From NCBI RefSeq assembly GCF_013347965.1, contig NZ_CP048810.1, forward strand, positions 6,509,501 to 6,573,500: a DNA stretch of 64,000 nucleotides, written 5' to 3'. This DNA is from Pseudomonas bijieensis. GTDB taxonomy: Bacteria; Pseudomonadota; Gammaproteobacteria; Pseudomonadales; Pseudomonadaceae. The translations under genes and the position numbers were made by a program. The notes below the pieces were generated by a model. It saw nothing but the letters and a program-made list of their open reading frames with translations, was not told the DNA's origin and searched no databases. This document shows, one piece after another, positions 1-64,000 of the stretch; positions within the stretch are counted from its first letter, which is position 1, and the number at the start of each line of letters is the position of its first letter.

Positions 1-411
1 TGGATAGTTGTAAAGCATGATGGGGAGAGCGGCGGCGCGGTCCACCGCCTTGACATGCAGTGCGATCTCTTTTTGCGTCGGCAGTGCGTAGGGCGGCGAG
101 CCAACCAACAGCGCGTCGGCCTTGATGGCTTTCGCCGCTTCGGCGTAGGCGACCGAGTCTTCAGTGCGGATGGCGCCGGTACCCACGATCAGCGGTAGAC
201 GACCGCGCAGCACGTCCTTGGCCTGGGCGGCCAGGTCGAAACGCTCCTGAGCGGTGTGGGCATAATATTCGCCGGTTGAGCCACCGATAATGATGCCGTG
301 CACCTTGGAGTCGACCAGATACTCCAGGACTTCGGCGAAGGCTGTCTTATCGATACTGCCGTCAGAGGTCAGTGGAGTAACGGCCGGTGTGTAAATGCCT
401 TCAAATTTCAT
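1..411 (-). CDS. Dihydrodipicolinate synthase/N-acetylneuraminate lyase family protein (partial, C-terminus outside window)
   Basis: The first 137 residues of a class I aldolase-fold lyase, beginning MKFEGIYTPAVTPL and running off the left edge. The family motif is present as GGSTGEYYAH at about residues 42-51, followed by the strands LIVGTGA and ALLVGSPPY and ending at LPIMLYNYP, which is the region of the catalytic Tyr. The Schiff-base Lys lies outside the window. Members condense or cleave pyruvate-derived 2-keto acids, and some act as deaminases in hydroxyproline breakdown (HypD-type). It is the last visible gene of the leftward importer-oxidase unit and 142 bp downstream of the FAD oxidase. 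The exact reaction is unknown. Confidence 0.88.
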   Translation of the reverse strand, partial: MKFEGIYTPAVTPLTSDGSIDKTAFAEVLEYLVDSKVHGIIIGGSTGEYYAHTAQERFDLAAQAKDVLRGRLPLIVGTGAIRTEDSVAYAEAAKAIKADALLVGSPPYALPTQKEIALHVKAVDRAAALPIMLYNYP

Positions 412-553
412 TAATCTCGCTCCAGTTAATGTCACTGCCTATCAAGCGGCGCTGGCTCGATAGAGTCAGCGCAGCCAGTTTTTCAACCAAGGGAGACCAC
501 GTGCTGAAGATCGAGCAAGTGGTCTTCAACTTCTTCAAGTTTGTCGGGGCGGG

Positions 554-1894
554 TCAACTTTCTTTACCGGCTCGGTACTGCCCCCAGCGCAAACTTATAT
601 TGACGCCTGCTGAAACCAGTGGGGCGGGTGGGTTAGGAGATGGGCCTGGTGATTTCAAGACGAAATCGATGAGTTCAGAGTGTTCCCCAGCCAGCCAATC
701 CGCCAAGAGTTTGCCGGTGGCGGTGCCGCGGGTAACACCTAGCCCATTGCAGCACAGTGCCCCATAGACATTGGGCGACAGCTCGCCGAAATAACCCATA
801 TGGTTACGTGAAAGAGCCAGTGCGCCTCCCCAGGTATATTCGAACGTCATCTCAGGCAACATGGGAAAGCGTTGCTCGAAAGATGCCTGATGCCTGGCGA
901 CAAAGCGTTTCAGATATTTTGAATCGCTGCGGCCGTCGGGGTTAAAGCTGAAACTGTTACGGATCAAAAGACGGTTGTCCGGTGTACGACGTACCGTGGT
1001 ACCGAATGGATCCGCAGGAATGACACCCCAATAAGGCCGGCCGCCGAGGCGAGCCTGCTCTTGTTCGGTCATGGGGCGGGTCAGGCTGGCATAGGTGAAC
1101 ACCGGTAGCATTCGCCCTTTCAGGAAGCCGAAACTCATGCCAAAGGCATTATTGGTCAGGATCAGTTTGTCGGCGGTGATTGAACCCGCGGCGTGCTTGA
1201 GCACCGTCTTCGTGCCGTACTCCACATGAGTGATCGCGGTGTTTTCATACAGCGTCACATTATTGGGGAGGCTGTCGGCCAAACCTTTGACCAGCGCCGA
1301 AGGCTGAAGCAAGGAAGTCCCTGGTGTAAATAACGCCTTGCGGTAGAAATGCGTGCCGATATGTTCGGGCAGTTCGCCAGCCTCGATCATCTGGTAGGGC
1401 TGATCCAGTTTATCGAGTCCGCGACGGTAGGCCTCCAGGACGGCGATGCCTCTTGGTTCAACGGCTGCCTGATATTTGCCGCAATGCTTCATTTGGCAAT
1501 CGATGTTGTGGCGTTCAACCAACTCTTTTAAATAACCCAGGCCACTCAGATTAAGTTTCAGTGTGGTTTTCGCCGTGGCGATATCGCCTATGTAATCCTC
1601 CGCGGCGATGTCATGCGGCAAATCGATAGCGAACCCGGCATTGCGACCGGAAGTGCCAAAGCCCACTTCCTGAGCGTCGATCAACAGGATGGAATCGTCG
1701 GGGAAATGAGCCGCTAGCTGACGGGCGGCGGCAAGCCCTGTAAAGCCAGCACCGACAATCACCCAGCGTGCGCTGCTATGGCCTTGATGGGCGGGCTTGA
1801 TCTGGCGCCCCTTGCTCAAGTGGTACCACCCGCAAGATGGATCATCGGCAGGTAACGAAGATACTTTTAACATTTCAAGATCCTGTTCATTCAA
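554..1894 (-). CDS. FAD-dependent amine/amino-acid oxidase (DAO/PuuB-like family)
   Basis: A 446-residue flavoprotein. The dinucleotide-binding motif VIVGAGFTGLAAARQL starts near residue 46, followed by SGRNAGFAIDLPHD, a pattern typical of the DAO/gamma-glutamylputrescine-oxidase-like family. A C-terminal GGALALSRNHMGYFGEL and NGLGVTRGTATGKLLADWL complete the FAD domain. Such enzymes oxidise a C-N bond (secondary or N-methyl amine, D-amino acid or polyamine) and pass electrons to O2. It is cytosolic, with no signal peptide. It lies downstream of a betaine importer and upstream of a lyase, so oxidation of an imported, partly demethylated amine is a reasonable inference. The substrate is unassigned. 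Confidence 0.85.
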   Translation of the reverse strand: MNEQDLEMLKVSSLPADDPSCGWYHLSKGRQIKPAHQGHSSARWVIVGAGFTGLAAARQLAAHFPDDSILLIDAQEVGFGTSGRNAGFAIDLPHDIAAEDYIGDIATAKTTLKLNLSGLGYLKELVERHNIDCQMKHCGKYQAAVEPRGIAVLEAYRRGLDKLDQPYQMIEAGELPEHIGTHFYRKALFTPGTSLLQPSALVKGLADSLPNNVTLYENTAITHVEYGTKTVLKHAAGSITADKLILTNNAFGMSFGFLKGRMLPVFTYASLTRPMTEQEQARLGGRPYWGVIPADPFGTTVRRTPDNRLLIRNSFSFNPDGRSDSKYLKRFVARHQASFEQRFPMLPEMTFEYTWGGALALSRNHMGYFGELSPNVYGALCCNGLGVTRGTATGKLLADWLAGEHSELIDFVLKSPGPSPNPPAPLVSAGVNISLRWGQYRAGKES

Positions 1895-2082
1895 CCGATC
1901 CGACGTCAGTCATGCAAAAAAGGGTGCTTGGTCATTTCACGTGTGCTGAGAATCCAACGGACGTAAATGTTAAGTCTTTGCAGTTTCAATTAACGATGTG
2001 ATCAGGCGGTATCGAAGTGCGTTTGCATTGCTTGGGGTATCGAATCTATCGGCTTACATCGAACGGAAAACCATTAAAGGAC

Positions 2083-2104
2083 GGGGCAGTCATCGACTTG
2101 CCCC
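2083..2104 (-). terminator. Weak hairpin downstream of the ProX-type gene
   Basis: The arms GGGGCA and TGCCCC are separated by ten bases, just past the stop codon at 2120 of the leftward substrate-binding-protein gene. The T tract after it on the minus strand is poor (GTCCTTTAA), so it may be a processing or stabilising hairpin instead of a full terminator. Confidence 0.3.
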
Positions 2105-2119
2105 ACCTTGGTACGGCTA

Positions 2120-3148
2120 TTAATTATTAGCTTGTGTCGCCGCAGCGCGAGCTGTTTGCAACCATGCATCAAATTGCTGCCGATGGGCTGCTACCCACTC
2201 CTTGGCGTGACGGCGGATATCTGCGGGTTTTTTCTCGCCCTGTTGCATTTTCAAGTTCTGGGCACTTTCGTCAGCCGTGGTGATTTGCATCACCGAAAGG
2301 AACTTCAAGGCCGCCGGATTCTTCTCGGCGAAGTCTTTATTCAACACGGCCTCGACCTTATCTACCGCAAAGCCGAGATTCTTGCCCTTGTACATCGTGT
2401 CGACATCATTCTTGCCGTCAGGCAGGTCGGTTTTCGGTACTTCCAGCCATACCACATCCTTGTCTTCTACCAGAACAGTGGCGATCCATTGTGGGACCCA
2501 GGTGAAGTAGAGAATCGGTTGCCCTTCCTTGTAACGGGTAATGGTGTCAGCCATCAGTGCGAAATAGGAGCCCTGGTTGACGGTGACTGTTTTATCCAGG
2601 TCATAGGCCTTCATGTGGTGGGCGATGATCAGCTCGCAGCCCCATCCAGGATTGCAGCCCGTCAGGTCTGCTTTGCCGTCGCCGTTGGTGTCGAACAGTT
2701 TGGCGATTTCCGGTTTCTTCAAGTCAGTGAGGTACTTGATGCCATGGGCTTCAGCGGTCTTCTTGTCGATCAAATAACCTTGGAGCACGCCGGGCATGAT
2801 GTCGCCCGCCTTGACCATGGTTTTATCGCCCCCGGCCTGCTGGAAGAATTTATCGTGCAGCTTGTCCCACAAGTGCACGGTAAAGTCCGCATCACCGCTA
2901 CCCAAGGCCATCATCATGACGCCGTACTCGGTCTCCTTGGGCTCCTGCACCTTGTAGCCCAGCTCTCGGAGGCCTTCCATGGCTACTTCGCCACGGAATC
3001 GCTCTTCAGCGATAGAGGGGAAGATGGGGGTGACCTTTACACCGTCCCCCGGTTGGTTCGCCGAGGCGTTTGCGCACAGGGACGTAGCCGCAATGGCGAA
3101 AGCTGTAGCGCAATTGAGAATGCGACGGGAAAGCTTGAATTCAGACAT
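2120..3148 (-). CDS. proX: Glycine betaine/proline ABC transporter substrate-binding protein (ProX/OpuAC family)
   Basis: Periplasmic binding protein of about 342 residues. The start at 3148 (MSEFKLSRRILN) is preferred over an ATG 33 bases upstream because it gives a standard Sec signal peptide (RRILNCATAFAIAATSLCANA) and has an AAGG about 10 bases ahead. The mature part contains the OpuAC-type features DGVKVTPIFPSIAEERFRG, LGYKVQEP, GDADFTVHLWD and TWVPQW, which in this family form the aromatic cage for quaternary ammonium ligands. It is the third gene of the leftward ABC unit (ATPase, permease, binding protein). The family binds glycine betaine, proline betaine, choline or carnitine, and the ligand here is not determined. 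Confidence 0.9.
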   Translation of the reverse strand: MSEFKLSRRILNCATAFAIAATSLCANASANQPGDGVKVTPIFPSIAEERFRGEVAMEGLRELGYKVQEPKETEYGVMMMALGSGDADFTVHLWDKLHDKFFQQAGGDKTMVKAGDIMPGVLQGYLIDKKTAEAHGIKYLTDLKKPEIAKLFDTNGDGKADLTGCNPGWGCELIIAHHMKAYDLDKTVTVNQGSYFALMADTITRYKEGQPILYFTWVPQWIATVLVEDKDVVWLEVPKTDLPDGKNDVDTMYKGKNLGFAVDKVEAVLNKDFAEKNPAALKFLSVMQITTADESAQNLKMQQGEKKPADIRRHAKEWVAAHRQQFDAWLQTARAAATQANN

Positions 3149-3205
3149 CTTCACGTACCTTTTTTGGGTTTTTATCTTCAAGTGCGGCAGATCGAATAAG
3201 AGGGT

Positions 3206-4159
3206 TCAAGCGGTCTTGCTTCGCCCCGCAGGCTGTTTTGCGCCGAACAGGCGTAGCAGAAGGCCTACGGGACCGGTGTGATACCAGCGCAGGCTCGGGT
3301 CGGCTCCGGTGCGCGCGCCCATGGCTTGGGTCAAGCGGTCAAGGAAGATGGCAAGCAGCACCAAGCCAGTCCCACCGACCGTGGCCAAGCCCATGTCCAG
3401 GCGGCCGATGCCGCGCAGGACCATCTGGCCAAGACCGCCCACCGAGATCATCGAAGCGATCACCACCATCGACAGCGACAGCATCAGGGTCTGATTGAGT
3501 CCAGCCATAATGGTTGAGGTCGCCAGTGGCAACTGAACCCGGGTCAGCATCTGCCGCGGTGTGCAGCCAAAAGCGCGGGCGGCTTCTATTTTGTCCTCCG
3601 GTACCTGGCGAATGCCCAGATTCGTCAGGCGCACCAGAGGGGGAAGGGCGAAGACAATGGTCACAAGGATGCCCGGCACGTTGCCGATGCCGAACAGCAT
3701 GACGACAGGCACTAGATAAACGAACGCCGGCAGTGTCTGCATGGCATCGAGTACGGGCCGTAGGACCTTTTCCAGATTGTCACTGCGGGCGCAGAGAATC
3801 CCCAGTGGGATACCTAGCAGGGCGCAAAAGAATACCGAAGTCAGTACGAGCGCCAGGGTGGTCATCGACTCGGACCAGACACCGATAAGGCCCAGCAGTG
3901 TGAGCGTCACAAAGCACAGCAAGGCCATGCGTTTACCGGCTAGTTGCCATCCCAGCAATGAAGACAGGATGATCCCGATGCTGGGTGGAATGCTCTGCAG
4001 AATGTATTCGACGCCGTTAAGTACTTGGTCGATCGGCCAGCGGATGGCGCGAAACACATCGCGAAAGTTGTGCACCAGAAAATTGAGGGTGCTTTCCACC
4101 CAGTCACCCAATGGAAGGGTGAGGACTTGAAACGGGTCGAGAAAACTGAACTCGGACAT
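3206..4159 (-). CDS. proW: Glycine betaine/proline ABC transporter permease (ProW family)
   Basis: A 317-residue inner-membrane permease with several hydrophobic helices (for example IGIILSSLLGWQLAGKRMALLCFVTLTLLGLIGV and LALVLTSVFFCALLGIPLGIL). It carries the EAA-type coupling loop EDKIEAARAFGCTPRQMLTRVQLPLA that contacts the ATPase. The N-terminal amphipathic stretch of about 60 residues is typical of ProW. It lies between the ATPase gene (93 bp upstream) and the binding-protein gene (57 bp downstream), forming a complete importer. Confidence 0.92.
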   Translation of the reverse strand: MSEFSFLDPFQVLTLPLGDWVESTLNFLVHNFRDVFRAIRWPIDQVLNGVEYILQSIPPSIGIILSSLLGWQLAGKRMALLCFVTLTLLGLIGVWSESMTTLALVLTSVFFCALLGIPLGILCARSDNLEKVLRPVLDAMQTLPAFVYLVPVVMLFGIGNVPGILVTIVFALPPLVRLTNLGIRQVPEDKIEAARAFGCTPRQMLTRVQLPLATSTIMAGLNQTLMLSLSMVVIASMISVGGLGQMVLRGIGRLDMGLATVGGTGLVLLAIFLDRLTQAMGARTGADPSLRWYHTGPVGLLLRLFGAKQPAGRSKTA

Positions 4160-4252
4160 TAGGGCTTACCTCTTCATCTTCACCGCTGCGACGTCATGGA
4201 GGCCGCAGGTACTTCAGGTCAGGGACGCGCCAGCGTAGATGGGCGCGGCTGT

Positions 4253-5413
4253 TTAATGGCGGCTCAGCGTTTGCAGTAACTCGCTCTTTGACAGGGTCCC
4301 GGTGAGAGCGCCCGAACGGTCGAGTACAGGGACCGGGTAGGGCAGGTTGGCGGCGATCTCCAGTACTTCGTGCAGGGGGGTATCGGTAAAGACAGGCTGC
4401 TGTTTGTGCTGGGTGTAATGCGTGTTGCCACCCGCGCCGCTGGTATCGATATCGACCACCCCGAGTAGTTGTCCAAGTTCATCGATCAAGTAACCAAATG
4501 GCAGGCCGGCCTTGAAATGTGGCGCTTGGCCATTCGCTTTACGAACCGATTCCGGATTGAGCCTGGCCACGTCGCCTGCCTTGAGAATCCGGGAACTATC
4601 GAATCCTTTGAAGAACGTGCGTACATAGTCATTGGCCGGCTGACTGATCAACTCTTGAGGTGTGCCGATCTGTACCACCTGGCCCCCCTCCATGATCGCG
4701 ATGCGGTGACCGATGCGAACAGCTTCCTCAATGTCGTGGGAAATGAAGATGATGGTTCGCTTTTGCTCGGCTTGCAGGCGAATGAGTTCTCCCTGCATCT
4801 CGCTGCGGATAAGCGGGTCCAGAGCGGAAAAGGCTTCGTCCATCAGCAGGATGGTCGGGTCGTTGGCAAGCGCGCGGGCCAGGCCTACGCGTTGCTGCAT
4901 GCCGCCGGAAAGTTGATGTGGATAACTGTGCTCCTGTCCAGCAAGACCGACTTGGGCGAGGGCTTCCCTGGCGCGGCTATGCCGTTCCTTTTCACCAATG
5001 CCGGAAATTTCCAGCCCAAAGGCGGTGTTTTCCAGAACGCTCATGTGCGGCATCAAGGCAAAGGACTGGAACACCATGCCCATCTCTTTACGGCGGACAT
5101 CAAGAAGGGCTTTATCAGCCAGGCCCGTAATTTCTCGACCATTCAGATAAATACTGCCTGAAGTGGGCTCGATAAGGCGGTTGAACAATCGCACCATCGT
5201 GGACTTCCCAGAACCTGAGAGTCCCATGATCACAAATATTTCACCGCGCTTAACAGCAAAGCTGGCGTCAAAAACACCAATAACTTGACCTGTTTTCTCA
5301 AAGACTTCTTTTTTGCTTGCCCCGGCGGCGAGCATTTTCATCGCCGTGTCAGGTTGCGCGCCAAATATCTTAAAAACGTTCTTAACAGAAATGATTTCGT
5401 CTGGGCTAGTCAT
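4253..5413 (-). CDS. proV: Glycine betaine/proline ABC transporter ATP-binding protein (ProV family)
   Basis: A 386-residue ABC ATPase. Walker A GLSGSGKST is at 64-72, the Q-loop VFQSFALMPH near 114-123, the signature LSGGMQQR at 168-175, and Walker B ILLMDE at 188-193. A C-terminal CBS-like segment of about 100 residues ends LSKSELLQTLSRH. In ProV/OpuAA relatives this segment senses ionic strength or controls activity. It is the first gene of the leftward unit and starts 333 bp from the divergent LysR gene. Given its catabolic neighbours, it may serve nutrient uptake more than osmoprotection. Confidence 0.93.
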   Translation of the reverse strand: MTSPDEIISVKNVFKIFGAQPDTAMKMLAAGASKKEVFEKTGQVIGVFDASFAVKRGEIFVIMGLSGSGKSTMVRLFNRLIEPTSGSIYLNGREITGLADKALLDVRRKEMGMVFQSFALMPHMSVLENTAFGLEISGIGEKERHSRAREALAQVGLAGQEHSYPHQLSGGMQQRVGLARALANDPTILLMDEAFSALDPLIRSEMQGELIRLQAEQKRTIIFISHDIEEAVRIGHRIAIMEGGQVVQIGTPQELISQPANDYVRTFFKGFDSSRILKAGDVARLNPESVRKANGQAPHFKAGLPFGYLIDELGQLLGVVDIDTSGAGGNTHYTQHKQQPVFTDTPLHEVLEIAANLPYPVPVLDRSGALTGTLSKSELLQTLSRH

Positions 5414-5746
5414 CGCGTCCCTCCTTTGCGTGTAACCCTACAAGCGCGCGAAATCGAATTGAGCTCGAGCGTTGGTAATTTAGGCGGGCAGTAATAAAAG
5501 ATAGATCTGCGCATGACATGTACCTGTTTTTTATTGTTTGCCCTTGGGGTCGGGCTTTTTTTCAATCTATAAGTATCCCGATTTTAAATCCAACAACATT
5601 TACAGGGCTTTATGGATAACCTAACGTTATCGAGACGCGCTAAAACGACCGCCTTTGCGCAATCACGACGCTTTTGTATGGCCTGGGCTAGGCTATTGAG
5701 TTACGCTCCGCCGCTTTCGCGGATGATAGGAGTGTGAGGGCTTACC
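5414..5746. promoter_or_regulatory. Divergent control region between proV-type operon and LysR gene, with a LysR-type palindrome
   Basis: This 333-bp AT-rich stretch has no coding sequence and lies between two divergent genes. At 5615-5631 it contains the perfect palindrome GATAAC-CTAAC-GTTATC. It fits the T-N11-A layout of LysR-regulator boxes, with T at 5617 and A at 5629. The core ATAAC-N5-GTTAT recurs at 6788-6802 in front of the Rieske oxygenase gene. The likely user is the LysR regulator encoded next to it. No confident -35/-10 pair is called. Confidence 0.6.
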
Positions 5747-6715
5747 ATGCTCAGCAGACACGTTGACCCCGATACATTACTGCTTAGAATGCCTTCCCTT
5801 CGGGCTGTCAGGGCATTCGTCGCCGCCGCTAAATATGAAAGCTTCACTCGGGCAGCGGAGGCCCTGTGCGTATCGCAAGCCGCGATCAGTCGGCAGATTC
5901 GAGAGCTTGAAGACTCGTTGGGCGCTCAACTGTTCATGCGTGCCGGGCGCACGGTAGAACTAACCGCCGAGGGAAAGATATTTTTTGAGGCGGCGCAACT
6001 GTCGTTCGTTAATATCGCACAAGCGGCTGAAAGGATTCGTACCGCTCCGACGCAGAAGCATATCCTGACTGTTTGTTGCTCACCCGCATTCTCTGCATTA
6101 TGGCTGTCCGAGTATCTTCCAGAGTTTCGGGCGACTAACCCGGATATTGAATTCAATCTGATTACCACTCAGAACTTTGTGAATATGGAACCTGGCATAG
6201 AGCCGGACATCATCATCTCAAAGATTCGCAAGGTGGGGGATGGGTATAAGAGTTATCAGTTGTGCCACGATATTATTTATCCTGTTTGCTCCCCAGCGTT
6301 TTTGGACGCACATCCCGAACTGAACTCGCTTGAAGGGGTGCGCGATTCTTCGCTACTTAATCTAAGCCCCTATGGACGGTCGGGTGTGGCTGAACATGTG
6401 GACTGGGGGGTGTGGCTGGCTTTTCTGAACGTTGATATTGATGAGCGTCCTGCCGACTGTCCGCCTATTTTTCATGCGAATGATTACAACCTGATCATGA
6501 ACATGGTCTTGACCCATCAAGGCGTTGCGCTGGGCTGGAACCAGCTTGTCGGGGCAATGGTCGAGAGAGGGCAGCTCGTTCGCCCTGTCGAGCATCAGGT
6601 GACGCTTCGAAACAGTCTTCATTATGTAGCCTGCAATGAAAGGACTGAATACGAAGATGCCTGTCGGCGAGTCCGGGACTGGATTCTTTCTAAGTTTTCC
6701 AGATGGAGCATATGA
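5747..6715 (+). CDS. LysR-family transcriptional regulator (GcvA-like)
   Basis: A 322-residue regulator. The N-terminal winged helix-turn-helix (ALRAFVAAAK-type segment, then FTRAAEALCVSQAAISRQIRELEDSLGAQLF) occupies about residues 19-75. The rest is a periplasmic-binding-like effector domain with PVCSPAF and HANDYNLIMNMVLTHQGVALGW, typical of the GcvA subgroup. ATG 5747 is preceded by GAGG about 12 bases upstream, and an alternative ATG at 5789 begins MPSLRAVRAF. It sits between the two divergent betaine-type units, so it is the obvious candidate regulator of both, probably responding to the imported compound or a product. Confidence 0.9.
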   Translation: MLSRHVDPDTLLLRMPSLRAVRAFVAAAKYESFTRAAEALCVSQAAISRQIRELEDSLGAQLFMRAGRTVELTAEGKIFFEAAQLSFVNIAQAAERIRTAPTQKHILTVCCSPAFSALWLSEYLPEFRATNPDIEFNLITTQNFVNMEPGIEPDIIISKIRKVGDGYKSYQLCHDIIYPVCSPAFLDAHPELNSLEGVRDSSLLNLSPYGRSGVAEHVDWGVWLAFLNVDIDERPADCPPIFHANDYNLIMNMVLTHQGVALGWNQLVGAMVERGQLVRPVEHQVTLRNSLHYVACNERTEYEDACRRVRDWILSKFSRWSI

Positions 6716-6990
6716 GTTTTTTTTCATTTAAATCTTCTCGGTCGGTACAGCGATTGTAAGTAAAGTCTTGCCTGGAATCGGTGGGTCATAACGCTAAGTT
6801 ATCAGTTGAACGACGAAAATGTAGTTTTGCCGACAGGATAGGCTGTCGTACCCTTTGTGTTAAATATGGCTAAAACATGCGTATTCAGCGGTTGCGTTGG
6901 GCAATGCTCCGCGTAGGACCCGTTGGGCCATGACACCGTTTTCTGGGCGTACTTACCATTAACCGTCAGGTTGATGCGTAGAGGATAATA
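6716..6990. promoter_or_regulatory. Promoter region of the Rieske oxygenase gene with a second ATAAC-N5-GTTAT palindrome
   Basis: A non-coding AT-rich stretch. The palindrome ATAAC-GCTAA-GTTAT at 6788-6802 has the same arms and spacer length as the one at 5616-5630. A smaller inverted repeat CGACAG/CTGTCG follows at 6831-6848. The oxygenase gene has a good ribosome site (AGAGGA) directly before its ATG at 6991. Confidence 0.55.
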
Positions 6991-8226
6991 ATGAATATCA
7001 AAGCATCCGTGATCGACCTGATTCAAAAGCGTAAGGCGCGCCACGCGCTTCCCCGTGAGCTGTATATTGAACCTGAGGTTTTTCGTCAGGATCTTGAGCA
7101 GATTTGGCACAAGGATTGGATTTTTGCCGGGCATACCTTTGAGCTTGAAAAGCCCGGGCAATACTTGACGTTGCAGATTGGTGACTATCCAGTTTTAATC
7201 ATCAGGGATAAAAGTGGTCAGGTCCGTGCTTTTCACAATGCTTGTCGTCATCGTGGCTCTAAAGTTTGTGAGCACGCCCAAGGCAAAGTTGCGAAGCTGG
7301 TTTGTCCTTATCATAAATGGACTTTCGAGCTGGACGGCAGTCTTTTGTTTGCCGGTAATATGGGGGCCGATTTCGACAGGTCTCAATACAACCTGAAACC
7401 CGTTCATTGTGAAATTGTCCATACGTACATTTATGTATGCGTCGCTGACGAGGCGCCTGAGTTCGAAAGTTTCAGGCATTCTGTAAGTCCTTTCATCGCC
7501 CCCCATTTCCTGGATCACTGCAAGGTTGCTTTCGAGTCCAACCTCGTGGAAAAGGGTAACTGGAAACTCGTATTTGAAAACAATCGCGAATGCTTCCATT
7601 GTGACGGTACGCATCCCGAATTGATGAATTCTTTTGTCGAGAATCTTTCGGTGGCCGGGGTGGGGGGCGAAGATGATCCTGAATTGACCGCGCACTGGAA
7701 TCGCTGCGAAATCGCGGGCATGCCCAGCAAGCTTGTCATGGACCCGAATGGCCGTTTTCGTATGACACGCATTCCACTTTCCGCGGGCGCCGTGAGTTAC
7801 ACAATGGATGGTAAACCTGCTGTTACGGGGCGCCTGGATAAAAGCGGCGAGCCGGATATTGGCGCCTTGCTCTACTTTAATTACCCGTCTACCTGGAACC
7901 ACTTTCTCGGCGATCACGCATTGAGCTTCCGGGTACTCCCGATCGGGCCTGGCGAAACGCTTGTGACGACCAAATGGCTTGTGCCCAGTACCGCCGTTGA
8001 AGGTGTTGACTACGAGATTGACCGGCTGACCAAGGTTTGGCTTGCCACCAACGATCAAGACCGTCGTTTGGTGGAAGGTACGCAGGCAGGTGTGACCTCA
8101 CCGACTTACGAGCCGGGACCCTTCTCGGACATCGCGGAAAATGGCGTATGCCAGTTTGACGATTGGTACTGCGAAACCATGCTGACGCGCCTCCAGGCCC
8201 AGATTCCACTTAAATCGGTGGATTGA
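6991..8226 (+). CDS. Rieske [2Fe-2S] aromatic-ring-hydroxylating-type oxygenase, GbcA/betaine-demethylase-like
   Basis: A 411-residue terminal oxygenase. The Rieske cluster ligands are C85-x-H87 (NACRHRGS) and C105-x2-H108 (LVCPYHKW). The catalytic domain has NNRECFHCDGTHPE, with H203 and H208 as mononuclear-iron ligands, and a C-terminal ATNDQDR that probably supplies the Asp ligand. The NNREC-HC block and overall length resemble glycine betaine monooxygenase GbcA and related N-demethylases of quaternary amines, more than ring dioxygenases. These enzymes hydroxylate an N-methyl group, releasing formaldehyde. No ferredoxin reductase (GbcB-like) is encoded nearby, so it must use one from elsewhere. 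The methylated substrate is not known. Confidence 0.85.
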   Translation: MNIKASVIDLIQKRKARHALPRELYIEPEVFRQDLEQIWHKDWIFAGHTFELEKPGQYLTLQIGDYPVLIIRDKSGQVRAFHNACRHRGSKVCEHAQGKVAKLVCPYHKWTFELDGSLLFAGNMGADFDRSQYNLKPVHCEIVHTYIYVCVADEAPEFESFRHSVSPFIAPHFLDHCKVAFESNLVEKGNWKLVFENNRECFHCDGTHPELMNSFVENLSVAGVGGEDDPELTAHWNRCEIAGMPSKLVMDPNGRFRMTRIPLSAGAVSYTMDGKPAVTGRLDKSGEPDIGALLYFNYPSTWNHFLGDHALSFRVLPIGPGETLVTTKWLVPSTAVEGVDYEIDRLTKVWLATNDQDRRLVEGTQAGVTSPTYEPGPFSDIAENGVCQFDDWYCETMLTRLQAQIPLKSVD

Positions 8227-8344
8227 TTTCCTTGCAACGATGGCCGGCGCTTTCGGCGTTGGTCATCGCTACTACGGCGTGCAAACAGCCCGGGAAGGGC
8301 GGTTGGTGCGTCCGCTGGAGAAGAACAAGAAAGGGCTCGATTCA

Positions 8345-9244
8345 ATGTCCGCATTCGCTTTTTCCGGTCTCAACCTGGCCGTGACCACGCCGTTCGATGC
8401 CCAAGGCAGGATCGACTATCCACGCTTCGAGACGTTGCTCGAGCGCTATCTGACTGCTGGCGTAGAGGGTTTTGTCCTGAGCTCAGGGACAGGCATGCAT
8501 GTCTACCTGAGCCAGGAAGAGTCCAGGCAACTGGTGGCCTTTGGCACTCAGGTTATCAAGGGGCGCGCTCGCGTCATCGTGCAAACGTCTGCCTTATTGG
8601 CGGATGAAGTGGTGCAGCGCACCCGCCATGCCGCCGAATGTGGCGCCGATGGCGTCATGGTATTGCCACCGTTTTTCGAAGGTCCAACCGACGACCAGAG
8701 CATCATCGATTTCTACGCCACGGTGTCCGAAGCCGGGTTGCCAATCATCGGCTACAACGTGCCTCAGGCGGTGGGGGTAGAAGTGACTCCTTCGCTGCTT
8801 CGCCAGTTGAGCGAGATTCCGAACTTCGTATCGGTCAAAGACAGCAGCGGCGATCTGGCCGCGCAGGCGTCGCTGATCCGCACGGGCCTGCCGACAATGA
8901 ACGGCGCCGACCCACTGGTGCCGTACGCGCTCTTTGCCGGTGCGGCGGGCCTGATCTGGGGCGGGGCGAACATGGCGCCGCGTTCTTGTGTGGCGGTAGT
9001 GAAGGCCGCCATTGAGCAGGATTGGGCACGTGCCCGGGAAATCTGGCGGGCGATCGAGCCGGTGATGTCATTGATCTGGCAGGGTGATTACGTGCAATCG
9101 GTTTACGCCGGTGCCGATATCACCGGCTATGGCGCGGGTAACCCTCGCCGACCGTTGGCGCGTCTGCCTGCTGAGAAGATCGCCGTGCTAAAGGCCGCCC
9201 TTGAGCCTTTGATCGCTCTCGAAAGCCGACTTACGTGTGCGTGA
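8345..9244 (+). CDS. Dihydrodipicolinate synthase/N-acetylneuraminate lyase family protein
   Basis: About 299 residues. The start at 8345 (MSAFAFSGLNLAVTTPF) is chosen over an in-frame ATG at 8240 because it matches the usual family N-terminus and follows AAGAAAGGG. The Schiff-base lysine is visible as K165 in VSVKDSSGD, and the catalytic tyrosine as Y137 in IIGYNVP. The usual GGxTGE motif is altered to SSGTGMHV at about 46-53, so substrate carboxylate binding or chemistry probably differs from DapA. It is downstream of the Rieske gene and upstream of a DMT exporter. A role in cleaving or deaminating a keto acid from the same pathway is inferred. Confidence 0.87.
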   Translation: MSAFAFSGLNLAVTTPFDAQGRIDYPRFETLLERYLTAGVEGFVLSSGTGMHVYLSQEESRQLVAFGTQVIKGRARVIVQTSALLADEVVQRTRHAAECGADGVMVLPPFFEGPTDDQSIIDFYATVSEAGLPIIGYNVPQAVGVEVTPSLLRQLSEIPNFVSVKDSSGDLAAQASLIRTGLPTMNGADPLVPYALFAGAAGLIWGGANMAPRSCVAVVKAAIEQDWARAREIWRAIEPVMSLIWQGDYVQSVYAGADITGYGAGNPRRPLARLPAEKIAVLKAALEPLIALESRLTCA

Positions 9245-9308
9245 GTGGCGTGCCGGGCGTGAATGATGTCGTCGTGAAGGGCAGAATCACACTCGAAATG
9301 GGGGATAT

Positions 9309-10196
9309 ATGAGCAATCAGCTGGAAAGCGCCATGCGTCACTACGAGGTTCCCAGGCCTCAACTTGGAATCATCTTGTGCCTGTTGTCGATGCTGATCTT
9401 TGCGAGCCAGGACGGGATCACCAAGGTGCTGGTCAAGGATCTGCCCATCGCGCAACTCGTCATGGTGCGCTATTGGGTATTCCTGGCCTTTGCTGTCGGT
9501 TACAGCGTTTACCAAGGTAGCTTGCGAACCGCATGTCGAAGCCAGCATCCCTTTCTGCAGGTCATCCGTGCGCTGATCGGCGTCGGTGAAATCGCTCTGT
9601 TTGGAATAGGGCTGCGCTACCTGGGCCTGGCTGAGATGCATGCCCTATACGCCGTGTTTCCCTTGATGACCCTGGCTTTGGCTGGTGCATTTTTGGGTGA
9701 GTACGTTGGAGTTCGCCGATGGATTGCCGCCGCTGTCGGTTTCCTGGGCACGGTGGTCATCCTTCGACCGGGCACCGGTGTTTTTGAACTGGCGGCGCTT
9801 ATCCCATTGTTGTCGGCCCTGGGGTTCGCTGTTTTCAGCGTGCTGACCCGACGCATCAGTCAAGGTGATTCGTTTGCCACGAACATGCTCTACATGGGGT
9901 TCTTTGGCGCGATAGCCATCACCTTGCTAGGTCTTGCGGGCTGGGTGTCTCCAAGCCCGGAGCAATGGGCCCTGATCGGGGTCCTTTCGATCACAGGCGT
10001 AGTGGCCCAGCTTTTACTTATCCAAGCGCTCAGGTACGCAACAGCGGCTACGCTCCAGCCTTTCAACTACACGCTTCTGGTGTTTGCCACGTTGATAGGC
10101 CTGTTTGTGTTTGGCGAGCTTCCCGACGCATGGACAGTGGTGGGAGCATGCATGGTGATTGCCGGTGGGCTGTATGCGATCAAGGTGAAAGGTTAG
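9309..10196 (+). CDS. DMT-family (EamA) membrane transporter
   Basis: A 295-residue protein with about ten hydrophobic helices in two repeats, starting LGIILCLLSMLIFASQDGITKVLVKDLPIAQLVMVRYW. The first-repeat DGITK and second-repeat VLTRRIS segments are typical EamA/RhaT-like features. GGGGGA is immediately upstream of the ATG. EamA proteins usually export small metabolites or amino acids. Its place after the lyase gene suggests efflux of a pathway intermediate or uptake of a related compound, but direction and substrate are unknown. Confidence 0.85.
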   Translation: MSNQLESAMRHYEVPRPQLGIILCLLSMLIFASQDGITKVLVKDLPIAQLVMVRYWVFLAFAVGYSVYQGSLRTACRSQHPFLQVIRALIGVGEIALFGIGLRYLGLAEMHALYAVFPLMTLALAGAFLGEYVGVRRWIAAAVGFLGTVVILRPGTGVFELAALIPLLSALGFAVFSVLTRRISQGDSFATNMLYMGFFGAIAITLLGLAGWVSPSPEQWALIGVLSITGVVAQLLLIQALRYATAATLQPFNYTLLVFATLIGLFVFGELPDAWTVVGACMVIAGGLYAIKVKG

Positions 10197-10659
10197 GCCT
10201 CTTATTCGCTATAGGCATAAGCATAATAGAATATATTCCTTGGTCGTATTAGCCATCGTGCTAGATTGTTCCTACCGGACAACCGGATATGTTCAATCCC
10301 ATTTTATGGTACGACTATGTCCGGCGCCCGAATCTTCCAAATCAGCCTTGAGGCTCTGTCCTGTGACCGAACCCAAGGAGCGATTTCTCACTCCGGCAAT
10401 ATCCGCCTTAGTTCTGCCTCCATTACCGTTCCATTCGTGACCGGTAAACCGCTCCCGTGTCAGGCCAACAGCGAAGCCTGCAGTGCAATCAGCGAAGGCT
10501 TGGCATTTCTTCTCTACGCCATGTGAATCGTCGCTGTTGGGCACTTCCATACCATTAGTCTAGCCAGCCATCTTCAGGTAATGCCGGTCCTGCGGGCCGC
10601 AACTTGATGCGTGAGCGAATGGGCGCCTGTTCAAAGCAATATCTACGCGATTTACAACA
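10197..10659. other. 463-bp gap, no gene recognised
   Basis: No convincing open frame or RNA was recognised here. Short frames on both strands have no family features. The first part is AT-rich and could hold the promoter of the downstream hydroxylase-importer operon, but no -35/-10 pair stands out. The ATAAC-N5-GTTAT palindrome of the neighbouring promoters was not found here. Confidence 0.4.
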
Positions 10660-11604
10660 ATGCCAAATTATTTGGATGAAGCTCATCGAGCTGAAATCGT
10701 TAAGCTGAACACGACATTCACCAGTCAAACGGAATGGCCAACCTGGCTTTTGTTGGTCGGATTCTACCTGGCCTGGGCTTTCGTTGTTTTTTATGGGGAC
10801 GCGCTGGGCGAAGTATTCACCATCGTCTTGTTGATTCCGCTGGTCGTGCTCTGGATGTCGATTCAGCATGAGCTTATCCACGGTCATCCAACGCGCTGGC
10901 CAGCCATAAATAAAGCCCTGGGATATCTGCCGTTCGCCGTATGGTATCCCTACGATATTTACAGGGACACGCACCTGGCGCATCACAACGACGAGGTGCT
11001 GACGGTGCCTGGTCAAGATCCAGAAAGTCGTTATGTCACAAGTGCCTTTTGGTTGCGCTCACCTGGTTATACGAGGGTGTTGCTATGGGTAAATAAGACC
11101 TTGGGCGGGCGATTGATCATCGGCGCTCCGCTGGCAGTCATTTCACTTGTGGAAGCCGAGATAAAGGGGCTGTTTCATACTGGACGAAGCCATTGGCGGA
11201 TGTGGGCTACGCATCTATCAAGTGTTGCCGTGTTGCTGGGACTGGTTGAGCAATACAGCGCCATCAGCGCGATCCAGTACATCTTCTTTGTTTCGCTTCC
11301 AGCGTTATCCATTGCAATGATCAGGTCGTTTTACGAGCATCGGCCGTCAGCGCTTCCAGAACACCGCACGGTTATCAATGAATCGTCAGGGCTATTGAGT
11401 TGGCTTTTTCTGAATCTCAACCTTCATCTGGTTCATCACGATCTTCCCGGTCTGCCCTGGTTTTACTTGCCACAGGTGTATAGGGCCAGGCGTGAACAAT
11501 GGATAGCTCGAAACAATGGCTACGTCATTCATGGCTATTTCCAGTTATTGCATAGACATCTGCTCAGTCCAGTGGATTGTCCGCGCCATCCTGCCGAGCA
11601 ATAA
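10660..11604 (+). CDS. Membrane fatty-acid-desaturase-superfamily (di-iron) hydroxylase/desaturase
   Basis: A 314-residue integral membrane protein. The three histidine boxes that bind the di-iron site are clear: HELIHGH at about residues 68-74, HLAHHND at about 106-112, and HLVHHDL near residue 265. Hydrophobic helices WPTWLLLVGFYLAWAFVV and GEVFTIVLLIPLVVLWMSI precede the first box. The superfamily includes acyl desaturases and carotenoid or alkane hydroxylases. It is only 30 bp from a betaine-type ABC ATPase gene and shares its strand, which is unusual for a lipid enzyme. Hydroxylation of the imported small molecule is possible but unproven. Confidence 0.82.
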   Translation: MPNYLDEAHRAEIVKLNTTFTSQTEWPTWLLLVGFYLAWAFVVFYGDALGEVFTIVLLIPLVVLWMSIQHELIHGHPTRWPAINKALGYLPFAVWYPYDIYRDTHLAHHNDEVLTVPGQDPESRYVTSAFWLRSPGYTRVLLWVNKTLGGRLIIGAPLAVISLVEAEIKGLFHTGRSHWRMWATHLSSVAVLLGLVEQYSAISAIQYIFFVSLPALSIAMIRSFYEHRPSALPEHRTVINESSGLLSWLFLNLNLHLVHHDLPGLPWFYLPQVYRARREQWIARNNGYVIHGYFQLLHRHLLSPVDCPRHPAEQ

Positions 11605-11633
11605 AAAATGAAAGCTAATCTAGGCGTTGGAAA

Positions 11634-12611
11634 ATGATACGTTTTGAAGCCGTCAAGAAAACTCATAAGGGCAGCCCGCGAATGGCCGTGAGCGATTTGA
11701 CGCTTCATGTCCGGGAGGGTGAGATCTGCGTGTTTGTCGGGCCAAGCGGTTGCGGCAAGACCACCATTTTGCGAATGATCAATAGGCTCGATACCCAGGA
11801 CAGTGGCCGCATCTGTGTAAATGGGGTTGCGACCGACGAGCTTGACGTCGTTACGTTACGCCGTGGCATTGGTTTCATGATGCAAAGCTCGGCTTTATTT
11901 CCTCACCAGACCGTTGCAGAAAATATCGGCGCTGTACCGCGGCTCTTGGGCTGGGGTAAGTCTAAAATCCGCCAGCGCGTGAGCGAGCTCATTTCCCTGG
12001 TCGGACTTCAGCCGGAGTTTCTTGACCGATACCCGAATCAGCTGTCGGGCGGGCAGCAAAGCCGTGTCGCCCTGGCGAGGGCTTTGGCCTCGGACCCACC
12101 GGTTGTATTGATGGACGAACCCTTTGCCGCGCTTGATCCGGTGATACGCGAGCGATTGCAGGATGAACTGGTTGCGCTCCAGCGGCGTTTGCACAAGACC
12201 ATCATTCTGGTAACGCATGACATGGAGGAGGCGATCAAGGTCGGCGACCGGATTGCAATATTTGAGGGGGAAGGGAGGCTTGTTCAGTTCGACACTCCTC
12301 ACAATATCCTGGCCCATCCTGCTAGCGATTTCGTGAGGGGGTTTATTGGGAAAGACCCTTTATTGAAAAGACTTACGCTGATGAAAGTCGCCGATCTTCC
12401 GGCGGAAATTGACGGTGAATCCACTGTACCCGCTCCAGAGCTGGCAACCGTTACGATAAATGACTCATTGCATCACGCATTGGTGAAAATCCTCAGTGCC
12501 CCAACCGGTGTTGTAGTGCGGGTGGATGAGGCAGGAGGTTACGAAGGTTGCATCTCGATCGAGTCCCTTTATAACGCCTTGAGCGGATCCCGACCTGGAA
12601 GCCTGCAATGA
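11634..12611 (+). CDS. Quaternary-ammonium ABC transporter ATP-binding protein (OpuCA/OsmV family)
   Basis: A 325-residue ABC ATPase. Walker A GPSGCGKTT is at 36-44, the Q-loop MMQSSALFPHQT near 82-93, the signature LSGGQQSR at 137-144, and Walker B VVLMDEPFAALD at about 157-168. The C-terminal 80 residues form a short CBS-like tail, VTINDSLHHALVKILSAPTGVVVRV. The sequence fits the OpuCA/OsmV branch, whose partners are two separate permeases and a lipoprotein or periplasmic binding protein, exactly the genes that follow. Its end overlaps the next start by 4 bp. Confidence 0.9.
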   Translation: MIRFEAVKKTHKGSPRMAVSDLTLHVREGEICVFVGPSGCGKTTILRMINRLDTQDSGRICVNGVATDELDVVTLRRGIGFMMQSSALFPHQTVAENIGAVPRLLGWGKSKIRQRVSELISLVGLQPEFLDRYPNQLSGGQQSRVALARALASDPPVVLMDEPFAALDPVIRERLQDELVALQRRLHKTIILVTHDMEEAIKVGDRIAIFEGEGRLVQFDTPHNILAHPASDFVRGFIGKDPLLKRLTLMKVADLPAEIDGESTVPAPELATVTINDSLHHALVKILSAPTGVVVRVDEAGGYEGCISIESLYNALSGSRPGSLQ

Positions 12612-13237
12612 TGGATGGGGCGTGGATTGTTGATAATTGGCAAGCGATTGTTCAGTTGTTATTGGATCACATTCAGTTGGTCACACTGGGCCTGTGTATA
12701 GGCATGCTGGTGGCGGGCGCAATGGTGTTTTTGACACTGTGGAAGCCTGTCTTGGCTCGGCCCATGATTTATGTCAGCGGAATACTGTTCACCATTCCTT
12801 CCCTGGCACTGTTTATTTTGATAATGCCTTTTACCGGTTTGTCCAAGACCACATCGGTTATTGGCCTGAGTCTGTATTCCTTGCTGATTATTCTACAAAA
12901 CACCTTGGCGGGACTTGCCAGTAACCCCCCGGACGTCCTGGAGGAAGCCCGCGCGCTAGGGTATACGCGCATGCAGAGGTTTCTGGGTGTTGAACTTCCA
13001 CTGGCCTTGCCTTCGTTATTGGCAGGGCTACGAACGACATCAGTTACCTTGGTCGGGTTGGTGACTGTTACTGCGTTAATTGGTCAAGGTGGGTTGGGCC
13101 AGCTGTTCATTACCGGGTTGGCGCAAAGTTTCACTACACCTGTAGTGGTCAGCTTGGTCCTGACGGTGATGTTGGCGCTGTGTTTTGATTTTCTGTTTTA
13201 TTCAATCAATAAATGGCTGGTCCCTTGGGTGCGCTAA
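12608..13237 (+). CDS. Quaternary-ammonium ABC transporter permease 1 (OpuCB/OsmW family)
   Basis: A 209-residue permease with about six membrane segments, such as LGLCIGMLVAGAMVFLTLW and GILFTIPSLALFILIMPF. It carries the ATPase-coupling loop VLEEARALGYTRMQRFLGVELPLALP. It overlaps both neighbours by a few bases, so translation is probably coupled. Two small permeases per system is the rule in OpuC/Osm-type importers of glycine betaine, choline and carnitine. Confidence 0.9.
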   Translation: MMDGAWIVDNWQAIVQLLLDHIQLVTLGLCIGMLVAGAMVFLTLWKPVLARPMIYVSGILFTIPSLALFILIMPFTGLSKTTSVIGLSLYSLLIILQNTLAGLASNPPDVLEEARALGYTRMQRFLGVELPLALPSLLAGLRTTSVTLVGLVTVTALIGQGGLGQLFITGLAQSFTTPVVVSLVLTVMLALCFDFLFYSINKWLVPWVR

Positions 13238-13920
13238 TGAACATGATCGCAAGTGTCTACCATTGGTTTTCTCTTCCTGAAAATTGGTTGGGAGAAAACG
13301 GCATACTGACGCGGCTGGCGGAGCATATTTATTACGTATCTTTAAGTATCACTATTGCTTGTGCGATAGCGTTGCCGCTCGGCGTATTCATGGCTAATTA
13401 CCGCAAGGGCGCAAACCTGGCGATAGGGGTGTTCAATCTTGGCCGCGCATTGCCTTCTCTCGGCATTGTGATACTGGCAATCATGGTCATTGGCTATGAA
13501 ACCAGCACGGTCATTATCGCGCTGGTTGTCATGAGCATACCGCCGATATTAACCAACACCTATGTCGGTATCGATCAGGTTGATTCGTCGTTGAAAAGTG
13601 CGGCCACCTCCATGGGCATGCGTAGATGGCAAACGTTTATTCAACTTGAACTGCCTTTGGCCTTTCCGCTGATTTTTTCCGGTTTCAGATCGGCCCTGGT
13701 GCAACTTATTGCAACGGCAACTATCGCCGCCTATGCGGGATTCGGTGGGTTGGGCAGGTTTCTCATCGACGGACTGGGTCGCAACGATACACCGCAAATT
13801 ATTGGCGGCGCATTGGTGGTGTCGGCCCTTGCGATTGTCAGCGAGTGGCTCTGCTCGACGATAGAAACACTCATGGTTCGAAAATGGCGAACAGGGAATG
13901 TTGAACTGAGCGCTACATGA
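13237..13920 (+). CDS. Quaternary-ammonium ABC transporter permease 2 (OpuCD/OsmY-type partner)
   Basis: About 227 residues. ATG 13237, overlapping the previous TAA as TAATG, is chosen over an in-frame ATG 24 bases upstream inside the preceding gene. Hydrophobic segments VSLSITIACAIALPLGVFM and LGIVILAIMVIG flank the typical permease loop SSLKSAATSMGMRRWQTFIQLELPLAFP. It is the second half of the heterodimeric membrane channel of the OpuC-type importer. Confidence 0.9.
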   Translation: MNMIASVYHWFSLPENWLGENGILTRLAEHIYYVSLSITIACAIALPLGVFMANYRKGANLAIGVFNLGRALPSLGIVILAIMVIGYETSTVIIALVVMSIPPILTNTYVGIDQVDSSLKSAATSMGMRRWQTFIQLELPLAFPLIFSGFRSALVQLIATATIAAYAGFGGLGRFLIDGLGRNDTPQIIGGALVVSALAIVSEWLCSTIETLMVRKWRTGNVELSAT

Positions 13921-13968
13921 TCAGGGCATTTGAAAGTGCCTATTAATTTTGCAGAGGTACAAGTCCAA

Positions 13969-14874
13969 ATGAAAAACAAACAACGTTCGAAGGCTCGCTC
14001 AGTGCAATCGGTTTCATTGTTGCTGGGGTTAGGCTTGCTGGTGGGCAGCACGTTTGCCAGTGCTCAGTCCATCACCATAGGCGGGGCCAATTTTTCCGAG
14101 CAGACGATTCTCGCAAACATTTATGCGTCAGCCTTGAAAAATGAAGGGATAGAAGTCAAGACCCGGCTCAATCTGGGCAATCGCCAGATCATCGCCAAGG
14201 CCTTGGAAAATGGGGATGTCGACGTTGTACCCGAATACATAGGATCACTGCTGAGTTTTTATGATGACAAGACAGCCCTGACCAGCCAAAAGGAGATCGT
14301 CAGCGCTTTGCAACAGAAGTTACCGGCGGGCCTGCAGTTGCTTGAGCCTTCCGCGGCGGGCTCTATTACGGCTTGGGCCGTCACTAAAAAGACCGCAGAA
14401 AAGTACAACTTGCACACCTTGTCCGACCTGGCGCCTGTCTCAGCTGATTTAACGTTGGGCGGACCACCGGAAGTCGCCACTTCTGCCTTGGGCCTGCCTG
14501 GGCTGAAAGCGGTCTACGGCATCAATTTCAAGAGCGTCAAATCCCTGGACATGGGCGGGCCCTTGTCGCGGCTGGCGTTGAATTCAGGCGCTATCGACGT
14601 CGCCACCGTCGTCTCCACGCAAGGCATCCTGGCGAAAGACCCCTGGGTTGTGCTCGAGGACGACAAGCATCAACAACCCCTGCAAAACATCACGCCACTG
14701 GGGCGCAAGGCACTGCTAACCCCGGAAGTCACCAAGGTGCTCAACGAAGTTTCCGCAAAGCTGACCGATGACGATCTCAAGCAACTCAATCGCCTTGTTG
14801 ATATCGATCACAAGGATCCGGCAAAAGTCGCGGCGCAGTGGGTCGCCGAAAATACCGTCAAGACGGCCAACTGA
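13969..14874 (+). CDS. Quaternary-ammonium ABC transporter substrate-binding protein (OpuCC/OsmX family)
   Basis: About 301 residues. The start at 13969 (MKNKQRSKARS) is preferred over an ATG 39 bases earlier because it yields a clean Sec signal (SVSLLLGLGLLVGSTFASA), with AGAGG about 12 bases upstream. The mature protein begins QSITIGGANFSEQTILANIY and contains GNRQIIAKALENGDVDVVPEYIG, the characteristic OsmX/OpuCC substrate-binding block. There is no lipobox Cys, so it is a free periplasmic protein. It completes the four-gene importer and is followed 36 bp later by a flavin monooxygenase. Confidence 0.9.
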   Translation: MKNKQRSKARSVQSVSLLLGLGLLVGSTFASAQSITIGGANFSEQTILANIYASALKNEGIEVKTRLNLGNRQIIAKALENGDVDVVPEYIGSLLSFYDDKTALTSQKEIVSALQQKLPAGLQLLEPSAAGSITAWAVTKKTAEKYNLHTLSDLAPVSADLTLGGPPEVATSALGLPGLKAVYGINFKSVKSLDMGGPLSRLALNSGAIDVATVVSTQGILAKDPWVVLEDDKHQQPLQNITPLGRKALLTPEVTKVLNEVSAKLTDDDLKQLNRLVDIDHKDPAKVAAQWVAENTVKTAN

Positions 14875-14910
14875 ACATGAATGCGATGTTGGTGAGGTCG
14901 CGGAGGCGTT

Positions 14911-16239
14911 ATGTCCAATAAAAGTATGATCCTGAATCTGTTCTTCTTTAATCCCCAAGGGGACCATCGTTTTTCCTGGCGCCACCCGTTGTCACCGACC
15001 CAGGAAATATTGACGCTGGGCTACTACGTAAAACTGGTGCAGGCGGCCGAGGCGGCGAAGTTCGATGCGGTTTTTGTCGCCGATCACGTGGCGGTCTGGG
15101 ACTCCGTGGCCAGCGGCTTGAGGCACTATGCCAATGCCCGCCTTGAGCCCATTACGCTCTTGTCCGCACTGGCCGCTGTGACCGAGCACATCGGTCTGAT
15201 GGGCACGGCTTCAACGTCCTATAACGAGCCCTTCAACATCTCGCGGTATTTTGCATCGCTGGACTATCTCAGTTCAGGGCGAGGCAGTTGGAATATCGTG
15301 ACTTCCTGGCTGGAAGAGGAGGCTTCGAATTTCGGATTGTCAGGCGTGGCGAAACACGGCGATCGTTATCTGCGGGCCGATGAATTCATTCGTGTCGTCA
15401 AACAGCTTTGGGACTCATGGGAGGACGGGGCGCTTGAATTCGACAAGGGCACCGGCGATTTTGCCGATCCATCGAAAATCCATCCGATCCATCACAAAGG
15501 GACGCATTTCAGCGTGCGAGGGCCGCTTAACGTGCCGCGTCCACCTCAAGGGCATCCGGTCTTGGCCCAGGCGGGGTCTTCTGAAGCGGGCAAGGACCTG
15601 GCCGCGGCCCACGCGGACGTGCATTTCTGTTTCATCAATACGGTTGAAGAAGGACTGGCGTACAGGGCCGATTTGAATCGCCGGCTCGAGTTGAAGGGCA
15701 GGCATTCCAGTGATCTGAAAATCATTACCGGTGTGCTTCCGGTGGTTCTGGAGGATGAGACTGAGGAGGAGCGACGTCGGCAACTGGAGGACAGTCTCAT
15801 TATCGATGCCGTGGCGATTGATCTGGTCTCCAGCTACACCCGCCTCGACTTGACGGGGCTCTCGCCGGACGGCCCCCTGCCAGCGTTGCCAGATGAGTCT
15901 GAGTTTGATGGCATTCGAACTGAGCTGGCCCTGCTCAAGAAGTACGATCCTTCCTTGTCTATCCGCGAAATAGGGCGCCGCTTGGTCAAGAGCTCCAGTA
16001 CCTGGCTACTGATCGGAACGGCGGAACATATAGCCGATAAGCTTTCAGCGTTATACGAGTCGAATGCCGTCGATGGCTACAACCTCATGTTCCCGTTTTT
16101 GCCGACGGACTTCGAAGCATTCACGCGTGGCGTGGTGCCTTTGCTGCAAGCCAAAGGGATTTTCCGCAAGGAATATGAACCCGGGACGCTAAGGGACCGC
16201 TTGGGCTTGAAAAAACCGGCTAACAGCTTCTTGCTGTGA
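14911..16239 (+). CDS. LLM-class flavin-dependent monooxygenase (NtaA/SnaA/DszA family)
   Basis: A 442-residue bacterial-luciferase-fold monooxygenase. Family features are FFFNPQGDHRFSWRHP at the N-terminus, FDAVFVADH near residue 52, the block TSYNEPFNISRYFASLDYLSSGRGSWNIVTS, and HPVLAQAGSSEAGKDLAA. Such enzymes use FMNH2 supplied by a separate reductase and O2 to cleave C-N or C-S bonds (nitrilotriacetate, EDTA, dibenzothiophene sulfone). No flavin reductase gene is nearby. It directly follows the betaine-type importer, so the imported compound probably contains a bond attacked by this flavoenzyme. Confidence 0.88.
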   Translation: MSNKSMILNLFFFNPQGDHRFSWRHPLSPTQEILTLGYYVKLVQAAEAAKFDAVFVADHVAVWDSVASGLRHYANARLEPITLLSALAAVTEHIGLMGTASTSYNEPFNISRYFASLDYLSSGRGSWNIVTSWLEEEASNFGLSGVAKHGDRYLRADEFIRVVKQLWDSWEDGALEFDKGTGDFADPSKIHPIHHKGTHFSVRGPLNVPRPPQGHPVLAQAGSSEAGKDLAAAHADVHFCFINTVEEGLAYRADLNRRLELKGRHSSDLKIITGVLPVVLEDETEEERRRQLEDSLIIDAVAIDLVSSYTRLDLTGLSPDGPLPALPDESEFDGIRTELALLKKYDPSLSIREIGRRLVKSSSTWLLIGTAEHIADKLSALYESNAVDGYNLMFPFLPTDFEAFTRGVVPLLQAKGIFRKEYEPGTLRDRLGLKKPANSFLL

Positions 16240-16281
16240 TCAGCGCCAAGCGCCGATAACAGTCCTTTAATTGGATTTCAT

Positions 16282-17064
16282 ATGACCAGCGATCTCTCCA
16301 TGTACCTCGCTCCCGCAAGGGTTTTACAGGCACAGGAAGCCTGGCTTCGACGTGTCCTGGCGATTTTGGGCGAGCACCGCGAGCAAGAGCAAATTGTTGA
16401 GCCAGCGGCCCATTGGCTTTCCCCGGACCTCTTGTTGTCCCAGACCTGCGGCTATCCGTTAGTCACATCGCTGCGGGGAAGGGTGAGGCTGATCGGGCGC
16501 CCAAGCTATGAGCTTGCCCATAGCTCGGGCGGTGACCATTGCAGTTTGCTGCTCTGTAGAGCTGATTCGGCCGTGACTGATCTGGCGGGTTTCCAGGGCA
16601 GCCATGGACTGATCAACGCTCAGGATTCCAATTCAGGAATGAATCTATTGCGTCATACACTTGCCGGGATCAGCGACCGTGGTTTTTTCTCAAGACTAAC
16701 CTTCACCGGATCGCACAGAGAGAGCATGCGAAGGCTGAAAGATGGCGACGGTGATTTGGCTTCTGTCGACAGCGTCACCTACGACTATCTTGCGAGGGAT
16801 AACAGTGATGAGATCGAAGGCCTGAGAGTCCTGGCGCGAAGTGTGCGCAGTCCCTGCCTGCCCTATGTAACCTCGATTCGGCGAACGCCTGCGGACGCAG
16901 ACTCAATCAGGAAGGCAATGAATGAAGCCTTGAGCCAACTGCCGGAGGTTTCTCGAACGCTGGCTATCAGGGAAGTGCTGCCAGCCAGTGAGGCGGACTA
17001 TGAATGTCTGCTGGAATATGAACGCCGTGCGCTCGATTGCGGCTTTTCGTTTGTATCGTCCTGA
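16282..17064 (+). CDS. PhnD-like phosphate/phosphonate-binding-family protein without signal peptide
   Basis: A 260-residue protein of the PhnD/periplasmic-binding type. The central segment QGSHGLINAQDSNSGMNLLRH and the following TGSHRESMRRLKDGDGDLASVDSVTYDYL match the PhnD-family pattern, in which a repeated SH-x-S and DxAxxDS contact the ligand. No signal peptide or membrane segment is visible at the N-terminus (MTSDLSMYLAPARVLQAQ), so it is probably cytoplasmic. Stand-alone PhnD-like proteins may be ligand sensors or chaperones. It is the last gene of the rightward unit and converges on a chemoreceptor gene. Confidence 0.75.
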   Translation: MTSDLSMYLAPARVLQAQEAWLRRVLAILGEHREQEQIVEPAAHWLSPDLLLSQTCGYPLVTSLRGRVRLIGRPSYELAHSSGGDHCSLLLCRADSAVTDLAGFQGSHGLINAQDSNSGMNLLRHTLAGISDRGFFSRLTFTGSHRESMRRLKDGDGDLASVDSVTYDYLARDNSDEIEGLRVLARSVRSPCLPYVTSIRRTPADADSIRKAMNEALSQLPEVSRTLAIREVLPASEADYECLLEYERRALDCGFSFVSS

Positions 17065-17066
17065 GT

Positions 17067-17082
17067 GAGCCATCCCTGGCTC
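17067..17082. terminator. Small hairpin between convergent genes
   Basis: The arms GAGCCA and TGGCTC around a TCCC loop lie in the 32-bp gap between two convergent genes (ends at 17064 and 17097). There is no T tract. It could terminate weakly in both directions. Confidence 0.3.
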
Positions 17083-17096
17083 GCCCCTCAAGCAAT

Positions 17097-19040
17097 CTAG
17101 AACTTGAACCGTCCCACCAAACCCTTGAGCTGCCCGGAAATATCCGTCAAACGCCCCGAACCGGTTTGCGCCGAGTGGGCGTATTCCTCCACCAGCTGTG
17201 CATCGGTATGGATCTGCGCGATGTGCCGGTTGATGTCTTCGGCCACTTGGTGCTGTTCCTCTGCCGCCGTGGCGATCTGAGTGTTCTGGTCGCGAATCGA
17301 ATCCACCGAGTTGCGGATCTTGTCGAAACTGTCGCGGGCCTGTTGGATGCGTTCCACGCTGGTTTGCGACACCTGCAGGCTGCTTTGCATCTGCTGGGTG
17401 ACTTCCTGGGTGCGCCGCGCGAGGTTGCCCAGCAGGCTGTCGATCTCGCCCGTGGAGTCGGCGGTACGCCGTGCCAGGGCGCGGACTTCATCGGCTACCA
17501 CGGCGAACCCGCGACCTTGGTCGCCGGCCCGCGCGGCCTCGATGGCGGCGTTGAGGGCCAGCAGGTTGGTCTGCTCGGCGATGGAACGAATGGTGTCGAG
17601 GATGGTGTTGATGTTCTTGCTGTCCTGTTCCAGCGCCTGCATGGTCTGGGTCGACTGCTGCAGGTCCTCGCTCAGTTTCAGCACGCTGCCGGTGGCTTCG
17701 CCGATGTGATGCTGGCCGTCATGCACGTCGCGATAACCTTCGTCCGCGCTGGAGGCCGCCTGGCTGCACGAGCGGGCAACTTCGTTGGCAGTGGCGACCA
17801 TTTCATTGAACGCGGTGCTGACCAGCTCCACGGCCTGGCGCTGGCGCCCGGCGGCGTCGTTCATGTTCTGGGCCACGTGGCTGGTATCGGCTGCGGCGGT
17901 TTGCAGGTCGGAAGAGGCGCTGCCGATGCGCTGCATCAGTTGCGCGATCATGCCCAGGAACTGGTTGAACCAGCCTGCCAGGGTGGCGGTTTCGTCCTTG
18001 CCTTGTACCGAGAGTTTGCGGGTGAGGTCGCCTTCACCTTCAGCGATTTCCTGCAGACCGTTGGCAACCCCGCGGATCGGCCGCACGATTACGCTGGCGA
18101 AACTGGCGCCCACCACGGCGAAGACCACGGCCAGCGCGGCGGCGATGGCGGCGATCAGCCAAGTCAGGCTCGAGGCTTCAGCCATTACTTCGTCGCGCTT
18201 GATCAGGCCGATGAAGCGCCAGCCCAACCCTTTGGAGCTGACCACGTTGGCCATGTAGGGCACGCCTTCGATCTCGATCTGGGTCACGCCATCGCTGCTT
18301 TTGGCCAGCTCGGCATAGTTGGGGCCCAGGTCGGCCAGCGGCTTGAAGTTGTGCTTGGCATCGGCAGGGTCCACCAGGACGTTGCCGTTGGCTTCCACCA
18401 GCATCAGGTAGCCGCTCTCGCCCAACTTGATGTTCTTGACCAGTTCGGTCAGTTGCTTGAGCGACACGTCCAGGCCCACCACGCCCACGACGTTGCCGCT
18501 GGCGTCGGCGACGGTGTGTACGGTGCCGATCAGCGACACATCGTCCGGCGCCCAGTAATAGGCATCTGTACGCGCCACGGTGCCTGGTTTGGCCAGGGCG
18601 GCCTTGTACCAGGGGCGCACGCGTGGGTCGTAGTTGGTCATCTTGGGGTCGTCAGGCCAACTGGCGTAGCCACCGTCGCTCATCCCCACGGAAAGGTAGG
18701 CGGTGGTCGGATGGCTTTTGGCGAATCGGTCGAATACTTCCAGAAGCTGTTGATTGATTTCGGGGAGCGGTGTTTGTGCAGCATCGGCCAGGGAGTAATT
18801 TTTCAAACCCTTGGCCGCGATGATCCGTGGATCCTTGGCGATGTATTCGACGTTCTGGCTGATGCCATCGAAGAACTGCTTCATGCCGTTGTCGATCTGA
18901 CGGATTTCACGACCGCTACTGTCCAGGAAGTTGGCTTTCGCGGCGTCGCGCAGGTTCAGCACGACAAGCACCGCCACCAGGATAACCGGGAGGCAGGCGA
19001 TGGCCGCGAACGCCCATGTCAGCTTCTGTTTGATATTCAT
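17097..19040 (-). CDS. Methyl-accepting chemotaxis protein with dCache domain (amino-acid-receptor-like)
   Basis: A 647-residue transmembrane chemoreceptor. TM1 is at about 10-30, a periplasmic dCache_1-type domain at about 31-289, TM2 near 290-315, then HAMP and a cytoplasmic signalling domain. The hairpin tip reads [32 protein letters not shown]. The periplasmic domain has R142-x-W144-Y145 and D191, matching in order and spacing the ligand-contact residues (R-x-W-Y ... D) of PctA-type amino-acid receptors. An amino acid or related amine ligand is therefore likely. It adjoins the betaine-catabolism island, but its base composition is that of the rest of the chromosome. Confidence 0.92.
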
Positions 19041-19333
19041 GACTTCTCCCGCGGAATTTTTTAAGTGTTGGAACGGCGGAAACAGCAGTGGTTGGCGTTG
19101 CGAGTCTCTGGAAGGGAAAAGCGCCCATGCCTACAGCCAATGTATCGACCAAAGTCGTAGGCACTTGAGGCCGTCCGTTTTGGCGCGGGTCGATCAGTAG
19201 AGGGCGTCGGTGCGATTGCACCCGGTTTGACTAGCCTGGAAGATAGCGTGGTTTGCTCTGTCTCTTTGCCTTGTGGTTAACGGCACCCACCTGCAGCAAA
19301 CCCTCATCGTCTTTAAGGTATTAACGAGGCCCT

Positions 19334-20377
19334 ATGCCAAGCGCATTCGAGAGCGTACTCAAAAACAAGAACATGGCTTATCGACCACTCGGAGCGGCAC
19401 CCGCCAGCCAGTCGCCGATTCGCGTCGCGTTTATATTGATGGACAACTTCTCGATGATGTCCTTCACCGGTGCGGTGGATGCGCTGGTGACCGCCAACCT
19501 GATGAGCGACATGCCCCTCTATGAAGTGCTGACGGTGGGGGTTTCAGGAGGACAGGTGACGAGCGACCTGGGCATTGTCATCTCGACCGACATCGAGCTG
19601 GCACAGATGCCGGAAAACCAGGACGTGCTGATCGTTGCCGGCGGCTTTCGGGTGAAGTTGCAAGGCCACCCCTTGCTGCGGCGCAAGCTGCGCGCCAATG
19701 CGGCGTCCGGGGCGATACTGGGAGGGCTGTGGAATGGTGTCTTCTTTGTGGCTGATGCCAATCTGCTGGACGGTTTCGAATGCGCTGTCCACCCGGAAAG
19801 CCGCGCCATGATGGCGGAGGTGTTTCCCCATGTGAAGGTGTCCAGCCGGGCCTATGTCGTTGATCGGGAGCGGGTCAGTTGCGCAGGTGCCAACAGTTCG
19901 CTGCGCATGATGCTCCAGTTGATTCGCCAGACGGGTGGGGCGGCACTGGTGGGCGCCATCGAGGAAATTCTTCGCTGTGATGAGTCGGGCGATGATGCGA
20001 CGGACTTGCCTCCGGTCTTCGTCGAGACCGACCCGACGCTGCCGGAAAGCCTCAAGCTGGCTTTGGAGCTGATGTGGCAAAACGTAGAAGAGCCTCTGAC
20101 CATTGATGAGCTGGCGGCGTGCGTCAAGATTTCCAAGCGGCAGTTGGAACGACGGTTCTGCAGTTTTCTCGGTGCCACCCCAACACGCTATTACCTGGAG
20201 TTGCGCTTGACACGTGCCCGCCAGCTTATCCAGCAAACCAATCGGTCCGTGACTGAAATCGCCGTGGCGACGGGTTTCGTCAGTTCCCCGCACTTCCAGC
20301 GTCGTTTCCGGGATTTCTTTGGTGTGCCGCCTGGCAGTTACCGTTCGAAATCGGAACGCAGACAAACCTTGCGATGA
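19334..20377 (+). CDS. GlxA-family AraC-type regulator (CdhR/GbdR-like)
   Basis: A 347-residue regulator. An N-terminal DJ-1/PfpI (class I amidotransferase-like) domain (VAFILMDNFSMMSFTGAVDAL to about residue 220) is followed by two AraC helix-turn-helices (LTIDELAACVKISKRQLERRF and VTEIAVATGFVSSPHFQRRFRDFF). The PNFS-type DNFSMMSF motif and the architecture are those of GbdR, CdhR, SouR and ArgR, which in Pseudomonas respond to betaine, carnitine, sarcosine or arginine. It is close to the quaternary-amine genes, so it may regulate part of that pathway, but its target is not visible. Confidence 0.88.
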   Translation: MPSAFESVLKNKNMAYRPLGAAPASQSPIRVAFILMDNFSMMSFTGAVDALVTANLMSDMPLYEVLTVGVSGGQVTSDLGIVISTDIELAQMPENQDVLIVAGGFRVKLQGHPLLRRKLRANAASGAILGGLWNGVFFVADANLLDGFECAVHPESRAMMAEVFPHVKVSSRAYVVDRERVSCAGANSSLRMMLQLIRQTGGAALVGAIEEILRCDESGDDATDLPPVFVETDPTLPESLKLALELMWQNVEEPLTIDELAACVKISKRQLERRFCSFLGATPTRYYLELRLTRARQLIQQTNRSVTEIAVATGFVSSPHFQRRFRDFFGVPPGSYRSKSERRQTLR

Positions 20378-20467
20378 AGCCGTCGCAAAATCAGAGATGA
20401 ACTTTGTGATGGGCAAAGGGGGCCGTGCAACTTTGCGGGAGCAGGCTGCGGTGTTACGGACAAAAAA

Positions 20468-20881
20468 TCAGCTGTTATCGTCTGTCTGAGTTTCGGTGGG
20501 CAGGTCTTCGGTTTGCGGGGTGGCTTGCGATGCGGTCAAGGTCGTCTCCTTGCACAACACCTTTCCGACTTCGTCGGCGATCGAGCCGTCGATGATTCGC
20601 CCTTGCATCTGGTCGAACTCGGCTTTCTCCAACCCTGCGAGACTGTTGTACATCCCCATATGCCGCACATTGCGGCTGGCGCAGTCGAGTTCCAGTTTCG
20701 TGTAGTTGGTGAAGTAGGTGCCCGTTCTCTGCACGGTGGCCTGGATGGCTGAACCACTATCGACAGACGAGACGATGGAGTACACGGCATCCGAATCATC
20801 GTAAATGTATTTGATGTTCTGGACATCCGCAGCCGCACTGCACGCAATCGAGATTAAAGCGAGGGATATAAGGGTTTTCAT
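20468..20881 (-). CDS. Hypothetical secreted protein
   Basis: 137 residues, not recognised as a known family. It begins with a clear Sec signal peptide (MKTLISLALISIACSAAA, cleavage probably before DVQNI). The mature part has two cysteines (LDCASRN and VLCKETT), which may form a disulfide, and a low-complexity Thr/Glu-rich tail. It is isolated, with a 285-bp gap upstream that holds no recognised feature. Confidence 0.7.
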   Translation of the reverse strand: MKTLISLALISIACSAAADVQNIKYIYDDSDAVYSIVSSVDSGSAIQATVQRTGTYFTNYTKLELDCASRNVRHMGMYNSLAGLEKAEFDQMQGRIIDGSIADEVGKVLCKETTLTASQATPQTEDLPTETQTDDNS

Positions 20882-21166
20882 GCTTTCTTCCGTGAATAAG
20901 CAAGTCAGGAGTTGATGGCAAAATGAAATTATTGCCTGGGCTCGTGCATCGGGTCAATTTGCTTTGGGTAGGATCATGACCGCCGGTCAGAAACAAAATC
21001 CTTTTGGGAACTTTATAGGCCCCCATGCCTCGTGGCAACAGGCGAGCACATTTCAGGCTGAGAGTGAAGCCAGTCCAAGATGCTTCGCCGCTCCATAGAT
21101 CAAAGCTTGAATTCGCCAAGTCACCCGACTTTTTTTAGAAGTTTTTCGTCTGAATGGCTTCAATGC

Positions 21167-22363
21167 TTACGAGTTCAGCACTTTCGAATTGCCCCATGGC
21201 GTGAAGTCGAGCGTCAGTGCAACAAGAATGGCCCCTGCGGAAATCAGGAAAAGCAAAGCGTGATGTCCGCCACTGGCATTGAACAGTGCTGAATAGGCAA
21301 ACCCGGCGACCGCCTGGAAGGTCGCGAATGAAACCGTGGCACGACTCCAGGCGAGTTGTTGGCGATGATGGTTGGGTATCAGTTCATGCACCCGGGCCAG
21401 GGCCAAAGGCACAATGCCCGGTGGGAAAGAACCAATGACTACCGCCAGTAGCGCCAACGCCATGAAGGTTTGTGAAATCGCCAGCAAGCCGAGGGCAATT
21501 GCCTGCACGAGTAGCACCAGTCGAATACTCCTGCGCGCACCCAGGTGATCGGCGAGAAAGCCATAGCTCACCGGCCCGATAATCGCCCCGAGGCCATACA
21601 TGACCCAGACCAGTGCCCCGACATGTGCCCCGGCCCCGAGGCCGCGGGCCACGTAGTCCACCAAAAAAACCATCGCAGGCACGAGCCCGGCGGCCATGAA
21701 GGCGTACTGGGCGAACAATCGGAAGACAGCCGCAGGCATGGGGGCGTCGGGCGCAGCGCTGGCTGCCACATGCGCCGTGTCCTGGGGCCAGCCAAACCAG
21801 CTCAGCCCGGTCAGTACCAGTGACAGGGCGCCGAGCCCCAGCCAGGTGGCTTGCAAGCCGAGGCTCAAGAGCGGTGGCACAATCGTTCCCGAACCGGCGA
21901 TGCCAAGGCCGATGCCAAGGAAAATCGCACCACTGGCCAACCCTTTGCGCGCCGCCGGCACATGGGGCAATACGGTCGCCGCCACCAGTACCATGATGGC
22001 GCCGCCGGCGATTCCCGACAGTAGCCGCCAGGCGAAGTACCAGGTGACCGAAAGCGGGAAAGCACAGGCGAAAAACGCGCCGGTCACGGCCAGCATCATC
22101 AGCCGCAAGGCGTTCCTGTTGGTCAGTCGGTGGGCCATGGGACGGCCGAGCAGGGCGCCGACCAGGTATCCGACCAGATTCGCTGCCCCCAGGTAGACCA
22201 CGTCATTGGCCGAAAACCAATGGGCCTCGATCAACGAAGGGATCAGCGGCGTGTAGGCGAAACGCGCCAGGCCGATGCTGACGAGGCTGGCACAGAGGCC
22301 GGCGAAGATGGGTAACCAGATGCCCGTGGGCGCGGAGTCGAGCGCAGCGGATGGAGTGGTCAT
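21167..22363 (-). CDS. MFS transporter, YbfB/YjiJ family
   Basis: A 398-residue protein with about twelve membrane segments. The N-terminal IFAGLCASLVSIGLARFAYTPLIPSLIE, with its ARFAYTPL motif, is diagnostic of the YbfB/YjiJ MFS branch, and LVGYLVGALLGRPMAHR forms the loop 2-3 motif. It is divergent from a LysR gene starting at 22475 across a 111-bp gap, the common exporter-regulator arrangement. It is probably an efflux or small-metabolite exporter with unknown substrate. Confidence 0.88.
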   Translation of the reverse strand: MTTPSAALDSAPTGIWLPIFAGLCASLVSIGLARFAYTPLIPSLIEAHWFSANDVVYLGAANLVGYLVGALLGRPMAHRLTNRNALRLMMLAVTGAFFACAFPLSVTWYFAWRLLSGIAGGAIMVLVAATVLPHVPAARKGLASGAIFLGIGLGIAGSGTIVPPLLSLGLQATWLGLGALSLVLTGLSWFGWPQDTAHVAASAAPDAPMPAAVFRLFAQYAFMAAGLVPAMVFLVDYVARGLGAGAHVGALVWVMYGLGAIIGPVSYGFLADHLGARRSIRLVLLVQAIALGLLAISQTFMALALLAVVIGSFPPGIVPLALARVHELIPNHHRQQLAWSRATVSFATFQAVAGFAYSALFNASGGHHALLFLISAGAILVALTLDFTPWGNSKVLNS

Positions 22364-22474
22364 GACAGCGATCCTGTGAAGGGTTTATGGCGCCCAGCAT
22401 ATCGGCTATCGTTGCTGCGTTTATGCAGCGATTTCGCGGCAATGCGATGCAGATTTGCATCACTGGAGAGGCAG

Positions 22475-23351
22475 ATGAATTGGGATGATGCGCGGGTGTT
22501 TCTTGCTGTTTGCCGGGCGTCGACCTTGCGTGGTGCCGCGCGGGCATTGGGGGTGGATCAGGCGACTGTGGGGCGGCGCATCACGGCGTTGGAGAAATCC
22601 CTGAGTGCCGCGTTGTTCCTGCGCACCCCTGACGGTTACGCATTGACAGCCGTCGGCGAGGCGGCACTCGAGGCGGTGGAGAAGATGGAGCATTCGGCGC
22701 TGGAACTGGAGCGCCGGATCCAGGGCCTGGATGATCGCCTGATTGGCAATGTCCGGGTTGCCACTACCGACTCATTGGCCATCGATTTCCTGATTCCCGC
22801 CATTGCCCGCTTGCATGGACGGCACCCTGATGTGCGCGTGCAGCTGGATGCTTCCACGCAGATACTCAGCCTGGTCAAGCGGGAGGCGGACATTGCCGTA
22901 CGCAACACCCGGCCCGACAACCCTGACCTGATCGCCCGGCGGATCGCGCGTTGGCCGGTGGGGCTGTTCGCGTCCCGGGCCTATGTCGATGCCCATGGCC
23001 TGCCGTCGCCCGGCAGTGAATTCGAAGGCCATGACCTGGTGGTCTACCAGCCCTACTTGCAGGGCAGCAAGGACTTTACCCTGGTCTGCGAGCCGATCAA
23101 CCGCGGGCGGATCGTGGCAAGCCTGAGTTCGAGCCTGTTGGTGCGCCGTTCGATTGCCGCGGGCATCGGCGTGGGGGGAAATCCCGGTGTATATGGGGGA
23201 GCGTGACGGGCTGCTGAGGATCTGGCCGGAACGCACGCGCCCGCTGCCTTACGAGGTATGGCTGGTCACCCACGCGGACCTGCGCCATACCGCACGGGTG
23301 CGGGCGGTAATCGATGAGATTGTCGAGGTGTTTGCGCTGGAGAATGAGTGA
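22475..23351 (+). pseudogene. LysR-family regulator interrupted by a +1 frameshift
   Basis: The gene starts at 22475 (MNWDDARVFLAVCRAS), with GGAGAGG a few bases upstream. The helix-turn-helix reads TLRGAARALGVDQATVGRRITALEKSL, and the effector domain continues to RRSIAAGIGVG. A run of six G at 23173-23178 then shifts the frame and gives an early stop at 23206. With five G the reading resumes as EIPVYMGERDGLLRIWPERTRPL through ALENE at 23351, for 291 residues, a normal LysR length. It is either a genuine frameshift or a homopolymer assembly error. It is the divergent partner of the MFS gene. Confidence 0.85.
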
Positions 23352-23370
23352 AGCGGTCATGAGGTCCAAT

Positions 23371-23460
23371 GTGGGAGCGAGCCTGCTCGCGATGGCGTAG
23401 GGTCATTCAGCGTTGATATTGAATGACAGGCCGCTATCGCGAGCAGGCTCGCTCCCACAG
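23371..23460. repeat. REP/REPIN-type inverted pair
   Basis: GTGGGAGCGAGCCTGCTCGCGA at the left is mirrored by TCGCGAGCAGGCTCGCTCCCAC at the right, about 45 bases apart. This is the common P. fluorescens-group REPIN layout. It lies between a LysR gene and the pirin gene. Confidence 0.85.
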
Positions 23461-23485
23461 TGGGGGGCAGGCATAGACACGGCTG

Positions 23486-24208
23486 TCATGGCATCTGTGG
23501 CAGTTCCTGCGGCCGCAGATCGAACACCAGCACCTCGGCATCCTGGCCGTTACTCAAGGCCAGGACCTGCTCCTCGCGCACGCGCACGCCATCACCTTCC
23601 TGTAACGGCACGCCGTTGAGCTCGACAGTGCCTCGGGCGACATGCACGTAGGCATAGCGATCCGGGGCCAGGGTCAGGGTGGCGCTTTGCTCGCCATCGA
23701 ACAACCCGGCGTAGACCCGTGCATCCTGGCGCACCTGGAGCGAGCCGTCGGCGCCATCCGGGGAGATGATCAATTGCAGGCGACCCTGTTTCTGCTCACG
23801 GCTGAAATGCTCCTGTTGATAGCGTGGCGTGGCGCCGCTGACGTTGGGCACGATCCAGATCTGCAGGAAGTGCACCGGCTCGTCCGCACTGTGGTTGAAC
23901 TCGCTGTGGGCCACGCCGCTGCCGGCGCTCATCAATTGCACGTCACCGGGGCGAATGACCGAGCCCGTGCCCAGGGTGTCCTTGTGTTCCAGCGCCCCTT
24001 CGAGCACATAGGAAAAGATCTCCATGTCCCGGTGGGGATGCTGGCCGAAGCCCTTGGCCGCGGCGACCCGGTCATCGTTGATGACCAGCAGGTCGGAGAA
24101 GCCCTGTTGGTTGAGGTCGCGGTAGCTGGCAAAAGAGAAAGTGTGGAACGAGGTCAGCCAGCCGTGACGGGCGATGCCGCGGTCCGAAGCTTTGCGAAGG
24201 GTCAGCAT
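23486..24208 (-). CDS. Pirin-family protein (YhhW-like)
   Basis: A 240-residue bicupin. The metal ligands are H57 and H59 (FGQHPHRDMEI) with H101 and E103 (GVAHSEFNHS), the same positions as in E. coli YhhW, which has quercetin 2,3-dioxygenase activity in vitro. The N-terminus RGIARHGWLTSFHTFSFASYRD is the pirin signature. It is monocistronic between two REP elements. The in vivo role is unknown, possibly redox or flavonoid related. Confidence 0.93.
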   Translation of the reverse strand: MLTLRKASDRGIARHGWLTSFHTFSFASYRDLNQQGFSDLLVINDDRVAAAKGFGQHPHRDMEIFSYVLEGALEHKDTLGTGSVIRPGDVQLMSAGSGVAHSEFNHSADEPVHFLQIWIVPNVSGATPRYQQEHFSREQKQGRLQLIISPDGADGSLQVRQDARVYAGLFDGEQSATLTLAPDRYAYVHVARGTVELNGVPLQEGDGVRVREEQVLALSNGQDAEVLVFDLRPQELPQMP

Positions 24209-24402
24209 GATGATTTCTCCTGATGTTTATGGGCGACGGCTGGGGCCGTTCGCCGAGTTCAGAAGAAGGTTAATGTTTATCAGGATATTCAATAAGCAGG
24301 TGAAAAACGAAAGACTGTCCTGTTTGAGTAGACAATAGAGAATGCCTACCGGCAGATGCTTCGCTTCGACATAATGCTGAGGTTTTTGAGCTACACAAAA
24401 CC

Positions 24403-24493
24403 TGTGGGAGCGAGCCTGCTCGCGATGGCGTTGGATCAGCCAAGCACCAGTGCGACTGACCTACCGCTATCGCGAGCAAGCTCGCTCCCACAG
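24403..24493. repeat. REP/REPIN-type inverted pair
   Basis: TGTGGGAGCGAGCCTGCTCG at the left and its near-complement ending CTCGCTCCCACAG at the right, separated by about 45 bases. It is the main feature of the 326-bp gap between the pirin and GlxA-type genes and ends about 40 bases before the regulator start. Confidence 0.85.
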
Positions 24494-24534
24494 GGGGGTA
24501 TTTACAGTTTCTGGATTTTTTGGCGTCTTTCTCG

Positions 24535-25485
24535 ATGAAAACCGTTGCAATGGTGCTGTTCCCGGATTTTCTGCTGCTCGACATGTCCGGGCCTCTCGAG
24601 GTGTTTTCCATCGCCAATCGCTACCTGGCAGCGGAACAGCGTTATCAACTGCTGACCCTGGGGACCGAGAGCGGGCCGTTGCGGGCGTCCAACGGCGTGA
24701 CGGTGCTGGCCGATATCCATATCGACCAGGCATGGGCGGCCTATGACGTGTTGCTGGTGCCGGGCGGGCCGGGGGCCTATAACGACCAGCACCCGGGATT
24801 GCACACCTGGCTGCGGGCCGCGGCGCAGCGGGCTACGCGCTACGGCTCCATCTGCACCGGGGCCTTCGTACTCGGTGAAGCGGGCTTGCTCGACGGTTAT
24901 CGCGTCACCACCCACTGGCATTACACCGAACGCCTGATCCAACGATTCCCCAAGGCCGTGGTCGAGACCGACAAGATATTCCTGCAGGACAGGCGCCTGA
25001 TCACCTCTGGCGGCGTTACCGCCGGGATCGACCTGGCCCTGTCCATCGTCGCCCAGGACCATGGCCGCAAAGTGGCGTTGGACGTGGCCAAGGTGTTGCT
25101 GGTGGTGATGAAACGCCAGGGCGGACAGGCGCAGTTCAGCCCCTCGGTGGCGGCGGTGTCGACGCAGGAGTCGGCCATTACCCGGGTGCAGAATCATGTG
25201 ATGGAACATCTGGAAGAACCCTTCACCATCGAGCGCATGGCCGCGTTGGCCGCCATGAGCGCGCGGCATTTCGCCCGGGTCTTCGCCCGTGAAGTGAAGA
25301 TGACGCCCATGGAGTTCCTGCAGGGCGCGCGCATCGACCGGGCGCGTCAGTTGCTGGAGACCACCGACCTGCCCCTCAAGACTGTGGCGTTTCGCAGTGG
25401 GTTTGGCAGTGTCCGGCACATGCGTTTTTTGTTCAGTGAAAAGCTCGGCCTGACCCCGGTGCAATATCGTCAGCAGTTCAGTTGA
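24535..25485 (+). CDS. GlxA-family AraC-type transcriptional regulator
   Basis: About 316 residues. A DJ-1/PfpI domain (VAMVLFPDFLLLDMSGPLEVF, then VPGGPGAYND and the nucleophile-elbow region GSICTGAFVLGEAGLLDG) is followed by an AraC DNA-binding domain (FTIERMAALAAMSARHFARVFAREV and KTVAFRSGFGSVRHMRFLFSEKLG). ATG 24535 is preferred, with an in-frame TTG at 24520 as the alternative. Related proteins (FtrA/GlxA group) regulate nearby catabolic or efflux genes. No target is obvious here. Confidence 0.87.
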   Translation: MKTVAMVLFPDFLLLDMSGPLEVFSIANRYLAAEQRYQLLTLGTESGPLRASNGVTVLADIHIDQAWAAYDVLLVPGGPGAYNDQHPGLHTWLRAAAQRATRYGSICTGAFVLGEAGLLDGYRVTTHWHYTERLIQRFPKAVVETDKIFLQDRRLITSGGVTAGIDLALSIVAQDHGRKVALDVAKVLLVVMKRQGGQAQFSPSVAAVSTQESAITRVQNHVMEHLEEPFTIERMAALAAMSARHFARVFAREVKMTPMEFLQGARIDRARQLLETTDLPLKTVAFRSGFGSVRHMRFLFSEKLGLTPVQYRQQFS

Positions 25486-25668
25486 GCCATCGGTGTCCGT
25501 CCAGGGCACCGTGATGTCCGTGGTGCTCCCTGTGCCAGCATTGTCCTGAAGCCTGTGCCTGCCAAGATAACGGCGAACCCTTTGGAAAGGATGCGCGGGA
25601 GCCGGGGCAGACGTGTTCGTTGATCCGCACACTGATGCCCGGACCGGTTATCCGGCGCTGGATCGCCC

Positions 25669-27159
25669 ATGAACAGTTTCGTCAAACCCGACAGCGAGCC
25701 GGCGCTGAGCTTCGGTCCGTTCGTCTTCCACCGGCAGCAGCGGCTGGTCACCCGTGACGGCCAGCCCATCGCGCTGGGCGGCCGCGCCCTGGATGTTTTG
25801 CAGGTGCTGGTGGAGCATGCCGGCCGCTATGTCAGTAAGCAGACACTCATTGCACAGGTGTGGCCTGACAGCGTCGTGGAGGACATCAACCTGCGGGTGC
25901 ACATCGCGGCGCTGCGGCGGGCTTTCGGTGACGGCCGGGACGGCGCTCGCTATATCCTCAATCATCCTCGGCAAGGCTATTGCCTTGCGTTGCCCCTGGC
26001 GGCGCAAGGGGGCGTCGAGTCGCCTTTCAGCTGCCGGGTCGAACGGCACAACCTGCCCGCCCGCCTGAGCCCGGTGGTCGGTCGTGACAAAGTCCTGGGG
26101 CGGCTACTGGCGCAAGTACCCCATCAACCCCTGACCACCGTGGTCGGCCCGGGCGGGGTTGGCAAGACGACCGTGGTGTTGCGGGTGGCGGAGTTGCTGC
26201 TCGAGCATTTTGACGACGGTGCCTGGTTCGTTGACCTGGTGGCTGCCGGCGATCCCGCGCAAGTGATGGCGCAGGTGGCCGGCGTGCTGGGCCTGGGGCA
26301 CGGTTCTTTGGTCCGCTGCCTCGAACCCTGTCGGATGTTGCTGGTGCTCGACGGTTGCGAGCAGGTGCTCGATGGCTGTCGGGAACTGGTCCAGGCACTG
26401 GCTGCAGCGGCGCCTGGGGTGTCGGTGTTGCTCAGCAGTCGCGAAGCCTTGGACTTGCCGGATGAAAGGCTGGTGTCCCTGCCGGGGCTGGCCGTGGCGT
26501 CGCCCCAGGAACCTGAGCACCAGATCGAGGCGTGCCCGGCGGTGCAGTTACTGATCGAGCGGGTGGGCGCCCGGCAGCAGGGGTTCAAGCCGGGTAGTCG
26601 CGACTGGCCGATCCTTGCACAGATTTGCCAGCGCCTGGACGGGTTGCCACTGGCGTTGGAACTGGCGGCGGCCCAGGTCGATGCCTTGGGAGTGGCGGGG
26701 GTCCTGGAGCAATTGGATTACGGTTTGTCACTCTTGAGTCACGGGCGGCGTACGGCGGTGGCTCGACACCGAAGCCTGGAAGCGGTGCTGGACTCGAGTT
26801 TCGAACGTTTGAGCGCTGACGAACGAACCGTATTCCAGCGCCTGGCGGTGTTCGAGGGGCCGTTCACGCTCAAGGCTGCGCTGGCCGTGATCAGTTGCGC
26901 TGAACTGAGTGTCGGACCATTGCCCGGCCTGCTGTCGAGGCTGGCGAGCGTATCACTGCTGATGGTCGAGCCGCGCGCCGAAGGGGTTCGCTTCTATCTG
27001 CTCCACACTATTCGCACCTATGCCATGGACAAATTGCGGCGCAGTGGTCAGTGGCCTGTGTTTCATCGGCGTTATGTGTTGCAAGGTGCTTGGGGCGCCC
27101 GGCCTTCAAGGCCCCAACCGGCGGGTCAGCTCCTGGAGCAGCGCGCTGGCTTCCAATAA
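25669..27159 (+). CDS. Winged-helix/AAA-type ATPase regulator, lacking the C-terminal TPR part
   Basis: A 496-residue protein. An OmpR/PhoB-type winged helix occupies about residues 12-105 (ALGGRALDVLQVLVEHAGRYVSKQTL, EDINLRVHIAALRRAFGD). A STAND-like NTPase follows with P-loop VVGPGGVGKTT near 160 and Walker-B-like MLLVLDGCEQVLDG, then ICQRLDGLPLALELAA. It corresponds to the first half of the neighbouring 934-residue paralogue but stops after LLHTIRTYAMDKLRRSG. Its last 18 codons overlap the end of that convergent gene, so the tail is probably not native. The signal and target genes are unknown. Confidence 0.8.
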   Translation: MNSFVKPDSEPALSFGPFVFHRQQRLVTRDGQPIALGGRALDVLQVLVEHAGRYVSKQTLIAQVWPDSVVEDINLRVHIAALRRAFGDGRDGARYILNHPRQGYCLALPLAAQGGVESPFSCRVERHNLPARLSPVVGRDKVLGRLLAQVPHQPLTTVVGPGGVGKTTVVLRVAELLLEHFDDGAWFVDLVAAGDPAQVMAQVAGVLGLGHGSLVRCLEPCRMLLVLDGCEQVLDGCRELVQALAAAAPGVSVLLSSREALDLPDERLVSLPGLAVASPQEPEHQIEACPAVQLLIERVGARQQGFKPGSRDWPILAQICQRLDGLPLALELAAAQVDALGVAGVLEQLDYGLSLLSHGRRTAVARHRSLEAVLDSSFERLSADERTVFQRLAVFEGPFTLKAALAVISCAELSVGPLPGLLSRLASVSLLMVEPRAEGVRFYLLHTIRTYAMDKLRRSGQWPVFHRRYVLQGAWGARPSRPQPAGQLLEQRAGFQ

Positions 27160-29910
27160 GTCGGGGGTGTCGAAACCTTCGGTGAAGCGTCGATAGACGG
27201 GCCCAAGCAGCGCCTGCGCGGCGTGGGCTTGCCCCTGGCGTTGCCACAAGCGCGCCAGGGACGTGGCGCTGCGCAGTTCCCAGGCCAAGGCATTGTGGCG
27301 ACGGGCCACGGCCAGGGCAGCCAGCAGTTGTGCTTCGGCTGGCTTCACGAGGGACGGCTCGTTCTGCGCCAGCAGGGTTTCAGCGTCGGCCCGCAGGATC
27401 TCCGCCGAACACCAACCCGCGGCGCCACTGCGCGCCCGTTCGATTTGCGCCGGGACGACAAAGTCGCTGCGCAGGGTGACGGCGATGTCCTGGATCAGTC
27501 CGCTCGTCGAGCTCGTTGCCAGGGGTTGGCCATCGAATGCGCAGGCGTAATGGCAAGCCCAGTCATGGAACAGCATCACCGAATGTTTCTTGGCCTGCTG
27601 CTTCAACAGCTCGAGCCTTTCCCGGGCGGTCGAATGATCGCCGTTGTAGTGGGCGATCACGCAACCGGTCAGCGCCAGGGTGTAGCAGATCGAAATGCCG
27701 TGGTTGATCTGCAAGGCGATCTGTAACGCCAGGTTGGCGGTGCGTCGGGCTTTTTCGGCAAAACCTTGCAGCCAGAGGATGCGTGCCAGAATCGTCAGCG
27801 CGGCCACGCTCTGGTCGTATTGCACGCCGAAACCGTGGCTGAAACGGCTGAGGTGGCCGCTCTGGGCCAGGCGCTGGATCACCTGTTCGGCATCGCGCCG
27901 CGCCGCGCCCTGGTCGCCGATGAAATGCAACGCCAGCACCCGCAGGCGTTGAGTGCTCAAGGACAGGATCGGGTCGCCCTGCAAGCCCAATCGGTCGAAA
28001 TCCAGGCTGTGTGCCAGGGCCTGTTGGTAGTTGCCGCAGCTGAGGTCGACGGTCATTTGCCCGGACACGGCCCGCAGCTCACCGGCCAGGTCCTGGCATT
28101 GCCGGGCCAACTGCCGGGCGGTGGCAAAGGCTCGGACCGTTGCCGGCGTGCCGCCCTCGGTGTGGTAGTTGAAACTGGCGTGGGCCAGTTCCAGGGCCAG
28201 GGTCAAGCGTGGGCAGGGAGCGGGGCTGGCCCGCAATAATTGCAACGCCTTGTTGACGTAGAGGCCATGTTCCTTGAGCAGCGACAGCTCCTGCCAGAGG
28301 GGCAGGGTGCGGGCGGTCAAGCGGATCGCCACGGCGTGTGAACCCTGCGGACCCAGGCCTCGGTCGAGTGCCGCACGGATGTCGTCGCGATAGTCGGCGT
28401 AGCGGGCGATCCACAATCGGGTGGGCGTGTTGTCCCAATCGTTTTCCGCCTGCCCCATGAGCGCCAGGCAGCGCTCGGCGTGGCGTTCCTGGCTCACTGC
28501 CAGCTCCCCGGCTTCGGTCAGTCGCTCCAAGGCATAGCTGCGGGTGGTGTCCAGCAGGCGATAGCGCACCTCTTCATCGCCGATCTCTACATTGAGCAAC
28601 GATTTGGCGACCAACTGGCTGATCGACACCAGCACCTGGTCGGGCGCGACATGCTGGCCAATGATCACCGCGGCGGCGGAGGCCAGGTTGAAACTGCCCA
28701 TGAACACCGCCAGCCGGCGCAAACAGGTTTGCTCGCACGTCGTGAGCAGCGCGAAGCTCCAGTCCAGCGTGGCGCGCAAGGTTTGCTGGCGCGGTGCGGC
28801 GTCGGTGTCGTTGTGAAGCAGGGCGACGCTGTCTTGCAATTGCCGGTGCAGTTCCTCCAGGGTGAAACGACCGAGTTGTCCGGCGGCCAGTTCAATGGCC
28901 AAGGGAATGCCGTCCAGTCGCTGGCAGATGTCGATCACCAACGGCACCTCGCGGTCGGTCAGTTCGAAGTCGTCACGGCTGGCCATCGCACGTTCGGCAA
29001 ACAGTTGCAGCGCCGGGTACTCCAGGGCGGGATAACCCTCGATGGGCATTTCCCGGGGCGGGAACGCCAGGGCGTCCAGGCGCTGTACGTGTTCGCCTTC
29101 GGCACGCAGGCCTTCGCGGCTGGTGGCCAGGATGTGCAGGTGGGGAGCGCCACGCAGCAAGGTTTCGCTGAGCTGGGCGATGGCGTCGATCAGGTGCTCG
29201 CAGTTGTCGATCACCAGCAGCAGATGCCGCTCCTTGAGCTGGCGGGCGATGGCGTCCAGCGGATCACCGTCCTGCAGTGGCAGGTCCAGCAATGCACGCA
29301 GGTTTGGGGCGATCATGGCCGCATCGTTGAGCGACGCCAGGTCCAGCAGATGAGTGCCGTCACGATAGTGGCCGATCAGCCGTTCAGCGACCCGCAGGGC
29401 GACGGTGGTCTTGCCGATGCCGCCGGTGCCGACCAGGGTAATGAAACGCTTTCGTGGCAACTGGGCCACCAGGTTTTCCACCAGGGCCTGGCGTCCGATC
29501 ATGCGCGTGCGCTGCAACGGCAGGTTGCGCGCCAACGACGGATGGGGGATATGCGCCAACTGGTCGAGGGGTTCGAATGACAGCGGCGCGACAAAGCTAT
29601 AACCGCGCTGCGCCACGGTGACGATGTAGCGCTGCCCGGCCTGGCCATCCCCGAGAGCCTTGCGCAGTGCCGCGACGTGCACGCGCAGGTTAGTGTCTTC
29701 CACCACGCTCCTGGGCCAGACCCGGGCGATCAATTGCTGCTTGCTCACCACCTCGCCAGCGTGTTCGAGCAACACCAGCAGAATCTCCACGGCCCGCCGT
29801 CCCAGGCGCAACGGTTGCCCACCCTCCAATACCAGGCGCTGGCGCGGATGGACCCGATAAGGGCCGAAATGCACCGTCTGTTCGACGGGCAAGCTGAGGT
29901 ATTGGCTCAT
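27106..29910 (-). CDS. Winged-helix/AAA-type ATPase/TPR transcriptional regulator
   Basis: 934 residues. ATG 29910 (MSQYLSLPVEQTVHFGPYRV) is chosen over an upstream in-frame start because it directly precedes the winged helix (LRLGRRAVEILLVLLEHAGEVVSKQQL, EDTNLRVHVAALRKALGD). A P-loop NTPase follows with TLVGTGGIGKTT near 125 and LLLVIDNCEHLIDA near 205. A long C-terminal alpha-helical, TPR-like half begins around 500. This is the CadC/MalT-like fused-regulator architecture common in Pseudomonas. It converges on and overlaps by 54 bp its shorter paralogue. Confidence 0.85.
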   Translation of the reverse strand: MSQYLSLPVEQTVHFGPYRVHPRQRLVLEGGQPLRLGRRAVEILLVLLEHAGEVVSKQQLIARVWPRSVVEDTNLRVHVAALRKALGDGQAGQRYIVTVAQRGYSFVAPLSFEPLDQLAHIPHPSLARNLPLQRTRMIGRQALVENLVAQLPRKRFITLVGTGGIGKTTVALRVAERLIGHYRDGTHLLDLASLNDAAMIAPNLRALLDLPLQDGDPLDAIARQLKERHLLLVIDNCEHLIDAIAQLSETLLRGAPHLHILATSREGLRAEGEHVQRLDALAFPPREMPIEGYPALEYPALQLFAERAMASRDDFELTDREVPLVIDICQRLDGIPLAIELAAGQLGRFTLEELHRQLQDSVALLHNDTDAAPRQQTLRATLDWSFALLTTCEQTCLRRLAVFMGSFNLASAAAVIIGQHVAPDQVLVSISQLVAKSLLNVEIGDEEVRYRLLDTTRSYALERLTEAGELAVSQERHAERCLALMGQAENDWDNTPTRLWIARYADYRDDIRAALDRGLGPQGSHAVAIRLTARTLPLWQELSLLKEHGLYVNKALQLLRASPAPCPRLTLALELAHASFNYHTEGGTPATVRAFATARQLARQCQDLAGELRAVSGQMTVDLSCGNYQQALAHSLDFDRLGLQGDPILSLSTQRLRVLALHFIGDQGAARRDAEQVIQRLAQSGHLSRFSHGFGVQYDQSVAALTILARILWLQGFAEKARRTANLALQIALQINHGISICYTLALTGCVIAHYNGDHSTARERLELLKQQAKKHSVMLFHDWACHYACAFDGQPLATSSTSGLIQDIAVTLRSDFVVPAQIERARSGAAGWCSAEILRADAETLLAQNEPSLVKPAEAQLLAALAVARRHNALAWELRSATSLARLWQRQGQAHAAQALLGPVYRRFTEGFDTPDLLEASALLQELTRRLGP

Positions 29911-30025
29911 GGTGCTCTCAATGTTCTGGTCCCGATGCCTGGGCTTTACCCGAGCATATTCCTCAGGTTTGGCTTCAAGCGCAACGGCGCAGGCTCTACT
30001 CCCAGCCTTCCAGTCGACGAGCCTC

Positions 30026-30157
30026 GTGGCGAGGGAGCTTGCTCCCGCTGGGTCGCGAAGCGGCCCCAAAAAGGCCGCATCTCCCATCAATCTGGCACAC
30101 CGAGGTGACAGTCCTGGGGCTGCTGCGCAGCCCAGCGGGAGCAAGCTCCCTCGCCAC
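30026..30157. repeat. REP-like inverted pair (GTGGCGAGGGAGC type)
   Basis: GTGGCGAGGGAGCTTGCTCC at the left and its complement ending GCTCCCTCGCCAC at the right, with a GC-rich middle containing smaller hairpins (CTGCTGCGCAGCCCAGC). It is a second REP family, distinct from the GTGGGAGCGAGC elements, and fills the gap upstream of the regulator gene starting at 29910. Confidence 0.75.
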
Positions 30158-30258
30158 AAAAGCTCCCAGTTCCAAAAAAAATTAACAACGTTTAACTCAC
30201 GCAGATGCCTCTCCTGATCGGACCATAAAGCGATCCACCCACCTCAAGGAGTCATGTC

Positions 30259-31080
30259 ATGAGCACCTTCATCACCCGCGACGGCACCGAGATTTACTAC
30301 AAGGATTGGGGCAGTGGTCAACCGGTGGTCTTCAGCCACGGCTGGCCGTTGAACTCGGACAGTTGGGAGGCGCAGATGATGTTCCTGGCGTCCAACGGCT
30401 ACCGGGTGATCGCCCATGACCGCCGTGGGCACGGGCGCTCCAGCCAGCCCTGGGACGGCAATGACATGGACACCTACGCCGATGACCTGGCCGAGCTGAT
30501 CGAACGCCTGGAGCTGAAGAATGCGGTGCTGCTGGGTTTCTCCACCGGCGGTGGTGAAGTGGCGCGCTACATCGGTCGTCATGGCTCCGCCCGTGTCGCC
30601 AAACTCGGCCTGATCTCGGCGGTAACGCCGCTGATGCTCAAGACCCCGGCCAACCCTGGCGGCCTGCCCATCGAAGTGTTCGACGGCTTCCGCCAGGCCT
30701 CCCTGGCCGACCGTTCTCAGCTATACAAAGATGTGGCCAGCGCGTTTTTCGGTGCCAACCGTCCAGGCGCCAAAGTCTCCCAAGGCATGATCGACTGGTT
30801 CTGGATGCAAGGCATGCTCGCCGGCCACAAGAACACCTACGACTGCATCAAGGCGTTCTCGGAGACCGATCTTTCCGAAGACCTGCGCAACATCGACGTG
30901 CCGACCCTGGTGGTCCATGGCGATGACGACCAGATGGTCCCCATCGAAACCGCCGGCATTGCCGCCGCCAAGTTGCTCAAGAACTCGCAGCTGTTGGTCT
31001 ACCCCGGCGCGCCCCACGGCCTGACCGACACCCACAAGGACCGATTGAACGCGGATCTGCTGGCGTTCATCCAGGGTTGA
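30259..31080 (+). CDS. Alpha/beta hydrolase, cofactor-free chloroperoxidase/arylesterase type
   Basis: A 273-residue alpha/beta hydrolase. The oxyanion motif HGWP is at 27-30, the nucleophile elbow GFSTGGG with Ser95, the acid region [13 protein letters not shown] near 220, and the catalytic His in APHGLTDTH near 252. The pattern matches non-haem chloroperoxidases/perhydrolases. There is a strong AAGGAG ahead of ATG 30259. It begins a set of same-strand genes (LysR, DoxX, monooxygenase, amidohydrolase, YcaC-like). The natural substrate is unknown. Confidence 0.92.
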
Positions 31081-31092
31081 CCAAGCCGCAGA

Positions 31093-31124
31093 CCTGTGGG
31101 AGCGAGCAGCCTCGCTCCCACAGG
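31093..31124. repeat. Compact REP-derived hairpin
   Basis: The perfect 14-bp arms CCTGTGGGAGCGAG and CTCGCTCCCACAGG surround a 4-base loop (CAGC). It is a minimal version of the local REP palindrome, lying between the hydrolase stop and the LysR start, and may also act as a transcript end. Confidence 0.75.
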
Positions 31125-31150
31125 ATCGGCATTCAACAGGAATAACACCC

Positions 31151-32098
31151 ATGAACCGCAACGATTTACGCCGTCTCGACATGAACCTGCTGGTGATCTT
31201 CGAGGCACTGATGTTCGAGAAAAACCTGACCCGCGTCGCCGAAAAGCTGTTCATGGGCCAGCCGGCGGTGAGCGCGGCGCTGGGACGCTTACGGGATCTG
31301 TTCGATGATCCGTTGCTGATCCGCCATGGTCGCGGGATGGAACCGACCCCACGGGCCCTGGCGATCCTGCAAGAACTGCAACCGGCCATGGACACGATTT
31401 CCAGCGCGGTCAGCCGGGCCAAGGCGTTCGATCCGTCCACCAGCTGCGATGTGTTTCGCATCGGGCTGTCCGACGATGCCGAGTTCGGCCTGTTTCCTCC
31501 GTTGCTGAGCCAACTGCGCGAAGAAGCGCCGGGGATCATCGTGGTGGTGCGCCGGGCCAATTTCCTGCTGATGTCGTCGCTGCTGGCCAGCGGTGAAATC
31601 AGCGTAGGGGTCAGCTACACCACCGACCTGCCGGCCAACGCCAAGCGCAAGAAACTGCGGGACATCCCTTGCAAGGTCTTGCGTGGCGACAAGCGCCCGG
31701 GGCCACTGACCCTGGACGAATACTGCGCGCGGCCCCACGCCATGGTCTCGTTCTCGGGTGACCTGAGCGGCAACATCGACCTGGACCTGGCCCGCATCGG
31801 CCGGGCCCGCAAAGTCGTGCTGGCGGTGCCGCAGTTCAGCGGGTTGCGGGCTTTGCTGGCCGGTACCGAACTGATCGCCACCGTGCCCGACTACGCCGCC
31901 TGCGCGTTGGTGGAAGGCTGCGCGTTGCGGGCCGAGGACCCGCCGTTCGAGATCAATGCCGCTGAGTTGTCGATGGTCTGGAGCGGTGTGCATGACAACG
32001 ACCCGGCCGAGCGCTGGTTGCGCTCGCGTATTGCCAGTCACATGTCCCAACCGTTGCCGGCGGCCGCCTTGGCGGACCCGGTCGGAGCTCACCGATGA
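31151..32098 (+). CDS. LysR-family transcriptional regulator
   Basis: 315 residues. The winged helix-turn-helix MNLLVIFEALMFEKNLTRVAEKLFMGQPAVSAALGRLRDLFDDPLL occupies residues 11-56, followed by a binding-protein-like effector domain (FRIGLSDDAEFGLFPPLLSQL). The NodD/LinR-like spacing DMNLLVIFEAL is typical of regulators of aromatic or small-molecule catabolism. Its stop overlaps the DoxX start by 4 bp, so unlike most LysR genes it is co-directional with, and probably co-transcribed with, its likely targets. Confidence 0.9.
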   Translation: MNRNDLRRLDMNLLVIFEALMFEKNLTRVAEKLFMGQPAVSAALGRLRDLFDDPLLIRHGRGMEPTPRALAILQELQPAMDTISSAVSRAKAFDPSTSCDVFRIGLSDDAEFGLFPPLLSQLREEAPGIIVVVRRANFLLMSSLLASGEISVGVSYTTDLPANAKRKKLRDIPCKVLRGDKRPGPLTLDEYCARPHAMVSFSGDLSGNIDLDLARIGRARKVVLAVPQFSGLRALLAGTELIATVPDYAACALVEGCALRAEDPPFEINAAELSMVWSGVHDNDPAERWLRSRIASHMSQPLPAAALADPVGAHR

Positions 32099-32508
32099 AT
32101 ACCTCTGACGAACGTTCCCTGCAGGATCTGGGCTTGTTGTTCCTGCGCCTGAGTGGTGCGCTGTTTTTGCTCTGGGTCCATGGGCTGCCGAAGCTGTTGC
32201 ATTACAGCGTCGAGCTGACCCGCATCGAAGACCCGTTTCACCTTGGCGCGGCGCCGACCCTGGTCCTGGCGATTTTTGCCGAGGTGCTGTGTCCGCTGCT
32301 GATCATGGCCGGTGTGCTGGTGCGCCTGGCGTGCCTGCCGATCCTGTTTCTGCTGGCCGTGGCGCTGCTGGTGGTGCACCCGCAATGGAGCCTGGAAGAA
32401 GGGCAGTTCGGCTGGTTGTTGCTGATCGTATTTACCAGCGTATTGATTGCCGGGCCTGGACGCCTGGCGATGAACACGCGTTTTGTTGGAGTGCTTCGCC
32501 ATGTCTGA
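32095..32508 (+). CDS. DoxX-family membrane protein
   Basis: 137 residues, four hydrophobic helices. The N-terminal LGLLFLRLSGALFLLWVHGLPKL and central ILAIFAEVLCPLLIMAGVLVRLACLPILFLLAVALLVV are the DoxX pattern. DoxX proteins are membrane partners of oxidoreductases or detoxification enzymes with poorly defined roles. It overlaps LysR by 4 bp and the next gene by 8 bp, so translation is tightly coupled with the monooxygenase-like protein. Confidence 0.88.
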   Translation: MNTSDERSLQDLGLLFLRLSGALFLLWVHGLPKLLHYSVELTRIEDPFHLGAAPTLVLAIFAEVLCPLLIMAGVLVRLACLPILFLLAVALLVVHPQWSLEEGQFGWLLLIVFTSVLIAGPGRLAMNTRFVGVLRHV

Positions 32509-33139
32509 ATCTCAAACCGTTGAATCCACCGCGAGCCCGGCCAGACCTGGCTTTGATGAAATCGTGACCCTGGTGGTCAAGCACCGGATCAAGGCCGGCC
32601 AGGACGCGGCCTACGAGGCCTGGTTGCGTCGCACGGTGCGTGTCGCCGCCCAGTGGCCGGGGCACTTGGGAGTGGATGTGGTGCGCGGCAAGCAGGGCGG
32701 GCTGGCGCTATTCACTTGCGTGCTGCGTTTCTGCTCCACCGAGGCCATGCAACGCTGGCTGGATTCCCCGGAGCGCCGCGAGCTGGTGGAGGAGGCCACG
32801 CCGTTGCTGGCTGACGGTGATCAGACCGAAGTCGGGGCGCACAAGGAATTCTGGTTCACCCCGCTGGCCGATGCGGCCACACCGCCGCCGCGCTGGAAGC
32901 AGGCCGTGGTGACATTGCTGGTGATTCTGCCGCACACCTTGCTGGTGCCGCTGATCTGGGGGCCGTTGCTGCAACTCAACGCCTTTCTTTCCAACTACGT
33001 GGTGGCGACGTTCCTGATCACCCTGACCATCGTGCTCTCGGTGGTGTACGTGTGCATGCCGCTGGCGACCCGTTTGTTCGCACCTTGGCTTGAGGCCTCC
33101 AAAGCCCACGAACATTTGGAGCCCGGCCATGGCCAATAA
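32501..33139 (+). CDS. Antibiotic-biosynthesis-monooxygenase-domain protein with C-terminal membrane anchor
   Basis: About 212 residues. ATG 32501 (MSESQTVES) follows a GGAG. An ABM ferredoxin-like domain covers about residues 15-110 (VTLVVKHRIKAGQDAAYEAWLRRTV, WPGHLGVDVVRGKQGG). Two membrane helices follow near 135-190 (AVVTLLVILPHTLLVPLIWGPLL, YVVATFLITLTIVLSVVYV). The same two-part layout is found in membrane-tethered ABM proteins of proteobacteria, whose reaction is unknown. It overlaps both DoxX and the amidohydrolase gene, which suggests a membrane-associated complex. Confidence 0.85.
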   Translation: MSESQTVESTASPARPGFDEIVTLVVKHRIKAGQDAAYEAWLRRTVRVAAQWPGHLGVDVVRGKQGGLALFTCVLRFCSTEAMQRWLDSPERRELVEEATPLLADGDQTEVGAHKEFWFTPLADAATPPPRWKQAVVTLLVILPHTLLVPLIWGPLLQLNAFLSNYVVATFLITLTIVLSVVYVCMPLATRLFAPWLEASKAHEHLEPGHGQ

Positions 33140-35097
33140 GGACGACCCAACTGATCCGCTGCGCCGCCAATTGCTCGCCGCCGGGTCCTTGCTCAGTGCT
33201 GCGGCGGCTTTCTGGCCGCGGCTGTCCCTTGCCTCTACTCATCCAGAAGGAAATCCGATGAACGCCGATCTGATTCTGTTCAATGGCCAGTTCCATACCG
33301 TCGACCGTGAAAAGCCCCGCGCCAGTGCGGTCGCCATCAGCCAGGGGCGTTTCGTCGCGGTAGGGACCGACGCCGAGGCCATGGCCCTGCGCGGCAGCGG
33401 CACCCAAGTCATCGATCTCAAGGGCCGCACCGTCATCCCCGGGCTCAACGACTCGCACCTGCACCTGATCCGCGGTGGCCTGAACTACAACCTCGAACTG
33501 CGCTGGGAAGGCGTGCCGTCCCTGGCCGATGCCTTGCGCATGCTCAAGGACCAGGCCGACCGCACACCGACGCCGCAATGGGTGCGCGTGGTGGGCGGCT
33601 GGAACGAATTCCAGTTCGCCGAAAAACGCATGCCGACCCTGGAAGAACTCAACCAGGCGGCTCCCGACACCCCGGTGTTCGTCTTGCATCTGTATGACCG
33701 CGCCTTGCTCAACCGTGCCGCGCTGCGGGTGGCCGGCTACACCCGTGACACGCCGAACCCGCCAGGCGGTGAGATCGTGCGTGACAGCAAGGGTGAGCCC
33801 ACCGGCATGCTGGTGGCACGGCCTAACGCGATGATCCTTTATTCGACGCTGGCCAAAGGGCCGAAGCTGCCGCTGGAATATCAGGTCAACTCCACGCGCC
33901 AGTTCATGCGTGAACTCAATCGCCTGGGCCTGACCAGTGCCATCGATGCCGGCGGCGGTTTCCAGAACTACCCGGACGACTACGCGGTGATCGAGCAGTT
34001 GGCCCGCGAGCAGCAGTTGACGGTGCGCATCGCCTACAACCTGTTCACTCAGAAGCCCAAGGAAGAACTCAGCGACTTCAAGAACTGGACCGGCAGCGTC
34101 AAGTTGCACCAGGGCGACGATTTCCTGCGGCACAACGGCGCCGGGGAAATGCTGGTGTTCTCGGCGGCGGATTTCGAGGACTTCCTCGAGCCGCGTCCGG
34201 ACCTGCCGCCGGGCATGGAGCAGGACCTGGAGCCGGTGGTCCGGCATCTGGTGGAGCAGCGCTGGCCATTCCGTTTGCACGCCACTTATGACGAATCCAT
34301 CAGCCGCATGCTCGACGTGTTCGAGAAGGTCAACCGCGACATTCCGTTCAACGGCCTGCCGTGGTTCTTCGACCACGCCGAGACCATCACGCCGAAGAAC
34401 ATCGAGCGCGTGCGGGCGCTGGGCGGTGGTATCGCGATCCAGGATCGCATGGCCTTCCAGGGTGAATACTTCGTCGACCGCTACGGTGCCAAGGCCGCCG
34501 AAGCCACGCCGCCGATCAAGCGCATGCTCGCCGAGGGCGTGCCGGTGGGTGCCGGCACCGACGCTACCCGGGTGTCGAGCTATAACCCTTGGACCTCACT
34601 GTACTGGATGGTCAGCGGCCGCACCGTCGGCGGCCTCTCGTTGCACGAAGAAGGCCTGCCGCGCCTGACCGCGCTGGAACTGTTCACCCATGGCAGCGCC
34701 TGGTTCTCCTCGGAGCAGGGCAAGAAAGGCCAGATCAAGGTTGGCCAACTGGCGGACCTGGCGGCCCTGAGCGCGGACTTCTTCAGCGTCGAGGAAGAAG
34801 CCATCAAGTGGATCGAGTCGGTGCTGACCGTGGTGGACGGCAAGGTGGTGTACGCCGCCGGCGACTTCGAAAAAACTCGGCCCGGCCAGCGTCCCGGTGC
34901 TGCCGGACTGGTCCCCGGTGGTCAAGGTCCCGGGCCACTGGCGCCCGACTTCCCCGTTGCAGGCGCAGGTTCACCAGTGCAGCGGTCCGTGCACGGTGCA
35001 CGCCCACAGCCATGAACGGGCGCGGCTGTCGAACGTGCCGGTCAGCGATTTCCAAGGCTTCTGGGGCGCGTTTGGCTGCTCCTGCTTTGCCTTCTGA
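33129..35097 (+). pseudogene. YtcJ-like amidohydrolase with +1 frameshift near the C-terminus
   Basis: Start 33129 (MANKDDPTDPLRRQLLAAG), overlapping the previous stop. The N-terminus has a twin-arginine-type signal (LRRQLLAAGSLLSAAAAF), so the enzyme is probably exported. The amidohydrolase_3 domain follows with GLNDSHLHLIRGG (HxH metal site), FRLHATYDES, FDHAETI and GAGTDATRVSSYNPW. Six A at 34870-34875 shift the frame. With five A the reading continues as LGPASVPVLPDW to a stop at 35097, giving 655 residues and a cysteine-rich end (QCSGPC, CSCFAF). As read, the protein would end at 35015 with an unrelated tail. It is either an assembly error or a recent mutation. Confidence 0.85.
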
Positions 35098-35117
35098 CTG
35101 ATTACACACAGATCCTC

Positions 35118-35210
35118 CTGTGGGAGCGGGCTTGCTCGCGAATGCGTCGGCACATCCGACAACGTCAGCAAGCTGACACACCGCTTTCGCGAGCAAGCCC
35201 GCTCCCACAG
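35118..35210. repeat. REP/REPIN-type inverted pair
   Basis: CTGTGGGAGCGGGCTTGCTC at the left pairs with GAGCAAGCCCGCTCCCACAG at the right, about 50 bases apart. It lies between the amidohydrolase and YcaC-like genes. Confidence 0.85.
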
Positions 35211-35243
35211 TTTTTGAAACATCCATCCCAAAGGAGTCATCCC

Positions 35244-35874
35244 ATGAGCAACGTTCCCGCCTACAACCGTCTGAACAAAGACGACGCGGTCGTCCTGCTG
35301 GTCGATCACCAGACCGGCCTGATTTCCCTGGTCCAGGACTTCTCGCCGAACGAGTTCAAGAACAACGTATTGGCTTTGGCCGACCTGGCGAAGTTCTTCG
35401 AACTGCCGACCATCCTGACCACCAGCTTCGAAAAAAGGTCCCAACGGCCCGATCGTGCCGGAACTCAAGGAAATGTTTCCGGACGCGCCGTACATCCCGC
35501 GTCCAGGCCAGATCAATGCCTGGGACAACGAAGATTTCGTCAAGGCGATCAAGGCCACCGGCCGCAAGCAACTGATCATCGCCGGCGTGGTGACCGATGT
35601 CTGCGTGGCGTTCCCGACCCTATCGGCACTGGCCGAAGGTTTCGATGTATTCGTCGTCACCGACGCCTCGGGCACATTCAACGAAACCGTGCAACAGGCC
35701 GCCTGGGTGCGCATGACCGCTGCCGGCGCGCAGATGATGAACTGGTTCTCGGTGGCCTGTGAGCTGCACCGCGACTGGCGCAACGACATCGAAGGCCTGG
35801 GCAACCTGTTGTCCCAGCGCATTCCGAACTACCGTAACCTGATGAACAGCTACTCGGCGCTGACGGCCAAGTAA
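35244..35874 (+). pseudogene. Isochorismatase-family hydrolase (YcaC-like) with +1 frameshift
   Basis: Start 35244 (MSNVPAYNRLNKDDAVVLLVDHQTGL), with AAGGAG upstream. The catalytic Asp region VVLLVDHQTG and, after frame correction, the nucleophile region IAGVVTDVCVAFP are present. Six A at 35431-35436 break the frame after TTSFEK. With five A it continues GPNGPIVPELKEMF to YSALTAK, for 209 residues, the length of E. coli YcaC (208). The family hydrolyses small amides and esters. It is probably part of the preceding amidohydrolase cluster. The frameshift could be an assembly error. Confidence 0.88.
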
Positions 35875-35957
35875 GCATGGCGGTTACTGCTGGACGACGC
35901 CCGCCTTGTGCGGGCGTTTTTGTGCCAGCCATCAACGTTTCGGCAAACTGATCTGCC

Positions 35958-36055
35958 GTCATCGCGAGCAGGCTCGTTCCCACAATGTCATCGAGTGTTC
36001 TCGGGCTCCATGTTCACCACGAACCCCTTGTGGGAGCGAGCCTGCTCGCGATGAC
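35958..36055. repeat. REP/REPIN-type pair in inverse orientation
   Basis: GTCATCGCGAGCAGGCTCG at the left and CGAGCCTGCTCGCGATGAC at the right. The pair points the opposite way from the one at 35118, and one arm is slightly degenerate (GTTCCCAC). It lies between the YcaC-like gene and a LysR gene. Confidence 0.8.
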
Positions 36056-36135
36056 AGCAGCACATGCGACACCTTCCCAACCTGTCTCATCCCAACCACA
36101 ATGCCCAACAGTTCACCTTGACTGTCCACCCTGGA

Positions 36136-37020
36136 ATGACAATGAACCCCTTCGAAGAAATGCGCATCTTTGCCCAGGTCATGGAGTCGGGCAGTTTCAC
36201 CGCTGCGGCGGACAAGCTGGGGCTGTCGAAGCAGTTCGTCAGTCGCAAGCTCATGGAGCTGGAGCAGCGCCTGGGCGTGCGCCTGCTCAATCGCTCGACC
36301 CGCCGGCTCGACGTGACGCCCCTGGGCCAGCGCTACTACGAAGCGGCACTGCGCCTGCTCAATGAAGTCGAACAAGTGGAGCAGGGCATCAGCGGCCAAA
36401 CCAGCGAGCCTCGCGGCACCATCCGCCTCAGCGCGCCGCTGTCCTTCGCCATGGCGCACCTGGGCAGCTTGTTGCCGTTGTTTCTGCAACGCTATCCGGG
36501 CGTCAGCGTCGAGGTGGACCTGAGCGACCGCTCGGTGGACCTGTTGGGGGAGGGCTATGACCTGGCGCTGCGCATCGGTGTGCTTGAGGATTCGACGCTG
36601 ATTGCCCGGCGCATCGCGACCATCGAACGGGTGTATTGCGCCAGCCCGACCTACCTGGCACAACGAGGCACACCCGCGCGGCCCGAAGACCTGCGCAACC
36701 ACGAGTGTTTGCCCTATGGTCACAGCCGCCAGATGCAGTGGCGTTTCGTGGGCGCTGGCAAACTACTGACCTTGGAGGTCACAGGGCGCATGCGCGCCAA
36801 TAACGGTGATTTGCTCAGGGACGCGGCCATTGCCGGCATGGGCATCACCTATCTGCCGACGTTCATCCTGGGCGATGCCTTGAAGGATGGGCGACTCGTC
36901 CAGGTCTTGAAAGGCTTCGAGACCGAACCGTTGGCGCTGTCGGCGGTATATCCCCAGCACCGACAAAGTGCACGCCCGGTGCAGGCGTTGGTGGAATTCT
37001 TGCGTGAACAAATGCAGTAA
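36136..37020 (+). CDS. LysR-family transcriptional regulator
   Basis: About 294 residues. Start 36136 (MTMNPFEEMRIFAQVMESGSF) or the ATG six bases later is preferred to an ATG at 36064, because LysR proteins start just before the helix-turn-helix (FTAAADKLGLSKQFVSRKLMELEQRLGVRLLNRSTRRLDVT). The effector domain follows (GTIRLSAPLSFAMAHLGSLLPLFLQRYPGVSVEVDLSD), of the group often controlling redox or quinone-responsive genes. No adjacent divergent target is present, and the gene converges on the hemerythrin gene. Confidence 0.9.
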   Translation: MTMNPFEEMRIFAQVMESGSFTAAADKLGLSKQFVSRKLMELEQRLGVRLLNRSTRRLDVTPLGQRYYEAALRLLNEVEQVEQGISGQTSEPRGTIRLSAPLSFAMAHLGSLLPLFLQRYPGVSVEVDLSDRSVDLLGEGYDLALRIGVLEDSTLIARRIATIERVYCASPTYLAQRGTPARPEDLRNHECLPYGHSRQMQWRFVGAGKLLTLEVTGRMRANNGDLLRDAAIAGMGITYLPTFILGDALKDGRLVQVLKGFETEPLALSAVYPQHRQSARPVQALVEFLREQMQ

Positions 37021-37034
37021 AGCGCCGCGACGCA

Positions 37035-37058
37035 TTCAGCCGTCCCATGACGGCTGAA
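37035..37058. terminator. Hairpin between convergent LysR and hemerythrin genes
   Basis: The perfect 10-bp arms TTCAGCCGTC and GACGGCTGAA around a CCAT loop lie centrally between stops at 37020 and 37077. A U-tract is lacking on both strands, so termination efficiency is uncertain. Confidence 0.5.
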
Positions 37059-37076
37059 GCATCCACGGCGCTTCGA

Positions 37077-37553
37077 TCAGGCGGCGAGGTTGGCGCTACT
37101 CAGTTCTTTTTTGTACTGCGCTTTCATGGTTTCCATGTCTGCACCCAGGGCATCGAGTTTTGCCTTGCCCAGCAGTTTTTTCGCGAGGGGGAACATTTCT
37201 TTTTCTTCTTCCTCGATGTGGTGCTCAAGCAGTTCCTTGACCACTTTCACTCGACCGGCGAATTCCGGTTGGGTTGGATCGGTGGTTTTCAGGTCCGGTA
37301 GTACCAGTGAGTCGACGGTGCGGTGTTCTTCCTTGGCCTCGTAATACATTTCGGCCTCGTCCTTGCCCCCTGCCTGCTTGAAAGCCGGGTAAAGAATTTC
37401 TTCTTCCAGGCGTGTATGGATGGAAATTTCCATTTCCAGTTTCGCCAACAGGTCAGTGCGTTTTTTCACGGCACGGTCGGTCGACTCGCTCAGTTGAGTC
37501 AGGATGGCTTTGACGCGTTCGTGGTCGGCTTTCAACAGGTCGATGGCGTTCAT
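37077..37553 (-). CDS. Hemerythrin HHE-domain protein
   Basis: About 158 residues. ATG 37553 (MNAIDLLKADHERVKAILTQL) is chosen over an in-frame start 39 bases upstream, since it has GGAGC close by and begins at the family's usual point. Helices carry D-HERV, the H-x3-E pair IHTRLEEEILYPAF, EEHRTVDSLV and LEHHIEEEEKEMFPLAKKLL, the expected di-iron ligands of a four-helix bundle. Such cytosolic proteins are linked to oxygen, iron or NO stress handling in bacteria. It is monocistronic. Confidence 0.92.
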   Translation of the reverse strand: MNAIDLLKADHERVKAILTQLSESTDRAVKKRTDLLAKLEMEISIHTRLEEEILYPAFKQAGGKDEAEMYYEAKEEHRTVDSLVLPDLKTTDPTQPEFAGRVKVVKELLEHHIEEEEKEMFPLAKKLLGKAKLDALGADMETMKAQYKKELSSANLAA

Positions 37554-37746
37554 AGTAGCTCCAGGCAATTCACGGTTACGGGTTGGCTTCAAGCGCCAAC
37601 GCCGTGTAAGAGGTAAATTGCATCAGCCGTGCCAGTTGGGCCTTAATAAAAAGTTGTTTAAAAACAATTGGTTGAATTTGTCGCTGGTTTTATGTTCGTG
37701 CAAGCTGCAAGAGGCTGGGGAAAACGCCTTGCACTTTGCGCTATGG

Positions 37747-38862
37747 CTAAACGCTTGCAATCAGTTGCCGGACCCGTGTGGCAATCGCCAGGCAGGAGGT
37801 CAGCCCTGGCGATTCAATCCCGAACAGGTTGATCAATCCCGGAACCTGATGTTCGGCTGGGCTGCTGATGAGAAAGTCACGGGCAGGCTCGCCCGGGCCG
37901 GAGATTTTCGGACGCAGGCCGCTATAGCTCGGTTGCAGGCTCTGGTCCGGCAGGTCTGGCCAGTAATTGCGGATCGCCGGGTAGAAGGCTTCGGCCCGGG
38001 CCGGGTCGACTCGGTAGTCTTCGCGCTCGACCCATTCGACATCGGGGCCGAAACGCGCCTGGCCCGCGAGGTCCAGGGTCATATGGATGCCCAGGCCGGC
38101 GGCTTCCGGCGCGGGGTAGACCAGGTGCCGGAACGGCGCCCGTCCGGCCAGGCTGAAGTAGTTGCCCTTGCAGAGGTGGTCGTCGGGCACCGTTTGCGGC
38201 GCCAGGCCGTCGATGCGGCGGGCGAGGGCGGGTGCCTGTAGGCCGGCGGCATTGATCAGTCGGCGGCAGGACAGGCTCATCTGCGCCGTGCCGCCCAATT
38301 CCAGCAGAAAGCCATCGGCACTGATCCGTGCGCTCGACAGAGGCGTATGAAACGCGAGAGTCGCCCCGGCCGCTTCGGCGTCACCCTGCAAGGCCAACAT
38401 CAAGGCGTGGGAATCGACGATACCGGTGGAGGGCGAATACAGCGCGGCGACGCACGCCAGGGCGGGCTCCAGTTCCAGCGCCTGTTGCCGATCGAGCAAG
38501 CGCAGGTCGTCCACGCCATTGGCCAGGCCTCGTTCGAACAGGGCGTTGAGCCCGGCCTTCTGCGTCTCGTCCTTGGCAACGATCAACTTGCCGAGGCGGC
38601 GGGTCTCGACACCGTGGTGCTCACAATAGTCATACAACCTGTGCCGACCTTCGACGCACAACTGCGCCTTGAGGCTACCCGTTGGGTAATAGATGCCGGC
38701 ATGAATGACTTCGGAGTTGCGCGAACTGATGCCCATGCCGATGGCTTCACCCGCCTCGATCAGCAGCACCTCGTGACCAGCCCGGGCCATCTCCCGAGCC
38801 ACGGCAAGCCCGACAACGCCAGCACCCACGACCACGCATTCAAAATCGACTTTCAACCGCAT
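37747..38862 (-). CDS. FAD-dependent oxidoreductase, L-2-hydroxyglutarate oxidase-like
   Basis: 371 residues. ATG 38862 ([15 protein letters not shown]) is directly preceded by AAGGAGAG, so a longer in-frame extension is rejected. The FAD motif [26 protein letters not shown] starts at residue 13, and the substrate-domain block [35 protein letters not shown] is typical of the LhgO/L2HGDH family. The reaction would oxidise L-2-hydroxyglutarate or a similar 2-hydroxyacid to the keto acid, feeding electrons to the quinone pool. It lies just after the nuo terminator and is not part of that operon. Confidence 0.88.
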
Positions 38863-38990
38863 CTCTCCTTCAACACGTGCCAGTTGGCTGGTCTCAAGGA
38901 TAGCCCTGCTGGAGCATTTGGACGTCATGTCGCCTGGATGGATTCCACGTTGCTCGGTGCGCAGGGCTTTGGTTTTCATCAGCCAAAAAA

Positions 38991-39016
38991 AAGCCCGTAT
39001 CTCGCGATACGGGCTT
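38991..39016 (-). terminator. Terminator of the nuo operon
   Basis: The stem AAGCCCGTAT/ATACGGGCTT with loop CTCGCG lies 26 bases beyond the nuoN stop. On the minus strand it is followed by a T-rich run (complement of the A8 at 38985-38992). On the plus strand it is followed by five T, so it may work in both directions. Confidence 0.9.
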
Positions 39017-39042
39017 TTTCGATTGGCTACAGCATCCAGGCA

Positions 39043-40506
39043 TCAGCCCGTCAGGCCTGCCTGCTGGACCAGGGTCAGCAACGGCTGCGGGTACACACCG
39101 AGGAAGAACGCCAACACGGCGATGGCCAGCAGCATCACGCCGCCTGCCTTTTGCTCCCAGTGCAACTCGGCATCGTGGCGACGCAGGTTCGGTTCCATCA
39201 GGTACAGGGTGACCATGACGCGCAGGTAGTAGAACACGCCGATGGCACTGCCCAGCACCAGGGAGCCGACCAGCCACCATTGGTGAGCCTCGACGCCGGT
39301 GGCGATGATGTAGAACTTACCGATGAAACCGGCGGTCAGCGGGATACCGGCCAGGGACAGCATCATCACGGTCAGCACGGCGGTCAGGTACGGACGGCGC
39401 CAGAACAGGCCGCGATATTCGTACAGGGCATCAGCGTCGCGGCCGTTGTACGGCGAGGACATCAGGGTGATCACGCCGAAGGCGCCGAGGCTGGTGATCA
39501 CGTAGGTGACCAGGTACACGCCGATGGCTTCCACGGCCAGGCCCTTGCTGGCGATCAGAGCGATCAGCAGGTAACCGAAGTGAGCGATGGACGAGTAACC
39601 CAGCAGACGCTTGAGGTTGCTTTGGGTCAGTGCCAGCAGGTTACCGAACAGGATCGACGCGATGGCGATGATGGTCAGTACGTTGCTCAGCACACCGCTG
39701 CTGGCCACTGGCGAGATCTGGAACAGCCGCACCATCACCGCGAACACTGCCACTTTCGACGCGGTGGCCAGGAACGCCGCCACCGGCGCCGGGGCGCCTT
39801 CGTAGACGTCCGGGGTCCAGAGGTGGAACGGTACCAGCGACAGCTTGAACGCCAGGCCGATCAGCATCATGCCCAGGCCCAGTTGTGCGATCGGGCTAGG
39901 CAGGCCGGTGGCCGCCAGGGCCTGGCCGATGCCGACGAAGCTCAGGGTGCCGGCTTCGGCGTAGAGCAGGGCCATGCCGAACAACAGGAACGCGGAACCG
40001 GCCGCCGACAGCACCATGTACTTGATGCCGGCTTCCAGGGAGCGCTTGTTGAAGAAGGCGTAGGCCACCAGGCCGTAGACCGGTACCGACAGCAGTTCCA
40101 GGCCGATGAACAGGCTGGCCAGGTGCTGGGCGCTGACCAGCACCAGGCCACCGGCGGCGGCCATCAGGATCAGCAGGTACAGTTCTTCGCGGTTGCCCGG
40201 GTAACCCGAACCGCCATCGCCGAGGTAGGCGTGGGCGAGGGTGACGCAGGCCAGGGTGGCGACCAGGATCAACGCCATGTAGAGGCAGGCGAAGCTGTCG
40301 ATCTGCATCAACGGCGTGACCGCCAGGGGCGCGACTTTCAGGGCCGGCAGAATCGACAGCAGGGCCAGGTTCAGCCCCGCCACCGACAGCAGGAAGGTCT
40401 GTGAGTGATTGCGGCGCCAGGCGATTGCCAGCATCACCACGATGATCGTGGCGCTGGTGATCAACAGCGGCGCAAGCGCGATAAAGTGTTGAATCGTGAA
40501 TTCCAT
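39043..40506 (-). CDS. nuoN: NADH-quinone oxidoreductase subunit N
   Basis: About 487 residues, start 40506 ([16 protein letters not shown]). It is an antiporter-like proton-channel subunit in the membrane arm of complex I, with about 14 helices. The Glu/Lys channel region includes [18 protein letters not shown] and [17 protein letters not shown] segments ([20 protein letters not shown]). It is the last gene of the operon, 7 bp after nuoM, and is closed by a strong hairpin. Confidence 0.96.
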
Positions 40507-40513
40507 AGCGCTC

Positions 40514-42046
40514 TTACCGGGCCGAAGCGAGTTGAGAGAAGGCGGTGCCGAGCCACTGCTGCACGCCATGCATGGTGGCGGCAGAGGTGTCGAGGAACGG
40601 CTGCGGGGAAACGCCGAGGTAAACCAGCAGCACCGCAAGGCCGAGCACCATGATCAGTTCGCGACCGTCCATGCCGCGCAGCACTTCGTCCGACTTGGAC
40701 GGGCCGAAGTAGGCGCGGTGGATCATGATCAGCGAGTAGACCGAACCGAACACCAGGCCGGACGTCGCGATGGCGGTGATCCATGGCGCACTGGCGAAGG
40801 TGCCGATCAGGATCAGGAACTCGCCGACGAAGTTGCCGGTGCCCGGCAGCCCCAGGGACGCGGCCGCGAAGAACAGGCTGATGGCCGGCAGGTAGGCGAT
40901 ACGCGACCAGATGCCGCCCATCTCACGCATGTCCCGGGTGTGCAGACGCTCGTACAACTGACCGCTGAGGATAAACAGTGCGGCGGCCGACAGGCCGTGA
41001 GCCAACATCTGGATCACCGCGCCTTGCAGGGCCAACTGGCTGCCGGAGTAGATCCCGATCAGTACGAAGCCCATGTGCGAAACGCTGGAGAAGGCGATCA
41101 GGCGCTTGATGTCGGTCTGGGCGAAGGCCAGGAATGCACCGTAGAAAATCCCGATCAGGCCCAGGGTCATGGCAATCGGTGCGAACTCCGCCGAGGCGTT
41201 GGGGAACAACGGCAGGGCAAAGCGCAGCAGGCCATAGGCCGCGGTCTTGAGCAAGATACCCGCCAGGTCCACGGAACCTGCGGTCGGTGCCTGGGCGTGG
41301 GCGTCCGGCAGCCAGGAGTGGAACGGCACCACCGGCAGCTTCACCGCGAAGGCGATGAAGAAGCCCAGCATCAGCACGTACTCGGTGGTCTTGGACATCT
41401 GCACTTTCAACAGGTCGGCGTAGTTGAAGGTAATCACGCCAGTGTTGTTGAAGTTGACCAGCACCAGGCCAAGGATCGCCACCAACATGATCAGGCCGGA
41501 CGCCTGGGTGAAGATGAAGAACTTGGTCGCCGCGTAGATCCGGGTTTTCTTGCCGTCCGAAGAACTGTGACCCCAGAGCGCGATGAGGAAGTACATCGGC
41601 ACCAGCATCATTTCCCAGAAGAAGAAAAACATGAACAGGTCCAGCGCCAGGAACACGCCGACGACACCGCCCAGGATCCACATCAGGTTCAGGTGGAAGA
41701 AACCGACGTGGCGCTGGATCTCTTTCCAGGAGCAGAGGACCGAGAGGATACCCAGCAGGCCGGTCAGCAGGATCATCAGCAGCGACAGGCCGTCGAGGGC
41801 CAGGTGCACGCTGATGCCGAAGCGCGCGATCCAGGCGTGCTTGAATTCAAGCGCCCAGGTCGGATCGGCGCCAGGGGCCGGAGCGAATGAATAGTCGCCG
41901 GTCGCCCACAGCCAGAGGCCGAGCGCGAGTTCCAGGGACATGGTCAGCAGCGCAATCCAGCGCGGGAGCGTGGAGCTGGAGCGCTCCGCGATCCAGCACA
42001 GCAGGCCGCCGATGAAGGGGATCAGGATTAGCCAGGGCAGAATCAT
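40514..42046 (-). CDS. nuoM: NADH-quinone oxidoreductase subunit M
   Basis: 510 residues, about 14 membrane helices. It is an antiporter-like subunit pumping protons in complex I. Characteristic segments are [49 protein letters not shown] and [19 protein letters not shown], which carry the conserved Glu and Lys of the half-channels. It sits 39 bp after nuoL and 7 bp before nuoN. Confidence 0.97.
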
Positions 42047-42085
42047 GACGGGCTCGTTTCCTTTCGCAAGTTCGCAAGGTTCATA

Positions 42086-43939
42086 TCAGACCGCTACCAG
42101 CACGATGGCGCCGATAACCAGCACGGCGCCAGCCGCCATGGAAGCCGCATACCAACGCAGTTGACCGGTCTCGGTACGGCTCAGGGCAGTGTGGCCGCCC
42201 TTGGCCATGCGCGGGATCAGGCCAATGGTCTGGTCGAGCGGGTCTTTGCGCAGAATGTGGCTGATCGCAAGGTATGGCTTGACGAACAGTTTGTCGTAGA
42301 TCCAGTCGAAGCCCCAGGCGGCGAACCACCAGGCCGAAAGGAAACGCCCGATGCCGCTGTTGGCGATGGCCGTGACGAAACGACGCTTGCCCAGGAACAG
42401 CAGGGCGGCCAGCAGGATACCCGCCAGGGCGATGGCGCCCGAGGCGATTTCCAGGCTGTGCTTGGCTTCGCCGCCGGCATGGCCGACGCTTTGCGGCAGC
42501 ACATCGGCCAGCGGTGGGGTGATCATGGCGCCGACGAAGGTCGACAGCACGATCAGCACCGACAGTGGCAGCCAGTGGGCAATGCCGTGGCCGGCGTGGG
42601 CTTCGGTCTTGGCCTCACCGTGGAACGCGATGAAGATCAGGCGGAAGGTGTACAGCGAGGTCATGAACGCACCCACCAGGCCGGCATAGAGCAGGCCTTG
42701 GTTACCGCTGGCGAACGCTTCCCAGAGGATCTCGTCCTTGGAATAGAAACCGGCGGTGACCAGTGGCAGGGCCGCCAGGGCCGCGCCGCCGACGATGAAG
42801 CTGGCGTAGGCCAGCGGCAGTTTCTTCCACAGGCCGCCCATCTTGAAGATGTTCTGCTCGTGGTGGCAGGCAACGATCACCGCACCGGAGGCAAGGAACA
42901 GCAGGGCCTTGAAGAAGGCGTGGGTCATCAGGTGGAAGATCGCGCCTTCCCAGGCACCGACGCCCAGGGCCAGGAACATGTAGCCGATCTGGCTCATGGT
43001 CGAGTAGGCGAGGATGCGCTTGATGTCGGTCTGTACCAGCGCGGCAAAACCGGCCAATACCAGGGTCACGCCGCCGACGATGCCGACCAGGTGCAGGATG
43101 TCCGGCGCCAGGGCGAACAGGCCGTGGGTACGGGCAATCAGGTAGACACCGGCGGTGACCATGGTCGCGGCGTGGATCAGTGCCGAAACCGGGGTAGGGC
43201 CGGCCATCGCGTCCGCCAACCAGGTTTGCAGCGGCAGTTGCGCGGATTTACCGACGGCGCCACCCAGCAGCATCAGGGTCGCCAGGACGATCCAGAAGTC
43301 ACCGACCTTGAAGTGTTCCGGCGCCTTGACCAGCAGTTCCTGGATGTTCAGCGTGCCCAGTTGCTGGAACAGGATGAACAGGCCGATGGCCATGAACACG
43401 TCGCCGATCCGGGTCACGATGAACGCTTTGAGTGCGGCATTACCGTTGTTGCGGTTGCTGTAGTAGAAACCGATCAACAGGTACGAGCACAGGCCCACGC
43501 CTTCCCAGCCGAAGTACAGGAACAGCAGGTTATCGCCGAGCACCAGGAACAGCATGCTGGCGATGAACAGGTTGGTGTAGGCGAAGAAGCGCGAATAACC
43601 GGCTTCACCGCGCATGTACCAGGAGGCGAACAGGTGGATCAGGAAACCCACGCCGACCACCACGCCGAGCATGGTGAGGGACAGGCCGTCCAGATAGAGG
43701 GCGAAGTTCGGCGTGAAGCCTTCCACCGCCATCCAGCGCCACAGCACCTGCACGAACACACCGCCTTCGGGCGGGGCGACGTTGAATTGCCAGATCACGT
43801 AGGCCGTGACGATGGCAGACAGGCCGATGGAACCCACGCCAACCAGCGCCGAAAGGTTTTCCGACCAGCGTCCACGAGAGAACGACAGCAGCAGGAAACC
43901 GATGAGGGGGAATACGAAAGTCAGAAAGAGTAGGTTCAT
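42086..43939 (-). CDS. nuoL: NADH-quinone oxidoreductase subunit L
   Basis: 617 residues, the largest antiporter-like subunit of complex I, with the long amphipathic lateral helix near the C-terminus. Signature segments are [60 protein letters not shown] and [17 protein letters not shown]. It overlaps nuoK by 4 bp (ATGA). Its length is normal for gammaproteobacteria. Confidence 0.97.
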
Positions 43940-44244
43940 CCGCGCATCTCGCTGGCAGCGTCGATATCGAGAGTGTGGAAGCGGCGATACAGCTGCAACA
44001 GGATCGCCAGGCCGATACTGGCCTCGGCGGCTGCCAGGCTGATCACCAGGATGAACATGATCTGTCCATCCGGCTGCGCCCAGCGAGCGCCCGCGACGAT
44101 GAAGGCCAGGGCGGAGGCATTCATCATGACCTCCAGGCTCATCAGCACGAACAGAATGTTGCGGCGGACCATCAGGCCGACCAGACCGAGGCAGAACAGG
44201 ATGCCGGCAACCGCCAGACCATGCTCGAGAGGGATAGCAGGCAT
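43936..44244 (-). CDS. nuoK: NADH-quinone oxidoreductase subunit K
   Basis: 102 residues, start 44244 ([17 protein letters not shown]). Three membrane helices, with the conserved Glu residues in [17 protein letters not shown] and [15 protein letters not shown], which belong to the central proton path. It lies between nuoJ (4 bp upstream) and nuoL (overlapping). Confidence 0.96.
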
Positions 44245-44248
44245 GTGA

Positions 44249-44749
44249 TTACTCCTTCGCCTCGTTACGGCCCAAATGGAACGCCGTGACGGCTGCGGCA
44301 AGCAGCAGCATCGAGGCGAGTTCGACCACCAGCAGGTACGGACCGAACAGGCTGATGCCCACGGCCTTGGCGCCTACGGTGGTGTGGCCGATGGCCTGGC
44401 CGCTCTGGTGAGCGAACAGCACATACAGCAGTTCACCCAGCAGCAGGGCGGACAGGATCACCGGTCCAGCCCAGATGCCGGGCTTGAGCCAGGAGCGTTC
44501 CTGCTGGACCGCGGCCGGGCCGAGGTTGAGCATCATCACCACGAACACGAACAGCACCATGATGGCGCCGGCGTAGGCGATCACTTCCAGGGCACCGGCG
44601 AACGGCGCGCCGAGGGCGAAGAAGGTCATGGCCACGGCGATCAGCGAAATGATCAGGTAGAGCAGGGCGTGCACGGGGTTGGTGTTGGTGACCACGCGAA
44701 GCGTGGACACCACTGCAATACCCGATGCGAAATAGAAAGCGAATTCCAT
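44249..44749 (-). CDS. nuoJ: NADH-quinone oxidoreductase subunit J
   Basis: 166 residues, five hydrophobic helices. It is a membrane-arm subunit of complex [55 protein letters not shown] sequence is evident ([37 protein letters not shown]), including the helix-3 pi-bulge region. It starts 9 bp after nuoI. Confidence 0.96.
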
Positions 44750-44758
44750 CTTTCTTCC

Positions 44759-45307
44759 TTAAGGCAGCAAGCTCTTCACGTTGATCGGTTCGGCTTCGTT
44801 CTGCGCGGCGCCTTTTGGCTTACCGGCAATGGCCATACCTGCAACACGATAGAAGTTGTAATCAGGGTTTTTACCGGGACCGGAAATCAGCAGATCTTCT
44901 TTCTCGTACACCAGGTCCTGACGTTTGAACTCGGCCATCTCGAAATCCGGCGTGAGCTGGATCGCGGTGGTCGGGCAGGCTTCCTCGCAGAGGCCGCAGA
45001 AAATGCAGCGCGAGAAGTTGATGCGGAAGAAGTCCGGGTACCAGCGACCGTCTTCGGTTTCAGCTTTCTGCAGCGAGATGCAACCCACCGGGCATGCCAC
45101 GGCGCACAGGTTGCAGGCCACGCAGCGTTCTTCGCCGTCGGGGTCGCGGGTCAGGACGATACGGCCACGGTAACGCGGCGCCAGGTAGACCGGCTCCTCC
45201 GGGTATTGCAGGGTGTCGCGCTTGCGAAAGCCATGGCCGAAGATCATGACCAGGCTTCGCAGTTGGGTACCGGTACCCTTAACGATGTCGCCAATATATT
45301 TGAACAT
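44759..45307 (-). CDS. nuoI: NADH-quinone oxidoreductase subunit I
   Basis: 182 residues, peripheral-arm iron-sulfur protein. Two ferredoxin-like motifs, [16 protein letters not shown] and [16 protein letters not shown], hold clusters N6a and N6b that pass electrons toward N2 and quinone. It starts 11 bp after nuoH, in standard order. Confidence 0.97.
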
Positions 45308-45318
45308 GGGTCAAATCC

Positions 45319-46326
45319 TCACTGAACCGCGGCCGCAGGCGCGTTCATCAAAACGATCGCAGCGGTCACCAGCATGTTGATCAGGGTCAGCGGCAGGCAG
45401 AATTTCCAGCTGAAGTCCATCACCTGGTCGTAGCGTGGGCGCGGGATCGAGGCGCGCAGCAGGACGAACAGCATGATGAAGAACGCGGTCTTCAGGGCGA
45501 ACCAGACGAAGGACAGTTGCGGCAGGATGCCGAACGGACCGTGCCAGCCACCGAAGAACAACGTCACCAGCAATGCCGAGATCAGGATGATGCCGATGTA
45601 CTCACCGACGAAGAACATGCCCCATTTCATGCCGGCATATTCAATGTGGTAACCGTCGGCCAGTTCCTGTTCCGCTTCCGGCTGGTCGAAGGGGTGACGG
45701 TGAGTCACGGCCACGCCAGCGATGAAGAAGGTGCAGAAACCGAAGAACTGCGGAATGATGAACCACAGGTTCTGGGCCTGGTACTCGACGATGTCGCGCA
45801 TGTTGAACGAACCGGCCTGGATCACGATGCCCATGAGCGCCAGGCCCATGAACACTTCGTAGGACACGGTCTGGGCCGAGGCCCGCAGGCTGCCCAGCAG
45901 GGCGAACTTGTTGTTGCTCGACCAGCCGGCGAACAGCACCGCATACACCGACAGGCCGGCCATGGCGAAGAAGAACAGCAGGCCGATGTTCAGGTCCGCC
46001 ACGCCCCAGGTCGGGGTGATCGGGATGATCGCGAAGGCGATCAGCAAGGCGCTCATGGCCACGACCGGTGCCAGGGTGAAGATCACCTTGTCGGCAAACG
46101 GCGGCGTCCAGTCTTCCTTGAAGAACATCTTGATCATGTCGGCGGCGATCTGGAACATGCCGAACGGGCCGACGCGGTTCGGACCGTAGCGGTCCTGCCA
46201 CCAGCCCAGCAGGCGACGTTCGACGAAGCTCAGCAACGCGCCGCAGACCACCACGGCCAGCAGGATCACGATGGCCTTGAGGACCGTCAGGATCACAGCG
46301 ATCACTTCAGGGGTGAACCAGCTCAT
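45319..46326 (-). CDS. nuoH: NADH-quinone oxidoreductase subunit H
   Basis: 335 residues, about eight membrane helices. It forms much of the quinone-binding chamber. Conserved elements are [54 protein letters not shown] and [19 protein letters not shown] (acidic loop of the E-channel). It overlaps nuoG by 4 bp. Confidence 0.97.
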
Positions 46327-49037
46327 TGCGCTGCCTCCTGCAGACCGTCGACGGTTTTGCCGAATATCGCCGGTGGGATACCCGCCAGGCCAGCTGGCAG
46401 GGCCACCAGGCCGGCGCCCAGTTCTTCATTGATGCGCAGCGGCAGGCGCAGGGTCTGGCCGGCCACGTTCAGGCTCAGCAGGGCGCCATCGTTGACACCC
46501 AGGCGGTCGGCTTCGGACTTGGCCAGCGATACATAGGCGGCTGGGATGCGTTCCTGCACCGGCGCGGCCTTGGAAGAGTTCTCTTCGCTGCCGAACAGGT
46601 GATGGAACGGCACGACCTGCCAGGTACCCGGTGCCGGGTTGAAGGCGCGCGGCACGCTGGCGAACCAGCTCAGGCCATCGCCCTGACTCTCGATCAGGCG
46701 TGTGCCCGGGTCGCCGGCACGCAGGTGACCGCCGACTTCGTCCTGGAACTTGTTCCAGGCTTGTGGCGAGTTCCAGCCCGGCGACCAGGCGAATGGCACC
46801 TGGGAGCGCGGCTCGGTCGAACCCGAGTAGCCTTCCATGGAGAACGAGAACGCAGTGTCCTTGTCCTGGGAGGTACGCGGCTCATGCACGCTGATGTTCG
46901 CGCGCATGGCGGTGCGACCGCTGTAGCGCAGCGGTTCGCGCGCCAGCTTCAGGCCTTTGATGCGGAACGAGGCCGACGGTGCGGCATCGACGATCCGGGC
47001 CAGTTGCGGGTTGCTCTCGGCGCAGGCGGCGGTGGCATGGTCCAGTTGCGTCCAGTCCACCGGCTGGTTCAGCAGGGTCGAGCGCAGGGCATGCAACCAG
47101 CGCCAGCCTTCGTGAACCAGGATGCTGGCGTCCAGGTAAGTCGGGTCGAATACCTGGAAGAAGCGCTGGGCGCGGCCTTCCTGGCTGACCAGCGTACCGT
47201 CGCCTTCGGCGAAGCTCGCCGCCGGCAGCACCAGGTGGGCGCGGTCGGTGGTGGCGGTTTTCTGATGGTCGGCGACGATCAGCACTTTCGCGGCGTTCAG
47301 GGCGGCGTCCACCCGGGCTTTGTCGGTGCGGGTGTACAGGTCGTTTTCCAGTACCACGATGGCGTCGGCGCTGCCGTCGATCACCGCTTGCAGCGCTGCG
47401 TCCACCGATTCGCCACCGAGCATGGCCAGGCCGAGGCTGTTGGCTTCCGGCACGATCAGGCTGATGGAACCGTTCTTCTCCCGCAGCTTCAAGGCCTTGG
47501 CGATGTTGGCGGCGGCTTCGATCAAGGCCTTGGAACCCAGGGAGGTGCCGGCGATGATCAGTGGGCGCTTGGCTGCCAAAAGGGCATCGGCGATGCGCTG
47601 GGCCAGGGCGGCGGCTTCGCTGTCCAGGCCGTCGACTGCCGGGGCGCTGGCGTCCAGGGCGTGGGCCACGGCGAAACCGATGCGCGCCAGGTCGTCAGGG
47701 GCGGCGTGGACGCATTCTTCGGCGACGTCGTCGAGCTTGGTTTCGGCGAGGCTGGCGATGAACAGCGGGTTCAATGCGTGCTGGCCGATGTTCTTCACGG
47801 CGGCGTCGAGCCATGGCTGTACGCGCATGGCGTCGGCCATGTCTTCAGCCTTGCCCTTGACCGACTGGCGCAGGGCCAGGGCCATGCGCGCGGCGGTCTG
47901 GGTCAGGTCTTCGCCAAGGACGAACACTGCGTCGTGGTCTTCGATGTCGCGCATCGTCGGCACCGGCAGCGGGCTGTCCTTGAGCACTTGCAGGACCAGG
48001 CGGATGCGTTCCAGCTCGCCGGCCTCGATGCCACTGTAGAAGTGCTCGGCGCCGACCAGTTCACGCAGGGCGTAGTTGCTTTCCAGGCTGGCCCGTGGCG
48101 AGCCGATGCCGACGATGTTGCGTCCGCGCAGCAGTTCGGCGGCCTTGTCCAGCGCTTCGTCCAGGCTCAGTTTGGCGCCGCCCGCCAGCAGTGGCTGGCG
48201 TGGACGATCCTTGCGGTTGACGTAGCCATAGCCGAAACGGCCACGGTCGCACAGGAAGTACTGGTTCACCGAACCGTTGAAGCGGTTCTCGATGCGACGC
48301 AGTTCACCGTAGCGCTCGCCCGGAGAAATGTTGCAACCGCTGGAGCAGCCATGGCAGATGCTCGGCGAGAATTGCATGTCCCACTTGCGGTTGTAGCGCT
48401 CGGAGTGGGTCTTGTCGGTGAACACACCGGTCGGGCAGACCTCGGTGAGGTTGCCGGAGAATTCGCTTTCCAGGGTGCCGTCTTCGACGCGACCGAAGTA
48501 CACGTTGTCGTGGGCACCGAACACTCCCAGGTCGGTGCCACCGGCGTAGTCCTTGTAGAAACGCACGCAGCGATAGCAGGCGATGCAGCGGTTCATCTCG
48601 TGGGAGATGAACGGGCCGAGGTCCTGGTTCTGGTGGGTGCGCTTGGTGAAGCGATAACGGCGCTCGTTGTGGCCGGTCATCACCGTCATGTCTTGCAGGT
48701 GGCAGTGACCGCCTTCTTCACAGACCGGGCAGTCGTGAGGGTGGTTGGTCATCAGCCATTCGACGACGCTGGCGCGAAACACTTTCGCTTCTTCGTCGTC
48801 GATGGAGATCCAGCTGCCGTCGGTGGCGGGGGTCATGCAGGACATGACGATCCGACCACGCTTGTCGTTTTCGTCGGTGTACTGCTTGACCGCGCATTGG
48901 CGACAGGCGCCTACGCTGCCAAGGGCGGGGTGCCAGCAGAAATAAGGGATGTCGAGGCCCAGGGACAGACATGCCTGTAACAGGTTGTCTGCGCCATCGA
49001 CTTCGAGCTCTTTGCCGTCTACGTGGATAGTGGCCAT
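46323..49037 (-). CDS. nuoG: NADH-quinone oxidoreductase subunit G
   Basis: 904 residues, the largest peripheral subunit. The N-terminal [2Fe-2S] and [4Fe-4S] ligands appear in [36 protein letters not shown] and [11 protein letters not shown] further cluster motif CHGCSSGCN near residue 228 corresponds to the N7 site of the E. coli type. The rest is a molybdopterin-oxidoreductase fold without cofactor. It is separated from nuoF by the only sizeable gap in the operon (141 bp), which holds a hairpin. Confidence 0.96.
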
Positions 49038-49138
49038 GGTTCAAAGTTCTTCGTTGGCCCGGTGTCAGCGGGCGTGGCTAATGGAATCTTGTTATTCGTC
49101 CGAATCCAAACAGCCTGGGTAAAAGGCGTCATCGGACG

Positions 49139-49168
49139 AAAGGCGAAGGGCACGGACCCTTCGCCTTT
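49139..49168. other. Perfect 12-bp inverted repeat between nuoF and nuoG
   Basis: The arms AAAGGCGAAGGG and CCCTTCGCCTTT with the 6-base loop CACGGA lie 11 bases past the nuoF stop and 102 bases before the nuoG start. On the minus strand the stem is followed by TTTCGTCC, a poor U-tract, so read-through to nuoG is expected. It may be a partial terminator or an RNA-processing/stability site that adjusts the ratio of upstream to downstream subunits. Confidence 0.7.
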
Positions 49169-49178
49169 TAAAGCGTCG

Positions 49179-50537
49179 TTACGCGCCGACCATGGTCGGC
49201 GTGACCACCTGATTGAGATCACCGGCGCGGGTTGGCGCGATGCCGGCCTCGAATTCAGGGCGGAAGTATTTGATTGCGCTGCCCAACGGCTCCACGGCAC
49301 CCGGTGCGTGAGCACAGAAGGTCTTGCCTGGGCCGAGGAAACCCACCAGACCCAGCAGGGTCTCGATGTCGCCGGCCTGGCCTTCGCCGTTTTCAATGGC
49401 GCGCAGCAGCTTGACGCTCCACGGCAGGCCATCGCGGCAAGGGGTGCAGAAACCGCACGACTCACGGGAGAAGAACTCTTCCATGTTGCGCAGCAGCGAG
49501 ACCATGTTGACGCTGTCGTCCACCGCCATGGCCAGGCCGGTACCCATCCGGGTGCCCACCTTGGCGATGCCGCCGGCATACATTTGTGCGTCCAGGTGTT
49601 CCGGCAACAGGAAACCGGTACCGGCGCCGCCAGGCTGCCAGCACTTGAGCTTGTAGCCGTCGCGCATGCCGCCGGCGTAGTCCTCGAACAGCTCGCGACC
49701 GGTAACGCCGAATGGCAGTTCCCACAAGCCAGGGTTCTTGACCTTGCCGGAGAAGCCCATGAGCTTGGTGCCCATGTCTTCGCTGCCGTCGCGGGCCAGG
49801 GATTTGTACCAGTCCACGCCGTCGGCGATGATCGCCGGGACGTTGCACAGGGTCTCGACGTTGTTCACGCAGGTCGGCTTGCCCCACACGCCGACGGCGG
49901 CAGGGAAGGGCGGCTTGGAGCGCGGGTTGGCGCGACGGCCTTCGAGGGAGTTGATCAGCGCGGTTTCTTCACCGCAGATGTAACGCCCGGCGCCGGTGTG
50001 GACGAACAGCTCGAAATCAAAACCCGAGCCCAGGATGTTCTTGCCCAGCAGGCCGGCAGCCTTGGCTTCTTCCACGGCACGGTTCAGGTGCTTGGCGGCG
50101 GTGGTGTATTCGCCGCGCAGGAAGATATAGCCACGGTAGGTCTTCAGCGCGCGGGCGCTGATCAGCATGCCTTCGATCAGCAGATGGGGCAGTTGCTCCA
50201 TCAGCATGCGGTCTTTCCAGGTGTTGGGCTCCATTTCATCCGCATTGCACAGCAGGTAGCGGATGGTGATGGATTCGTCCTTGGGCATCAGGCCCCACTT
50301 CACGCCAGTGGGGAAGCCCGCGCCGCCACGGCCCTTGAGGCCGGAGTCTTTCACGGTCTGGACGATGTCGTCCGCAGCCATGTCGGCAAACGCCTTGCGC
50401 GCGGCGGCGTAGCCGTTCTTGGCCTGGTATTCGTCCAGCCACACCGCTTCGCCGTCGTCACGCAGACGCCAGGTCAGGGGATGGGTTTCGGCCGAACGCT
50501 GGATGCGGTTGGCGGGCCCGAAGGAAGTCAGGGTCAT
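49179..50537 (-). CDS. nuoF: NADH-quinone oxidoreductase subunit F
   Basis: 452 residues. The FMN- and NADH-binding subunit of complex I, with the glycine-rich [17 protein letters not shown] (NADH), [35 protein letters not shown] (FMN) and the [4Fe-4S] N3 ligands [12 protein letters not shown] plus a downstream Cys. Start 50537 overlaps the nuoE stop by 4 bp. Confidence 0.97.
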
Positions 50538-51031
50538 ACGTAGCCCTCCAGCAGTTTGGCGACGCCGTCAGGCTGGACGTCACCGAAGGTGTCGTCGTCG
50601 ATCATCAGCGCCGGCGCCTTGTCGCAGTTGCCCAGGCAGCACACCGGCAGCAGGGTGAAGCGGCCGTCGGCGGTGGTCTGGCCCAGGCCGATGCCCAGCT
50701 TGCTCTGGATTTCGCTGACCACGGACTCGTGGCCGCCGATGTAGCAGACCATGCTGTCGCAGACGCGAATGATGTGGCGGCCCACTGGCTGGCGGAAGAT
50801 CTGGCTATAGAAGGTGGCGACGCCTTCGACGTCGCTGGCCGGAATGCCAAGGATCTCGCCGATGGCGTAGAGCGCGCCATCGGGCACCCAGCCACGTTCC
50901 TTCTGGACGATCTTCAGGGCTTCGATCGACGCCGCGCGCGGGTCTTCGTAGTGATGCAGCTCGTGCTCGATGGCCGAGCGCTCGGTTTCGCTCAAGGCGA
51001 AACGGTCTGTCTGGATAAGCGTGCTGTTCAT
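50534..51031 (-). CDS. nuoE: NADH-quinone oxidoreductase subunit E
   Basis: 165 residues, thioredoxin-like [2Fe-2S] (N1a) protein. The ligands lie in [12 protein letters not shown] and [15 protein letters not shown]. It pairs with NuoF in the NADH-dehydrogenase module. Its gene is 2 bp from nuoCD and overlaps nuoF. Confidence 0.97.
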
Positions 51032-51033
51032 GC

Positions 51034-52824
<1,791 letters not shown>

Positions 52825-52890
52825 TTATCGCTTTCGGTCAACGTAAAGAATGAAGCCAGGTTCTCGTTTCTTATGCAGAGCAGAGCTGGA

Positions 52891-53565
52891 TCAGACTTCG
52901 TCGGGGCTGCGCAGGTTGGTGACTGCGATACGCTGTTCGCGGCGCTGTTCCTTTTGCGATGGCATCTCGGCGCGATAGACGCCTTGATCGCCAACGACCC
53001 AGGACAGCGGGCGACGCTCCTGGCCAATCGACTCCTGCAACAGCATCAAGCCTTGCAGGAACGCTTCAGGGCGAGGGGGGCAGCCAGGCACGTAGACGTC
53101 CACGGGCAGGAACTTGTCCACCCCTTGAACGACGGAGTAGATGTCGTACATGCCACCGGAGTTGGCGCACGAACCCATGGAGATGACCCACTTGGGTTCG
53201 AGCATTTGCTCGTAGAGGCGCTGGATGATCGGCGCCATCTTGATGAAGCAGGTACCGGCGATAACCATGAAATCCGCCTGGCGTGGTGATGCCCGGATAA
53301 CCTCGGCGCCAAAGCGCGCGATGTCGTGGGGCGCCGTGAAGGCGGTGGTCATTTCCACGTAGCAGCACGAAAGGCCGAAGTTGTACGGCCACAGGGAGTT
53401 CTTGCGACCCCAGTTGACCGTGCTGTTCAGCACGTCTTCGAGCTTGCCCATGAAGATGTTTTTGTGGACTTGATCTTCTAACGGATCAGCGACGGTTTCC
53501 CGCTCGCCAATCGGATACTGCTCGTTAGGAGCATCGGGGTCGATCCTGGTGAGATTGTATTGCAT
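52891..53565 (-). CDS. nuoB: NADH-quinone oxidoreductase subunit B
   Basis: 224 residues, ATG 53565 ([16 protein letters not shown]), preferred to a TTG two codons upstream. The subunit carries the terminal cluster N2: the tandem cysteines appear in [14 protein letters not shown], with further ligands in [13 protein letters not shown] and [12 protein letters not shown]. Its gene lies 10 bp after nuoA. Confidence 0.97.
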
Positions 53566-53575
53566 TGCCAAAGCC

Positions 53576-53989
53576 TCATTGTTTCAGCTTCGCTTGCCGC
53601 TTGCGCCGAGCTTCCGGAGCCCAATCAAGTGCCCCCACCCGGTAAAGGTAGACAAGACCTGCCAACAGAATTGCTATGAAAACGAGAGCTTCGACGAATC
53701 CGGTCCAGCCGCTTTCGCGGACGGACACAGACCATGCAAAGAGAAAGAGGGCTTCGATATCGAAGATCACGAACAGCATCGCGACCAGATAGAATTTGGC
53801 TGAGAGCCGCAAGCGGGCGCCACCGGTAGGTAGCATGCCGGACTCGAACGGTTCATTTTTGCTGCGGCCCCAGGCTTTTGACCCAAGCAGGCTCGACACG
53901 CCGAGCATGAAAGCACACAGGCCAACGACGCCCAGAAGGAAAATGGCAAAGCCCCAGTTGTGGGCCATGAGTCCTGTCGCTTCGGACAT
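53576..53989 (-). CDS. nuoA: NADH-quinone oxidoreductase subunit A
   Basis: 137 residues, start 53989 ([19 protein letters not shown]), chosen because an upstream in-frame extension lacks family similarity. Three membrane helices, with the conserved [42 protein letters not shown] core ([24 protein letters not shown]). It is the first gene of the operon, which is transcribed leftward. Confidence 0.96.
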
Positions 53990-54223
53990 GCTGGAAATCC
54001 TTAACAGAGAGCAAAGGTCTCTGAGCTTGAATGAAATAACGCAGTGACGATATGTCGCAGCAATCAATCGCGGTGATTTTATGGCTAAACACCGGGCAAG
54101 TAAAATTCCTATAGCGAAATTATTTATTGGAATAAGGACATAGCGCGCCCCCAAGACCCTGCAGCCCAGGCCCCATGGGCATTGGCCGACTATTCATTAA
54201 TAATATTTCGTGCGGAATGCAAC

Positions 54224-54256
54224 AATGATAATGACTTCCAAATGATAATTGTTATT
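54224..54256. promoter_or_regulatory. Two tandem Fur-box-like sequences
   Basis: AATGATAATTGTTATT at 54241-54256 matches 13 of 16 positions of the Fur core AATGATAATCATTATC. AATGATAATGACTTCC at 54224-54239 matches 12 of 16. The repeats are 17 bases apart. They lie about 235 bp upstream of nuoA and about 590 bp before the next rightward gene. The rest of the 859-bp gap (53990-54848) holds a REP element and no recognised gene. Iron control of nuo or of an unseen small transcript is possible. Confidence 0.5.
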
Positions 54257-54455
54257 GTTTGTGGCGGCCTTTCTACGCTGCACTTAGTGCCGTGCCTGAG
54301 GGGCTGTCTTACATCGCCGCTACTGCAGTTGTCAGCGTCGGACGTTTTACTCCTTTTCGGACTGCCCAATACTGCGTTCGATCAATTTTTCTATCCGTGC
54401 GCCGAAGTTTTGTCGGGGAGGGCCCATGCAGGTCGGATCTGCATGGGGACTGCTC

Positions 54456-54544
54456 CTGTGGGAGTCAAGCTTGCCCGCGATCCCGGCAACGCGGTCCCGA
54501 GGCAGACTGCGTTCGCTCTTCGCGGACAAGCCTGACTCCCACAG
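54456..54544. repeat. REP-like inverted pair
   Basis: CTGTGGGAGTCAAGCTTGCC at the left and its near-complement ending GCCTGACTCCCACAG at the right. It is a variant of the local REP core (GAGTCAAGC instead of GAGCGAGC) in the gap between nuoA and the chemoreceptor gene. Confidence 0.75.
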
Positions 54545-54848
54545 TTGCAGGCTTGCTCTTACAGCGTAGGTCGCTTCAAAAAAAACGGGTGAAAAAAACC
54601 GGGTGCTCAGATCAATGTTGCTCAGTCGGCCCGCGCCTGTGGCCAGGGGATTTGCGCATTAAGCGACACCGTTTTTGCGAGCGAAAATTGGCACGAGATT
54701 GGCTTAAGGTCTTGAACGAGTGATATCAAATGGCTATCTTTGTGGTTCATTCATCTAATCATCTATATCAATGTTGGTTAGATTTCCGCTCCCTTCTTAT
54801 ATAGCCGCGTCAGTTTTCATCGTTCGCGGCTGATACCAAAGGAATGTC

Positions 54849-56768
54849 ATGAACTCTCGGATCGCGAATATGAGCGTTATGCTCAAGCTGGCTTTGGGCT
54901 TTGCTGTTGTGCTGCTTTTGACCGCTATTGTCGCCGCGACCGGCTGGTTCAGCCTGGGGAAAATGATCGAGCGCACTGATCGAATGACCAGCATCACCGA
55001 GCTCGGCAACCGTCTCGATCACCTGCGCAGGGCGCGCTTGCAGTACCAGTTGGACAGGGGTGATGAACAAAAGGGTGCATTGATCCAGGCGTCGCTGGAG
55101 CAGTTCGTCACCCAGCAGAAAATCCTGGCAAAAGAGCTGAAGAAACCTGAAAACCTGAACAAACTTGCGCTGATCGAGCAGGCCAGCACGCAGTATCAAG
55201 TGGCACTGAATACGATGCGCGAGGCTTATCGCAATGACGCAGCCATGCGCAAGGAGATGGGCGTCAATGCGGTCAAGGGCGCGGCGCTGATTGCCCAGGT
55301 CATCACTGACGTAGAAGCGATGCCTGCCTCGGATGAGCGCTTTGACCTTTATAAGCTCATCCTCAAGGCCAAGGAGGACGTGGCGCTGGTGCGTTATGAA
55401 GTGCGTGGCTATACCGGCAACCCCAACAGCGCCACCGAACAAGCCGCCACCCGCCAGCTCGAAAATGCGTTCAAGAGCATCGAAACACTCAAGAGCGCTT
55501 TTGGTCCCACCTATACCGACACCATCAAGCAACTGGAAACCGCGTTGATTGCTTACCGCCGTTCGGTGCAGGACTTCACTGCCAGTAATCAGGCCATTGG
55601 CAGGGCCGTGCAGGACACCATCGATTTGGGCGAAACCATCACCCGCCTGACCGATGAAATGTATGCCAGCCAACTGGTCTCCCGTGACGAAGACAGCGCC
55701 CAGGCCCGCGTCCTGCAACTGAGCTGCACCGCCTTGGCGATGTTGCTGGGGATTTTTGCCGCCCTGATCATCACGCGCCAGATTACGCGGCCGTTGCAGG
55801 ACACATTGGCTGTGGTCGATCGCATTGCCGCAGGGGACCTCACGCAACACATGATCGTGACTCGTCGTGATGAGCTGGGTGTCTTGCAGCAAGGTATCGA
55901 GCGCATGGGTACCACCTTGCGTGACCTGATCGGTGGTATCCGCGATGGCGTCACCCAAATCGCCAGTGCCGCCGAAGAGCTATCGGCTGTCACCGAGCAG
56001 ACCAGTGCTGGGGTCAATAGCCAGAAAATCGAGACCGATCAGGTGGCGACCGCCATGCACGAAATGTCGGTCACCGTGCATGAAGTCGCGCGTAATGCCG
56101 AACAGGCTTGCGCAGCTGCATCAGAGGCCGATGCACAAGCCCGTATTGGCGACCAAGTGGTTGCGCAGGCCATCGTTCAGATCGAGCGCTTGGCCAGTGA
56201 GGTCGGGCGCTCGGTCGAAGCCATGAACGAGCTGGAGCAAGAAAGTGGGCGCATCGGCAAGATCATGGACGTGATCAGGGCGGTGGCTGAGCAGACCAAC
56301 TTGCTGGCTCTTAACGCCGCCATTGAAGCTGCTCGCGCAGGTGACGCGGGGCGCGGTTTTGCCGTGGTCGCCGACGAAGTACGTGGGCTGGCCCAGCGTA
56401 CCCAGCATTCCACCGAAGAGATTGAAAGCCTGGTGGCGGGTTTGCAGAACGGCACGCGCCAGGTATCGAGTATCATGCAAAACAGCCGTGAACTGACCGA
56501 CAGCAGCGTGGAGTTGGCCTCCAAGGCCGGCGCCTCCCTGGGCAATATCACCCAGGCGGTTTCTGGCATTCAGTCCATGAACCAGCAGATTGCTGCCGCC
56601 GCGGTGCAACAAAGCTCGGTGGCCGAGGAAATCAGCCGGAGTGTCCTGAACGTGCGCGATGTATCCGAACAGACCGCCTCGGCCAGCGAAGAAACCGCAG
56701 CCTCCAGCATCGAACTGGCGCGCCTGGGTAACCAGTTGCAGCAGTTGGTCAGTCACTTCAAAGTGTGA
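54849..56768 (+). CDS. Methyl-accepting chemotaxis protein with a helical (HBM-type) sensor domain
   Basis: 639 residues. TM1 is near 11-31 ([23 protein letters not shown]). A periplasmic all-helical region of about 260 residues follows, without Cache motifs and too long for a simple four-helix bundle, which fits the helical bimodular (HBM) class such as McpS. TM2 is near 290-312, then HAMP and the signalling hairpin [35 protein letters not shown] receptors of pseudomonads sense TCA-cycle acids or citrate, which fits the neighbouring isocitrate lyase and complex I genes, but the ligand is inferred only. Confidence 0.9.
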
Positions 56769-56811
56769 AAGCCGGGCTTGACGATCCACGTTGCCGGGGA
56801 ACAGCAGGCGA

Positions 56812-56836
56812 AAAAAAGCCCCGAACCAGTCGGGGC
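56812..56836 (-). terminator. Terminator of aceA
   Basis: The stem GCCCC/GGGGC with loop GAACCAGTC is followed on the minus strand by a T7 run (complement of A7 at 56811-56817). It lies about 65 bases after the aceA stop and also follows the convergent chemoreceptor gene. Confidence 0.85.
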
Positions 56837-56898
56837 GTCAGATCGTCGGCTTTGCGGTTAGCTTTTATTCGGTCCGCAAGGGCCGTTTACCGCGTGGA

Positions 56899-58224
56899 TC
56901 AGTGGAACTGTTCTTCTTCGGTGGAACCGGTCAGTGCGGTCACCGACGAAGCGCCGCCCTGGATCACGGTGGTCATGTCGTCGAAGTAGCCGGTGCCCAC
57001 TTCCTGCTGGTGCGCCACGAAGGTGTAGCCCTTGGCGGCGTCAGCGAACTCCTGCTCTTGCAGTTTCACGTAGGCGGTCATGTCGTTGCGGGCGTAGTCG
57101 TGCGCCAGGTTGAACATGCTGTGCCACATGTTGTGGATGCCGGCCAGGGTGATGAACTGGTGCTTGTAGCCCATGGCGGACAGTTCGCGCTGGAACTTGG
57201 CGATGGTCGCGTCGTCCAGGTTTTTCTTCCAGTTGAAGGAAGGCGAGCAGTTGTACGACAGGATCTGGTCCGGGTATTCCTTCTTGATCGCTTCGGCGAA
57301 GCGACGGGCTTCGTCCAGGTCTGGCTTGGCGGTTTCGCACCAGATCAGGTCAGCGTATGGCGCGTAGGCCAGGCCGCGGGCGATAGCCTGGTCGAGGCCG
57401 GCGCGCACCTTGTAGAAACCTTCCGGGGTACGGGTGCCGGTCACGAACGGTTGGTCGTACGGGTCGCAGTCGGAGGTCAGCAGGTCAGCGGCGTTGGCGT
57501 CGGTACGGGCCAGGATGATGGTCGGCACGCCAGCGACGTCGGCAGCCAGGCGAGCAGCGGTCAGCTTCTGCACGGCTTCCTGGGTAGGAACCAGTACCTT
57601 GCCGCCCATGTGGCCGCATTTCTTCACCGAAGCCAGTTGGTCTTCGAAGTGAACGCCAGCGGCGCCTGCTTCGATCATGCTCTTCATCAGCTCGTAGGCG
57701 TTCAGGACGCCGCCGAAACCGGCTTCGGCGTCAGCCACGATCGGCGCGAAGTAGTCGATGTAGCCTTCGTCGCCCGGGTTCTTGCCGGCTTTCCACTGGA
57801 TCTGGTCGGCACGACGGAACGAGTTGTTGATGCGCTTGACCACGGTTGGAACCGAATCCACCGGGTACAGCGATTGGTCAGGGTACATCGACTCGGCGGA
57901 GTTGTTGTCCGCAGCCACTTGCCAGCCCGACAGGTAGATCGCCTGGATACCGGCCTTGACTTGCTGCACAGCCTGGCCGCCGGTCAGGGCGCCCATGCAG
58001 TTGACGAAATCTTTCTCGGGACGGAAGGCTGGCTTGGCGCCCTGGGTGACCAGGTTCCAGAGCTTCTCGGCGCCCATTTTCGCAAAGGTGTGCTCAGGTT
58101 GAACCGAGCCACGCAGACGGACGACGTCAGCAGCGGAATAATTGCGCTTCACGCCTTTCCAGCGCGGGTTTTCAGCCCAGTCTTTTTCAAGGGCTGCAAT
58201 TTGCTGTTCGCGTGTCAGTGCCAT
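56899..58224 (-). CDS. aceA: Isocitrate lyase
   Basis: 441 residues. It cleaves isocitrate to glyoxylate and succinate, the first step of the glyoxylate shunt used on acetate and fatty acids. The catalytic signature KKCGH is at 201-205, with Cys203 as the acid/base residue. Mg-binding and substrate segments [18 protein letters not shown] and YNCSPSFNW are all present. The length matches the E. coli-type enzyme (434). It is monocistronic, with its own promoter, a leader of about 350 nt and a terminator. Confidence 0.97.
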
Positions 58225-58579
58225 GGAGATAAACCTCGTCGCATAGGTCTTGGTGGAAAATTCCTGCTCCTGCCGACCAGGGGTTGGCGTACAAGTCGGT
58301 TCAGGCGGGGAGGCGACGGGATGAACGATGGGCTCGAGGGGAAAGTGAGCAGGTAGGGGCGGACTGCGGGCGCATTCGGGCGTCGTGGGCCTTTAATACG
58401 AACTCAGAGTGATGCCGGGTTACCTAGTTACGCTTCCGTCCCTCGGGACAACTTCGTTCCAGTCGCAACCTCGTCAAACACACCTTGTGGGCGGTACAGA
58501 CACGAATCGGCTCGCAGGGTAGTTGCAAGCGTCGACCCGAAGGCCCTTGCCAGGGCCCCTGATTAGCGGGAGCGAGGCC
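58225..58579 (-). other. Long 5' leader of aceA
   Basis: If transcription starts about 7 bases after the -10 box at 58580-58585, the message carries a leader of roughly 350 nt. It includes a small hairpin (GGCCCT/AGGGCC with loop TGCC at 58541-58556). A 70-codon frame at 58424-58636 begins upstream of the promoter and is not considered a gene. No known riboswitch was recognised. Confidence 0.45.
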
Positions 58580-58640
58580 ATCATGCCTTCGGTTTTTTTG
58601 CTCGTCAAACGTTTTGTAGTGCTTTTTTTGTAGCACTACA
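58580..58640 (-). promoter_or_regulatory. Candidate sigma-70 promoter and operator for aceA
   Basis: On the minus strand, TTGACG (58603-58608) and CATGAT (58580-58585) are 17 bases apart, with five and four of six consensus matches. Six bases upstream of the -35 box lies the palindrome TGTAGTGC ... GCACTACA (58615-58640), which also contains TGTAG-CA-CTACA. TGTAGT/ACTACA sites of this kind are reported for the carbon-flow regulators RccR and HexR in Pseudomonas. Assignment to either is inference. Confidence 0.6.
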
Positions 58641-58680
58641 TCTTTGGTCTAATACGACTCATCAGTCAGTTTTTGGTGCT

Positions 58681-59442
58681 TCAGTTCAGGGTATCGACCT
58701 TGACCCGCAAAATCATGTCATCGCGGCCCTGGGTCGAGTAGCTGCGGGTCAGACCCTGTTTGTCGGCCTGATTCTGGCGATTGACCCCGGCCAGGGTGAT
58801 CCATTCGCCCAGGCGACCGCTGACGGTTGTGTCGGTACTTTGAACGTTCACTACATCGGGACGTTCCTGGCTCATGCGGTCACGGTTGGTACTGATGCTC
58901 AGATGAACGGTCTCACCGGTGACGCTGGCGGTGACATAAAAACCCTGGGTGACGTTGCGGTATTCGGTCTGGCTTTGCATGCGCCCATAGGTGTCGGTCT
59001 GGGTGCTGGTGAACGGCACGCTCTGGCCCACCTGGATCAACGCCGGTTGGCCTTCGCTGGCTTGTACCTGCTGCACGCCGCCTTCACGGCTGGCGGTGCT
59101 GCGATTGATGATGCGGGTCTGGCTGGGGGCGGCACCGTTGATCGAATAGCCCTGGTCGCCCTGCAGGTTGTTTTCGTTGGTGTCGACGGTGATCAGCAGG
59201 CGCTTGGGAGCGGTATCCAATTGGGCGAGGAATTGCCGGAGTTCTTCGATTTTGCCGGGCTCGGCATTGACGATCAGTTGGTTGCCGTAGGCGCTGACCT
59301 GGCCGTCCTTGCCGATGAAATTCTGCGCCACCGGCAGCAGGTCGGCGCTGGTGCGGTAGTTCAGCGGCACGACTTGCGTGTCGGCCATGACCGACAGGCT
59401 GCAACCGAGCAGCAGAGTGGTAAGCAGGGTGCGTAAGGACAT
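58681..59442 (-). CDS. Secreted secretin-N-domain-like protein
   Basis: 253 residues. ATG 59442 (MSLRTLLTTLLLGCSLSVMA) is preferred because GGAG lies about 8 bases upstream, whereas the ATG two codons earlier is too close to it. A Sec signal is followed by TQVVPLNYRTSADLLPVAQNFIGKDGQVSAYGNQLIVNAEPGKIEELRQFLAQLD, which has the form of a secretin/TonB short N-domain. The rest resembles the start of a secretin channel (PALIQVGQSVPFTSTQTDTYG), but no outer-membrane pore region is present. It may be a stand-alone periplasmic or outer-membrane accessory protein. Function unknown. Confidence 0.75.
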   Translation of the reverse strand: MSLRTLLTTLLLGCSLSVMADTQVVPLNYRTSADLLPVAQNFIGKDGQVSAYGNQLIVNAEPGKIEELRQFLAQLDTAPKRLLITVDTNENNLQGDQGYSINGAAPSQTRIINRSTASREGGVQQVQASEGQPALIQVGQSVPFTSTQTDTYGRMQSQTEYRNVTQGFYVTASVTGETVHLSISTNRDRMSQERPDVVNVQSTDTTVSGRLGEWITLAGVNRQNQADKQGLTRSYSTQGRDDMILRVKVDTLN

Positions 59443-59520
59443 GTCCATTTCTCCGCGAGACAAAGGCTTGATATTGCCAGTTTGTCGGCCCGGGATGGGG
59501 CAAGTTGAATGGTAGACGGC

Positions 59521-59556
59521 AAAACGCCCCGGCATCGGAGGATGGCGGGGCGTTTT
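59521..59556 (-). terminator. Terminator downstream of the GNAT/roxA unit
   Basis: The perfect 10-bp arms AAAACGCCCC and GGGGCGTTTT with a 16-base loop lie between the acetyltransferase gene and the secretin-like gene. The arms end in T4 on either strand. The REP element at 59575 lies between it and the acetyltransferase stop. Confidence 0.75.
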
Positions 59557-59574
59557 ATGGTGCTGATGATGCTT

Positions 59575-59721
59575 TGTGGCGAGGGGATTTATCCCCGTTG
59601 GGCTGCGAAGCAGCCCCAACAAGCTAATTGCGTCAACCTGGCACACCACAGTGACTGACTTGAGGGCTGCTGCGCAGCCCAGCGGGGCGGTGCGACGTTT
59701 CGCTAAATCCCCTCGCCACAG
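59575..59721. repeat. REP-like inverted pair (GTGGCGAGGGGA type)
   Basis: TGTGGCGAGGGGATTTATCC at the left pairs with AAATCCCCTCGCCACAG at the right, with an internal hairpin (GGGCTGCGAAGCAGCCC). It belongs to the same second REP family as the element at 30026. Confidence 0.75.
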
Positions 59722-59725
59722 GGTT

Positions 59726-60151
59726 TCAGGTGGAATGGCGAACCATGTCCACATGGGGAATTCCGGCTTCCAGGAACTCCTCACTGACCACCGCGAAACC
59801 CAGGCGCTCATAGAACGGCGTGGCATGCACCTGGGCGCTGAGCATCTGTTGCTTGAGCCCGCGTTTCTCGGCTTCGGCGATCACGGCGTGCATCAGCGCG
59901 TCACCCACCTTCAGGCCGCGCCAGTCCTTGAGGACCGAGACGCGACCGATATGGCCGTCAGTCAACAGGCGAGCGGTGCCAATGGGGAAGTCGCCTTCAA
60001 ACGCCAGAAAATGCACCGCGCCCTGGTCATCGGCATCCCATTCTAGCTCAGGCGGAACGGACTGCTCGGCAATGAACACGGTTTCACGAATGCGCCGGAT
60101 CTCGGCGTTATCCTTTTGCCAGTCTGCGACACGAACGTGAATTTTATTCAT
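59726..60151 (-). CDS. GNAT-family N-acetyltransferase
   Basis: About 141 residues, start 60151 (MNKIHVRVADWQKDNAEIRRIRETVF), overlapping the end of roxA by 8 bp. The acetyl-CoA motif is GRVSVLKDWRGLKVGDALMHAVIAEAEKRG (V-x-x-x-x-R-G-x-x-V-G), and the C-terminal HATPFYERLGF is typical of GNAT motif B. The acceptor substrate is unknown. It is probably co-transcribed with roxA. Confidence 0.88.
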   Translation of the reverse strand: MNKIHVRVADWQKDNAEIRRIRETVFIAEQSVPPELEWDADDQGAVHFLAFEGDFPIGTARLLTDGHIGRVSVLKDWRGLKVGDALMHAVIAEAEKRGLKQQMLSAQVHATPFYERLGFAVVSEEFLEAGIPHVDMVRHST

Positions 60152-61310
60152 CAGCGAACCCCAGGCTGCCTTGCTTGACCAGCTCGCAGACCAGGCCGCG
60201 ACCGTCTTCATCGGCCAACCACGGGCCAAGGTTCTCGATGTGCAGGGCGTCGGCGGCGCAGATCATTTTCAGCAGTTCGCGCAGCTTGCCCGGCAGGTAA
60301 CGGCTCTGGCCGCTGGCGAACAGCAGCAGGTCATCATCGACTTCCGACCAGGCCAGGCGCGCACTCGGATTGCGAATGATCACTGCACCTTGTTCCAGGC
60401 TGGCCAGCAGGTCGTCTTCTTCCAGCTCCGGGCCCACCACCAGTTCCGGGTAGCGTGGCTCGGTCATGAACTGGCCGAACCAGGTCAGCAGCAGCCGCTC
60501 GTCGCTCATGTGCTCGGCCAGCAGGCCCTTGAGGCGGTCGAGAGCGTCCTGCTGGATCTGGTGCGGGTCGGCTACAGGGCGTGCATCGGCGTCGGTGTAG
60601 CGTTCTTCGTCCGGCAGGAACTGGCTGAGGAAGTCGGTGAAATGGGTCAGTACTTCGGCGGCGCTAGGCGCACGGAAACCCACCGAGTAGGTCATGCAGT
60701 CATCCACGGCCACGCCGCAGTGGGCCAGGCGCGGTGGCAGGTAGAGCATGTCGCCCGGTTCCAGGGTCCACTCATCGGTGGCCTCGAATTCGGCGAGGAT
60801 GCGCAGGTCGGCGTGCTGCAGCAGCGGGCTCTCGGAGTCGCACATCTGGCCGATTTTCCAGTTGCGCTGGCCATGGCCTTGCAGCAGGAACACGTCATAG
60901 TTATCGAAGTGCGGGCCCACGCTGCCACCGGGGGCGGCGAAGCTGATCATCACATCGTCGATGCGCCAGCTCGGCAGGAAGCGGAAGTTCTCCAGCAGCT
61001 CGCTGACTTCCGGTACGAACTGATCGACAGCCTGTACCAGCAGGGTCCACTCGCGCTCTGGCAACTTGCTGAATTCGTCTTCGGCGAACGGGCCGCGACG
61101 CAGTTCCCAAGGGCGCTCGCCGTGCTCGATCACCAGGCGCGATTCGACTTCTTCTTCCAGGGCCAGGCCGGCCAGTTCGTCGGCGTCGATGGGGCTTTGG
61201 AAGTCAGGAATCGCCTGACGGATCAGCAGCGGTTTTTTCTGCCAGTAGTCGCGCAGGAACTCCCGTGCCGTAATGCCGCCCAGGAGTTGCAGAGGAATAT
61301 CAGGATTCAT
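60144..61310 (-). CDS. roxA: Ribosomal protein uL16 3-hydroxylase (cupin/JmjC-type)
   Basis: 388 residues. A 2-oxoglutarate- and Fe(II)-dependent hydroxylase of the RoxA/YcfD family, which hydroxylates an arginine of ribosomal protein L16 in E. coli. The iron triad is H134-x-D136 (VGPHFDNYDVFLLQ) and H197 (PRLAHCGVAVDD). The C-terminal dimerisation and winged-helix parts fill the rest, as in YcfD (373). It is downstream of purB, as in many gammaproteobacteria, with its own spacing of 84 bp. Confidence 0.93.
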   Translation of the reverse strand: MNPDIPLQLLGGITAREFLRDYWQKKPLLIRQAIPDFQSPIDADELAGLALEEEVESRLVIEHGERPWELRRGPFAEDEFSKLPEREWTLLVQAVDQFVPEVSELLENFRFLPSWRIDDVMISFAAPGGSVGPHFDNYDVFLLQGHGQRNWKIGQMCDSESPLLQHADLRILAEFEATDEWTLEPGDMLYLPPRLAHCGVAVDDCMTYSVGFRAPSAAEVLTHFTDFLSQFLPDEERYTDADARPVADPHQIQQDALDRLKGLLAEHMSDERLLLTWFGQFMTEPRYPELVVGPELEEDDLLASLEQGAVIIRNPSARLAWSEVDDDLLLFASGQSRYLPGKLRELLKMICAADALHIENLGPWLADEDGRGLVCELVKQGSLGFADE

Positions 61311-61353
61311 GTGTAACCTATTGAAAAAATATACTTTTCAGCCGCGAATAAAA

Positions 61354-61374
61354 ACGCCCGGCGCGGCCGGGCGT
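61354..61374 (-). terminator. Terminator of purB
   Basis: The 9-bp GC-rich arms ACGCCCGGC and GCCGGGCGT with loop GCG are followed on the minus strand by TTTT (complement of AAAA at 61350-61354). It lies between purB and roxA. Confidence 0.85.
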
Positions 61375-61394
61375 CTCAAAGGTAAAGCCGTGGA

Positions 61395-62852
<1,458 letters not shown>

Positions 62853-62889
62853 TTACGCGTAACGAACTACAAAAACGGGTTGAGGCGAC

Positions 62890-63513
62890 TTATTCGTTGC
62901 GCATCAACGGGTAAAGCTCTTTAAGCAATTTGCGCCGGCTGATCACCAGTTGCCAGCGATGGCCGCCCAACTGCCGCCACAGCCGTGCCGAGCGAATCCC
63001 GGCCAGCAACAGGGCGCGGATCTTCGAGGCATTGCTCGGTTGCTGCAGGTTGCGCATGTCGCCGTGCACCTGGATGCGCTGGCGCAAGGTGCTCAGGGTG
63101 TCCTGGTACAGCGCGCCGCAGGCCGCGACGACGTTTTCGTGGGACGGGCCGAAGTGCTCGACCTGGGACTGGATCTGCGGCAAGCGTTTGCCGATGGTCT
63201 CCAGCAGGTCGTCGCGCTTGGCCAGCTGGCGCTCAAGCCCCAGCATCGACAAGGCGTAGCGCAGCGGTTCGCGTTGCAGGGCGCTGGGATCGCGTTCCAG
63301 GGCGCCGATCAGGGCGCGATAGCCTTCACGCAGGTTCAGGTCGTCACCGCCGTAGACCTCCAGGGTGTCCTTGGGGTCGCGAACCAGCAGGCTGCCGAGC
63401 ATGCAGGCCACGCCCGCCTCGGTGGCCTGGCCGGTCTTGGCAATCCTGTCCACCAGCACGGCGGCGAGAAACACCCCACCCAATGCTGTCAGTTGTTCCT
63501 GGATGGAGGTCAT
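62890..63513 (-). CDS. hflD: High-frequency lysogenization protein HflD homologue
   Basis: 207 residues. An all-helical, membrane-associated protein named for its effect on phage lambda lysogeny through [39 protein letters not shown] and [19 protein letters not shown] are family-typical. Its start overlaps the mnmA stop by 4 bp. The cellular role in Pseudomonas is undefined. Confidence 0.95.
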
Positions 63514-64000
63514 GCCTTGCTGCTCCAGGGTTCTGCGACTTCGATCACGCCGCCGCCCAGGCAGACTTCGCCGTCATAGAACACCACGGACTGGCCGGGC
63601 GTGACCGCCCGCTGCGGGTCATCGAAGGTGGCACGGTAGCCCGTGGCGGTTTTTTCCAGGGTGCAGGGCTGGTCGCTTTGGCGGTAGCGAACCTTGGCCG
63701 TCAGGCGACGTGGTTCGCTGAGGTCGATGGGGTTGACCCAATAGATGTCGGAAGCGAGCAGGGCGCGGGAAAACAACCACGGATGGTCGTTGCCCTGGCC
63801 GACGATCAGCTCGTTGTGTTCCAGGTCCTTGACCAGTACGTACCAAGGCTCTTCGCCAGCGTCTTTCAAGCCGCCGATGCCCAGGCCCTGGCGCTGGCCG
63901 ATGGTGTGGTACATCAGGCCATGGTGACGGCCGATGACTTCGCCTTCGGTGGTCTTGATCTCGCCTGGCTGGGCCGGCAGGTACTGCTTGAGGAAGTCGC
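63510..64000 (-). CDS. mnmA: tRNA-specific 2-thiouridylase (partial, N-terminus outside window)
   Basis: The last 162 residues of MnmA, which thiolates U34 of tRNAs for Lys, Glu and Gln using sulfur relayed from IscS/TusE. The visible part begins [43 protein letters not shown], a conserved MnmA block, and ends with the beta-barrel [18 protein letters not shown], where the last Cys lies near the substrate tunnel. It heads the mnmA-hflD-purB set. Confidence 0.96.

Follow-up and report, generated by a model that had tools for sequence, protein, structure and literature searches.

Gene content of the locus

The window, a 64,000-nucleotide stretch of the Pseudomonas bijieensis contig NZ_CP048810.1, opens with 17,064 bp that comprise two unrelated units, which we call A (window 1-10196, continuing leftward past the window start) and B (10660-17064, with a di-iron protein, an OpuC-type importer, an LLM monooxygenase and a PhnD-like protein). 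The features are listed in window coordinates, negative positions lying left of the window.

-1983 to -382, minus strand: ALDH, an aldehyde dehydrogenase open reading frame overlapping the 3' end of the cut DHDPS1 gene
1..435, minus strand: DHDPS1, a DHDPS-family lyase of 308 aa (whole gene at genome positions 6509009-6509935, the rest lying left of the window)
554..1894, minus strand: DAO, an FAD-dependent D-amino-acid-oxidase-like protein (PF01266, 179 bits)
2120..3181, minus strand: ProX-type betaine-binding protein (NCBIfam ProX, 464 bits, cut-off 215)
3206..4159, minus strand: ProW-type permease (NCBIfam ProW, 461 bits, cut-off 439)
4253..5413, minus strand: ProV-type ATPase (NCBIfam proV subfamily, 401 bits, cut-off 327)
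5747..6715, plus strand: LysR regulator (PF00126/PF03466)
6991..8226, plus strand: Rieske oxygenase alpha subunit (PDB 3n0q 506, 3vca 489 and 4qup 488 bits)
8240..9244, plus strand: DHDPS2, a second DHDPS-family enzyme, accessory to unit A (PF00701, 156 bits)
9309..10196, plus strand: EamA exporter, accessory, at the right end of unit A (PF00892)
10660..11604, plus strand: membrane di-iron (FA_desaturase) protein (PF00487, 100 bits)
11634..12611, plus strand: OpuC-type ABC ATPase (PF00005)
12608..13237, plus strand: ABC permease 1 (PF00528)
13213..13920, plus strand: ABC permease 2 (PF00528)
13930..14874, plus strand: OpuC/OsmF-type substrate-binding protein (PF04069, 182 bits)
14911..16239, plus strand: LLM-class FMN monooxygenase of the NtaA/DmoA family (TIGR03860, 478 bits, cut-off 279.7)
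16282..17064, plus strand: PhnD-like protein (PF12974)

Much of this inventory had been recognised in a sequence-only reading of the same DNA. The two betaine-class ABC importers (ProX/W/V at 2120-5413 on the minus strand and an OpuC-type system at 11634-14874 on the plus strand) are present, as are four oxidative enzyme types (Rieske, three-His-box di-iron, LLM and FAD oxidoreductase, seen in profile matches and translation), two DHDPS-family genes (one of them, at 1-435, truncated at the window edge), the EamA exporter and the LysR regulator. The PhnD-like last gene (16282-17064) had not been mentioned. ProX and ProW scored above their equivalog cut-offs and ProV fell just under its own (443.7 against 444), while the DAO scored 147 bits against the AmaA model, below the cut-off of 600. 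By eye, DHDPS2 has the lysine expected for the Schiff base.

Units A and B are unrelated

We compared 80 loci around Rieske homologues (up to 10 kb fetched per side, with incomplete loci retained in the counts) with 20 loci around the di-iron gene, hand-picked out of 38 genomes with a match; the 15 loci taken for measurement were likewise chosen by hand. Unit B genes (di-iron, OpuC importer, LLM, PhnD-like) were found in 0/80 Rieske loci at 40% identity, and reference matches to the Rieske, DAO, DHDPS or ALDH genes in 0/20 di-iron loci at 35% identity. In P. thivervalensis (L010) unit A runs straight into the chemoreceptor side, with 219 bp at the site where unit B sits here (window 10196 matches L010 13243, and window 17098 matches L010 13463), and EamA is the final gene of the block common to P. 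zanjanensis and P. thivervalensis. The gap between EamA and the di-iron gene is 463 bp, compared with at most 64 bp separating adjacent genes in the Rieske-to-EamA stretch and inside unit B. We also surveyed 199 genomes, 28 with the Rieske gene and 171 without; only one of the five genomes with the LLM gene, the source genome itself (G000), has the Rieske gene. A promoter and terminator search between the two units returned about as many sites as it did in shuffles.

The sequence-only reading had proposed one 17-kb island, with the LLM and di-iron enzymes serving the same quaternary-ammonium pathway, and had named a split of homologous neighbourhoods into unrelated units as evidence against itself. 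The two units do adjoin in the source genome and a betaine-importer theme is common to both, but the conserved neighbourhoods split in two and, given the 0/80 and 0/20 counts and the P. thivervalensis site, none of these data connects the LLM or di-iron enzyme with betaine catabolism. The single-island reading is not supported, and we regard it as very improbable.

Unit B

The translated di-iron protein has three His boxes (HxxxH, HxxHH, HxxHH). The binding protein of the importer scored 112 bits against NCBIfam OsmF, below the cut-off of 400, and its PDB relatives include Lmo1422 and EgtUC; an ergothioneine transporter was considered and set aside, as the match to EgtUC chains reached only about 100 bits. 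The LLM monooxygenase shares TIGR03860, above cut-off, with NtaA/DmoA enzymes such as YtnJ, DszA and EmoA; it differs in that its gene follows an OpuC-type importer and in that its best PDB match, YtnJ/MoxC, reaches 298 bits. The PhnD-like protein has no N-terminal signal obvious by eye.

Unit B is a separate set, probably one that scavenges another cationic compound. It is possible, at somewhat less than even chances, that its core is the OpuC-type importer with the LLM enzyme, the di-iron and PhnD-like proteins being optional, and that this core takes up a small cationic N- or S-compound and opens it by oxidation to supply nutrients. The NtaA/DmoA family includes enzymes cleaving C-N and C-S bonds, the LLM gene lies directly after the binding-protein gene in all five of the 199 genomes that have it (E 1e-150), and one genome (G176) has importer and LLM with no di-iron or PhnD-like match. 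Against such a core, the PhnD-like gene, found in 17/20 di-iron loci, adjoins the di-iron gene without the importer in 14/20, and G080 has the importer without the LLM gene; the parts of unit B are thus not one fixed unit.

The region left of the window

A hydroxyproline-betaine route has been described for alphaproteobacteria, and the hpb cluster of Paracoccus was reportedly described by Zhao in 2013 and Kumar in 2014. The hpb names used here follow the annotation of P. pantotrophus. The minus-strand operon of unit A extends some 5.5 kb beyond the left edge of the window with ALDH, DddP and two GbdR-type regulators. The dehydrogenase that the sequence-only reading had found missing was thus lost to the window edge, the ALDH reading frame lying just beyond it. 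Further left, to about 23 kb, lies a set with HpbA, EtfAB, proC and a second Rieske gene with its reductase. HpbA, whose gene lies some 12-14 kb beyond the window's left edge, is an OYE-type protein 79% identical (1142 bits) to the P. pantotrophus protein annotated under that name, and the remaining matches to the hpb cluster were EtfB at 59%, EtfA at 52%, proC at 38% and a cupin at 43% (partial). A cupin of the DMSP-lyase family PF16867 is also in the region. The second Rieske and reductase genes are accompanied by ProV/ProW, TetR and proC, and from its gene content this far-left set looks like one for proline-betaine use.

The Rieske gene of unit A has no reductase adjoining it or elsewhere inside the unit; the nearest, about 29 kb to its left, is GbcB-like (362 bits, cut-off 500) and 39% identical to the Paracoccus reductase, and a second candidate (47%) lies at 4.74 Mb. 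Like the Paracoccus hpb cluster, the region combines HpbA, EtfA/B, proC and a same-group Rieske (52%) with a betaine ABC importer, a LysR and DAO, DHDPS and ALDH superfamily enzymes. It differs in that the Paracoccus cluster has HpbD, in whose place the source genome has DddP, in that the ProU genes are only 43-54% alike, and in the distant reductase.

The Rieske oxygenase

The unit A Rieske had been called GbcA-like, which stands in so far as GbcA was its best NCBIfam match; identity with the glycine betaine monooxygenase itself was rejected, since it scored 501 bits against a cut-off of 670 (NF058607) and the genome has its own GbcA at 4.74 Mb (808 bits, same cut-off). In the tree, 15 gammaproteobacterial rows formed one clade (support 100/100) adjoining the Rieskes of Paracoccus hpb, Ruegeria and S. 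meliloti pSymA, and the source genome's GbcA split off from it on a long branch (support 92/89). We take the pSymA Rieske and PDB 3vca and 4qup to be Stc2. The unit A protein is 52% identical to the former and matches the two structures at 489 and 488 bits, but sits in a separate clade. We predict from these relationships that it is a betaine N-demethylase of the Stc2/HpbB group.

A predicted hydroxyproline module

DHDPS1 occurred in 28/28 Rieske-bearing genomes and in 16/171 others; the genomes are related, and Fisher values on such co-occurrence serve as a guide only. Across the 80 Rieske loci, LysR was found in 69, the window's DAO type in 42 (20 others had a second DAO type) and ALDH in 48 at 40% identity (47 at 45%). 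Loci in which DHDPS2 accompanies Rieske, DddP or HpbD-like genes include L009, L010, L015, L028, L084, L172, L173, L180 and L182.

Three Agrobacterium/Rhizobium/Allorhizobium plasmids carry orthologues of DHDPS1 (about 73% identical) and ALDH (69-72%), a DAO relative and betaine-type ABC genes in one run with a 4-hydroxyproline epimerase scoring above the NCBIfam cut-off. The DAO there is closer to the second DAO type (63-66%) than to that of the window and, unlike unit A, the runs have this proline-racemase-family epimerase and, over the stretch compared, lack a Rieske gene. Orthologues of DHDPS1 and ALDH and a DAO relative also share a run with 4-hydroxyproline epimerase in 6/16 Rieske-free Pseudomonas loci.

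Close similarity to DHDPS of the HypD/LhpC type was not found, DHDPS1 being 28% identical to the DHDPS at 1.23 Mb in the source genome and 25% to that on S. meliloti pSymB, both of which are presumably the HypD/LhpC of known hydroxyproline clusters. The role of DHDPS1, a predicted dehydratase/deaminase of a hydroxyproline module, therefore rests on its context. Unit A is not the known hydroxyproline cluster, which the genome has at 1.22-1.24 Mb with the DHDPS that is 28% alike. In PMC4113996 the hydroxyproline route comprises 4HypE, DAAO, DHDPS and ALDH; enzymes of the last three superfamilies are adjacent in unit A, a match at superfamily level only.

Candidate epimerases

The racemase expected for a hydroxyproline-betaine route had been reported as absent, and a search of the source genome with an HpbD-like query (4-hydroxyproline betaine 2-epimerase, enolase superfamily) indeed gave no match at E 1e-60. 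Proline-racemase-family genes lie at 1.22-1.23 Mb, far from unit A.

Among the 28 Rieske-bearing genomes, an MmgE/PrpD-family gene (PrpD) and DddP (at least 81% identity) alternate, with PrpD in 18, DddP in 8 and both in none; of the remaining two, G156 has an HpbD-like gene in the locus and G024 has none of the three. PrpD occurred in only 1/171 other genomes, as did DddP at the same identity. Weaker DddP relatives (37-48%) occurred in 25 further genomes, five of them PrpD-bearing. At the level of loci (tblastn, 45% identity), 48/80 had PrpD, which was no more than 600 bp away from the Rieske gene in 18/48, compared with 4/12 for DddP; neither was found in 21/80 within the 10 kb or less per side, and a 4-hydroxyproline epimerase stood alongside PrpD in 8/80. 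In the window's own locus DddP and the Rieske gene do not adjoin, the two being some 9 kb apart. The HpbD-like gene of G156 is 65% identical to annotated hpbD (PDB 4e8g, 551 bits), and a 62% copy lies directly before a Rieske gene in G188. Exceptions were G188 (HpbD-like genes and DddP, with two Rieske genes), G060 (PrpD, and a 50% HpbD relative elsewhere in the genome) and L041 (PrpD and DddP in one locus). Among solved structures PrpD has only distant relatives, the nearest being decarboxylases at 50 bits and an epimerase at 46 bits.

From this gene content we propose that PrpD and DddP take over from HpbD the step in which the alpha proton is abstracted. On DMSP, DddP catalyses an elimination. 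Both the MmgE/PrpD and DddP folds can abstract an alpha proton; since the beta carbon of hydroxyproline betaine bears no leaving group, the reaction would lead to epimerisation instead of elimination. More broadly, we put forward as a tentative idea, one somewhat more apt to fail than to hold, that three unrelated folds (enolase HpbD, MmgE/PrpD and M24 DddP) interchange for epimerisation of the pyrrolidine-betaine alpha carbon in Rieske betaine loci, that the dddP genes of these pseudomonads encode betaine epimerases, and that a new epimerase family lies inside MmgE/PrpD. Among the titles and abstract openings listed, from a collection with few subscription papers, none linked DddP or MmgE/PrpD to proline or hydroxyproline betaine; two papers do mention both dddP and proline betaine.

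DddP may instead be a true DMSP lyase, with ProU also importing DMSP and with Rieske and DddP genes bundled as osmolyte genes and not as one pathway. OpuAC-type binding proteins can bind DMSP. The protein scores above the NCBIfam DddP cut-off (NF043017, 620.6 against 600 bits), matches 4rzy, 4s01 and 4b28 over its full length, and keeps, in alignment to 4rzy, eight residues that we take to be the metal-binding and catalytic ones of the lyase, so that DMSP lysis stays a rival; the PF16867 cupin is found both in this region and in the HpbD-bearing locus L172. We nevertheless consider a lyase rather unlikely. It leaves unexplained why DddP at 81% identity or more and PrpD exclude each other in 28/28 Rieske-bearing genomes. 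DddP of that identity is in 8/28 of these genomes against 1/171 others; here the genomic partners of DddP are Rieske, ProU and hydroxyproline-type genes, and profile searches recognised no acrylate-use gene among the genes scanned. An AcuI identity, which could have pointed to DMSP use, was not supported for the dehydrogenase beside the L172 cupin (an MDR dehydrogenase, 51 bits against the AcuI cut-off of 440).

A proposed route for unit A

With moderate confidence, we read unit A as the right-hand portion of a region for pyrrolidine betaines that would degrade hydroxyproline betaine, with DddP or PrpD in place of HpbD and with unit B separate; we infer the substrate, the order of steps and the epimerase role from homology and gene context. 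ProXWV would import 4-hydroxyproline betaine, whose alpha carbon would be epimerised by DddP here, in place of HpbD, and by MmgE/PrpD in most relatives. The Rieske oxygenase, using a borrowed reductase, would strip one N-methyl as formaldehyde and HpbA with EtfAB would remove the second. DAO may then convert cis-4-hydroxy-D-proline to the cyclic imine, which DHDPS1 would dehydrate and deaminate to alpha-ketoglutarate semialdehyde, and ALDH would yield alpha-ketoglutarate. The succession of Rieske, FAD oxidation and DHDPS steps, which the sequence-only reading had likened to hydroxyproline-betaine or proline-betaine routes, is supported for unit A as a quaternary-amine catabolic locus following the hydroxyproline-betaine logic.

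Unit A could degrade another betaine (proline betaine alone, or homarine), its DHDPS-family enzyme doing another step. The far-left set with its proline-betaine appearance and the distance of DHDPS1 from the Hyp-cluster DHDPS would fit, and a homarine pathway is reported in environmental bacteria (Ferrer-Gonzalez 2026, as cited in PMC13390433; passages on homarine in three other papers name no pathway genes). We judge this unlikely given that DHDPS1 and ALDH share runs with 4-hydroxyproline epimerase in rhizobia and Rieske-free Pseudomonas loci, that HpbD-like genes occur with the same Rieske clade, that the region holds the 79% HpbA, and that no N-methylglutamate dehydrogenase was recognised among the genes scanned.

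If the hydroxyproline-betaine reading of unit A is true, Pseudomonas has a hydroxyproline-betaine route, with two candidate enzyme families named for one of its steps. The presence of dddP in such genomes would then not signal dimethyl sulfide production and, should the more tentative idea of three interchanging folds hold too, these pseudomonad genes, which annotation counts as DMSP lyases, would encode betaine epimerases. The function of DMSP-lyase-like proteins away from marine DMSP metabolism would, in that case, become a question that a single assay can answer.

Separation of the stretch into two units

All of the genes that the sequence-only reading had named were found where it placed them in the window genome (6.73 Mb, a single contig). 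On this contig the window spans bases 6509501-6573500. One further gene, absent from that reading, closes the stretch:
16282-17064, PhnD-like protein, last gene of the stretch

The sequence-only observation was partly confirmed, and the view of window 1-17064 as a single island was refuted by the neighbourhoods of the Rieske and di-iron genes and by the corresponding Pseudomonas thivervalensis site, which lacks unit B. We mapped 32 reference proteins onto each of 80 named Rieske loci (the best 80 of 283). Among the matches listed, P. zanjanensis and P. thivervalensis supplied the closest named relatives of the Rieske protein (98%). LysR was found in 69 of these best 80 of 283 loci, ProV in 59, DHDPS1 in 58, ProX in 55, the aldehyde dehydrogenase (ALDH) in 48 and DAO in 42, with a second DAO type in 20 different loci. 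The di-iron protein, OpuC-type importer, LLM enzyme and PhnD-like protein were each found in 0 of the same best 80 of 283 at 40% identity and, since 70 of the 80 loci spanned at least 20 kb, unit B lying within 10 kb on either side would have been detected. Unit A core genes were likewise found in none of 20 hand-picked di-iron loci (a di-iron match occurred in 38 of 144 genomes), 17 of which carried the PhnD-like gene, adjoining the di-iron gene in 14 and separated from it by the importer in three. The LLM gene was present in five of 199 genomes, in every case directly after the binding-protein gene, and among these five only the window genome had a Rieske gene. In genome G080, a unit B-type binding protein and the Rieske gene were >500 kb apart.

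The distance from the EamA end to the chemoreceptor gene end was 219 bp in P. thivervalensis compared with 6.9 kb in the window, with identities of 84% and 91% on the two sides of the unit B site; unit B was either gained here in the window genome or lost in P. thivervalensis. In P. thivervalensis, unit A is immediately followed by the dCache chemoreceptor and GbdR-like AraC regulator (window 17097-20377), possibly a betaine-sensing pair. G+C was 0.567 at window 52001-56000 (flanks 0.60-0.63) and also low, 0.52-0.56, across the unit A and B stretch (1-16000).

Unit B has as its core the OpuC-type importer and LLM monooxygenase. The di-iron and PhnD-like genes need not be present: genome G176 has importer and LLM without matches to either, and in G083 the di-iron gene beside the importer is fragmentary, with no PhnD-like match there. 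Unit B appears to serve in scavenging a small cation as a nutrient. In Pseudomonas loci L112-L126, genes for an ECF-type sigma factor and an OpuAC-type binding protein often come after the di-iron and PhnD-like genes, forming a set that recurs. Each of these two families occurred in 10 of the 20 di-iron loci.

Genes beyond the left edge of the window

The minus-strand operon of unit A extends leftward past window base 1. Leftward from that base lie the rest of DHDPS1, an aldehyde dehydrogenase gene, a DddP homologue (NCBIfam DddP, 620.6 bits against a cut-off of 600) and a pair of GbdR-type regulators, of which one scores above its cut-off. The dehydrogenase that the sequence-only reading considered missing therefore sits just outside the window, beyond DHDPS1. 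Past the GbdR pair are a 2OG oxygenase, a PF16867 DMSP-lyase-family cupin, an Ldh_2 protein, a choline-type binding protein, EtfA, EtfB, an OYE-type protein, a class III alcohol dehydrogenase and proC, and still further left ProV/ProW, a second Rieske (39% identical) and a GbcB-like reductase below its cut-off. Genome positions 6486306-6499538 (L188 and L005, fetched stretches left of the window) hold the second Rieske and GbcB-like reductase, LysR genes, ProV/ProW, TetR, proC, alcohol dehydrogenase, HpbA and EtfAB, and are probably a proline-betaine unit adjoining unit A. Clusters for (hydroxy)proline betaine in both Pseudomonas and Paracoccus repeatedly contain this type of cupin:
L005 (left of the window), 11770-12405, DMSP-lyase-family cupin, PF16867
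L172 (an HpbD-bearing locus), 16556-17230, DMSP-lyase-family cupin, PF16867
L175 (a fetched locus), 1799-2380, DMSP-lyase-family cupin, by annotation

A probable hydroxyproline module with a betaine front end

Against solved structures, the unit A Rieske scored 506 bits with 3n0q and 489 bits with 3vca, which, together with 4qup, we take to be Stc2. In a tree of 21 rows it fell within a clade of 15 gammaproteobacterial rows (support 100/100), and the nearest rows outside were Rieskes of the Paracoccus pantotrophus hpb cluster, S. meliloti pSymA, Ruegeria TM1040 and P. versutus. The window genome's own GbcA (808 bits, cut-off 670) and the 39% Rieske branched apart (92/89), both being flagged as long branches. 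Left of the window, the OYE-type protein is 79% identical to a P. pantotrophus protein annotated as 'N-methyl-L-proline N-demethylase HpbA'. That hpb cluster also holds counterparts of EtfA, EtfB, proC and the cupin.

On plasmids of Agrobacterium tumefaciens, Rhizobium indicum and Allorhizobium ampelinum, one gene run combines a DHDPS (73% to DHDPS1) and an ALDH (69-72%) with a DAO related to the second type, a betaine-type ABC importer and a 4-hydroxyproline epimerase (565, 557 and 566 bits for the three, cut-off 376). The hydroxyproline route is outlined in PMC4113996 as 4HypE, DAAO, DHDPS and ALDH, and is linked there to organisms living on 4-hydroxyproline betaine. In the Pseudomonas survey, DHDPS1 was present in 28 of 28 Rieske-bearing genomes versus 16 of 171 others, and a 4-hydroxyproline epimerase was visible in six of these 16 (up to 19 kb fetched each). 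This is what would be expected of a hydroxyproline module that has acquired a betaine front end (ProU, LysR, Rieske). As a caution, DHDPS1 is only 28% (this genome) and 25% (pSymB) identical to the DHDPS of Hyp clusters. The DAO, DHDPS and ALDH genes also occur, together with a GntR regulator, in other gammaproteobacteria, on a Klebsiella pneumoniae IncR plasmid and an Acinetobacter schindleri plasmid, with no Rieske gene in the stretches of either shown.

Proposed roles of PrpD and DddP at the epimerase step

HpbD, the enolase-superfamily 4-hydroxyproline betaine 2-epimerase, had no match in the window genome at 1e-60, in agreement with the sequence-only reading that the expected racemase was missing. 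Within the best 80 of 283 Rieske loci, an MmgE/PrpD protein (Pfam) was present in 48 and DddP in 12, both in a single locus (L041), and neither within the fetched reach in 21. Among 199 genomes, Rieske occurred in 28, PrpD in 19 (18 Rieske-bearing) and DddP at an identity of at least 81% in nine (eight Rieske-bearing); none combined PrpD with DddP of at least 81% identity. Fisher tests, ignoring kinship, gave 5e-28 for Rieske with PrpD or DddP and 1.4e-5 for mutual avoidance of PrpD and DddP within the 28. Against this alternation, weaker DddP relatives (37-48%) were found in 25 more genomes, five with PrpD.

Two Rieske-bearing genomes had neither PrpD nor DddP. One, G156, carries in its Rieske locus an HpbD-like gene whose product is 65% identical to proteins annotated hpbD and matches 4e8g (551 bits) and 2pmq (529 bits), presumably HpbD structures; the other, G024, had none of HpbD, PrpD and DddP. 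HpbD-like proteins at 1e-60 were found in four of 199 genomes: G156; G188, with two Rieske genes, two HpbD-like genes (62 and 66%), one directly before a Rieske gene, and DddP elsewhere in the genome; G060, with PrpD and a 50% relative; and G047, with a 35% relative and no Rieske gene. Of the 48 loci with PrpD, 18 have it no more than 600 bp from the Rieske gene, and DddP is that close in four of its 12; in locus L176 an HpbD-like gene starts 1.4 kb before the Rieske gene; in the window locus, DddP is ~9 kb away, in a divergent operon. One Rieske subclade holds DddP-bearing L088 and L173 with HpbD-bearing L172 and L176, and another the DddP-bearing window, L012 and L013 with PrpD-bearing L022 and L043.

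DddP acts on DMSP by taking an alpha proton, and dimethyl sulfide is released from the beta carbon. Aligned to the solved enzyme, the window genome's DddP keeps the residues that we take to be D295, D297, D307, Y366, H371, D377, E406 and E421 of that enzyme. Hydroxyproline betaine has no leaving group on its beta carbon, so the same alpha-proton abstraction would result in epimerisation, and by inference we propose such a role for DddP; the residues kept would also permit DMSP lysis. DMSP lyases span several folds, with Alma1 described as a member of the aspartate racemase superfamily (PMC8163506). The nearest solved relatives of PrpD, all distant, include decarboxylases (50 bits) and an iminodisuccinate epimerase (46 bits). 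A further point against is that a 4-hydroxyproline epimerase stands alongside PrpD in eight of the best 80 of 283 Rieske loci; this would be compatible with the proposal if the 4-hydroxyproline epimerase acted on the free amino acid. In place of a single island we propose a more specific, testable hypothesis, that unit A would encode a variant of the known hydroxyproline-betaine pathway.
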